Source: Komagataeibacter swingsii (GTDB lineage Bacteria; Pseudomonadota; Alphaproteobacteria; Acetobacterales; Acetobacteraceae). From it: a stretch of DNA of 39,508 nt. Positions 1 through 39,508 of the stretch are shown piece by piece (the first letter of the stretch is position 1; each line of letters opens with the position of its first letter). The notes under the pieces were generated by a model. That model did not search any database, was not told the DNA's origin, and saw only the letters and a list, made by a program, of their open reading frames with translations. The translations under genes and the position numbers were made by a program. The stretch lies in assembly GCF_003207895.1 (NCBI RefSeq), contig NZ_NKUB01000023.1, positions 1 through 39,508 on the forward strand, read 5' to 3'.

Positions 1-110
1 GACATTCCCAATCCACGCCTCCATGAACTCCTGCCCTGGCACTGGAAAGCCCACCAGCAGGTCCACAATACCATCGCCGCCTGAATACGCCCGCGTCTCT
101 CGCCGGATGA

Positions 111-1049
111 TTACCGCTTCACCTCCGCCCGGCGCTGTCCTGCCGTATTCAATCTGGACGGAGGGGGTGCGTCCAGATTTGGACCGGCACGAACATGGGG
201 ATTTCCCACCTTATCGCTCTCATTGCCGGGAATATCGGCAGCGGGTGATAAACCGGGAGACTCCCGTGTTTCCGATGCTCCAAAGCCCGCCGCCTGTAGC
301 CGCTCAAGGTCATCAAGAACGGCCTGGGGGCTATCGCGGCTCCCCTGTCCGTCCAACTGGAAGCGCAGGCGCACAATCACGTCGGACAGGTCATGGGCCG
401 GGATGAGCTTCTCCACCATGTCGCACAGGTGCCACCGCCGTTTGTCAGCACCGTTGCTCAGGTAATCATATTGGTTGTTCCCGTCCGCCACGTTGCGGTC
501 ATCACATAGCCTGTCCCACGCCTCATATTCAGCCAGAGCCGCCGGGATGGTGTCGGGCCACGGGATAGATTGCCCCATCGCCGCCACCACACGCTCGGAA
601 GGGCTGAAATGCGAACCGTCAAACGTATCGGCCTGGTCGCCTGGGTGGACCTCGCGGAATGGCTCAATGGCAGCATCCAGCGCCTTTTCTTCCGCCGTGG
701 GTGCGAACACGGCTTCCTCTGACCCATAGCGGGCAATCACCTCCGCAATCCGGTCTGCGTTGTCGCGCATCCAGCGCCGCCGCTTGGCATCATGCTCCCG
801 CTGGTAAGCCCGCATATGAGCTGGGTTGCCCATGTCATAGAACCTGAGACCCCCCGGTCCCGGCTGGGGCAGGTCATCACCGAACCCGCCATCCGCCAGC
901 AGGCCCGGAATGTCATCCAGCACATAGCCATACGGCTCGATCATTGCGGCGGCGCGGGTCCGGGCGGCGTCTGTCTCGCCTTCTTTACCGCCCTCCGCCA
1001 GTGCCCAGACCTTCGCCAGACGCTCAAGATTGATACCGGATTGCGCCAT
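111..1049 (-). CDS. Element-borne hypothetical protein, DUF2786-like N-terminus
   Basis: The product is 312 residues. Residues about 8-40 (LERLAKVWALAEGG, then AARTRAAAMIEPYGY) follow the helical pattern of the DUF2786-type domain seen in many phage and plasmid proteins; this is a resemblance by eye, not a search result. The rest is acidic and rich in charged residues with no membrane segment or recognisable catalytic motif. It lies downstream of, and on the same strand as, the integrase gene, so it is probably cargo or a replication/regulatory protein of the same integrated element. Its start lies just downstream of two copies of an operator-like palindrome, suggesting its promoter is repressor-controlled. 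The reading frame is well defined; the function is not known. Confidence 0.7.
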   Translation of the reverse strand: MAQSGINLERLAKVWALAEGGKEGETDAARTRAAAMIEPYGYVLDDIPGLLADGGFGDDLPQPGPGGLRFYDMGNPAHMRAYQREHDAKRRRWMRDNADRIAEVIARYGSEEAVFAPTAEEKALDAAIEPFREVHPGDQADTFDGSHFSPSERVVAAMGQSIPWPDTIPAALAEYEAWDRLCDDRNVADGNNQYDYLSNGADKRRWHLCDMVEKLIPAHDLSDVIVRLRFQLDGQGSRDSPQAVLDDLERLQAAGFGASETRESPGLSPAADIPGNESDKVGNPHVRAGPNLDAPPPSRLNTAGQRRAEVKR

Positions 1050-1064
1050 TGCCTGCCCTCGCCC

Positions 1065-1113
1065 TGTTCAAATTGAACATTACAGGATGGGCGGAGGGTG
1101 TACAAGTTGAACA
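1065..1113. promoter_or_regulatory. Paired palindromic operator-like repeats
   Basis: TGTTCAAATTGAACA (1065-1079) and TGTACAAGTTGAACA (1099-1113) match at all but two positions and are 34 bases apart centre to centre. The first is a palindrome of arm GTTCAA around one central base. They lie 16 to 64 bases upstream of the start of the leftward cargo gene, where a dimeric repressor would overlap its promoter. The binding protein is not encoded in the window. The role as an operator is inferred from symmetry, duplication and position. Confidence 0.5.
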
Positions 1114-1260
1114 GGACGCCGGGGGACATGTTAAAGGCGTTGGGTTTTGATAACACATCGACCGGACGTGTTAAGGGGTGGGGGGCCTCTGTACCCGCCC
1201 TGTAAAAACAGGAGGGCCACCGCTCAAGCACGCTGTTATCAGCATCCCAATCCGCTGTCA

Positions 1261-1440
1261 GTTACACGGATTACACCTCCATTCCCACCAGATGTAACCA
1301 AATCACACGCATTATAATGGCTGTTTTCTGACGATTATTGACGTGGTTACACGGTTACATCAGTTACATCCAAAAACATAGACACCGAACGGACAGCGCA
1401 GGTGTAATCCACCCTGTCATGGCCGGTTCCTGTGTAACCC
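1261..1440. repeat. Cluster of GGTTACAY iteron-like repeats
   Basis: About seven copies of a GGTTACAC/GGTTACATC motif occur in both orientations: forward near 1261, 1268, 1345, 1353 and 1362, reverse near 1291, 1401 and 1431. The three at 1345-1371 are nearly tandem. The last copy lies inside the 3' end of the integrase gene and another abuts its stop codon. The stretch 1114-1416 otherwise holds no gene. Such a cluster could be replication iterons of a P4-like element or protein-binding arm sites. Neither is proven. Confidence 0.5.
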
Positions 1441-2628
1441 GCAGCAATAAGCAGCCCATTCATCCATCAGGGCACGACGCTTCTCAAACAGGTCGCCCCG
1501 CCGGTAAGCCGCCTCCACCTTGTTGCCGACTGCATGGGCAAGCGCCATCTCCACAACCTCATTCGGATAATCGGTTGCTTCCGCAGCCCAGTCCCGGAAC
1601 GTGGACCGCAGGCCATGCACGGTCACGTCCTTGGTCCCGGCTGCAAGATGCAAAGCCTTGGACAGCGCCACGTCAGTCAGGGGGCGTGATGGCCTGTATC
1701 CGGGAAAGACAAAGCCAGTCCCATTTGTCGGCTGGCACAGGCCGTCCAGAATATCCGTGGCAGGCATGGACAGAGGGACACGGTGCAACCGCCCTGCCTT
1801 CATCCTCTCCGCCGGTATCGTCCACACACGGGTGGTCATATCAATTTCAGACCACAGGCAGGACCGGACCTCACCAGACCGCGCCGCTGTCAGACAAGCA
1901 AAGCGAACAGCTTTGGCCGCCAGGCCGCCGGACATGCTCAGAGCCGCCATGACCGATGCAATGTCCGTCCACGGGATAGCCTTGTGATGCTGGACCTTTG
2001 CCACCTTGGACGGGGCAGGAAGCAGTGCAGACAGGTGCCCACGCCATCGGGCCGGATTCTCACCCTCTCGCCAGCCCATGACACGCGCATAATCAAGTAT
2101 GCGCTCCATGCGGCCCCTCAGCCGCCCGGCTGTCTCTGTCCTGTCTGTCCAGATAGGGCGGAGGGCAGACAACACATCATCGGTATCAACGTCTTTGATA
2201 GGCTTGTCCCCAAAGACAGGGAAAACATGGTTGGCAAGCGATCCGGTCCATGTGGCAGCGGCCTTGCGATCCTTCCATGCCGGTGCCTGCTCCGTGATGT
2301 ATGCCTGCGCCACCTCCGCAAAAGTGCCGCCCTGCTCCATCTTCCGGGCGGCTTTTTCCTTTGCCCGCTCCACCAGGGGGTCAGTGCCTTCCTTAATCAT
2401 GCGGCGGAGATCCACAGCCCTGTCACGCGCACCGGCCAACGAAAGACCGGGATAGCTGCCAAGGCTCATCTGCCTGCGCTTGCCGGTTGCTGGCGACGTA
2501 TAGCGCATCTCCCACAGGCGCGATCCCCCAGAGGCCACCAACCACAGGCCACCACCGTCGCATATGCTGCCATCCCTGTGACGTGACACCTGTAGAGCCG
2601 TCAGTTGATTGGGTCCGAGTCTGCTCAA
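1417..2628 (-). CDS. Tyrosine-type site-specific integrase (P4-like)
   Basis: This 403-residue protein catalyses integration and excision of the mobile element at a chromosomal attachment site. The N-terminal 90 residues (GGGLWLVASGGSRLW, LGSYPGLSLAGARDRA) are the arm-DNA-binding DUF4102 domain, followed by a core-binding SAM-like domain. The C-terminal catalytic domain shows the expected set: Arg in TAARSGEVR, HGLR (HxxR) before STFRDWAAE, a late His in ALAHAVGN, and the nucleophilic Tyr in EAAYRRGDL. Its length is normal for P4-type integrases and the gene looks intact. It is transcribed towards the cargo gene. The sequence upstream of it carries repeated TCTGGGAC motifs and a small inverted repeat, as expected if the attachment site lies beside the integrase promoter. 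Confidence 0.93.
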   Translation of the reverse strand: MSRLGPNQLTALQVSRHRDGSICDGGGLWLVASGGSRLWEMRYTSPATGKRRQMSLGSYPGLSLAGARDRAVDLRRMIKEGTDPLVERAKEKAARKMEQGGTFAEVAQAYITEQAPAWKDRKAAATWTGSLANHVFPVFGDKPIKDVDTDDVLSALRPIWTDRTETAGRLRGRMERILDYARVMGWREGENPARWRGHLSALLPAPSKVAKVQHHKAIPWTDIASVMAALSMSGGLAAKAVRFACLTAARSGEVRSCLWSEIDMTTRVWTIPAERMKAGRLHRVPLSMPATDILDGLCQPTNGTGFVFPGYRPSRPLTDVALSKALHLAAGTKDVTVHGLRSTFRDWAAEATDYPNEVVEMALAHAVGNKVEAAYRRGDLFEKRRALMDEWAAYCCGLHRNRP

Positions 2629-2681
2629 TCCAGCTTACCCCTCTTATTACCCCCCTTAGAATCGGGGATTGTGTGGGTCAT

Positions 2682-2762
2682 TCTGGGACGCTCTGGGACA
2701 CTCACGCCAGCAAATACTTAGGAAACCTCATGTTTTGGGCACGCCCTGAAACACTCTGGGAC
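2682..2762. repeat. TCTGGGAC repeats, candidate integrase arm sites
   Basis: TCTGGGAC occurs three times in one orientation at 2682-2689, 2692-2699 and 2755-2762, just upstream of the integrase start. Tyrosine integrases of this family bind short direct repeats flanking the crossover core, so these are reasonable arm-type sites. This is an inference from position and repetition. The whole gap from 2629 to 3160 contains no credible gene. Confidence 0.4.
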
Positions 2763-2770
2763 GTGGGTTA

Positions 2771-2789
2771 GGCGGATTTCGAGTCCGCC
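2771..2789. other. Inverted repeat, possible attachment-site core
   Basis: GGCGGA (2771-2776) and TCCGCC (2784-2789) form a perfect 6-base-pair dyad around TTTCGAG. The sequence resembles a tRNA T-arm, the usual remnant where P4-type integrases insert, but no complete tRNA can be folded around it here. It sits directly beside the candidate arm sites, so it is the best guess for the element boundary. A matching copy beyond the left edge of the window would be needed to confirm it. Confidence 0.25.
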
Positions 2790-2910
2790 ATGATCCCCCT
2801 GAAAAATTTCGGTAGACCGCGATCTATCAATCCTGTTTGCCAATTTGCCCGGGGCGGCGCACGGGCCATCTGCTTTTTCCCGGTCCTGAACCGCTTCAGG
2901 CCATCATCAG

Positions 2911-2997
2911 GAAAGCTTCAGGAACCGTCGCCTTTTTTGGGGAAAGGCGGCGCATTAAAATTTTTACTGTTTATTATCAATAAATTATTTCAAAACA
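2911..2997. repeat. Dispersed intergenic hairpin repeat, copy A
   Basis: This copy has the family layout: GAAGCTTC-type box, then a hairpin with arms CGCCTTTT and GAAAGGCG (about 2929-2950), then an AT-rich tail with TTTTTACTGTTTATTATCAA. It is more diverged than the copies near 21.1 and 36.0 kb. It marks DNA outside the integrated element. Confidence 0.6.
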
Positions 2998-3160
2998 GGC
3001 TTCCAGCCATGCCACGCACTTGCATGTGAGGGAAGATTGGGAATGATGGGGCATAACTGTGCCCTGTGGTGACGGGTAACATATCATCCCCCCTTATGGC
3101 ACGGTTGCATACATGGCGGTTATGGCCGTCATGATCGGTTCACGAACACGGAGCGTATTC

Positions 3161-4159
3161 ATGACGCAGGCATCTGTTACGGAAACCACCACAATCCGCG
3201 GGCTTAAACATCCCGTCTCGCGCATTGCGCTTGGCACATGGGCCATTGGTGGATGGATGTGGGGTGGTCCGGATGACCGAAACGCCATTGCCACCATCCA
3301 CGAAGCCATTGAGCTGGGCATAACGCTGGTCGATACGGCACCCGTCTATGGCTTTGGCCATTCGGAGGAAATCGTGGGGCAGGCCCTTGCCGGGCGGCGG
3401 GACAGGGTGGCGATCGCAACCAAGGTCGGACTGGACTGGAAGGACGACCACAAGCCGTTCCGCAATACCTCGCCGGCCCGCATCCGCAAGGAAATCGAGG
3501 ATTCGCTACGCCGCCTGCGTACCGATTACATCGACCTGTATCAGGTCCACTGGCCAGATTCCGCCGTGCCGATGGATGAAACCGCCCGCACGCTGGAAGA
3601 TCTGGTCAAGGAAGGCAAGGTGCTGGCGCTTGGGGTCAGCAACTTCACCATCGCCGAGATGGACGCCTTTCGCGCGGTCGCGCCGCTGGCTGCGGTGCAG
3701 CCGCCTTACAACCTGTTCGAGCGCGGGATGGAACATGACATCCTGCCCTATGCACGCCAGCATGACCTGACCATCCTTGCCTATGGCCCGCTGTGCCGTG
3801 GCCTGCTGTCGGGCAAGATGACGGCGCAGACGAAATTCGGCCCTGACGATCTGCGCAGCGCGGACCCCAAGTTCCAGCCGCCCCGCTTTGCCCAGTATCT
3901 GGAAGCCGTGCGCCAGTTGCAGGATTTCGCGCGTGAGAAGCATGGCAAGTCGCTTCTGGCGCTGGCCATCCGCTGGGTACTGGACCAGGGGCCGACCATT
4001 GCCCTGTGGGGCGCGCGCCGCCCGGACCAGATCGCAGCGGTTGCCGATGCCATCGGCTGGCACCTGAATGCGGATGACCTGCGCGAGATCGATACGATCC
4101 TTAAATCCTGCATCAAGGACCCGGTCGGGCCGGAATTCATGGCGCCCCCGGGTCGCTGA
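3161..4159 (+). CDS. Aldo/keto reductase
   Basis: A cytoplasmic NAD(P)H-dependent oxidoreductase of the AKR superfamily, 332 residues. The start at 3161 is preferred over an ATG at 3113 because GGAG lies 7 bases upstream and the protein then begins just before the first beta strand. The catalytic tetrad is visible: Asp58 and Tyr63 (VDTAPVYGFGHSE), Lys88 (ATKVG) and His130 (YQVHWPD). The C-terminal NADP-binding region (IRWVLDQGPTIALWGARRPDQ) is present. Family members reduce aldehydes and ketones, and in acetic acid bacteria may act on sugar-derived carbonyls. The substrate cannot be read from sequence. It has no obvious operon partner. Confidence 0.9.
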   Translation: MTQASVTETTTIRGLKHPVSRIALGTWAIGGWMWGGPDDRNAIATIHEAIELGITLVDTAPVYGFGHSEEIVGQALAGRRDRVAIATKVGLDWKDDHKPFRNTSPARIRKEIEDSLRRLRTDYIDLYQVHWPDSAVPMDETARTLEDLVKEGKVLALGVSNFTIAEMDAFRAVAPLAAVQPPYNLFERGMEHDILPYARQHDLTILAYGPLCRGLLSGKMTAQTKFGPDDLRSADPKFQPPRFAQYLEAVRQLQDFAREKHGKSLLALAIRWVLDQGPTIALWGARRPDQIAAVADAIGWHLNADDLREIDTILKSCIKDPVGPEFMAPPGR

Positions 4160-4176
4160 CAGCGTTTCGCCCCCTG

Positions 4177-4521
4177 ATGACCAAAGGCAGGCTGCTCCGC
4201 CTCCATTTCATTGCCCATGAAAATGCCCAGGACGGGCTTCTGGCTGCGCAACCGGATGGTACATACAAAAGCGGCGCATGGGGCAAAATGCGGAAAATAC
4301 TGCCGCAGGTCATCGGGGCCGAAATCCACCTGCACGAAAACCAGCGGGCGGAATCTTGGTGCCGCGGGCGCATTACCGCATGGGAACATGCGGTAAATCA
4401 TCCCGGCCGCATCACCTTCACATTCATGCCGGACAAAACCATCGCACCCGCCACGGCCCGGCGATGGGGCATGGAACAGGCCCGCGTGTGGGATGGTTGC
4501 GACAGTATGGAAAACACCTGA
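4177..4521 (+). CDS. Small hypothetical protein
   Basis: A 114-residue frame starting 18 bases after the aldo/keto reductase stop, with no clear ribosome-binding site, possibly read by coupling. The composition looks protein-like (LRLHFIAHENAQDG, GAEIHLHENQRAESW) with many His, Trp and charged residues, no signal peptide and no membrane segment. I do not recognise a family. A longer antisense frame covers the same DNA but reads as a shadow. The gene is plausible, not certain. Confidence 0.42.
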   Translation: MTKGRLLRLHFIAHENAQDGLLAAQPDGTYKSGAWGKMRKILPQVIGAEIHLHENQRAESWCRGRITAWEHAVNHPGRITFTFMPDKTIAPATARRWGMEQARVWDGCDSMENT

Positions 4522-4761
4522 CCATGGCAGGCCATCCCGCATGGGAAGGAATTGCGCATATGGGCGACCGGGTTCCCGCACGACGTGCCCGGATCGGCCT
4601 GGCGCCATAGGATCGCCGCCTGATCCCACGACATAGCCCGTTCATCGCGTCTGCATTCATATTGACTGAACGGGTATGTCCCGCAAAATCGGCATGAACA
4701 GAACGTCAGCCATGCTGATCGCAGCGATTCCCGACCCGGATGGGGCCAAATGGAGTGACCG

Positions 4762-5313
4762 ATGACATCCTTTCCCCTGCGGGGCATGCTTGTGGCCAGC
4801 GCCTGCGCGCTTGGTTTCTTCCACCTGCCCTGCATCCTGCGTCCGGCCCATGCGCAGCAGGCGGAAGAACACCATGGCCCCACGGCGGAACAGCGCGCGG
4901 AAATCCAGCGCGCGGTGCATGAGGCGATCCAGCAGGACATACGCAAGGTGGCGCAGTACAAGCTGCCCACGGATTTCTTCGCCCGCATGCTGCCCCTGAT
5001 CCGGCAGATCAGGCGGGCCAACATCGTGCCGCCCACCCAGACCACCAACATGACACTGGCCACCACCATCCGGCGCACGCAGGCCATGCCGCAGCTCCAG
5101 GCGATCCTGCAGCAGCATGGCATGTCGGCGGAAGATTTTGTCATGAGCCTGACCACGTTCGAAATGACAAACGCCATGGTCCAGGCGCCCCCGCAGAAGA
5201 CACAGGACACACCGAAGCTTGATAAGGATAATGTCAGGCTGATCCAGTCCCATCAGGCACTGGCGCAGGCGCTGGTGCATGACATGGATGGCGAAAGCGA
5301 ACACCTGCAATAA
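4762..5313 (+). CDS. Secreted hypothetical protein
   Basis: 183 residues with a Sec signal peptide (MTSFPLRGM, hydrophobic core LVASACALGFF, cleavage probably after AHA at residue 31). The mature part is helical and rich in Gln, His and Ala (EQRAEIQRAVHEAIQQDIRKVA), suggesting a soluble periplasmic helical protein. A second half (TIRRTQAMPQLQAILQQHGMSAEDFVMSLTTFEM) also looks helical. GGAG at 4752 precedes the ATG by 6 bases, supporting this start. It stands alone, with a dispersed repeat behind it. The family is not recognised. Confidence 0.75.
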   Translation: MTSFPLRGMLVASACALGFFHLPCILRPAHAQQAEEHHGPTAEQRAEIQRAVHEAIQQDIRKVAQYKLPTDFFARMLPLIRQIRRANIVPPTQTTNMTLATTIRRTQAMPQLQAILQQHGMSAEDFVMSLTTFEMTNAMVQAPPQKTQDTPKLDKDNVRLIQSHQALAQALVHDMDGESEHLQ

Positions 5314-5357
5314 CAGGCTGTTCCGGAATCCCGCCGACAGGACACCCGGCAGACAAT

Positions 5358-5431
5358 CAAAAGCTTCACGGAACGTCGCCTTTTTGAAAAAAGGCGGCAT
5401 TCAAGAACGTTTGTCATCTTTTATCAGCAAT
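5358..5431. repeat. Dispersed intergenic hairpin repeat, copy B
   Basis: AAGCTTC, then GTCGCC with TTTTTGAAAAAAGGCGGC forming a hairpin at about 5377-5398, and a degenerate AT-rich tail. It lies 45 bases after the secreted-protein stop codon and could serve as that gene's transcription end. The remaining gap to 5578 shows no further gene. Confidence 0.6.
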
Positions 5432-5578
5432 ACGGGCGTACCAGCATGGCAGATGCCGGGGTGCGGCTCTTGCCAGTCATGCGATCTTTGCGGATATGAC
5501 CGGCACGACTGGTCACATGCCATTGTAAAGGCTGGTGCGTTGCCAGTCCGGTCATGTGGATAATGGACGGTGTTGGTC

Positions 5579-7291
5579 ATGCAGACCGGAACAGGCGGAT
5601 CGGACTCTGGGGCGATGGCGGACGACGTACCCGCCCGCAATGGGCTGCGCGCCCGGCTGCATGATATCATGGCTGGCCTGTCGCTGGCCTCCATGAACAT
5701 TCCGCAGGTTCTGGGCTACACGCGCATTGCCGCCATGCCGGCGGTAACGGGGCTGTACACGGTGCTGCTGCCACTGGTGGCGTTCGCGTGTTTCGGGGCT
5801 TCGAAACATCTGGTTGTCGCAGCCGATTCAGCTACCGCCGCCATTTTTTCCAGCGCGGTGGGCCGCATGGCGACACCGGGCAGCGCGCATTACATGGCGC
5901 TGGTCAGCATGGTTGCCCTGCTCAGCGCGGGCTTCCTGCTTGTGGCGCGCCTGTTCCGCCTGGGGTTCCTGGCGGATTTCCTCTCCCGCACCGTTCTGGT
6001 GGGTTTCCTTGCCGGGGTGGGGTTGCAGGTGGCGCTGGCCATGACGCGCGACATGCTGGGCATCACGACCACGGCGCATAACCCGGTGCTGCAGCTGTTC
6101 CAGACACTGTCGCAGCTTGCGTACGTCAATGTCCCGACCCTGCTGCTGTCTGGCTGCATCGTGGCCATCATCATGGCAGGGGACCGGCTGACGCCGCGCG
6201 CGCCACTGGCGCTGGTGACCGTGGTGGGCACGATCGTGGCCAGCATGACCTGCGGCCTGTCGCGGTTCGGGATCGAGACCATCGGCCCGATCGCGGGGGG
6301 GCTGCCACGCCTGTCCATCCCCGATGTGTCATGGAATGACATGCTGGCGCTGCTGCCGTCCACGACATCATGCGTTTTTGTCATCATTGCGCAGAGTGCC
6401 GCGACATCACGCGCCTTTGCCCAGCGCTTCCATGACCCGGTGGATGACAACGCGGATATACTGGGCCTGTGCGCCGCCAACGCGGCGGCGGGGCTGAGCG
6501 GGACATTCACCGTCAATGGCAGCCCGACCCAGACCGCGATGGCCGTGCGTGCGGGCGGGCGCAGCCAGCTTGCGCAACTGACATTCGCCATCGTCACGAT
6601 GCTGGTGCTGGTGTTCCTGACCGCGCCACTGCAGTACCTGCCGCGCTGCGTGCTGGCGTCCATCGTCTTTACCGTAGCACTGGGCATGATCGACCTGCGG
6701 GCGATGGCCGCCATCCGGCGTGAAAGCCCCGGCGAGTTCGGGCTGGCGCTGGTCACCGCCGCCGCCGTTGTCGGCATCGGGGTGGAACAGGGCATCTTCC
6801 TTGCCATCGCGCTGTCGCTGTTCCGCCATGTGCGGCACAGCTACGAACCCCATACGATGATCCTGCGCCGCGACGGGCAGTCCGGGCTGCTGGAACCCTA
6901 TGACGTAAGGCCCGGGCAGCAGACCGCGCCGGGGCTGATTGTCTACCGCTTCTGTGCCGACCTGTTCTATGCCAACGCCACGCGGTTCGCGCATGACGTG
7001 CGGGTGCTGGTTGACAATGCGCCCACCCCCGTCCGGTGCCTTGTGATCGACGCCAGCGCGATTACGGATATCGACTTTTCCGCCGCAAGCGACCTGCGCG
7101 ACCTGTTCACGGCCCTGCGGGGGCGGCATGTCACCGTGATATTTGGCCGCGTCACCCCCTACCTGCGGGCCGACATGGACCGCCACCGCATCACCCCGGT
7201 CGTCGGGGCGGCCAATATCCATGCGCAGCTTCATACCGCCATCGCGGCGGCGCAGCAGGCGATGGCAGGCAGCGACACGCCCCACCCGTGA
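5579..7291 (+). CDS. SulP-family anion transporter with STAS domain
   Basis: An inner-membrane anion transporter of the SLC26/SulP family, about 570 residues. The N-terminal family signature is clear (SLASMNIPQVLGYTRIAAMPAVTGLYTVLLP), followed by roughly a dozen hydrophobic segments. From about residue 455 comes a STAS domain with the VIDASAITDIDFSAASDL core. Family substrates include sulfate, bicarbonate and dicarboxylates; which applies here is not determined. A GTG at 5570 is an alternative start; the ATG at 5579 is preferred because GGACGG lies at a better distance. It is followed at about 100 bases by cardiolipin synthase on the same strand. Given the organosulfur locus downstream, sulfate is an attractive but unproven substrate. 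Confidence 0.9.
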   Translation: MQTGTGGSDSGAMADDVPARNGLRARLHDIMAGLSLASMNIPQVLGYTRIAAMPAVTGLYTVLLPLVAFACFGASKHLVVAADSATAAIFSSAVGRMATPGSAHYMALVSMVALLSAGFLLVARLFRLGFLADFLSRTVLVGFLAGVGLQVALAMTRDMLGITTTAHNPVLQLFQTLSQLAYVNVPTLLLSGCIVAIIMAGDRLTPRAPLALVTVVGTIVASMTCGLSRFGIETIGPIAGGLPRLSIPDVSWNDMLALLPSTTSCVFVIIAQSAATSRAFAQRFHDPVDDNADILGLCAANAAAGLSGTFTVNGSPTQTAMAVRAGGRSQLAQLTFAIVTMLVLVFLTAPLQYLPRCVLASIVFTVALGMIDLRAMAAIRRESPGEFGLALVTAAAVVGIGVEQGIFLAIALSLFRHVRHSYEPHTMILRRDGQSGLLEPYDVRPGQQTAPGLIVYRFCADLFYANATRFAHDVRVLVDNAPTPVRCLVIDASAITDIDFSAASDLRDLFTALRGRHVTVIFGRVTPYLRADMDRHRITPVVGAANIHAQLHTAIAAAQQAMAGSDTPHP

Positions 7292-7393
7292 CACACGCCT
7301 CCGCCGGTCATGGCCGCCATCGGTTGTCCATGCCCTGCCAAGGCGATACGATACTGCCGCACACATCATTTCCGGACAGGATGGGAACAGGGC

Positions 7394-8839
7394 ATGCAAT
7401 GGGGCTGGATCAGTGCGGCAACCACCATCAGTTTCCAGATCCTGTTCATCATCCGCGTTCTGCTCAGGCCACACCGCCAGCCCGCATCACGCGTGGCATG
7501 GGTGGCCATTATCGGGTCCCTGCCCATCCTTGGCATGATTGCCTACCTGCTGCTGGGCGAAACCCACCTGAACGAACGGATTCTCCAGCGTATCCGCATG
7601 GCCATCAGGCGGCTGCCCGTTCCCGGCAAGACCAGCAACGCGCTGATCGACGCCGAACGTGATTTCGGGCTGCACCCGCGCCTTGCCCCGCTGTTTCGCG
7701 TCGGGCAGTCCATCAGCGGCTATCCGCCCATGGGGGGCAATACCGCAACCCTCATGCCGGATTCCGATGCCGCCATCGCCGCCATGGTGCATGACATCGA
7801 TGCCGCGCGCGCGCATGTGCATATCAGCTTCTATATCTGGCTGTCCGACAATAACGGCATGAAAGTGGTCGAAGCCCTGAAACGCGCGGCAGGGCGCGGT
7901 GTGATCTGCCGCGTCATGGCCGACGACCTGGGATCGCGCCGCCTGATCCACAGCCGTCACTGGCGGGACATGCAGGCCGCAGGCGTGCGGCTTGTGCGGG
8001 CGCTACCCATCGGCAACCTGCTGCAACGCCCCTTTCGCGGGCGGTTCGACATGCGCAACCACCGCAAGATTGTCGTCATTGACAACCGCGTAACCTATTG
8101 CGGCAGCCAGAACTGCGCCGACGCGGCATTCCGGGTCAAGCCGCGCTTTGCCCCATGGGTTGACCTGGTTACACGGTTTGAAGGCCCGGTGGTACTGCAG
8201 AACCAGCACCTGTTCGCAACCGACTGGTTCGGCCACACCGACGAAGACCTGACCGAACTGCTGGCCACGGCGCCCATGCCGGCAGGGGACGGCTTCGTGG
8301 CCCAGGTCATCGGGACCAGTGCCGCCGTGCGTTATGCCGCGATGCCGGAAGTGTTCGTATCCCTGATGAACGCGGCGGCACGCGACCTGACGGTTACAAC
8401 CCCCTATTATGTCCCGGACGAACCCATACAGGCCGCCCTGTGCGCGGCCGCGCGGCGTGGCGTGAACACGACGCTTACGGTCCCGACCCGCAATGATTCA
8501 TGGATCGTCGCCGGCGCCAGCCGCAGCTATTACCGTGAACTGCTGGAAGCAGGGGTCAAGCTGTATGAATACCCGCACGGCCTGCTGCATACCAAGGCGC
8601 TGACAGTGGACGGGAAAATGACCATGATCGGGTCCGCCAACCTGGACCGGCGCAGCTTTGACCTCAATTTCGAAAACAATATCCTGTTCGTGGACCCCGC
8701 GTTCACGGCTGACATCCATGCCCGCCAGCAGACCTATACCACTGCCGCCACCCCCATCACGCTGGAGATGGTCATGGACTGGCCTAAATACCGCGTCCTG
8801 TGGAACAACGTGCTGGCGATGGTTGGCCCCGTTTTGTGA
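7394..8839 (+). CDS. cls: Cardiolipin synthase (phospholipase D family)
   Basis: A membrane-bound enzyme that condenses two phosphatidylglycerol molecules into cardiolipin and glycerol. The 481-residue product starts with two hydrophobic segments (TTISFQILFIIRVLL and VAIIGSLPILGMIAYLLLG) and then has two PLD/HKD motifs: HRKIVVID with His223, Lys225 and Asp230, and HTKALTVDGKMTMIGSANLDRR split across residues 399-420 with His399, Lys401 and Asp406. Both are intact, as required for activity. The ATG at 7394 is chosen because it gives the usual family length and N-terminal membrane segments; an upstream in-frame ATG at 7310 would add a Cys-rich, unlikely stretch. Confidence 0.93.
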   Translation: MQWGWISAATTISFQILFIIRVLLRPHRQPASRVAWVAIIGSLPILGMIAYLLLGETHLNERILQRIRMAIRRLPVPGKTSNALIDAERDFGLHPRLAPLFRVGQSISGYPPMGGNTATLMPDSDAAIAAMVHDIDAARAHVHISFYIWLSDNNGMKVVEALKRAAGRGVICRVMADDLGSRRLIHSRHWRDMQAAGVRLVRALPIGNLLQRPFRGRFDMRNHRKIVVIDNRVTYCGSQNCADAAFRVKPRFAPWVDLVTRFEGPVVLQNQHLFATDWFGHTDEDLTELLATAPMPAGDGFVAQVIGTSAAVRYAAMPEVFVSLMNAAARDLTVTTPYYVPDEPIQAALCAAARRGVNTTLTVPTRNDSWIVAGASRSYYRELLEAGVKLYEYPHGLLHTKALTVDGKMTMIGSANLDRRSFDLNFENNILFVDPAFTADIHARQQTYTTAATPITLEMVMDWPKYRVLWNNVLAMVGPVL

Positions 8840-8957
8840 ATAGGCGTGATATAATATCGACCCTTGAAAACAGCCATGCCAGAACCGACATCCAGAACAA
8901 ACGCCCGATCAGTCGCACGGGCAACCTGCATTGAATGGTAACAGGAGAAACCGGATC

Positions 8958-9209
8958 ATGAGTGCCGCTGAAAACCTTCGCAAGCTCAGTCCTGAAGACA
9001 TTCAGGAAATCACGAAGCATTTTGAAAAGTCCCTGCACCAGCACAAATCCGAACTGCACAAGCAGATCGCGGATCATCTGGCTGGCCTGAAGGGGGAAGT
9101 CCGCCTGCATGAAAAGACGATCCCGACCTACTGCAAGGTATTCGGGTTCCTGATCCTGGCGGCAGCGTCCGTGGTCAGCTACGCGTTCGGTCGCAAATCC
9201 GCGGAATAA
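8958..9209 (+). CDS. Small membrane-anchored hypothetical protein
   Basis: 83 residues, starting at an ATG with AGGAG at 8943-8947. A charged amphipathic, coiled-coil-like N-terminal region (DIQEITKHFEKSLHQHKSELHKQIADHL) leads to one C-terminal membrane segment (YCKVFGFLILAAASVVSYAFG), giving a tail-anchored layout with a short basic end. It is 118 bases downstream of cardiolipin synthase on the same strand. Function unknown. Confidence 0.7.
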   Translation: MSAAENLRKLSPEDIQEITKHFEKSLHQHKSELHKQIADHLAGLKGEVRLHEKTIPTYCKVFGFLILAAASVVSYAFGRKSAE

Positions 9210-9263
9210 TCCGCCCTGTCCGATCTGGCCCGCTGCCTATCCATGGGGCGGGTCAGGAACGGG

Positions 9264-9899
9264 TCATTTATTGATCCTGGCTGTCGTCGCGGAAGCCGGC
9301 GCCGGTGTAGCTGTCGCGGTGGCAGGGGGCGTTGGCGTGGTTTCTTCTGTAGGCACTGGCGGTGTCCTGGGGGAGGAGAATGCGGAAATCGGTCCCAGCG
9401 GGCCACGCCTTACATGCCGCATTGACACAACCGGTTTACGCACGCACCCACGTGTCACAATCGAACAGACCCCATCGGACCCGATGATTTCATCATCATC
9501 GCCGCTGTAATGCAGGTCCACCACCCTGTCATCCTGGATACGGATATCCGCGATACAGGTCTTGCCCGCGCCGCCTACGGTTGTTTCCGTCAGGTTGACC
9601 AGTGTCTGTAGCGGGAAAAACGTTGAATCGTTTGTGGACGGGATGTTCAGCGTGCGCGAATATTCAAATATCTGCACATGATCGTCTATTTTCTTGATCT
9701 TGTCGGGAATCCCCACGCATGACTGCACATCCGTGCTGTTCATGCCGATCATGGCAAGCTGCGCGCGATGCGCGGTACGAGAATCCGTATAACCACACCC
9801 CGCAAGACCCCCAACAGGCAACAGAACGATACACACGCCACCAACACGCGACAGGAAGGCATGGAAAAGGCGGCTGCTGCGACGGGTCTCGACGGTCAT
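9264..9899 (-). CDS. Lipoprotein, SmpA/OmlA-like N-terminal part
   Basis: 211 residues with a lipoprotein signal peptide (GGVCIVLLPVGGLAGC, lipobox LAGC around Cys35), so the mature protein is probably lipid-anchored. The first part of the mature chain (QLAMIGMNSTDVQSCVGIPDKI) follows the G-M-T-x-x-x-V-x-x-x-x-G-x-P pattern of SmpA/OmlA-type outer-membrane small lipoproteins. The last 35 residues are a low-complexity Pro/Thr/Ala tail ending the protein. It is transcribed opposite to its neighbours and seems monocistronic. The exact role is unknown. Confidence 0.75.
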   Translation of the reverse strand: MTVETRRSSRLFHAFLSRVGGVCIVLLPVGGLAGCGYTDSRTAHRAQLAMIGMNSTDVQSCVGIPDKIKKIDDHVQIFEYSRTLNIPSTNDSTFFPLQTLVNLTETTVGGAGKTCIADIRIQDDRVVDLHYSGDDDEIIGSDGVCSIVTRGCVRKPVVSMRHVRRGPLGPISAFSSPRTPPVPTEETTPTPPATATATPAPASATTARINK

Positions 9900-10160
9900 G
9901 CGGGTCTGTTACTCCGGTATCGGGCATGGATGTGACGCAGGCGCCACCAATCATTTTTCGCACATACGAAACAAAAATTCATGAAGGAAATCCCGTTTTC
10001 CTGCCCTCCATTCATCTGAATGCGCCCGGCATCCGCCATCCCGGCATCTGGTGGCATGGGTTGCGTGTACACCGTCCGGGTTCGGTTTCCCATGTCCGGC
10101 TGGTGAATCCGGTGCGTCGTGCCGGTTCGGGCGCTGGCCGTGAGGGCGTGTTGCGGTGAT

Positions 10161-10252
10161 GCTTTCTTCAACAAGCTTCAACATGCGCCGCCTTTTGGGA
10201 AAGGCGGCACCTGAATATTTTTATTTTACTTATCAATGATTTATTTTAAAAT
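10161..10252. repeat. Dispersed intergenic hairpin repeat, copy C
   Basis: GCTTTCTTCAACAAGCTTC box, then GCCGCCTTTTGGGAAAGGCGGC forms a hairpin at about 10187-10208 with perfect seven- to eight-base arms, then a T/A-rich tail. It lies immediately past the stop of the leftward sulfotransferase gene, where it could end transcription. The rest of the 9900-10258 gap holds no supported gene. Confidence 0.65.
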
Positions 10253-10258
10253 GGTTTT

Positions 10259-11011
10259 TTATGCGAGGTCAAAAACAGACCGGCCCGGCAGGGATGGCGC
10301 GACCGTATCCGTCGCACGGGGCATGTGATTGTGCATGACACTGGCAATCAGGTCATAATCCTGACGATAGATCTGGCGTATGCGCGCAATCTGGTCCGCA
10401 TCGGGCATTTCACATTGGCTGCCACCCGCATTGGCATGGCCGATGGGGGCAGACGTATAGGTACGGACAAAATCCTGTATGCGGGGCATGTCATCAAGCA
10501 TGAACAGGCGATCCACCGCGACCTGCCCATGCTCATCGGTCAGGTACCATGCCTGGGGGCGAAAAATATGGTCCATGTCGTACAGTGAACGGGCATGGGC
10601 GATATGGTCCAGCGCGTCGTCAATCCCGCTGAAGGCCATATAGGTCGGGCGAAATCCCTGCGCTACATGTCGTGTGTCGCTACCGCCCGCGCGGGCATAG
10701 CGATAGGCGGACATGAAACGCCGCACCGGGTCACGCAGGATGGCAAAGGAAGGGAACCCCGTAAGGTCGGACAGGCGCCGCCGGAAATACCGGATGGTTT
10801 CGTGGCCTATATCCATCCCGTACAGGGCGCGCGCCACGGATGTCCCGGCATTCTTGGGCACATGGATGAACAGTACCCCGCACGCGCGCACCATGTCCGC
10901 GCGGTTCAGGCGCTTGGGACCGGGGGGATAGGGAATACGGAGCGTGGCCAGACGTTCATGCACGTCACTGGACATTCTGACCCGCAGGATAGGTTGCAGC
11001 AGCGTTTGCAT
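10259..11011 (-). CDS. Sulfotransferase family protein
   Basis: 250 residues. The 5'-phosphosulfate (PAPS) loop is visible as FIHVPKNAGTSV near residues 48-59, and the 3'-phosphate-binding segment as RDPVRRFMSAYRY near residues 97-109, the two hallmarks of the sulfotransferase-2 family that modifies glycans or similar acceptors. Such enzymes transfer sulfate from PAPS to hydroxyl groups. There is no signal peptide or membrane segment. It stands alone, without glycosyltransferases or PAPS-synthesis genes nearby, so the acceptor is unknown. An internal ATG at residue 13 is a possible alternative start. Confidence 0.82.
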   Translation of the reverse strand: MQTLLQPILRVRMSSDVHERLATLRIPYPPGPKRLNRADMVRACGVLFIHVPKNAGTSVARALYGMDIGHETIRYFRRRLSDLTGFPSFAILRDPVRRFMSAYRYARAGGSDTRHVAQGFRPTYMAFSGIDDALDHIAHARSLYDMDHIFRPQAWYLTDEHGQVAVDRLFMLDDMPRIQDFVRTYTSAPIGHANAGGSQCEMPDADQIARIRQIYRQDYDLIASVMHNHMPRATDTVAPSLPGRSVFDLA

Positions 11012-11517
11012 GGACGTGTCCGTTCCACGAGGGTTGATGCGATCCGGCAGGGTCTATCCTATATTATCACACCTGCAACATTACGATGTATAAATAAAAG
11101 AAACAAAATGAAACAAATTCGTGGAGTCCGTGGGTTATGACGGAACCTGCACAGTATTTCATGAAGGTTTTTTAAAAAATATTCATCCGAACCGTCATTA
11201 TGGTTTTCAGGATATCTTGACGGCCTGACTTTTTTAAATGGTATTTCATTATTTTATTTCACATTCATCTGGCGGAAATCATATTCCGCACAGCCATCCC
11301 CACCATTCCTGCTGCCTGTTCCTGCCGGGCGCGCGCATGGTTTCTGGCGGGATAGGGCTGGTAAAACAAAATATAAATAAATTCGGTATAAGTATTTATT
11401 GAAAAGGCAATGGCATAATCCGTATCAGTCTCTTTTTGAAATTCTTTAGATCACGAAGGCGTCAATCCCCATTTCGTGTGTTGCTGACACGAAGGAATCA
11501 ATTTTAAAAATCAATTC
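11012..11517. promoter_or_regulatory. Divergent intergenic region upstream of porin, with dyad
   Basis: A 506-base AT-rich gap between the divergent sulfotransferase and porin genes, with no gene. A perfect dyad TTCGTGT (11473-11479) / ACACGAA (11487-11493) with a 7-base spacer sits 24 bases before the porin ATG. Its right arm overlaps GAAGGA (11491-11496), the nearest ribosome-binding-like sequence, which is unusually far (21 bases) from the ATG. The dyad may be an operator for the lactate operon or an RNA stem in the leader. Confidence 0.4.
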
Positions 11518-13077
11518 ATGTTCCGCATCCTGAAAATAATAGGACGCGCATCACCTGATGGATTGTATTTTTTATATAAAAAATTAGGACCGTTACTATG
11601 GGTAATGGCCTGTTTTTATTGTAACCCATCATGGGCGCGCAAACCTGTTGCAGATCAACCTGCACAGGAACAGCCGCATTTACTGGTGCCCCAACCCCAT
11701 GCCGAACCGCATGAAACGCCAACGGCGTCGCATGCCACGGTCTCGACGCGGCTGAACACGATTTTCCGGACGGAAGGCCTGTCCATCCTGCTGAACAATC
11801 GCGAGGACGCGCTGCGCGTCCGTGACCTGTCGGCAGGGTATTACGCCACATCCGAAGCGCCAGGCCATATCCTGCCCCAGATCGGGGCGTTCCGCTCCCG
11901 CCTGCAGCGCCAGGGCGTGACATTCTCGTTCACCTACAAGGGCGAGGCGATGGCCGATGTGGGCGGCGGCATATCCCGCGGCATGGATTATGTCCATGAA
12001 CTGACATTGCAGACCCAGTTTGATCTGGGCCGCCTGTTCGGGTTGAGGGGCTGGACGATCCATACCCTGCTTATGGAACGCGTGGGGCGCGAGGTCTCGC
12101 ATGACCGGGTGGGCGATTACAATATCAGCCTTATGGAGGTGTACAGCCTGTCCGGGCATTCGGTCGCGCACCTGACGGATATGTACGCACAGAAATCATT
12201 CCTGCATAATTCCATCGACGTGGCGTTTGGCCGCATGGCGCTGACCCATGTCTTCGCCACGTCGCCGCTGCTGTGCAGCTTCATGATGACGTGCTCGGCG
12301 CCCGTGGCCATCAAGCTTGATGCGGGCTTCAGCGTCTATCCCAAGGCGACATGGGGCGGGCGGGTGCGCCTGCGCCCGACGCGTGACACGATCCTGCAGG
12401 TTGGCGCCTACAGCGTCAGCCCGTTGAACGAGGACATCAGTGGCTGGGCCTGGGCGGGCGAAAAAACCACCGGGCTTATGATACCGGTTGAATTCACCTG
12501 GCAGCCCTTTTTCGGGTCACGCAAGCTGCCCGGCCATTACGTGCTTGGCTTTGCGCATGACACCACCCGCTATGCCGACAACCTTGGCGACATCCCCGCC
12601 GGCAGCACCGTACGCCGTCGCGACGGCGAGGCGCGCGACACCTTCTATGTGGAAGCCGACCAGATGCTGTACCGCAAGGGCGGGCACAACCAGATGGCGG
12701 GCGGCTACGCGCTGGCCGGTTATATCCACAACACGCCCGATGTGTCGGTCATATCGGATGAATTCTATGTCGGGTCATCCCTGCTGGGCATCATTCCCCA
12801 CCGCCCGCATGACCGCTTCGGGCTGATGTATTCCTACTACCGCATGAGTCCGCGCACCGAGCTGGGCCAGGAACTGCGCATGGACGCGGGCATGGCGCTT
12901 GGGCCGCACGTCAACGGCCCGCAGACCCATGCCTCCGTTCTGGAAGCCTATTACGGCGTGCCGGTCTATCCCGGCATCCTGGTCCAGCCGGAGTTCCAGT
13001 ACATGATGCGCCCCGGTGAGACCGCGCACATTCCCAATGCCGAAGTGGTGGGGCTGAAAGTCATCGGCACCCTGTAA
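11518..13077 (+). CDS. OprB-type carbohydrate-selective porin
   Basis: 519 residues. A short basic start leads to a hydrophobic signal (LGPLLWVMACFYCNPSWA) and then a mature chain of alternating beta strands of the OprB family, with recognisable blocks FRSRLQRQGVTFSFTYKGE, RGWTIHTLLMER and PVEFTWQPFF. The protein should form an outer-membrane channel for small hydrophilic solutes. The chain ends in VVGLKVIGTL, without the usual terminal Phe. It is the first gene of the lactate operon, separated from dld by only 38 bases, so it probably admits lactate or a related hydroxy acid or sugar. The start lacks a well-spaced ribosome-binding site. Confidence 0.88.
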   Translation: MFRILKIIGRASPDGLYFLYKKLGPLLWVMACFYCNPSWARKPVADQPAQEQPHLLVPQPHAEPHETPTASHATVSTRLNTIFRTEGLSILLNNREDALRVRDLSAGYYATSEAPGHILPQIGAFRSRLQRQGVTFSFTYKGEAMADVGGGISRGMDYVHELTLQTQFDLGRLFGLRGWTIHTLLMERVGREVSHDRVGDYNISLMEVYSLSGHSVAHLTDMYAQKSFLHNSIDVAFGRMALTHVFATSPLLCSFMMTCSAPVAIKLDAGFSVYPKATWGGRVRLRPTRDTILQVGAYSVSPLNEDISGWAWAGEKTTGLMIPVEFTWQPFFGSRKLPGHYVLGFAHDTTRYADNLGDIPAGSTVRRRDGEARDTFYVEADQMLYRKGGHNQMAGGYALAGYIHNTPDVSVISDEFYVGSSLLGIIPHRPHDRFGLMYSYYRMSPRTELGQELRMDAGMALGPHVNGPQTHASVLEAYYGVPVYPGILVQPEFQYMMRPGETAHIPNAEVVGLKVIGTL

Positions 13078-13083
13078 CCAGCA

Positions 13084-13103
13084 CCCGTTCCCCATGGAAC
13101 GGG
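13084..13103 (+). promoter_or_regulatory. Stem-loop between porin and dld
   Basis: CCCGTTCC and GGAACGGG form a perfect 8-base-pair stem with a CCAT loop, just after the porin stop codon and overlapping the GGGAGGAG ribosome-binding site of dld (from 13101). There is no T-run, so full termination is unlikely. It may set the ratio of porin to enzyme by attenuation, mRNA stabilisation or masking of the dld site. Confidence 0.5.
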
Positions 13104-13115
13104 AGGAGAGTCAAC

Positions 13116-14867
13116 ATGTTCACCACCCTGAAATCGCTGTTTTCACGCAAATCCACACCGGATGCGGCGCACACCCCCTTTGTCAGCCAGTTACGCCAGA
13201 TCGTGGGTGACGCCCATGTCCTGACGGACCCGGCACAGACCCTGCCTTTCCGCCGCGGTTTCCGCTTTGGGCTGGGCAACGCGCTGGCGGTGGTGCATCC
13301 CGGCACGCTGGTGGAACAGTGGCGCGTGGTGCAGGCCTGCATCCGGGCGGACAAGATCGTGCTGATGCAGGCCGCCAATACCGGCATCACGGGTGGCTCG
13401 ACCCCCGACGGGAATGATTATGACCGCGACATTGTCATCATAAGCGGCATGCGGCTGAAAAAGATATTTGTCATCGGGGGTGGAAAACAGGTCATCTGCC
13501 TGCCTGGTGCCACACTGGACCAGCTTGAGCGCACGCTGGCGCCACTGGGGCGCGAACCGCATTCGGTGATCGGGTCATCATGCATCGGGGCGGCGGTGTT
13601 TGGCGGGGTCAGCAACAATTCCGGCGGCGCGCTGGTGCAGCGCGGGCCGGCGTTTACGCAGATGTCGGTTTTCGCGCAGGTGGATGACAGCGGCACGCTG
13701 CGCCTGGTCAATCACCTCGGCGTCGAACTGGGCGCCGACCCCGAGGAGATACTGGGCCGGCTGGACCGTGGCGTGATCGCGGAAAACGCCATCAACTGGC
13801 ATGCGGGAAAGGGCCATGACGACAAGTACGCAACCCATGTGCGCGATGTCGATGCGGACACCCCCGCCCGCTACAATGCCGATCCCGCCCGCCTGTTCGA
13901 AGGGGCGGGCTGTGCCGGGCGCATGGCGCTGTTCGCCGTGCGGCTGGACACCTTCCCGGCGGAAAAAAATCCCGCCGTTTTCTACATCGGGACCAACAAC
14001 CCCGATGAGCTGGAGGACATCCGCCGCCATATCCTGACATCGTTTTCCGAACTGCCGATCGCAGGCGAATACATCCACCGCGACGCCTTCGACATCGCCG
14101 AGGAATACGGCAAGGACACCTTCCTCATCATCCGCGCCATCGGCACGCGCCGCCTGCCCATGCTGTTTGCGCTCAAGAACCGCTTCGACCGGCTGGCCGA
14201 ACGCATTCCTTTCCTGCCCGGCAACATGAGCGACCGGCTGCTGCAGGCCGCAAGCCGTCTGTTTCCCCGCCACCTGCCAAAACGCATGTACGATTTCCGC
14301 GACCGTTTCGAACATCACCTGATGCTCAAGGTCAGCGGGCACCTGGCATCGGAAGCCCGGACCTTCCTGGACGGTTTCTGCGCACGCAACGGCACGCGTT
14401 ATTTCGCCTGCACGCCAGACGAGGGGGCAAAGGCCTTCCTGCACCGTTTTGCCGCGGCCGGCGCCGCCATCCGCTACCGCAGCACGCATCACCGCACGGT
14501 GGAGGATATCGTGGCGCTGGATGTGGCCCTGCGCCGCAATGACCGCAAATGGTCGGAAACGCTGCCCTCCGACATTGATCGCAAGCTGATCGTCAAGCTC
14601 TATTACGGGCATTTCCTGTGCCACGTCATGCACCAGGACTACATCGTGCGCAAAGGCAATGCCTGCCCCCCGATCGAGGCGCAGATGCTCACTTTGCTGG
14701 ACCGGCGGGGCGCGCGCTACCCGGCGGAACACAATTACGGGCACCTGTACGCCGCTCCACCGGCCTTGCAGCAGCATTACCGCACGCTTGACCCGTGCAA
14801 CTGCTTCAACCCCGGTATCGGCAAGACCACCAAGCGCCGTAACTGGCAGGCGCAGAGCGTGTCCTGA
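13116..14867 (+). CDS. dld: Respiratory (quinone-dependent) D-lactate dehydrogenase
   Basis: A membrane-associated FAD enzyme that oxidises D-lactate to pyruvate and passes electrons to quinone. The 583-residue chain aligns along its whole length, by recollection, with the 571-residue E. coli Dld: FAD-binding blocks LMQAANTGITGGSTPDGND, PLGREPHSVIGSSCIGA and FGGVSNNSGGALVQRG, the middle EYIHRDAFDIAEEYGKDTF, and the C-terminal YGHFLCHVMHQDYIV and NPGIGKTTKRRNWQ. GGAGGAG at 13102 precedes the ATG by 7 bases. It lies between the porin and lutABC, giving a combined lactate-oxidation operon. Confidence 0.95.
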   Translation: MFTTLKSLFSRKSTPDAAHTPFVSQLRQIVGDAHVLTDPAQTLPFRRGFRFGLGNALAVVHPGTLVEQWRVVQACIRADKIVLMQAANTGITGGSTPDGNDYDRDIVIISGMRLKKIFVIGGGKQVICLPGATLDQLERTLAPLGREPHSVIGSSCIGAAVFGGVSNNSGGALVQRGPAFTQMSVFAQVDDSGTLRLVNHLGVELGADPEEILGRLDRGVIAENAINWHAGKGHDDKYATHVRDVDADTPARYNADPARLFEGAGCAGRMALFAVRLDTFPAEKNPAVFYIGTNNPDELEDIRRHILTSFSELPIAGEYIHRDAFDIAEEYGKDTFLIIRAIGTRRLPMLFALKNRFDRLAERIPFLPGNMSDRLLQAASRLFPRHLPKRMYDFRDRFEHHLMLKVSGHLASEARTFLDGFCARNGTRYFACTPDEGAKAFLHRFAAAGAAIRYRSTHHRTVEDIVALDVALRRNDRKWSETLPSDIDRKLIVKLYYGHFLCHVMHQDYIVRKGNACPPIEAQMLTLLDRRGARYPAEHNYGHLYAAPPALQQHYRTLDPCNCFNPGIGKTTKRRNWQAQSVS

Positions 14868-14902
14868 CCCCGTTCCCATTCGCAGATACTGGAGTACCCA
14901 CC

Positions 14903-15646
14903 ATGCGTATCGGCCTGTTCGTGCCCTGTTACATTGATGCCTTCCATCCCGAAGTGGGCGTTGCGACACTCGAACTGCTTGAACGCTTCGGGCTGGATGT
15001 CGCATACCCGCGTGACCAGACCTGTTGCGGCCAGCCCATGACCAATACCGGCTGCCATGCGGAATCGGCGGCGACGGAAGAGCTGTTTGTCCGCAACTTC
15101 ACCGGCTATGACTACATTGTCGCCCCTTCGGGCAGTTGCGTGCACCACGTGCGCTGCGACATGGATGCGGTGGAGCAGACCGACGACGTGCGGCAGGTCC
15201 GCGCACGGACCTATGAACTGGTCGAATTCCTGCATGACATCCTGAAGGTCGATGCCTTTCCATGGGCGGAATTCCCGCATCGCGTCAGCCTGCACAACAA
15301 CTGCAACGCCCTGCGCGGGCTGAACCATGCCAGCATGAGCGAACTGCGCGAACCGGCCTTTTCCAAACCGGCCGACCTGCTGTCGAAAGTGCGCGGGCTG
15401 GAGTTCGTGCATATCAGCCGCCCCGATGAATGCTGCGGCTTTGGGGGCACGTTCTCGGTCTTTGAAAAGGGCGTGTCAGAAAAGATGGGCTATGACAAGG
15501 TGCGTGACCACAGCAGCGCGGGGGCAGAGTATGTCGTCTCGGCCGACAGTTCGTGCATGATGCACCAGCAGGGCTGCGCGCAGCGGCTGGAGATGCCGCT
15601 CAAATTCATCCACATCGCCCAGATCCTGAACGGGGCACGGGCATGA
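14903..15646 (+). CDS. lutA: Lactate utilisation protein A (Fe-S oxidoreductase)
   Basis: 247 residues with two CCG domains: CCGQPMTNTGCHAES at Cys41-Cys42 and CCGFGGTFSV at about Cys177-Cys178, the ligands of an iron-sulfur or heterodisulfide-reductase-like centre. With LutB and LutC it forms the complex that oxidises L-lactate to pyruvate in the cytoplasm. GGAG at 14891 supports the start. The stop codon overlaps the lutB ATG (ATGA), indicating translational coupling. Normal length for the family. Confidence 0.93.
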   Translation: MRIGLFVPCYIDAFHPEVGVATLELLERFGLDVAYPRDQTCCGQPMTNTGCHAESAATEELFVRNFTGYDYIVAPSGSCVHHVRCDMDAVEQTDDVRQVRARTYELVEFLHDILKVDAFPWAEFPHRVSLHNNCNALRGLNHASMSELREPAFSKPADLLSKVRGLEFVHISRPDECCGFGGTFSVFEKGVSEKMGYDKVRDHSSAGAEYVVSADSSCMMHQQGCAQRLEMPLKFIHIAQILNGARA

Positions 15647-17169
15647 GCGGCGCACAGGGTGGCGACCTGAACCGCAACCCGCCCCGGCCCGACAGGCTGG
15701 ACCATGCCGAAGGGGCGTCGGTTCCGTTGCGTTCGCATGTGCGTGAGGCCCAGCCACGTGGCGCGGTGATAAACGGCAACCACCCCATTGACCAGGCCGA
15801 GGCCGCCGAACGCTTCATTGCCGCCCCCGAACATGAACGCATGCATGACGCGCGCCTGTGGGACCTGCGACAGAAACGCGACCGGCAGATGCACGGCATC
15901 GCGGAATGGGAAGACCTGCGCAGGCTTGCATCCGAAATCAAGGAGCATGCCCTGACCCATCTGGACCACTATCTTGAACAGTTCGAGGCCAATGCGCGCG
16001 CCAACGGCATCCATGTCCACTGGGCGCAGGACGCGGATGAACACAACGCCATCATCCTGTCCCTGCTGCGCGACCACAGCGTCAAGCGGCTGATAAAAAG
16101 CAAGTCGATGCTGACGGAGGAATGTGGCTTCCGTGATTTCATGGCTGAATCCGGGATTGAGGTTGTGGAAACCGATCTTGGCGAACGCATCCAGCAGCTT
16201 GATGATGAAGCACCCAGCCATGTCGTGGTGCCCGCCGTGCACAAGCTGCGTTCGGACGTGGCCGCGGTATTCGCCCGCACGCTGGGCACAGACCCCGATG
16301 ATGACGACGTGCATTACCTGACCGAACAGCAGCGCGAAAAGACGCGGCCGCTGATCCTGGATGCGCAGGCCGGGCTGACGGGCGCCAATTTCGTGGTGGC
16401 CGAAACCGGGACGTTCGTGGTGTGCACCAATGAAGGCAATGCCGACCTTTCGGCCAATACGCCGTCACTACAGATTGCGTCCATCGGGATCGAGAAGGTC
16501 ATTCCCCGGCTGGAGGACCTGCCGGTTTTCGTGCGCCTGCTGTCACGCAGCGCGCTGGGGTCGCCCATTACCCAGTACACATCTCATTTCCGTGGCCCGC
16601 GGCGCGGGGGTGAACTGCATGTCGTGCTGGTGGATAACGGGCGGTCCGAACGGCTGGGCATGGAACAGTTCTGGACATCGCTCAAATGCATCCGCTGTGG
16701 CGCATGCATGAATACCTGCCCGGTGTTCCGCCGCAGCGGGGGGCTGAGCTATGGCGCGACCTATGCCGGGCCGATCGGGCTGATCATCGACCCGACCTTC
16801 AATCGCCACCGCTACAGCAGCCTGCCGTTTTCCTCCACGCTCAATGGCAGTTGCACCAATGTCTGCCCCGTCAGGATCAACATCCACGAACAGATCGCGG
16901 GCTGGCGCAAGGTTCTGGCGGAAACGCATGAACTGCCACTGATGAAAAAGGTGATGATGCGCGAGGCCGGACACCTGCTGTCCCACCCGGCGCTGTACCG
17001 CGCGGCCATTGCCACGGCGGACAGCGCGCTGAAGCACCTGCCCCGCTTCATGGTGTACAACCGCCTGAACACATGGGGCCATGGCCGTGAAGTCCCCGCA
17101 CCTCCGCGCCAGACATTCCATGAATGGTACGCGAAAAACCGCCCCACCGGACAGGGAGAGCCGACATGA
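15643..17169 (+). CDS. lutB: Lactate utilisation protein B (Fe-S protein)
   Basis: 508 residues from the ATG at 15643, which overlaps the lutA stop. Residues about 60-320 form the LutB/YkgG-like domain, with the typical AETGTFVVCTNEGNADL. A ferredoxin-like part follows with CIRCGACMNTCPV (Cys349, 352, 355, 359) and CTNVCPVRINIHEQ (Cys404, 408), fitting two [4Fe-4S] centres. The C-terminal 100 residues are variable. It transfers electrons from lactate within the LutABC complex. The gene ends in an ATGA overlap with lutC. Confidence 0.94.
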   Translation: MSGAQGGDLNRNPPRPDRLDHAEGASVPLRSHVREAQPRGAVINGNHPIDQAEAAERFIAAPEHERMHDARLWDLRQKRDRQMHGIAEWEDLRRLASEIKEHALTHLDHYLEQFEANARANGIHVHWAQDADEHNAIILSLLRDHSVKRLIKSKSMLTEECGFRDFMAESGIEVVETDLGERIQQLDDEAPSHVVVPAVHKLRSDVAAVFARTLGTDPDDDDVHYLTEQQREKTRPLILDAQAGLTGANFVVAETGTFVVCTNEGNADLSANTPSLQIASIGIEKVIPRLEDLPVFVRLLSRSALGSPITQYTSHFRGPRRGGELHVVLVDNGRSERLGMEQFWTSLKCIRCGACMNTCPVFRRSGGLSYGATYAGPIGLIIDPTFNRHRYSSLPFSSTLNGSCTNVCPVRINIHEQIAGWRKVLAETHELPLMKKVMMREAGHLLSHPALYRAAIATADSALKHLPRFMVYNRLNTWGHGREVPAPPRQTFHEWYAKNRPTGQGEPT

Positions 17170-17762
17170 GCAGCCGCGAAGACATCCTGGCCCGCGTGCG
17201 CGCGCATAAGCCCGCCCTGGAGCGTCCATTGCCGCAGGTGCCGTTTTTTGACCCGCCGCAGGGTACGGACCTGCTGGCTGCCTTCCGCACGGCATTCGTG
17301 CAGATGGGGGGGACGCTGCCCGATTGTGGCCCGGATGACCCGCTGGATGTCGCGCGCGCAATGGTGGCGGGCATGCCTGTCAGTTGTTCGCGCGTACCTG
17401 AAATCAGGGGCAACCGCGTCCTGACCGATGATACGCCACCGGCGTCACTGGCCGATATCGACATCGGCGTGGTGCGCGCATCCTTCGGCGTGGCGGAAAC
17501 GGGATCGGTATGCCTGACGGAGGTGGACCTGCAGGTCAATACGCTGGGCTATCTGCCGCAGCACCTGATCGTGCTGCTGGACCCGGCCCGGATCGTCAGC
17601 AACCTGCACCGCGCCTACCAGCGCCCGGAATGGCGGTCGATGCATTACGCGGTCCTGCAAAGCGGCCCGTCCGCGACGGCGGATATCGAAGGGGTGCTGG
17701 TGCATGGCGCGCAGGGCGTGCGCTCGCTGCGCCTGTTCTTCATCCCGGCCCCGAACGGCTGA
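17166..17762 (+). CDS. lutC: Lactate utilisation protein C
   Basis: 198 residues of the LutC/YkgG (DUF162) family. The family core is visible in ADIDIGVVRASFGVAETGSVC and in the later HLIVLLDPARIVSNLHRAYQ. The ATG at 17166 lies inside the lutB stop, so this start is preferred over one at 17124. It is the last gene of the operon and is followed by a strong hairpin. The protein is required for L-lactate oxidation by LutABC; it has no cofactor motif of its own. Confidence 0.93.
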   Translation: MSSREDILARVRAHKPALERPLPQVPFFDPPQGTDLLAAFRTAFVQMGGTLPDCGPDDPLDVARAMVAGMPVSCSRVPEIRGNRVLTDDTPPASLADIDIGVVRASFGVAETGSVCLTEVDLQVNTLGYLPQHLIVLLDPARIVSNLHRAYQRPEWRSMHYAVLQSGPSATADIEGVLVHGAQGVRSLRLFFIPAPNG

Positions 17763-17777
17763 CCGGCCGGGACATGG

Positions 17778-17810
17778 GGAAACCGGGCATCGGCATGCCG
17801 GGCGGTTTCC
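17778..17810. terminator. Hairpin between convergent lutC and MFS genes
   Basis: GGAAACCG (17778-17785) pairs with CGGTTTCC (17803-17810), and GGCAT with ATGCC inside it, leaving a CGGC loop and a 3-base bulge. It lies between the ends of two convergent genes and can fold on either strand. There is no T-run, so the efficiency is uncertain. Confidence 0.55.
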
Positions 17811-17826
17811 ACCATGGTCCTTTCCG

Positions 17827-19068
17827 TCATGCGTGGGGGCGCAGGTCGTGTTCCGGGCGCGCCACCACGGCGTGGGTGGCGCTGGTCAGCGGGTGCGGCA
17901 CGACTTCACGGGGCTTTTTCGCCTGCCGGCGGACATAGTATTCCGCAAGCCCCACCAGCCCGAAGCCGATAAAGGCGAAACACGCGGACAGGACCGGCAG
18001 CCCGCCATAGGACCAGTGGGTATCCACGATATGGCTGCCCGCCCACGCGCCGACGGCGTTGCCGAAATTGAAGGAACTCTGGTTCATGACGGCGGCAATG
18101 TTGGGTGCGGACCCGGCACAGGCGACAACATAGGTCTGCAGCGGGGCCATGGGCGCGTAGATGAACACCCCCCACAGGAACAGCAGCACAAGGCACACCC
18201 ATGGATGCAGGCTGCCGGGCACCAGCAGCACCTGCACCACCCCCACGGCGGCCATAAGCCCGGCGCATGATGGCAGCATCTTCCAGTCCGCCAGCTTCCC
18301 GCCCAGCAGGTTGCCCAGGCACAGCCCGCCCCCGATCATGAGCAGGATGCCGTCAACCGCATGCGTGCCGAAGCCGGACCGGGTCTGCAGGAACGGGGTG
18401 ATGTAGGTAAACAGGGTAAACATGCTTGATGACGTGCACATGGACACCAGCATCATGGTCACGACCAGCGGGTGCAGCATGGCCCGGAACTGCGCCGACA
18501 GCGGGATGGCGGGACCACTGGCCCGGTCCTGCGGGATCCACAGCCACATGGTGGTCCAGGCCAGCACGCCCACGCCACAGATCAGCCAGAACGCCATGCG
18601 CCACGATGTCATCTGCGCCACGACGGTGCCCATGGGCACGCCAAGGATCATGGCCAGCGTCAGCCCGATATAGACCAGCGACAGGGCTTCCGCCCGCCTG
18701 GCGGGGGGCACGACCTGTGCCGCCATGATGGAGGCCGCGCCATAGAATGTCCCGTGGGAGAACGATGTCAGCACGCGCGCCAGCATAAGGCTGGTGTAAT
18801 TCGGCGCCAGGGCGCTGCATGCATTGCCCGCGATGAAGATCGCCATGGTCAGCAGCAGCGTCGCGCGGCGGGACAGGCTGTTGGTCAGGATCGCCACCAG
18901 CGGCGATGCGATGGTCACCCCGATGGCATAGGCCGACACCAGCAGCCCCGCCTGCGCGATGGAGACATGCAGCCCGGCCGAAAGCTGGGGCAGCAGCCCC
19001 ATGACAATGGTTTCCGTCGTGCCAAGGCCAAACGCCCCGATAGCAAGGGCCAGCAACGCAACAGGCAA
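17827..19068 (-). CDS. MFS transporter (DHA1/AraJ-like exporter)
   Basis: A 413-residue inner-membrane protein with about twelve membrane segments. The opening (ALAIGAFGLGTTETIVMGLLPQLSAGL) and VSAYAIGVTIASPLVA match the AraJ/YdhP group of drug or sugar-efflux permeases, and LARVLTSFSHGTFYGAASIMAAQVVPP is the usual motif between segments 4 and 5. The start codon is TTG, with AAGGA 9 bases upstream; no ATG gives a better N-terminus. It converges on lutC and is probably not part of that operon. The substrate is unknown. Confidence 0.88.
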   Translation of the reverse strand: MPVALLALAIGAFGLGTTETIVMGLLPQLSAGLHVSIAQAGLLVSAYAIGVTIASPLVAILTNSLSRRATLLLTMAIFIAGNACSALAPNYTSLMLARVLTSFSHGTFYGAASIMAAQVVPPARRAEALSLVYIGLTLAMILGVPMGTVVAQMTSWRMAFWLICGVGVLAWTTMWLWIPQDRASGPAIPLSAQFRAMLHPLVVTMMLVSMCTSSSMFTLFTYITPFLQTRSGFGTHAVDGILLMIGGGLCLGNLLGGKLADWKMLPSCAGLMAAVGVVQVLLVPGSLHPWVCLVLLFLWGVFIYAPMAPLQTYVVACAGSAPNIAAVMNQSSFNFGNAVGAWAGSHIVDTHWSYGGLPVLSACFAFIGFGLVGLAEYYVRRQAKKPREVVPHPLTSATHAVVARPEHDLRPHA

Positions 19069-19323
19069 GATACGCGTCCTTGAAGTCTACGGTAGCGGCC
19101 CATGCCGCCACGCCGGGAGAAGGGATGGACGCATCGGGTAACGGACGCGCCCTTTCCCATCCGCAACCGCGGGTCATGGCGGTCTGTCTGCCCGGGTGGG
19201 AAAGGGCGGCTGTACCAGATTTCTACGGTCCTGACCGCAGGGAAATGCAGGTAATCCGGAAATATATTTTATGCAGGGACCTGATATGCATGCAGGAATG
19301 CACAGTTGATACATATCTCTTAT

Positions 19324-19989
19324 TTAATGTTTCCCGCCTGTGTTCCCATCTCCACAGGCCCCGCGGCCCGGCCGGCTGCCCCGCCGCAGGCTGACAAAAG
19401 GCGCCACCGGCGGGGATGGCGTACAGTATGTCGTGTCCCACGAATGGATCAGGGTGCGGATGATCCGGCGCAGCGTGTCGCGATCCGCCATTAGGCGCCG
19501 TGCCTCATCCTGTCGCACGCGATCATTCTGTCCGAACAGGGCCGTCACATAACCCATCTGCCGCCCCATTTCGACATCAGGCAGCGAGGATAGTGGCGCA
19601 TAGGCCAGCGGCAGGCTGACCTGCTGGCTGTTGGTGCGGCTGGCATCGGTATCAAGGCCAATGGTCGGGGCGGTCGTCAGCGCACCCACGCTGAATGTGC
19701 CGCCCCGGGTGAAGCTGCCGGCAAGCTGAAGCGTCACATCGCCCGTTATGGTGCCTATGACAGGGTCGGCCGCCTGTTGCGCGCATTGCGCGGCCCGGAC
19801 CATCCGGGCGAACCCTGCGCCTTGCCGCGTGGTCCAGTCGCCCGCATGGGCAACGGATACCGCACCGGCCCGCGCCAGTGTGGACTGTATGCCCGCCATC
19901 GCGGCCGGGATCGTGGTCTGCACGGCACGGCCATGCGTACAGCCGGACAGGCATGCGGCAGCCGCCAGCATGGACATAAGGCGTTTCAT
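19324..19989 (-). CDS. Hypothetical lipoprotein
   Basis: 221 residues with a short lipoprotein signal (MKRLMSMLAAAACLSGC, lipobox LSGC at Cys17). The mature chain has a helical start, a central Thr/Gly-rich stretch (GSFTRGGTFSVGALTTAPTIG) that looks like beta structure, a helical part (LMADRDTLRRIIRTLIHSW), and a basic, Gly-rich end. It is 54 bases downstream of the papain-like candidate gene on the same strand, so the two may be co-transcribed. No family is recognised. Confidence 0.68.
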   Translation of the reverse strand: MKRLMSMLAAAACLSGCTHGRAVQTTIPAAMAGIQSTLARAGAVSVAHAGDWTTRQGAGFARMVRAAQCAQQAADPVIGTITGDVTLQLAGSFTRGGTFSVGALTTAPTIGLDTDASRTNSQQVSLPLAYAPLSSLPDVEMGRQMGYVTALFGQNDRVRQDEARRLMADRDTLRRIIRTLIHSWDTTYCTPSPPVAPFVSLRRGSRPGRGACGDGNTGGKH

Positions 19990-20043
19990 GATTGTCCTGT
20001 GATCGGGATGTTGGGGATGGGCGTCAGGGCGCGGTGGGTCAGG

Positions 20044-20844
20044 TCAGGGCAGACCAGTCAGGTAGGCCTCGTTCGCTGCGACAAGGGCATCCCAGTCCTG
20101 CCCCGTGGGGGCCAGCATCCCGCCCGGAAGCAACTGCCGCCACGCCAGTCCGTGGGCCTCCATCAGGCGGCTGCGCAGCCATCGCCACGTTGCCTTCTGC
20201 TGGCTGCCCCATGTCAGCAGCGTGATGGGGTCGGTATCCGCCGTGCCGTCATAATCCCATAACAGCAGGCAGTGGCCGCCCGCGCTGCCCGGTGCCGGGT
20301 CGCCATGGCTGGCGGGGGTCACGGTGTCCCATACCGGGGCAAGGCTGCCTGTGGCATCTTCCCACATATCCGCCATGGCAAGCCGCACGCCGAGATAGGC
20401 GGTGGACAGCCCCGCCGTGATGTTGCGGATGCCGTTCAGGTCGCCAGTGTCCACACTGCCCCATAACGGGAACAGTGTCTGGTCAGCAAGGGCGTACCCG
20501 GCCCGCAGGGCGGTGGCGAGGACATCCACTTCCACCCCGCCCTGATCCGTTACTGGGTTACCCGGCACATATCCGGTTGACCGGGCATAGAAACGCACCG
20601 CGTCATCTGTATCCACCGCAATCTGGTAACCCCCCAGCGCTGCCGTGGCGCGGATATGATTGCCGATTCCCGCCGCCGTGCAATTGCCCAGCACGTCATT
20701 GCCCAGCATGCGTGGCGCGGGATCAATCCGCTCACGCCCCAGGTGCTGCGGGGCCGTGCGGGCCATGAAAACCCGCATGCCCGACAGCAGGGGCTGGCGC
20801 GGCTGTATCCGGGCGAGATGGCAGCCAAGTTTACGCAGCGTCAT
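20044..20844 (-). CDS. Papain-like-fold protein candidate
   Basis: 266 residues. GNDVLGNCTAAGIGNH contains a Cys (Cys55) set as in papain-like cysteine peptidases or transferases, SAGGHCLLLWDYDG offers a His (His191) at the right place, and LTWGSQQKATW resembles the later strand with the conserved W-G. This Cys...GGH...WG pattern is found in many phage-borne and secreted papain-fold proteins, but the assignment is made by eye only. There is no signal peptide at the chosen start, though an internal ATG at residue 23 or 27 is possible. It precedes a lipoprotein gene on the same strand. Confidence 0.62.
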   Translation of the reverse strand: MTLRKLGCHLARIQPRQPLLSGMRVFMARTAPQHLGRERIDPAPRMLGNDVLGNCTAAGIGNHIRATAALGGYQIAVDTDDAVRFYARSTGYVPGNPVTDQGGVEVDVLATALRAGYALADQTLFPLWGSVDTGDLNGIRNITAGLSTAYLGVRLAMADMWEDATGSLAPVWDTVTPASHGDPAPGSAGGHCLLLWDYDGTADTDPITLLTWGSQQKATWRWLRSRLMEAHGLAWRQLLPGGMLAPTGQDWDALVAANEAYLTGLP

Positions 20845-20970
20845 TGCATGAATCCGTGTCTGACCGGACGGGCGTCAAATATCGTCCCGTAACGGATTGA
20901 TAAAACCTGTATTTTTATGGATGCGGTGTAAAAGGTGGCCTGAAGCCACCCATGAATCAAAAAAGATGGT

Positions 20971-21031
20971 CTTGGTGAAGCTTTTTTCAAAAAACGTCCC
21001 GGAATGTCGCCTTTAAGAGACTGTTTGAAAA
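20971..21031. repeat. Partial repeat copy fused to an insertion-sequence-like end
   Basis: TTGGTGAAGCTTTTTTCAAA and ATGTCGCCTTT belong to the dispersed repeat, but the sequence breaks off in the loop of its hairpin and continues as AGAGACTGTTTGAAAA (21016-21031). The same 16 bases occur at 35918-35933, also beside a repeat copy. This resembles the terminal inverted repeat of an IS5-type element, but no transposase is present. The gap 20845-21629 otherwise holds only the next repeat copy. Confidence 0.5.
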
Positions 21032-21058
21032 GTCAGATCATGGTAGCGCTTTAAAATT

Positions 21059-21170
21059 AAAAGAAGTTTTTGGTGAAGCTTTTTGCGAAAGCTTCGAAAG
21101 AACGCCGCCTTTTTGAAAAAAGGCAGCACCTGAAAACTTTTATTGTTTGTGTTTTTAACAATGCCTTATT
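21059..21170. repeat. Dispersed intergenic hairpin repeat, copy D (well preserved)
   Basis: A complete unit: AAGTTTTTGGT, a hairpin GAAGCTTTTTGCGAAAGCTTC split over 21075-21095, GAAAGAACGCC, a second hairpin with arms GCCTTTTT/AAAAAGGC at 21107-21124, then ACTTTTATTGTTT. It matches, in reverse orientation, the copy at 35951-36032 over about 85 bases with only a few differences. Each unit therefore carries two stem-loops separated by about ten bases. Confidence 0.75.
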
Positions 21171-21629
21171 TCGCAATACATCATCCGGAACGGTCCGAAT
21201 TCAATAAACACAGGGCATCGCAATGTTTCTTCAGGTGAACCACTTCCGACTGTTTCGCAATGACGTAAAGATACGCGCATGGGATGCAGGCAGCAAAAGA
21301 AACAACACTATCCCGATCAACGCGGATAAGGGAAGCAGGCAGGAAGGCGGCAGGCCGCTGGATACATCCGCGACCCGCGTATAAATAATTATGGGGACAG
21401 GCCGCGCGCTTTGTGTCCCATTTCATGAAAAGAAAAGCAGAAACAGGTGGCTACGGGCAGGGACATGCGTCCTTTTGCCCTGCGCCGTCCGCCTTTCCAG
21501 CAGGAAAGCATAAATCGGCCAATTTTGGCGATTGACAGGGAAGTATGTTCTTTTTAAGGCAATATTACCGTTTTACAGCCACAATCTGAATTGTGTTACG
21601 TCATATTTCAGCAAAAGGTTTTCTGGATC

Positions 21630-21791
21630 ATGTCACTTGAGAGCATTGCCCTGTCACAGACAGGCCAGCACCATGATGGCCGTCCCGCCAGTGAACCGGC
21701 GGGGTACCGCCACACGCCAATCCGGGGCATCCTGTTCGGTCTGCTGTTCAGCCTGCCATTATGGGCGCTGGTGGTCTTTCTGTTCCGGTAA
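21630..21791 (+). CDS. Small membrane protein
   Basis: A 53-residue frame: a polar first half rich in His, Gln and Arg, followed by one membrane segment (GILFGLLFSLPLWALVVFLF) and a final Arg. AAGG lies 12 bases before the ATG, which is weak. The gene ends just before a hairpin that separates it from the convergent TonB receptor gene. Single-span small proteins of this form are common, but no family is recognised. Confidence 0.42.
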   Translation: MSLESIALSQTGQHHDGRPASEPAGYRHTPIRGILFGLLFSLPLWALVVFLFR

Positions 21792-21843
21792 GGCCCCGTT
21801 CTGGAATGGGCGGCTGATAAAAAATCGCCGGGTTTCGTGGGGT

Positions 21844-21862
21844 GCCGCTTTCTCAAGGCGGC
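21844..21862. terminator. Hairpin between convergent genes
   Basis: GCCGC and GCGGC form a short stem with a TTTCTCAAG loop. The arrangement recalls the core of the dispersed repeat. It lies between the ends of the small membrane protein gene and the leftward TonB receptor gene, 34 bases from the latter's stop, and could end transcription from either side. Confidence 0.4.
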
Positions 21863-21895
21863 ATTCCCTGCCGGGGCCTGCCGCATCCCCGGTCA

Positions 21896-24211
21896 TTAAT
21901 TGAACCCGATGGACACACCTGCAAAAATGCCGAAGCCGTCGCCCGACAGCATGGCGGCAGGCTGCTGGCCGTTGGTGGTGGAATAGACCGGCACCACGCC
22001 CGTTGCGTAATGCTTGTTGGCAAGGTTGTGCAGGCTCAGGAAAACCTGCCGGTGCTTGTTGGGCCACAGGTAACCGATATCGAAATTGTAGATATGATAG
22101 GGCGCGGCCTTGTACTGGTTGTCATATGACGCCAGTACCGAGGACGAGACCTCCACATCGACCGAGGTATAGAACCCGTTCTTCATATCAAGGTGCAGTT
22201 CCCCCTGATAGAAATGGCGCGGGATACCGGGGATGTAATTGTGCCCCCATGTTGCATCATGATTGAAGCGGAAGCTCTGGAACGTATAGGCCTGGCGAAG
22301 GGAAATGATGTTGCCCTGCCATTTGTACAATGTGGAATGGAATGATGTTTCAACCCCCTGATGGGTTGTGGGCGATGCGTTGCCGTAAGTGGAATTGTTG
22401 TACAGGATGGAATTCGGCGTCGCGACCGCCAGCAGTTCGTTATGCACGGCGGAGTGATAGTAGGTGACACTCCATTCCGTGCCGGCAAAATGGCCGCTTG
22501 TGCCTACTTCAAACGTCGTGGCCGTCTGGGGGCGCAGCCTGGCCCAGTCCTTCGTCAGGCCCGTGGCGATGCCCGATGTGTAATTGGCGCCTGAAAGGTA
22601 CTGCCAGTCCTGCGGGCTTTGCACGCTACGGCTGACATTGCCGTACACTTCGATATTGGGGGTAATGACGTAACGGAATCCCGCGCGCGGCGCGAAATAC
22701 AGCGCATTCTGGCTGAACGAGCTTGTCTGCGGGTACGTCTGTGATCCCGAACGCGGGGTATAGCTTAACGCACCGGCCGCGGTCAGCCAGAAGTTGTGGA
22801 AGATCTCGGTATTGTTGCGCACATGGAAAACCGTATCACTTCCCCCCAGGTGCGAACGGGTGACAAGCGTGCCCAGCGCGTAACCGGGATAGGCCGCCTG
22901 GCGGCGCACCCGGTTTTCAATGGTGGCGTCAAGGTCATGCGAGGTATAGATGCCGATATCCGTATCACTGGCATGCCCCAGCAGCTTGTCCTGACGCGTG
23001 TAATTCACCATGCCCGTGGCGTAGTCGATGTTGTACAGCGACGAGGTATTGCCCAGTTCATGGTCCATCGGCGCGTTCAGGTAGGCAAAGCCGACAGTCA
23101 GCCTGGACTGGTCATCAATGCGGATCCTGAGCCGGTCGGCGGCATATTTGGTGCCGGGTTCAATGGTCTTGGTGCCCCATGTCGCATATTCAGGCTGCAT
23201 CTGGCGCGGATTGTCACGGATCTGGTCGCGCGTCAGGTAATAGGGGTTGCCTTCCCATGTCTGGCGATAGCGGAAGAAGAAACGGTTATCGACATTGTCG
23301 CTGAATTTGTAGCCGTAATTGAAGTTCACGCCAAAATTAGTGGTCTTGGTATTGTCCTGGTAGCCGCCGCGATAGGAATTGGTCACGCTGAGGTAATAGT
23401 CGGACTTGCCGATGACGGTGCCCGAACTCAGTTGCTCCTTCACGTACCCGAAGCTGCCCGCTTCGACACGGGCCTGGTAACGCTGTGAATTATAGCCTGT
23501 CTGCGTGACGTAATTGATCGCGCCGCCCAACTGGGTGGAGCCGAAGTCGATGCCATTCCCGCCGCGCATGATCTCGGTATAACGGATGCCCAGTGGTTCC
23601 TGCAGTTCATTGACCGTGCCGATGGGCGTGGTCAGCGGAATGTCATCAAACAGAAACATGATGCCCGCACGCGTGGCGTTCAGCCCGGTCTGGATGCCCG
23701 AACCACGGATGGAAATGCGCAGGTCGTCCGATCCGCAGGGCGCCTGTGCAAAGACACCAGCCTGGTACTTGAATGCATCCGCGTTGGTGGCGTTGCGTCC
23801 CTTCAGCACGGTGGCCGCGTCAATGACGCTGGTGCCACCGGGAATGGTTTTCAGGTACACCTCCGCCTGGTGTGTCGCCGCACTGTGATGATGCACGGCG
23901 ATATGTTCGATCGTGCTGGCATTCAGCCCGCTACTGTTCGCATGCCCATCATGCTGGCTGGCCACCCCATGCCCGCCGGTTGCATGCCGGGCGGGGGTAG
24001 GGTGGGGGATACGGTGCGTGGCGATGTCATCCGGCGTGATGGATGCGGCGGCAAGGGCGTGATGGGAGGCAACCAGAACACCAAACAGGCCGCCGGCAAG
24101 CACAAAGGTTAATCTGTTTGGTGTCTCCACCACAGGGGTTCGGCCCCTGTACTGCAGGGGATGGATATGGGGTGGGGCGGTTGGGGACAGGGATAATTCA
24201 CTTCTTAACAT
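21896..24211 (-). CDS. TonB-dependent outer-membrane receptor
   Basis: 771 residues. A signal segment (LTFVLAGGLFGVLVASHHALA) is followed by a His-rich stretch (residues about 70-115), a possible TonB box (STIEHIAVHH), the plug domain (KTIPGGTSVIDAATVLKG, RISIRGSGIQTG, RYTEIMRGGNGIDFGSTQLGG) and a 22-strand barrel ending in GIFAGVSIGFN. It takes up a large or scarce ligand across the outer membrane using TonB energy. It is clearly paralogous to the receptor at 36.2 kb, and sits downstream of sfnB on the same strand, so the ligand is probably an organosulfur compound or ester. This is inferred from context; iron-complex uptake is the alternative. Confidence 0.9.
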   Translation of the reverse strand: MLRSELSLSPTAPPHIHPLQYRGRTPVVETPNRLTFVLAGGLFGVLVASHHALAAASITPDDIATHRIPHPTPARHATGGHGVASQHDGHANSSGLNASTIEHIAVHHHSAATHQAEVYLKTIPGGTSVIDAATVLKGRNATNADAFKYQAGVFAQAPCGSDDLRISIRGSGIQTGLNATRAGIMFLFDDIPLTTPIGTVNELQEPLGIRYTEIMRGGNGIDFGSTQLGGAINYVTQTGYNSQRYQARVEAGSFGYVKEQLSSGTVIGKSDYYLSVTNSYRGGYQDNTKTTNFGVNFNYGYKFSDNVDNRFFFRYRQTWEGNPYYLTRDQIRDNPRQMQPEYATWGTKTIEPGTKYAADRLRIRIDDQSRLTVGFAYLNAPMDHELGNTSSLYNIDYATGMVNYTRQDKLLGHASDTDIGIYTSHDLDATIENRVRRQAAYPGYALGTLVTRSHLGGSDTVFHVRNNTEIFHNFWLTAAGALSYTPRSGSQTYPQTSSFSQNALYFAPRAGFRYVITPNIEVYGNVSRSVQSPQDWQYLSGANYTSGIATGLTKDWARLRPQTATTFEVGTSGHFAGTEWSVTYYHSAVHNELLAVATPNSILYNNSTYGNASPTTHQGVETSFHSTLYKWQGNIISLRQAYTFQSFRFNHDATWGHNYIPGIPRHFYQGELHLDMKNGFYTSVDVEVSSSVLASYDNQYKAAPYHIYNFDIGYLWPNKHRQVFLSLHNLANKHYATGVVPVYSTTNGQQPAAMLSGDGFGIFAGVSIGFN

Positions 24212-24607
24212 TGTAGTTTTTCCAGTATGACCGCAAGGAATGCATTAATTTGTTAGCGGGCAAAAAGGATTTTTCATACAGGGTTACAGAGGTGAAACAG
24301 GAAAAATACGTAACAGTTGTACTAAAACAACATATACACATATAATATAGTTAATTAAAGACGAATGTATGCGGACCCCAGCCCGGATACCCCAAGAAAT
24401 CCGAAATAATATCATTTTATATCAATTACATAAACAAAAACGCCCCATCAGGATGATTCCATGGTCGGCTGGCGAAATGCCCATGCCGGCACAGGGATAT
24501 GCTGCCCATGACGGTAGAAGGTTGCATATCCGACAGACCGCGTCCCCTGTCTTGCCGGGATAATTATACACTTTTAAATTGTTATTTATGGGCGCCCGCC
24601 CCATGCC
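24212..24607. promoter_or_regulatory. AT-rich leader of TonB receptor gene
   Basis: The 396-base gap between sfnB and the TonB receptor gene on the same strand holds no gene and no riboswitch I can recognise. The 24300-24360 part is strongly AT-rich and carries ATAGTTAA (24347-24354), a motif also found in the 28.1-28.5 kb divergent region, and a small GTTGT/ACAAC dyad (24316-24331). A separate promoter for the receptor is likely. Confidence 0.4.
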
Positions 24608-25858
24608 TCAGCTCCATGCATGTAACGGCGGGAAAGCATGGTTGAGGTAATAATTCCCCACAATCGCATATTTCCAGCGTACCGGATCATGCAGCGTATG
24701 CGTGCGCGCGTTACGCCACAGGTAATCAAGGTTCAGCGTCTGGTCCGTGGCAGATGTGCCAACCAGTTCGAACAGCCTGTTTGTCGCCTCGATGGCGCTT
24801 TCGGTCGTCAGGACCTTGGCCTGCGCCGTCTCGATCTGGGCGATGGCGACGCTTTGCGCAGTCGGGGCCGATACGGCATGGTCAATGGCGTCGCCTGCCC
24901 TGTCCAGCAGGGCAAGGCCCGCGTTCAGGCGTATTTTCAATGACCCGATCGCCTGGATTGTATAAGGGTCGTCCGACGCCTTTTCCTGCCCGCTGTCGAT
25001 CCATGCGCGCGCACGGGTGTGGACCAGATCGATCGTCGTATCGATGGCCGCATCGGCCAGGCCCGCGTCGATGGCCGCCTGTATGAACTGCGATATGGCG
25101 CTGTCGGCAAAGGGCGCGTCAGGCCTGTAGGCTTTCCAGACCGGGATGACACGGCCGCGCGGCACCTGCACGTCCGTCAGTTGCACGGTGCCGCTTGCCG
25201 TCCCTTTCTGGCCGAATGCCGACCAGTCATTGATGACATGCAGGCCCGGCGCATCACGCGTCGCAATGGCAAGATGGCTGTGTCCGTCATCATCAAGCGC
25301 CACAATCTGCACCAGATGCGCCGACAGCGCGCCCGTGCAGTAATGCTTGACGCCATTCAGGGTCACGGTGTCGCCTGTTACCTGGAGGCGTGTCTTCAAC
25401 GCCCCGACATGCCGGATACCGCGTTCCGAAAACGCATTGCCAAACCTGTATCCTTTCAACACCAGCGCAAACAGGTCACGTGCCTGTTCCGGACTGGCGC
25501 AAGAAGCAAGGCAGGCAATGGTGGCAAAGTGATTCTGGCTGAGTTGCGCCACCGCTGAATCCGCTTTTGCAATCAGCCGGATCACCTGCCCCACCGTGCG
25601 GTATGATACATTGGCCCCGCCATAAGCGCGTGGCACGGTCATGCCCCACAGCCCCGAATTGGAAAAGATATCCAGCTCACGCGCGGGAAAACGGTTTTCA
25701 CGGTCGCGTCGCGCCGCATCCGGGGCGATCTGCCCGGCAACGTCGGCCGCAATGCGCAATGCCTCCGCATCATCCGCGATGATGGGCACGCCCGCGGGTG
25801 GCAGGGGAAACGGGGGGACATCCGTCTCGCCCGTGCCGACAAATTCCGTAAGGGTCAT
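24608..25858 (-). CDS. sfnB: SfnB-family sulfur acquisition oxidoreductase
   Basis: 416 residues with the acyl-CoA-dehydrogenase fold. The N-terminal helical part (FSNSGLWGMTVPRAYGGANVSY), the middle beta domain (VTLNGVKHYCTGALSAHLVQIVAL, with WSAFGQKGTASGTVQLTDV) and the C-terminal helices (LDYLWRNARTHTLHDP) match the SfnB family of FMN/FAD-dependent enzymes induced by sulfur limitation and linked to sulfone and sulfonate use. The catalytic Glu of true acyl-CoA dehydrogenases is not evident, in line with a monooxygenase-type role using reduced flavin. It is the third gene of a leftward operon after ssuA-like and a related enzyme, with a 39-base gap. Confidence 0.85.
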   Translation of the reverse strand: MTLTEFVGTGETDVPPFPLPPAGVPIIADDAEALRIAADVAGQIAPDAARRDRENRFPARELDIFSNSGLWGMTVPRAYGGANVSYRTVGQVIRLIAKADSAVAQLSQNHFATIACLASCASPEQARDLFALVLKGYRFGNAFSERGIRHVGALKTRLQVTGDTVTLNGVKHYCTGALSAHLVQIVALDDDGHSHLAIATRDAPGLHVINDWSAFGQKGTASGTVQLTDVQVPRGRVIPVWKAYRPDAPFADSAISQFIQAAIDAGLADAAIDTTIDLVHTRARAWIDSGQEKASDDPYTIQAIGSLKIRLNAGLALLDRAGDAIDHAVSAPTAQSVAIAQIETAQAKVLTTESAIEATNRLFELVGTSATDQTLNLDYLWRNARTHTLHDPVRWKYAIVGNYYLNHAFPPLHAWS

Positions 25859-25897
25859 GATATGTCCAGTCTGGATGGGATCAGGGATGATCGGGAT

Positions 25898-27049
25898 TCA
25901 TGACAGCGCCTGCTGCCCCGCAACCCGGCGCAGCAATTCCCCATGAGGCGCATGGATACGGCCACACAGCGCATCGCGATGGGCACGTTCCAGCGGGTTA
26001 TGGGCGGACAGCCCGGCATTGCCCGCAAGCCCCAGCAGGGCGGCCGTAAAATCGGCCGCCGCATCGACCACGCGCGATTTTATCACCGCTGCATGCGCGT
26101 TCAGTTCGGGCAGCGGGCGCGCGGCCGTGACATCCGTGGCGTAAAGCCGCAGCAGCATGGCGTTCATGTGCAGCGTAATGGCAAAGCCCCCCACGGCGTC
26201 GCGCATGGCGGGCAGGGTTGAAAGCGGCGCGCCCAGATTGGACGGCACGCGGTTTTTCAGGAATTCACCAAACCATGCGAGTGCTGAGGTGGCGATGCCA
26301 TTATACAGGGACCCCAGCAGCCCCGTGTTCCAGAGCATGAGGATATTGCCCCCTGCCGGTGGCGCATCGGGCGCATGCAGCCCCAGCGCCGCATCCGGCG
26401 CAAGCGCAACCTGCGTGAAGGTGACTTCATGGCTGTTGCTGGCGCGCATGCCGATATGGTCCCAGTTTTCAATGACATGGATGCCATCCGCCATGGCCGG
26501 GACCATGAATGTGCCAACCCTTGCCGGGTCTTCATCCGTGCGGGCGCGCACCAGCAGCCACGACAGGCCGGGAATGCCGGTAACATAGGCCTTGCGGCCG
26601 TCCAGCACCCATCCCCCGGCCGTGCGGGACGCCACTGTGCCGGGCAGGCCACCCCGCGAGGCGGAGCCAAGGTCAGGCTCCGCCAGCAGGATATTGACCA
26701 GTTGGTCATGCTGTTCGCCTTCCATCCAGCGCGCCACATCGCCTGACCCGAATTCATGGTGGGCGATCGCGGCCCGCACCATGTAATGGTTGACCATGGC
26801 CAGCGCGGTGGAGGCATCGCCCTGCGCAATCCGGCCCACGATATCCTGCACGACGCCAAGGGTGAACGGCGTGGGCCGACCGGGCGTGGAAATGCGTAGT
26901 GACAGCAGTCCCGCCCGGCGCAGGTCGTCAATATTTTCCTGTGCGAAAATCCCGGTGCGGTCATGGTGGGCCGCACGGGCGGCAAGGCGCGCCTGCAGGT
27001 GTGTTGCCGTATCAAGGGCATCCTGTGCGGTATGAAGGTCTGCGGACAT
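25898..27049 (-). CDS. Acyl-CoA dehydrogenase-fold flavoprotein
   Basis: 383 residues with the N-terminal helical, middle beta and C-terminal helical layout of acyl-CoA dehydrogenases (GRIAQGDASTALAMVNHYM; GGWVLDGRKAYVTGIPGLSW; IGMRASNSHEVTFTQVAL). It is shorter than SfnB and only distantly like it. GGAG lies 9 bases before the ATG. It begins 4 bases after the binding-protein gene and precedes sfnB, so it is part of the sulfur operon. Such proteins in sulfur loci are often reduced-flavin monooxygenases; a true dehydrogenase activity cannot be excluded. Confidence 0.85.
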   Translation of the reverse strand: MSADLHTAQDALDTATHLQARLAARAAHHDRTGIFAQENIDDLRRAGLLSLRISTPGRPTPFTLGVVQDIVGRIAQGDASTALAMVNHYMVRAAIAHHEFGSGDVARWMEGEQHDQLVNILLAEPDLGSASRGGLPGTVASRTAGGWVLDGRKAYVTGIPGLSWLLVRARTDEDPARVGTFMVPAMADGIHVIENWDHIGMRASNSHEVTFTQVALAPDAALGLHAPDAPPAGGNILMLWNTGLLGSLYNGIATSALAWFGEFLKNRVPSNLGAPLSTLPAMRDAVGGFAITLHMNAMLLRLYATDVTAARPLPELNAHAAVIKSRVVDAAADFTAALLGLAGNAGLSAHNPLERAHRDALCGRIHAPHGELLRRVAGQQALS

Positions 27050-27053
27050 GGCT

Positions 27054-28013
27054 TCACGCTCCCCGTACGATAGCCCGGATATCCGGGACGCCCGGGATCA
27101 GGCGCGCATGGAACAGGGTGGCCGCAATCTCCTGCTGTTCGGTCACGACAGCCTGATCCAGCGGTGCGGGGCGTAGCGCCAGTTGCGCCAGCGCACGGGT
27201 GATGACGGGACGGGACAGGCCGGTACTGGCGGCAATGTCGGTGGTCAGCGTATCGGCATGATCCGCCGCCCATTGCACGCAGTCCTGCCGCGCCTGCGCC
27301 AGCAGGGTGAAGACATTGCCGGGATTACGGTCCGCGAACGGCCTGCTGGCGATCAGGAACTGCCGGTTGGTCGTCACACCCTGCGCATCCACCAGCAGGC
27401 GGGCCTGCGTATCCATCAGGGCCGCGCTCAGGTACGGGTCCCATATCGCCCATGCATCCACCTGCCCGGTCTCGAACGCGGCGCGACCGGCGGCGGGCGG
27501 CAGGTAGACGGGGTGGATGTCGGTCCATGCAATTCCCGCGCGTTGCAGCAGTGCCAGCAGCAGGTAATGCACGTTGGACCCGCGGTTCAGGGCAATGCGG
27601 CGTCCCTTCAGGTCCGCTGCGGCCTGTATGGGACTGCTGGCGGGCACCAGCACGCCCTCGCCATGCGGGGCGGGTGCCGAACAGCCGATATAGGCCAGCC
27701 CATCGGGCCATGCGGCCTGCGCCATGACCGGGGGCGCGTTCCCGGTTTCGCCAATGTCGATCGCATCCGCCGCAAGCGCCTGCAGCAGTTGGGGGCCAGC
27801 AATGAATTCGGACCACCGCACCCGTATCCCGGCGGGGGCAAGGGCGCGTTCCAGCAGCCCGCTATGTCTGAGTACCACCAGCGTGCCGTACTGCTGGTAG
27901 CCTATGCGGATCGTGGTGTCCTGTGCCGCATGCGCCCCGCGCGCCGCCCATACCGGTGACGACAGCGCCATGCCAAGACCGGCCAGGATCGTGCGACGTG
28001 AATACCGTTTCAT
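27054..28013 (-). CDS. ssuA: Aliphatic sulfonate ABC transporter substrate-binding protein
   Basis: 319 residues. A Tat signal peptide is visible (RRTILAGLGMALSSPVWA, twin Arg at residues 6-7, cleavage near AHAA). The mature chain is a type-2 periplasmic binding protein: TTIRIGYQQYGTLVVLRHSG, DAIDIGETGNAPPVMAQAA, DLKGRRIALNRGSNVHYLL and VDAWAIWDPYLSAAL are characteristic of the SsuA/TauA sulfonate and taurine binders. The ATG at 28013 is preferred over an upstream in-frame ATG at 28076 because it gives a proper signal peptide. No ATPase or permease gene accompanies it in the window. It heads the leftward operon and shares a divergent promoter region with the rightward one. Confidence 0.9.
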   Translation of the reverse strand: MKRYSRRTILAGLGMALSSPVWAARGAHAAQDTTIRIGYQQYGTLVVLRHSGLLERALAPAGIRVRWSEFIAGPQLLQALAADAIDIGETGNAPPVMAQAAWPDGLAYIGCSAPAPHGEGVLVPASSPIQAAADLKGRRIALNRGSNVHYLLLALLQRAGIAWTDIHPVYLPPAAGRAAFETGQVDAWAIWDPYLSAALMDTQARLLVDAQGVTTNRQFLIASRPFADRNPGNVFTLLAQARQDCVQWAADHADTLTTDIAASTGLSRPVITRALAQLALRPAPLDQAVVTEQQEIAATLFHARLIPGVPDIRAIVRGA

Positions 28014-28101
28014 TGCAGGCTTACCTGTAGCAGGGGTGTGGAGGCTGTTCCGTGTGGCGGTTCCATGCCGATCCATGGATCGACCGGCCGCCAGCGGTAT
28101 T

Positions 28102-28120
28102 TAACTATAAAACATAGTTA
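28102..28120. promoter_or_regulatory. Dyad in the ssuA-side promoter region
   Basis: TAACTAT and ATAGTTA are perfect inverted arms around AAAAC, with a TA-rich extension that repeats ATAGTT once more. The site is about 90 bases upstream of the ssuA-like start. A dyad with 7-base arms in AT-rich DNA is the usual form of a LysR-type operator, and sulfur genes are often controlled by such regulators (CysB, Cbl), but the regulator here is not known. Confidence 0.45.
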
Positions 28121-28467
28121 ATAATAGTTTATGACATTATAACCGTTAATTCGTATGTCAACGGGATAATTGTCGTTGGATATGGATTCCGAAGTCGTGA
28201 TCAAGCCCGGACCCTGTCCCGATTCACGGGATATGGGACAGGAAAATCATATAACGATTTAATTTGTATAATTTAACGGAAACTTTTCCAATCCTTATAA
28301 TACGATTTTAATTGTTATTTTTATGATAAAAATATCATTCATAAACAGTAACTTAATAAAATTATCTTTGTAATTTTCGATCGTTTTACGGGAAAATTTC
28401 CCCGAAACCCGTCCGGTCCCCGGATATAAAATCATACTTGATCGTTGTTATTTTATTGACTCATTAA

Positions 28468-28507
28468 TTGTCGTTGTTAGTGTGTGCAAAATATAAATGC
28501 GCACACA
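28468..28507 (+). promoter_or_regulatory. Promoter of rightward sulfur operon, with dyad over -10
   Basis: TTGTCG (28468-28473) and TATAAA (28492-28497) with an 18-base spacer form a sigma-70-like promoter 44 bases before the first ATG. A perfect dyad TGTGTGC (28481-28487) / GCACACA (28501-28507) is centred on the -10 box, where bound protein would block polymerase. ATAGTTAA follows at 28510-28517. The rest of the 28014-28540 region is AT-rich and without genes. Confidence 0.5.
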
Positions 28508-28540
28508 AAATAGTTAAAATATGCACGCGATGAGGTCGCC

Positions 28541-29809
28541 ATGACAGATCCGGTACATCCTCCCCACGGTTTCTCCCCACGGATTGATGCGCTCGCGCAA
28601 AGGCTGCGCCCGGTTTTCGCGCGTATTGCCGATGGTGCCATTGATCGTGAGGAAAACCGCATCCTGGCCCATGACGCGGTACGGTGGCTGCTGGATGCCG
28701 GTTTTGGCGCATTGCGCGTGCCGGTGCGGTATGGTGGCAGCGGGGCCAGCCTGCCGGAAGCCTTTGCGTTGCTGGCGGAACTGGCCGAAGCGGATTCAAA
28801 CCTGCCGCAGATCTTCCGCGCTCATTTCGCCTTTGTCGAAGGGCGCCTGCATGAAGGCGACAGCCCGCGCGCCGCGTACTGGCTGGAACAGGTGGCAAAG
28901 GGCGCCCTGTTCGGCGCCGCCATGGCGGAACTGACGGACAGTACCGGCACCACCACCACCCTCGCGCCCGATCCGCGGGGGCAGTGGTTGCTGGAGGGCA
29001 CGAAATACTATTCCACCGGCACGCTTTATGCGTCGTGGATTGTCGCCATCGCCACCGATGGAACGGATCGCATCCAGCTAGTGGTGCCAGCGGACGCCCC
29101 CGGCGTGACCCGTATTGATGACTGGGACGGCTTTGGCCAGCGCCTGACCGGCAGCGGGACGACGCATTTCAGGAATGTTGCCGTGCCGGATGAAAACATC
29201 ATCAACCGCACGCCGCTTTCCGAATTCCCCACCAATGAATACTTCACCACCTACTACCAGCTTTTCCACCTTGCCACGCTGGCGGGGATCGGGCGGGCCA
29301 TCGTGCGCGACGCCGTGGCCTTCGTGCGCCCGCGCACCCGGACCTTTGGCGTTCCGGGCCAGGTGGCCCAGCGGCATGACCCGCTGGTGCAGGGCGTTGT
29401 GGGACGCCTGTCCGCCCTGTCGTTTTCCGCCGATACGCTGGTGGAAAAGGTGGCATGGACGCTGGATGCGGCCTTCCCGCAATGGGCGGCGGGACACGAA
29501 AGCGGCCCGGCCTTCGATACGGCGCAACTGTGCGCCTATCAGGCGCAGCAGGTCGTGGCGGGGCAGGTGCTGGACGCCGCCACGCTGCTGTTTGAAGTGG
29601 GCGGCGCCTCCGCCACCAGCACATCACGGCGGCTGGACCGTCACTGGCGCAACGCCCGCACGCTGGCGTCGCATAACCCGCTGGTCCAGCGGCAGCGTGA
29701 ACTGGGTGACCTTGTGCTGAATGGCACGGCGTTCGGTTCGCGCTGGCGCGATCGGGCCGGCGCCACATCGCCCGTCTCCACGGGCGCACGGCAGGAACAC
29801 GCGGCATGA
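28541..29809 (+). CDS. DszC-like flavin-dependent monooxygenase (acyl-CoA dehydrogenase fold)
   Basis: 422 residues of the acyl-CoA-dehydrogenase superfamily. RVPVRYGGSGASLPEAFALLAELAE, LEGTKYYSTGTLYASWIVA, WDGFGQRLTGSGTTHFRNV and RHWRNARTLASHNP are the features of the DszC/SfnB-type branch, which uses reduced flavin and oxygen on sulfur compounds instead of dehydrogenating acyl-CoA. GAGG 5 bases upstream supports the ATG. Its stop overlaps the next start (ATGA), so it is coupled to the NtaA/DszA-type monooxygenase, a pairing that recalls the dibenzothiophene desulfurisation operon. The actual substrate is unknown. Confidence 0.88.
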   Translation: MTDPVHPPHGFSPRIDALAQRLRPVFARIADGAIDREENRILAHDAVRWLLDAGFGALRVPVRYGGSGASLPEAFALLAELAEADSNLPQIFRAHFAFVEGRLHEGDSPRAAYWLEQVAKGALFGAAMAELTDSTGTTTTLAPDPRGQWLLEGTKYYSTGTLYASWIVAIATDGTDRIQLVVPADAPGVTRIDDWDGFGQRLTGSGTTHFRNVAVPDENIINRTPLSEFPTNEYFTTYYQLFHLATLAGIGRAIVRDAVAFVRPRTRTFGVPGQVAQRHDPLVQGVVGRLSALSFSADTLVEKVAWTLDAAFPQWAAGHESGPAFDTAQLCAYQAQQVVAGQVLDAATLLFEVGGASATSTSRRLDRHWRNARTLASHNPLVQRQRELGDLVLNGTAFGSRWRDRAGATSPVSTGARQEHAA

Positions 29810-31236
29810 CAACGCAGCCCAGACAGTTGCACGTCAACCTGTTCGAAATGGCCTGCGTCAGCCATATCGTGCATGGCATGTGGCGTGCGCCGGGTAACAA
29901 CCGGCACCGGTTCGGGGAAATGGCGTACTGGCTGGAAGTGGCCAGACTGGCGGAAGAAGGGCTGTTTGACGCGGTCTTCCTGGCCGATGTCATCGGCACC
30001 TATGACCGCTTTGGCGATGGCACGGCCGCCGCCCTGCGCGAAGGGTTGCAGATCCCGAACCTCGATCCCCTGATGCTGGTGCCCGCCATGGCGGCGGTGA
30101 CGAAAAACCTCGGCTTTGGCGTCACGTTTTCCACGACGTACGAACCCCCCTTCGCCTTTGCCCGGCGCATGGCGACGCTGGACCTGCTGACCGAAGGCCG
30201 CGTGGGGTGGAACATCGTGACATCCTACCTGCGCAGCGCCGCGCGCAATTTTGGCATGGAGGACGAAATCCCCCATGACCAGCGCTACGCCATCGCGGAT
30301 GAATACCTCGATGTCCTCTACAAGCTGTGGGAAGGCAGCTGGGATGATGATGCGGTCGTCAATGACGTGGCATCCGGCATTTACGCCAATCCCGATGCCG
30401 TGCGGCCCATCAACCATGACGGGCGGCATTTCCGCGTGGCGGGACCGCATCTGGTCTCGCCCGGCCGGCAGCGCACGCCGGTGCTGTTTCAGGCAACCGG
30501 GTCGCCCGCGGGGCTGGAATTCGCCGCCCGCCATGCGGAGGTCGTGTTCATTGGCGGCCAGACGACGGAAGCCGTGCGCGCAAACATCGCCCGCACGCGC
30601 GAACGCGCGCGCGTCCATGGCCGCAATGGCGATGACATCCGTTTTATTGTCATGGCTGGCATCATCACTGATACGACGCAGCATCTGGCTGAAAAGAAGC
30701 TGGAGAAATACCGCCAGTATTACAGCGTCGAGGGCGCGCTGATCCATGCGCAGGCGGAAATCGACCTGCGCCGTTATCCCGCTGATGCCCGTATTGGCGA
30801 CATCCTGAAACGCGAAGGCGTGCCGTTTGGCAATATGGGCCGGCGCTTCCACCCCGAACAGACGGCAGGCAGCGCGCTGCGCCAGATCGCATCGTTTGAC
30901 GAGGGGCGCTTCTTCGTCGTGGGCACGCCTGACACGGTCGCCGATGAAATCGAACGCTGGCTGGATGTTGACGGGATCGATGGCATCAACCTGCGCCAGT
31001 ACCACACATTCGAGACCGCGCGCGATTTCATTGACCTGATCGTGCCCGAACTGCAGCGCCGCGGGCGCTACCGCACGGCCTACACCCCGCGTGAGACCCT
31101 GCGCGAACGCCTGTTCACGCCGGGCCAGCCGCATCTGCCCAGCCGGCATTTCGGCAGCCGCTACCGCGACCCCGCAGTCCTGCACGCGCCGGCGGAACCG
31201 CTTTTTCCCAACGAAACATTTTCCAAGGCTTCGTAA
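29806..31236 (+). CDS. NtaA/SnaA/DszA-family FMN-dependent monooxygenase
   Basis: 476 residues, a bacterial-luciferase-like (LLM) TIM-barrel enzyme. The family opening ([22 protein letters not shown], split over residues 11-32), [40 protein letters not shown] and [19 protein letters not shown] are typical of the group of nitrilotriacetate, pristinamycin and dibenzothiophene-sulfone monooxygenases. It uses FMNH2 and oxygen to cleave a C-S or C-N bond. Flavin would come from the reductase gene at 35.4 kb. It overlaps the preceding gene by 4 bases and is followed by ssuD after 2 bases. Intact and of normal length. Confidence 0.92.
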
Positions 31237-31238
31237 CC

Positions 31239-32402
31239 ATGTCCTACGCCGTTCCTGACAAGATCAATGTGCTGTGGTTCCTGCCCACCCATGGCGACAG
31301 CCGCTACCTTGGCACGCAGAAGGGCGGCAGGCCGGTTGACCTGCCCTACCTGCAGCAGGTGGCCAAGGCTGCTGATACGCTGGGTTATTATGGTGTCCTG
31401 ATCCCGACGGGGCGCAGTTGCGAGGATAGCTCGGTCGTTGCCTCCGCCCTTGCCCCCGTGACCGAACGGCTGCGCTACCTGATCGCGGTCCGCCCGGGCC
31501 TGCTGTCGCCAACACTTGCCGCGCGCATGACCGCGACATTGGACCGTTTTTCCAACGGGCGGCTGCTGATCAATATCGTGACCGGCGGCGACCCGGCGGA
31601 AAACGCGGGCGATGGCCTGTTTGCCGACCATGCCACCCGATACGAGATCACGGACGAATTCCTTGATATCTACCGTGCGCTGCTGCGTGGCGAGGATGTC
31701 AATTTCGAAGGCAGGCACTTTACCATAAAGGATGGCCGCCTGCTGTTCGCGCCGTACCAGAATGACGGGCCGCCGCTGTATTTTGGCGGATCGTCGGAAG
31801 CCGCCGCCCATGTCGCCGCCAAGTCGGTCGACAAGTACCTGACATGGGGCGAACCCCCGGCGCTGGTGGCGGAAAAGATCAGCCATGTGCGCAAACTGGC
31901 CCATGCGCAGGGGCGCGAGGTGTCATTTGGCATCAGGCTGCATGTCATCGTACGCGAAACGGCGGAGGAGGCCTGGCATGAAGCCGACCGCCTGATCAGC
32001 CACCTGGACGACGCCACCATCGAAAAGGCGCAGAAGGTCTTTGCCCGCATGGATTCCGTGGGCCAGTCGCGCATGAGCGCGCTGCACGGCGGCCGCCGCG
32101 ACAGGCTGGAAATCAGCCCCAACCTGTGGGCGGGCGTCGGCCTGGTGCGCGGCGGGGCGGGAACCGCGCTGGTGGGCGATGCCGATACGGTGGCGGAACG
32201 GATTGATGAATACCGCAGGCTGGGCATCGATACGTTCATTTTCTCCGGCTACCCGCACCTGGAGGAAGCCTACCAGTTCGGTGAACGCGTACTGCCCAAT
32301 CTGCCGACCACCCACCCCGTGCGCGCGGCGTCGGACCTGAACAACATGGGGCCGTTTGGCGAAACCATCGCGGGCGACCACCGCCCCACCCGCGCCGCCT
32401 GA
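31239..32402 (+). CDS. ssuD: FMNH2-dependent alkanesulfonate monooxygenase
   Basis: 387 residues, matching E. coli SsuD along its length by recollection: [35 protein letters not shown] (with the active-site Cys at residue 61, equivalent to Cys54), [42 protein letters not shown] and [19 protein letters not shown]. It converts alkanesulfonates to the aldehyde and sulfite with FMNH2 and oxygen. The C-terminus is about as long as in E. coli. It sits between the NtaA-family enzyme and a FAD-binding protein in the same operon. Confidence 0.94.
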
Positions 32403-32418
32403 CAGCAGGAGCCGTGCC

Positions 32419-33858
32419 ATGCCCGTTTCCCCCCATATTCCCCATATCGCCATTATCGGCGGCGGGTGCAGCGGCGCGGCGCTGGCGTGGCACCTTGCGC
32501 GCGATACCAGTACGCCCATACGCATGACCGTGTTCGAACCGCGTCCCTTCCTTGGCGCGGGGCTGGCCTATGGCGCAACCGACCCGCAGCACCGGGTGAA
32601 CGTGCCTGCATCGCGCATGAGCATAGACACCAGCCAGCCCGATGATTTCGCAAGCTGGATCCGGCAGACGGACGCGCTGGCCGATGACCCGGCGGCCATC
32701 AGGCCGGATGGTAGCGCCTTTCCCGCCCGCGCCGTATTTGGCCGCTATGTGGCCGACCGGCTGGCCCCGGTGCTGCATTCAGGTGTGGCGACGCACCTGC
32801 GCCGCAAGGTGGCAGGCGTGCACAGATCGCCTGATGGCGGCTGGGTCATTACGGATACCGTGGGGGACGCCACGGCTGCCGACATCGTGGTCATCGCCAC
32901 CAGCCATCCCGCGCCGCAGCCACCGGAACTGCTGCGCGACCTGCACCTGCCTGCCGGGCATCATCCTGTCCTGGTCACCAATCCATGGCGGGCCGGTGCG
33001 CTGGAAGACATAGCGCCGTCCGACCGTATCCTGGTCATTGGCACGGGACTGAGCATGGCGGATGTCGTCGTCACACTGACGGCACGCGGGCATACGGGAA
33101 AGATCACCGCCATTTCCCGGCGCGGGCAGCGTTCGCATGGCCATGCGGCGCACGCCGTTGACCCGGTGGGGCAATTCATCTCCCCGCCATCACGCACGGT
33201 GGTCCACCTGTTACGCCGCGTACGCCACGTGCTGGCGGCCCATCCAGACCAGCCATGGCAGGCCGTGTTCGACCGCCTGCGCGAACAGGCGCCCGATATC
33301 TGGGCCGCCCTGTCCCTGCCTGAACGCAGGCGGCTGATCCGGCACCTCCGCCCGTTCTGGGATACGCACCGTTTCCGTATCGCGCCACAGGCGGAAGACG
33401 TGCTGCATGCCCGCGAACGTGCCGGCACGCTGGATATCGTGGCCGGGCGGCTGACCGCCGTGCGGGTGGCGCGGGGCCGTTTTGCCACGACCATCCGCCA
33501 TGGCGCCACCTACGAACGGGATGGGACGTATGACGCCATCATCACCACGACAGGGCCGGCGCATGGCGCGATCATCCAGACCGTGCCGTACCTGCGCGAA
33601 CTGGCGGCGGCCGGCCTGGTGGAAATGGATGCGACCGGGCTGGGCCTGCATGTGGATGCGCTGGGGCGTGCCTGCGTTGGCAACCGGCACGAAGGGACCC
33701 TGTTCGTGGCGGGACCGCTGGCGCGCGGGCGGTTCGGGGAACTGATGGGCCTGCCCGAAGTCACGCGCCACGCCGAAAAGCTGGCTGTCATCATCGGCAC
33801 GCTGGCGGCGTCCCTTACCACTGTCCATGACCCTGAAAAAGAACGGGCAACGACATGA
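32419..33858 (+). CDS. FAD/NAD(P)-binding protein
   Basis: 479 residues from the ATG at 32419, preceded by AGGAG. The first Rossmann motif is IIGGGCSGAALAW (residues 12-24) and a second dinucleotide-binding segment is ILVIGTGLSMADVVV near residue 205, the two-domain layout of the NAD_binding_9/YdhS-type family. The C-terminal half carries TTTGPAHGAIIQT and a closing segment LFVAGPLARGRFGELMGLPEV. Members occur often in sulfonate and nitrogen-compound loci, but their reaction is poorly known. The gene ends in an ATGA overlap with the MFS gene. Confidence 0.85.
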   Translation: MPVSPHIPHIAIIGGGCSGAALAWHLARDTSTPIRMTVFEPRPFLGAGLAYGATDPQHRVNVPASRMSIDTSQPDDFASWIRQTDALADDPAAIRPDGSAFPARAVFGRYVADRLAPVLHSGVATHLRRKVAGVHRSPDGGWVITDTVGDATAADIVVIATSHPAPQPPELLRDLHLPAGHHPVLVTNPWRAGALEDIAPSDRILVIGTGLSMADVVVTLTARGHTGKITAISRRGQRSHGHAAHAVDPVGQFISPPSRTVVHLLRRVRHVLAAHPDQPWQAVFDRLREQAPDIWAALSLPERRRLIRHLRPFWDTHRFRIAPQAEDVLHARERAGTLDIVAGRLTAVRVARGRFATTIRHGATYERDGTYDAIITTTGPAHGAIIQTVPYLRELAAAGLVEMDATGLGLHVDALGRACVGNRHEGTLFVAGPLARGRFGELMGLPEVTRHAEKLAVIIGTLAASLTTVHDPEKERATT

Positions 33859-35354
33859 CCGCGCTGGCACGAACCATCCATGGGCGTCCCGTCGTGCGCG
33901 ACGCGGATGACATATCCGCCCTTGTAAATGCCGGCCCACGTGCTGGCAGCCATGCGCGCATGGTTGTCGCACTGGCGCTGGGGGGCGTGTTTCTTGACGC
34001 CTATGACCTGACCACCCTGTCATGGGGCATTTCGGATGTGCAGGCGCATTTCGGCCTGTCCGCGTTCCAGACCGGGCTGGTTGCCGCCGCACTGAATGCC
34101 GGGACCATCGTGGGCAGTATCGCGGGCGGGTGGCTGACGGACCGCATCGGGCGGTACGCGGTTTTCATGGCCGATATGGTGTGCTTTGTCATCGCGGCCC
34201 TGGTGGCGGGGTTCGCCCCCACGGCCGGCATCCTGATCGCGGCGCGTTTCGCCATGGGGTTCGGGGTGGGCATGGACCTGCCGGTCGCGATGGCGTTCCT
34301 GTCGGAATTCTCGCGGCTGGAGGGACGCGGCAGCAAGGCGGCCCATGCGGCGGCATGGTGCCCGACATGGTATGCGGCGTCATCCGCCTGCTTCGTGATC
34401 GTGTTCGCCCTGTCTTATGTGCTGCCTGCGGGTCATCCCGACTGGCTGTGGCGGGCGTCGCTGGCGTTTGGCGCGGTCCCGGCGTTGGTCATCATTATGG
34501 TGCGCGGGCGTTACATGAGCGAATCCCCGGTATGGATCGCCCGCCGGGGCGACCTGCAGCGTGCGGCTGACATCCTGCGCCGGTCATACGGCATTGACCC
34601 TGTCGTCCGTGCCGTTCCGGGACAGGCACCGGTGGCCATGCCGGTCGATCCGTGGCGGCTGGTACGGCGGCCGCTGCTGCGGCGCGGGCTGATGGTCGCC
34701 GCCATGACGCTGATCAGCAGCATGTCCTACAACATCATCATATTCGGCCTGCCCACGCTGCTGGTCTCGATCTTGCATGCAAACCCGGTGCAGGTGGTGG
34801 TGATTTCGATCATCCTCAACCTTGCCGTGGCCTTTCCCGGTGGCCTGCTGGGCGTACGTCTGGCCCGCAGCGTGCGCTCCCGCCCCATAATCCTTGCCGG
34901 TTACGCCATGCAGGTGGCGGGGGTCGGGACACTGGCGCTGGTTGGCGTGCCCCATGGCACAGCGGGCGTCATCGCGGCCCTTGCCGGTTTTGCCGCCTTC
35001 CTGTTCGCCCAGGGGTTCGGCCCGGGATGCCAGCTTATGGTCTATCCCACCCTGAGCTACCCCACCGAACTGCGTGGACTGGGCATCGGCATCGCACGGC
35101 TGGTATCGGGCATTGGCGGCACGCTGATCCTGCTGTCCTTCCCGTGGATGAACACCCACCTTGGTCCCGCGCTGTTCCGGGTTGCGCTGCTGGCGCCGCT
35201 GGCGGGTGTGGTGATCGCCTTTTTCTCGCGCTGGGATGTGTTCGGCTACGACCCCGACATGGACCCCGCATTGCGCCAGCAGGCCCCACCCGTGCGGCGG
35301 GAAGTGGTACTGCATGCGCCCGAACTGCTGTTTTCAACCGATACCAGGAACTGA
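33855..35354 (+). CDS. MFS transporter, probable organosulfur importer
   Basis: 499 residues with about twelve membrane segments. The sugar/organic-acid:H+ symporter pattern is clear: FLDAYDLTTLSWGISDVQ in segment 1, GSIAGGWLTDRIGRYAVF between segments 2 and 3, and ARFAMGFGVGMDLPVAMAFL in segment 4. The charged N-terminal 35 residues precede the first segment. The ATG overlaps the preceding stop codon. Its place inside the operon of sulfur monooxygenases suggests it brings their substrate through the inner membrane, a role usually held by an ABC importer. This is an inference. Confidence 0.88.
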   Translation: MTALARTIHGRPVVRDADDISALVNAGPRAGSHARMVVALALGGVFLDAYDLTTLSWGISDVQAHFGLSAFQTGLVAAALNAGTIVGSIAGGWLTDRIGRYAVFMADMVCFVIAALVAGFAPTAGILIAARFAMGFGVGMDLPVAMAFLSEFSRLEGRGSKAAHAAAWCPTWYAASSACFVIVFALSYVLPAGHPDWLWRASLAFGAVPALVIIMVRGRYMSESPVWIARRGDLQRAADILRRSYGIDPVVRAVPGQAPVAMPVDPWRLVRRPLLRRGLMVAAMTLISSMSYNIIIFGLPTLLVSILHANPVQVVVISIILNLAVAFPGGLLGVRLARSVRSRPIILAGYAMQVAGVGTLALVGVPHGTAGVIAALAGFAAFLFAQGFGPGCQLMVYPTLSYPTELRGLGIGIARLVSGIGGTLILLSFPWMNTHLGPALFRVALLAPLAGVVIAFFSRWDVFGYDPDMDPALRQQAPPVRREVVLHAPELLFSTDTRN

Positions 35355-35360
35355 TTGACC

Positions 35361-35903
35361 ATGACGACCAATGTCATCGCGCCGTTTGGCTACACCCCAC
35401 CCGATGAAGCGACGGTCAGTGCCGATACCTTCCGTAACGGCATGGCGGCGCTGTCCGGCGCGGTTACGGTCGTGACGACGGATGGGCCACACGGCCCGCA
35501 CGGATTTACGGCATCGGCGGTATGCAGTGTGTCGGACACGCCGCCGACGCTGCTGGTGTGCATAAACCGCACTACAAGCGCGCACCCGCATATACTGGAA
35601 CATGGTGTCCTGGCCATCAATGTCCTGCATGAAGGCCAGCACGGCCTGTCGAACATCTTCAGCAGCCGGTCGCGGTCCATGGCGGAGCGTTTCGCGGCTG
35701 GCAAATGGCATGCGGGCCTGACCGGTGCGCCGGTTCTGGATGATGCGCTGGTCAGCTTTGACTGCCGTATCCGTGAAATCCGTGATGTGGGAACGCATAC
35801 GGTCGTCATTGCGCATGTGGTTGGTGTAACCGTTGGTCATGATGATATCCGGCCTGCCCTTGTCTGGTTCAACCGGCAGTACGGCCGCATTATTCCCAAA
35901 TAA
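35361..35903 (+). CDS. Flavin reductase-like protein (FMN reductase)
   Basis: 180 residues of the flavin-reductase-like, FMN-binding split-barrel family (HpaC/DszD type). VSADTFRNGMAALSGAVTVVTT, FTASAVCSVSDTPPTLLVCIN and ALVSFDCRIREIRDVGTHTVVIAHV are typical. It would use NAD(P)H to make FMNH2 for the three monooxygenases upstream. The ATG at 35361 is used; a TTG two codons before is possible. Seven bases separate it from the MFS gene. It is the last gene of this tightly packed group. Confidence 0.9.
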   Translation: MTTNVIAPFGYTPPDEATVSADTFRNGMAALSGAVTVVTTDGPHGPHGFTASAVCSVSDTPPTLLVCINRTTSAHPHILEHGVLAINVLHEGQHGLSNIFSSRSRSMAERFAAGKWHAGLTGAPVLDDALVSFDCRIREIRDVGTHTVVIAHVVGVTVGHDDIRPALVWFNRQYGRIIPK

Positions 35904-35917
35904 AAATAAAAGGCATC

Positions 35918-35933
35918 AGAGACTGTTTGAAAA
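35918..35933. other. Insertion-sequence-end-like sequence beside a repeat
   Basis: AGAGACTGTTTGAAAA is identical to 21016-21031. Both lie next to copies of the dispersed repeat. No transposase gene is associated with either, so if it is an insertion-sequence end it is a solo remnant. Confidence 0.4.
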
Positions 35934-35950
35934 CTACCCATTGATAAAAA

Positions 35951-36032
35951 ACAATAAAAGTTTTTGGGTGCTGCCTTTTTTCAAAAAGGCGGCGTTCTTT
36001 CGAAGCTTTTGCAAAAAGCTTCACCAATAAAC
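35951..36032. repeat. Dispersed intergenic hairpin repeat, copy E (inverted)
   Basis: The reverse complement of this stretch nearly equals copy D at 21059-21170, including the same GGCAGC variant at one hairpin foot. Hairpins lie at 35973-35990 (GCCTTTTTTCAAAAAGGC) and 36002-36022. It follows the flavin reductase stop and precedes the second TonB receptor gene, and could act as a partial terminator between them. Confidence 0.75.
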
Positions 36033-36165
36033 TTCCTTACGATTTTCGGGATGTTTCATGGACAATGCTTCCAGGCAGGCTACAGGTATTTTTCGTTCAG
36101 GAAACAGTAAAATGTGTACACGATAAGAACTGATGAAATGAATAAAAAACATTCACACAATAATC

Positions 36166-38472
36166 ATGCGTATTCATGCATCCATGGAATCATTCCCAAT
36201 GACGCGGATATCCGTACGCCCCCCACCTGACAGATTTTTTTCCCGCTCCCGCCTGCTGTCGCGCCGGACGACCGTCGTGGTCGGTTCCTACCTGCTGGGT
36301 TTCGCGCCCGGCGCGTTCGCGGCGGACACCGTGGCCTCGCCCCCCGTGCGACATAGCCCCGAAACACAGCATGTCCGGCCCACGCGACCCAAGGGGTCAA
36401 CGGTATCGCCAGATCATGCCGTCCCTTCGCCTACACGGCCAGAGGTCATTTCCGTCTCGCGCCATCGCCTGTCGCCCGCTTCCCGCGCGGAGGCGCGCCT
36501 GGCATCCATTCCCGGCGCGACCAGCGTGATCGACGCGCAGAAAGTGCTGAAGGGCCGCAACTTCACCAATGCGGATGCCCTGTCATTCCAGCCGGGCGTG
36601 TTCGCGCAGTCCTCGGGCGGGGGAGATGGCATACGGCTGTCGATCCGTGGGTCGGGTATCGCCACCGGCACCAATTACTTTCGCTCCGGCCTGCTCATGA
36701 TGTTTGACGGCCTGCCGGTCACGACGCCGGCCGGCACGCCCTATGAACTGTTTGAACCGCTGGGCCTGCGTTATACCGAGGTACTACGCGGGGCGAACGC
36801 GTTCGATTACGGCGGCATGCAACTGGGCGGCGCGCTGAATTACGTGTCCATGACCGGATATGACGCGCAGCGGTACCAGGCCCGTGTCGAAGCCGGCAGT
36901 TTTGGCTACGTCAAGGAACAGCTCAGCTCCGGCGGGGTATTTGGTAAATTCGATTACTATATCAGCGCGACCAATTCCTATCGTGGTGGCTATCAGGACA
37001 ATACCAAGGCGACCAGCTTCGGGCTGAACACCAATTTTGGCTACCGTTTCAATGACCGTGTTTCAACACGGGCCTTCTTCCGGTACCGGCAGACGGTTAA
37101 CGGCTATCCTGGCTACCTGACGCGTGACCAGATCCTGTCCGATCCCAGGCAGGCGCAGTCGCCGTATTATGCATGGGGCGCGCACCGTATCCAGCCGGGC
37201 ACGAAGTATTACGGGTCCATGACCACCATCAGGATTGATGACAAATCAAAGATCGAGGTCGGCGGCAATTATCAGGATGCGCCGATTGATATCCAGAACA
37301 CCGCGTCATCCCAGATCTGGGGCTACAAGACGATTGCGGGCGTGCTGAATTACGACCGGCATGATGTGCTGGCAGGCCACAGGAGCGACACGCAGTTCGG
37401 TATCCTGAGCTATACCGATATCGAGGCCTGGCAGCGCAACCGCATCCGTGTCAGCAGTGTATTTGGTGGCGTGCCGGATGGAACGCTGCTGCGTAATGTA
37501 GAATATGGCGGCACGGAAAACTACTTCCACCTGCGCAACAACACCGAGGTCGCGCATAACCTGTGGCTGACGGCGGCCGGGGCCGTGGCCTTCATCAAGC
37601 GCATGTCGGATGTGACCTATCCCAACCGCAGCGACCTGCACACCACTTCGGTCAATTTCATTCCACGTGGCGGCTTCCGTTACAAACCGGACAGCCATGT
37701 GGAAATATATGGCAATGTCAGCCGCAGCCTGCAGCCGCCTAATGACTGGAACTACAACTATGCCGGTAATTACTATAACGCGGCCAGTTACCCGTTACAG
37801 CATGCCGCGGGCGAGAATTCCACATCCGGCCGCCTGCGCAACCAGACCGCAACCACGTTCGAAATCGGAACCACGGGTCATTATTTCCATAATAAATGGA
37901 GCCTGAGTTACTATCATTCCTCGGTGCATAACGAACTGCTGACGGTGACGACACCGGCATCGCTCGCGGCGGGCACGTCGATTTACGGCAATGCCTCGCC
38001 CACCATGCATCAGGGTGTCGAGGTTTCACTGGAAACGGAACTGCTGAAATGGGCGGGCAATACGCTGTCATTGCGGCAGGCCTATACATATCAGGATTTC
38101 CGTTACAGGCATGATGCCGTTTTTGGCAATAATCACCTGCCCGGAATCCCCGAACATTTCTATCAGGGGGAAGTCCATCTGGATATGCGCAACGGGTTTT
38201 ACGCCAGTTTCAACGCGCAGGTGTCGTCCAGGGTGGGCGCATCCTATGACATGACGTATTTCGCGCCTTCGTACCACATCTATAACGCCAATATCGGTTA
38301 TTCCTGGCCACACAAGCATCGTGAAGTCTTCATAAGCTTCAACAACCTGGCCAATACGCATTACGCGGCCATTGTCGTGCCCGGTTACAAGGCCGCTGGC
38401 AAGCAACTGTCGGTCATGCAGCCGGGTGACGGGTTTGGCGTGTTTGTTGGCGCGTCGATCGGGTTTGACTGA
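36166..38472 (+). CDS. TonB-dependent outer-membrane receptor (paralogue)
   Basis: 768 residues if the first ATG is used; ATG at 36199 (with GGAA upstream) is equally possible. A basic start leads to a signal (TTVVVGSYLLGFAPGAFA), a His/Pro-rich linker, a TonB-box-like PEVISVSRHR, the plug (SIPGATSVIDAQKVLKGRNF, RLSIRGSGIATGTNYF, LRYTEVLRGANAFDYGG) and a barrel ending in GVFVGASIGFD. Long stretches are identical to the 21.9-24.2 kb receptor (for example RYQARVEAGSFGYVKEQLSS), so the two are recent paralogues. It is followed after 31 bases by an NtaA/DszA-type gene, which ties it to the sulfur locus. Its ligand is unknown. Confidence 0.9.
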   Translation: MRIHASMESFPMTRISVRPPPDRFFSRSRLLSRRTTVVVGSYLLGFAPGAFAADTVASPPVRHSPETQHVRPTRPKGSTVSPDHAVPSPTRPEVISVSRHRLSPASRAEARLASIPGATSVIDAQKVLKGRNFTNADALSFQPGVFAQSSGGGDGIRLSIRGSGIATGTNYFRSGLLMMFDGLPVTTPAGTPYELFEPLGLRYTEVLRGANAFDYGGMQLGGALNYVSMTGYDAQRYQARVEAGSFGYVKEQLSSGGVFGKFDYYISATNSYRGGYQDNTKATSFGLNTNFGYRFNDRVSTRAFFRYRQTVNGYPGYLTRDQILSDPRQAQSPYYAWGAHRIQPGTKYYGSMTTIRIDDKSKIEVGGNYQDAPIDIQNTASSQIWGYKTIAGVLNYDRHDVLAGHRSDTQFGILSYTDIEAWQRNRIRVSSVFGGVPDGTLLRNVEYGGTENYFHLRNNTEVAHNLWLTAAGAVAFIKRMSDVTYPNRSDLHTTSVNFIPRGGFRYKPDSHVEIYGNVSRSLQPPNDWNYNYAGNYYNAASYPLQHAAGENSTSGRLRNQTATTFEIGTTGHYFHNKWSLSYYHSSVHNELLTVTTPASLAAGTSIYGNASPTMHQGVEVSLETELLKWAGNTLSLRQAYTYQDFRYRHDAVFGNNHLPGIPEHFYQGEVHLDMRNGFYASFNAQVSSRVGASYDMTYFAPSYHIYNANIGYSWPHKHREVFISFNNLANTHYAAIVVPGYKAAGKQLSVMQPGDGFGVFVGASIGFD

Positions 38473-38503
38473 ATACAGTACAGTTCTGAACGGATATGCC
38501 CAG

Positions 38504-39490
38504 ATGAAAGAAATTCGCCTCAACGCGTTTGACATGAACTGCGTGTCCCATCAGGCCAGCGGCCTGTGGCGGCACCCGCGTGACCGCTCGGACCAGTACC
38601 ATACCCTGCAATACTGGACAGATCTGGCCCGCACGCTGGAACGCGGCCTGTTTGACGCCCTGTTCCTGGCGGATGTGCTGGGTATTTATGATGTGTATGG
38701 CGCATCCCCCGATGCGGCGCTGCGCAATGCGGCACAGGTGCCGGTCAATGATCCCGCCATGCTGGTATCAGCCATGGCGTCTGTCACGCGCAATCTTGGC
38801 TTTGGGCTTACGGCGACCCTGTCTTACGAACACCCGTTTCCCTTTGCGCGGCGCATGTCCACGCTGGATCACCTGACACAGGGACGCATCGGGTGGAATA
38901 TCGTCACGGGTTATCTGGACAGCGCGGCAAAAAGCACGGGAAAGGCGCAGCAGTCATCCCATGATGCGCGCTATGACATAGCGGATGAATACATGCGGGT
39001 CGTCTATGATCTGTGGGAAGGCAGTTGGGAGGATGACGCCGTACGGCGCGACCGTGCCAGCGGGGTGTTTACCGACCCATCGAAGGTTCACCGTATCCGC
39101 CATGACGGGAAATACTTCACGGTGGATGCCATTCACCTGTCCGAACCTTCGCCCCAGCGCACGCCGGTGCTGTTTCAGGCCGGTGCGTCCCGCCGGGGAC
39201 AGCAATTTGCGGGCACGCATGCCGAATGTGTTTTTATTGCCGGACCATCGAAGGAAATCGTCCGCAAAACGGTTGCCAGCATACGGGGGCAGGCCCTGAT
39301 TCAGGGGCGCCGCAGCGATGAACCGCTGATTTTCTCCCTGCTGACCATCGTGACGGCGCCAACACATGAAGAAGCATGGGCAAAGTATGAGGATTACAAG
39401 CAGTATATAATACCAACCATTGTTTGGCCTGACTCACGGGGTACCCATCGGTTTAAAAATGTGATTCATAGGATGCAGACCATTCTCTGA
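38504..39490 (+). pseudogene. Truncated NtaA/DszA-family FMN-dependent monooxygenase
   Basis: The frame encodes 328 residues where the family has about 440-480. Residues 1-301 are good family sequence ([81 protein letters not shown]), close to the enzyme at 29.8 kb. After Tyr301 (position 39406) the match stops and 27 unrelated residues lead to a stop codon. The missing part includes the C-terminal barrel strands, so activity is doubtful. A sudden end of this sort suggests insertion of a mobile element. The start at 38504 has only a weak ribosome-binding site; it lies just after the TonB receptor stop and is probably co-transcribed. Confidence 0.7.
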
Positions 39491-39508
39491 AGGAGGCATT
39501 CTGGATGG
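39407..39508 (+). mobile_element. Possible left end of an insertion sequence
   Basis: From 39407 the sequence no longer continues the monooxygenase. The break follows a TA-rich point (TATATAATACC). Near the window edge AGGAGG (39491-39496) stands 8 bases before an ATG (39505), as if a transposase gene began there. The element type cannot be determined from 102 bases; a different gene beginning here is possible. Confidence 0.4.

Follow-up and report, generated by a model that had tools for sequence, protein, structure and literature searches.

A gene cluster of organosulfur-type flavin oxygenases and two TonB-dependent receptors in Komagataeibacter swingsii and its relatives

Described organosulfur systems and the Komagataeibacter locus

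In the ats-sft cluster of Pseudomonas (atsACBR-sftR-atsK-sftP), genes for organosulfur enzymes lie together with sulfonate-type ABC genes and that of a TonB-dependent receptor, SftP (PMC3596284). The likeness to the locus from Komagataeibacter swingsii presented here is one of gene content, and SftP is a precedent for a receptor of this class among organosulfur genes. The sulfatases of ats-sft attack sulfate esters, whereas the Komagataeibacter locus encodes flavin monooxygenases predicted to act on C-S compounds, and loci of its type have genes for an MFS or a nickel/peptide-type ABC importer. The ssu locus (ssuEADCB) has SsuD and SsuA in common with the Komagataeibacter locus; however, the latter has extra oxygenases, an MFS importer and receptors, and among the window proteins scanned there is neither an ABC ATPase or permease that could stand for SsuB and SsuC nor an SsuE-type reductase. 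Group D oxygenases have the acyl-CoA-dehydrogenase (ACAD) fold. In Acinetobacter baylyi they convert dimethyl sulfide to the sulfoxide and then the sulfone, SfnG-, MsuC- and SsuD-type steps come next, and one flavin reductase feeds all of them; loss of MsuC causes no significant defect (PMC13352529), and an MsuC-like step may therefore be dispensable. This msu/sfn route, also found in Pseudomonas, shares SfnB, SsuD, a flavin reductase and an MsuC-like protein (here ACAD3) with the Komagataeibacter locus, and its logic of sulfide to sulfone to sulfinate to sulfonate to sulfite (PMC13352529) is likewise proposed below; in contrast, the best SfnG score in the locus is 163 bits against a cut-off of 383, two DmoA/LadA-type enzymes are present instead, and receptors and an importer lie alongside. 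The dszABC genes of the 4S pathway have ACAD-fold and NtaA-family oxygenases in common with the locus.

The organosulfur-type cluster lies at 21896-39490 of the window, i.e. the whole 39,508-nt stretch analysed, on contig NZ_NKUB01000023.1 of assembly GCF_003207895.1. Open reading frames and family profiles give SsuD, SfnB, SsuA, two further ACAD-fold proteins (ACAD2, ACAD3), two NtaA/DmoA-type enzymes (NtaA1, NtaA2), a flavoprotein (FADbp), an MFS importer, a flavin reductase and two TonB receptors (Table 1); the genes that an earlier note on this DNA had named here are thus confirmed as open frames with family support. No description of a locus of this kind in acetic acid bacteria was found in the open-access PMC literature, and the arrangement of receptors, importer and C-S flavin oxygenases looks new.

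Table 1. Features of the locus, with positions in the window.
Feature	Position	Strand	Size and evidence
TonB-dependent receptor 1	21896..24211	-	771 aa; PF00593 (barrel) and PF07715 (plug) above cut-off
SfnB	24608..25858	-	416 aa; TIGR04022 equivalog, 541.1 bits, cut-off 430.9
ACAD2, divergent ACAD-fold protein	25898..27049	-	383 aa; PF02770/PF08028
SsuA-type sulfonate-binding protein	27054..28076	-	340 aa; TIGR01728 209.8 bits, cut-off 163.5
Promoter-like element ATTGACTC-N10-GTTGTTARTGT, upstream of ACAD3	28455..28483	+	pattern from alignment of orthologous upstream regions
ACAD3, MsuC/SfnB/DszC-like flavoprotein	28541..29809	+	422 aa; best solved relative MsuC (6u76)
NtaA1, NtaA/DmoA-family FMN monooxygenase	29806..31236	+	476 aa; TIGR03860 483 bits, cut-off 279.7
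SsuD, alkanesulfonate monooxygenase	31239..32402	+	387 aa; TIGR03565 equivalog, 608.5 bits, cut-off 518.2
FADbp, two-dinucleotide-domain flavoprotein adjoining SsuD	32356..33858	+	PF13454
MFS importer	33855..35354	+	499 aa; PF00083/PF07690
Flavin reductase	35355..35903	+	182 aa; PF01613
TonB-dependent receptor 2	36166..38472	+	768 aa; PF00593 (barrel) and PF07715 (plug) above cut-off
NtaA2, interrupted	38504..39490	+	TIGR03860 410.1 bits, cut-off 279.7; orthologous coding stops at 39409
IS630-type insertion element, end piece	39410..39508	+	99 bp shared with contig ends C21 and C64; contig terminates here

Flavin-dependent enzymes of the locus

SsuD and SfnB exceed the equivalog scores of their families. 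ACAD3 remains below the SfnB cut-off (247.1 against 430.9 bits, TIGR04022) and among solved structures is matched best by MsuC at 128 bits, with the top DszC at 105; against the DszC cut-off of 850 bits the three ACAD-fold proteins reach 197.4, 112.2 (ACAD3) and 50.1 bits. Both NtaA1 and NtaA2 exceed the score of the NtaA/DmoA subfamily; the solved relatives of NtaA1 are LadA (452 bits), dimethyl-sulfide monooxygenase (377) and DszA (236), and the NtaA2 piece is nearest to dimethyl-sulfide monooxygenase (399 bits; DszA 196). The earlier note had spoken of DszC-like and DszA-type enzymes: the ACAD fold and the NtaA/DmoA family stand, but both labels are loose, ACAD3 being nearer to MsuC, and LadA and dimethyl-sulfide monooxygenase scoring higher than DszA. 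The Dsz 4S pathway is rejected on the missed DszC cut-off, and a Dsz-type thiophene route is not supported.

ACAD2 reaches no NCBIfam cut-off in the profile scan, and a sulfur-specific family assignment was obtained neither for ACAD2 nor for FADbp. The true start of FADbp may be the ATG at 32419; a structure model of the protein read from 32416 has a pLDDT of 83, and its best fold matches include N-hydroxylases, flavin monooxygenases and thioredoxin-reductase-like proteins. The flavin reductase has RutF as its top NCBIfam match (198.8 bits, under the cut-off of 254.75).

NtaA2, previously described as truncated, is indeed an incomplete frame: similarity to its orthologue, a protein of 461 aa (locus L041), breaks off at 39409/39410, and the last 99 bases of the window are also present at two other contig ends and match five Komagataeibacter plasmids, in four of which an IS630 family transposase is annotated there. 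The gene is cut at the contig end by the insertion of an IS630-type element. The dinucleotide TA is the target of IS630 elements.

Receptors, importers and conservation of the neighbourhood

The genome encodes 31 TonB plug domains, and no more than two of them, both from the present locus, are less than 10 kb away from any of the SsuD, NtaA, SfnB-family and above-cut-off SsuA genes found; if the 31 receptors were placed at random, a 17.6-kb stretch would contain two or more of them with P = 0.009. A chance neighbourhood of receptors and enzymes is rejected on this value and, more strongly, on conservation across genera. Receptor 1 falls in a clade (TBDR1) of 11 Acetobacteraceae rows in a tree, and in four loci of Acetobacter (L077-L080) a receptor of this type is encoded close to SsuA and to genes resembling SsuB and SsuC. 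The SsuA of the locus is the sole above-cut-off TIGR01728 match in the whole genome and has an N-terminus that, read by eye, resembles an export signal; an SsuBC pair is encoded on a separate contig (C36), with 72% and 69% identity to Acetobacter genes. A structure model of receptor 2 was set aside for its mean pLDDT of 24.8.

The comparison across Acetobacteraceae that the earlier note had proposed shows the linkage to be kept. Among the best 80 of 139 receptor loci, to which eight genomes contribute two loci each, some overlapping, 35 of the 38 from Acetobacteraceae have two or more of the locus's ten genes other than receptors within 10 kb, 29 of the 38 contain SsuD, and the linkage spans seven genera with varying gene order. 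Receptor relatives outside the family, at about 40% identity, have such neighbours in 2/42 loci of the same best 80 of 139, a difference for which Fisher's P of about 1e-16 is descriptive only since the loci are related; a second sample of outside relatives (9 matches) gave such neighbours in one of six loci examined. The neighbours of the Pseudomonas relatives resemble the nuo operon, judged by ORF sizes and order. A plasmid of K. saccharivorans bears a bare seven-gene unit, ACAD3-NtaA1-SsuD-FADbp-MFS-reductase-receptor 2, in which the receptor gene directly follows that of the flavin reductase. The functional unity earlier drawn from gene order and strand is supported by this unit and by co-occurrence in seven genera, and the receptors' place in the organosulfur locus by their retention while gene order varies. 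The locus is patchy, occurring in 7/19 genomes of the genus Komagataeibacter, and is seemingly common to Komagataeibacter and one Acetobacter in the receptor and SsuD trees, both of which come from quick searches and have many weak forks; the trees agree in part, the A. fallax receptor 2 (L067) lying on the Asaia-Gluconobacter side and its SsuD (L089) on the other.

The inner-membrane importer is exchangeable: among the Acetobacteraceae receptor loci an MFS protein occurs in 16/38 and an ABC transporter of nickel/peptide/glutathione type in 16/38, with both in none (best 80 of 139), and at least two to three changes of state are seen on the receptor-2 and SsuD trees. Gene content, family membership, conserved linkage and this exchange are established. 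To our knowledge, an importer of nickel/peptide type is unusual for small sulfonates, and its replacement of the MFS protein points indirectly to a ligand bigger than simple sulfonates; the importer's ATPase, on the other hand, scores above the NikD, NikE and staphylopine cut-offs, which makes a peptide-like cargo less certain.

The promoter-like pattern upstream of ACAD3 has exact matches in 16/289 loci, all Komagataeibacter copies of the same region, and occurs once in the window; as the pattern was derived from sequences that it retrieves, conservation there is by construction, and in the copy from Acetobacter pomorum (L057) it is not matched exactly. Upstream of receptor 2, at 36112-36122, lies the palindrome ATGTGTACACG, which is present in 6/7 aligned orthologous upstream regions and is not claimed as a site, since 56/100 window shuffles contain a match with at most one mismatch. 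Promoter and terminator scans gave about what shuffles give (8 against 7.7 and 13 against 14.6), no motif common to the three upstream regions was found by eye, and no RNA family reached its gathering score within the window.

Proposed route and its alternatives

The locus probably serves sulfur scavenging, through receptor-driven uptake of organosulfur compounds followed by flavin-dependent oxidation to sulfite. The scheme that we infer extends to every reaction, the step order, the ligand, the coupling to TonB and regulation by sulfur. The complete pathway and the plant compound as ligand that the earlier note had put forward, and induction under sulfur limitation, are conjectural. Receptor 2, joined by receptor 1 in some strains, would draw a scarce organosulfur ligand across the outer membrane with TonB energy, and the MFS porter, or the ABC transporter in other genera, would carry the ligand on to the cytosol. 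A second route, of sulfonate type, is the probable role of SsuA, together with the SsuBC pair from the other contig. FMNH2 would come from the flavin reductase, the ACAD-fold oxygenases would act on sulfide, sulfoxide or sulfinate groups by oxidising them, the NtaA/DmoA enzymes would cleave a C-S bond, and SsuD would free sulfite from the sulfonate so produced; FADbp, a candidate class B flavoprotein monooxygenase, is predicted to depend on NAD(P)H and to attack either that same substrate or the aldehyde that is formed. In favour of sulfur scavenging are the SsuD, SfnB, SsuA and NtaA/DmoA scores above curated cut-offs, the conserved linkage, the seven-gene unit of K. saccharivorans, the distance of all other receptors of the genome from such genes, the importer exchange and the published A. 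baylyi route; counted against it are the nearest solved relatives of receptor 2 and NtaA1 (PqqU and LadA), the outside receptor relatives mostly without such neighbours, the receptor-less enzyme sets described below, the nickel and staphylopine scores of the ABC ATPase, the mild effect of MsuC loss in A. baylyi, and the patchiness of the locus. A narrower version is tentative and rather doubtful: that acetic acid bacteria have in common a receptor-to-sulfite line whose substrate is a bulky organosulfur compound, perhaps conjugated to a peptide or an amino acid, and which is made up of this receptor clade, an interchangeable MFS/ABC importer and three kinds of cytosolic flavin oxygenase that remove the sulfur, including the uncharacterised NAD(P)H flavoprotein encoded beside SsuD.

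The enzymes may instead take porin-permeable small alkanesulfonates and methyl sulfides, with the receptors as an affinity booster or for an occasional larger ligand, which would make this essentially an Ssu/Sfn-type locus. SsuD and SfnB are typical family members by score, and one genome (G328, L245) has a near-identical SsuD-FADbp-NtaA-MFS-ACAD3 set with no receptor in the 20 kb covered, while another (G525, L270) has SsuD-FADbp-NtaA with an MFS gene; such sets indicate that the enzymes do not require the receptor. This reading is nevertheless unlikely, given that a receptor of the same clade is retained in loci of varying order in seven genera (best 80 of 139) and that the nickel/peptide-type importer would be atypical for such substrates. 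It is less probable still that the receptors are mere neighbours of a sulfur locus and import other cargo, such as an iron or nickel chelate, a quinone or a cobalamin-like ligand. The best solved relative of receptor 2 is PqqU/YncD (83 bits), a pyrroloquinoline quinone transporter; the PqqU equivalog scores of the two receptors are 94.0 and 99.7 (receptor 2) against 1200 bits required. The Pseudomonas relatives sit outside such clusters, and the ATPase of the exchanged ABC transporter exceeds the NikD, NikE and staphylopine cut-offs as above; yet linkage persists in 35/38 loci despite rearrangement (best 80 of 139), and in the K. saccharivorans unit the reductase gene is immediately followed by that of receptor 2. 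A locus of oxygenases for carbon catabolism or detoxification, with LadA-like oxidation of alkanes or aldehydes in place of sulfur acquisition, would fit the nearness of NtaA1 to LadA and the absence of sulfur-specific assignments for ACAD2 and FADbp; it is very improbable, as the block also encodes SsuD, SfnB and SsuA, all scoring higher than their curated cut-offs.

TonB receptors are mostly regarded as metal-chelate importers; a receptor clade linked to organosulfur oxygenases throughout a family exploited in vinegar and bacterial cellulose production would extend their substrates by a class open to testing. The alternation of MFS and ABC importers is a concrete hint to the ligand. Its presence on K. 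saccharivorans plasmids and its apparent sharing between Komagataeibacter and one Acetobacter suggest that the locus may spread as a sulfur-niche trait; if the bulky-ligand reading is true, it would give this receptor clade its first known ligand.

Organization of the locus and its interrupted end

The window is an entire contig of a Komagataeibacter (C29 of the own genome, G000), and the named closest copies, among the best 80 of 139 receptor-scan loci, are from K. diospyri, K. europaeus, and Komagataeibacter sp. FXV3. Adjacent genes from ACAD3, an acyl-CoA-dehydrogenase-fold protein, to the flavin reductase overlap or lie no more than 16 bases apart; ACAD3, NtaA1, SsuD, the two-dinucleotide-domain flavoprotein FADbp, MFS, and the flavin reductase are therefore predicted from layout to be one operon. 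Of 289 loci searched for the exact pattern of the promoter-like element, 16 contain it, each a Komagataeibacter copy of this region, and six of these copies had served to build the pattern; domain scans of the window proteins recognized no regulator gene inside the locus.

Features of the locus
Feature	Position	Strand	Remarks
SsuA, ACAD2, SfnB, then receptor 1	left part	-	396 bases between SfnB and receptor 1
Promoter-like element	28455-28483		upstream of ACAD3
ACAD3	28541-29809	+	right part
NtaA1	29806-31236	+	right part
SsuD	31239-32402	+	right part
FADbp	32356-33858	+	right part; alternative start ATG at 32419
MFS	33855-35354	+	right part
Flavin reductase	35355-35903	+	right part
Receptor 2	36166-38472	+	262 bases past flavin reductase
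NtaA2	from 38504	+	next after receptor 2

The earlier note had called one NtaA-type monooxygenase truncated; the truncation is an insertion: the match of NtaA2 to its orthologue ends at 39409, with IS630-type sequence beyond, and the orthologue in L041 is 461 aa. The final 99 bases recur without change at the ends of two further contigs of the own genome and match five Komagataeibacter plasmids, four with an IS630 family transposase annotated at the match. NtaA2 was thus interrupted by an insertion element, with the assembly broken at the same place.

The gap from the flavin reductase to receptor 2 contains a short hairpin-like sequence (35960-36030), which recurs in L038-L040 and is absent from L041-L043, whose gaps are shorter; it is perhaps a dispersed repeat. 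Elsewhere in the window are a phage-type integrase gene (1417-2628) close to the left contig end and a LutABC-type lactate operon (11518-17762), in which an OprB porin precedes a D-lactate dehydrogenase and CCG- and LUD-domain genes.

Conservation of receptors and enzymes as a unit

A scan of genome contigs with both receptors as queries confirmed 139 loci, the best 80 of which were analyzed; among these, 38 loci from 30 genomes are Acetobacteraceae, spanning Komagataeibacter, Novacetimonas, Acetobacter, Gluconacetobacter, Tanticharoenia, Asaia, and Gluconobacter. In 35 of the 38, two or more of the ten non-receptor locus genes lie within 10 kb of a receptor, bearing out the conserved neighbourhood for which a comparison across the family had been proposed; the exceptions are L059, a 3.7-kb contig with one such gene, and L067 and L069 with none. 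Only two of the remaining 42 loci of the best 80, which are mostly Pseudomonas, show such neighbours: L093 (Herminiimonas) and L095 (bacterium GS10). The order of locus genes varies among genera, an argument that selection has held the set together.

SsuD is present at 92-100% identity in 7 of 19 genomes of the genus sample (own included), and all six others carry the block from ACAD3 through NtaA1, SsuD, FADbp, MFS, and the flavin reductase to receptor 2 (one on an 11-kb contig whose end cuts ACAD3). The left half is variable among these six: SsuA, ACAD2, and receptor 1 occur in G009 and G010, SfnB being whole in G010 and matched only by fragments in G009; G008 yielded ACAD2 as its sole left-half gene; the stretches fetched from G013 and G017 contain none of the four. 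SfnB may be dispensable, because Komagataeibacter sp. FXV3 has only SfnB fragments (L039 about 6660-6900; L081) yet a complete right half. The bare seven-gene unit occurs in K. saccharivorans from vinegar (L271) on the 217-kb plasmid NZ_CP023037.1, and a second plasmid of this species, NZ_CP036405.1 from a fruit fly source, also carries the receptor. In Acetobacter pomorum LHT 2458 (L057) the receptor and SsuD cluster with Komagataeibacter, away from other Acetobacter, which suggests transfer between these genera.

Both receptors are of the ordinary plug-barrel type and share 53% identity; the closest solved receptor is PqqU (83 bits for receptor 2). In their tree, 11 and 28 rows form a pair of sister clades, exclusively Acetobacteraceae; a distant Acetobacter receptor (L077, second copy) groups with Herminiimonas outside both. 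In a phylum sample of 398 genomes, nine besides the own have a receptor relative at E up to 1e-90; G444 alone of the six surroundings fetched has organosulfur neighbours (ACAD3 55%, SfnB 43%), thus wider relatives are not generally linked to sulfur genes. Most of the loci L090-L132 (L110 left out), chiefly from Pseudomonas, have a receptor of about 42% identity at a conserved place, next to an apparent nuo operon, as judged from ORF sizes.

A total of 31 TonB plug domains occur in the own genome, of which only those of the two locus receptors were found within 10 kb of SsuD, NtaA, SfnB-family, or above-cut-off SsuA genes, NtaA-family genes outside the locus being covered as far as an SsuD query reaches them; the chance of at least two of 31 receptors falling within 17.6 kb is P 0.009. 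Another TonB receptor, on contig C41 (about 8838-11571), lies 2.4 kb from a weak SsuA-family match (47 bits vs a cut-off of 163.5) and possibly serves a further small nutrient.

Exchange of the inner-membrane importer

Among the 38 Acetobacteraceae loci of the best 80 of 139, MFS accompanies receptor and enzymes in 16 (15 genomes), a four-gene ABC importer in another 16 (13 genomes), both in none, and neither is in reach in six; the ABC type also occurs in L093 and L095. At least two changes of importer state are needed on the receptor-2 tree and at least three on the SsuD tree, therefore few independent events are indicated. MFS and ABC would be two solutions for import of one ligand, larger than a simple alkanesulfonate; a metal chelate would be an alternative cargo of the ABC type. 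In Acetobacter senegalensis (L060), models of nickel, oligopeptide, and related importers give the best scores for the binding protein and permeases, ahead of glutathione importer models, all under cut-off, and the ATPase exceeds the cut-offs of NikD, NikE, and staphylopine CntD and CntF. The own genome holds no close relative of this binding protein (best 26%).

Receptor 1 is near SsuA and two further genes in four loci of Acetobacter (L077-L080); the best models for these two genes in A. tropicalis are SsuB (259.8 of 395 bits) and SsuC (250.5 of 347 bits), below cut-off. The window has no such partners; the matching own-genome pair (72% and 69%) is on contig C36, with no SsuA within the 20 kb fetched, and the locus SsuA is the only above-cut-off family match in the own genome. 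A sulfonate importer split between the locus SsuA and the C36 pair is likely.

Oxygenases and relation to known systems

The closest solved structure to ACAD3 is MsuC (128 bits); SfnB is a typical family member and ACAD2 is divergent. The DszA-type label given earlier to the NtaA monooxygenases is loose, NtaA1 and NtaA2 being closer to LadA and a dimethyl-sulfide monooxygenase than to DszA. FADbp directly follows SsuD in 21 of 29 SsuD-bearing Acetobacteraceae loci among the best 80 of 139 (two being second copies of one genome), the neighbour otherwise being the flavin reductase (seven) or an unassigned frame (one); FADbp also adjoins SsuD in six non-Acetobacteraceae stretches (L245, L251, L256, L260, L261, L270). 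Its structure model (pLDDT 83) is similar in fold to amino-acid N-hydroxylases along some 380-440 residues and, at equal Z, to flavin monooxygenases and thioredoxin-reductase-like proteins along some 300-345; FADbp is proposed from this model to be an NAD(P)H-dependent monooxygenase.

In a study of Acinetobacter baylyi, group D oxygenases oxidize dimethyl sulfide to sulfoxide and sulfone, SfnG-, MsuC-, and SsuD-type steps then lead to sulfite, one flavin reductase feeds all these steps, and MsuC loss has no significant effect (PMC13352529). The window has a candidate enzyme for every such type of step, which would allow the locus oxygenases to be arranged in a putative sulfide-to-sulfite chain.

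Enzyme sets with no receptor in reach also exist: G328 (L245) has a nearly identical set, G525 (L270) a smaller one. An ACAD3 relative elsewhere in G525 (L254) is next to an ABC importer of the type found in Acetobacteraceae loci. The Pseudomonas ats-sft cluster is a known case of a TonB receptor paired with organosulfur genes (PMC3596284); the open-access literature yielded no account of receptor and oxygenases as a unit conserved in acetic acid bacteria whose importer is exchangeable.
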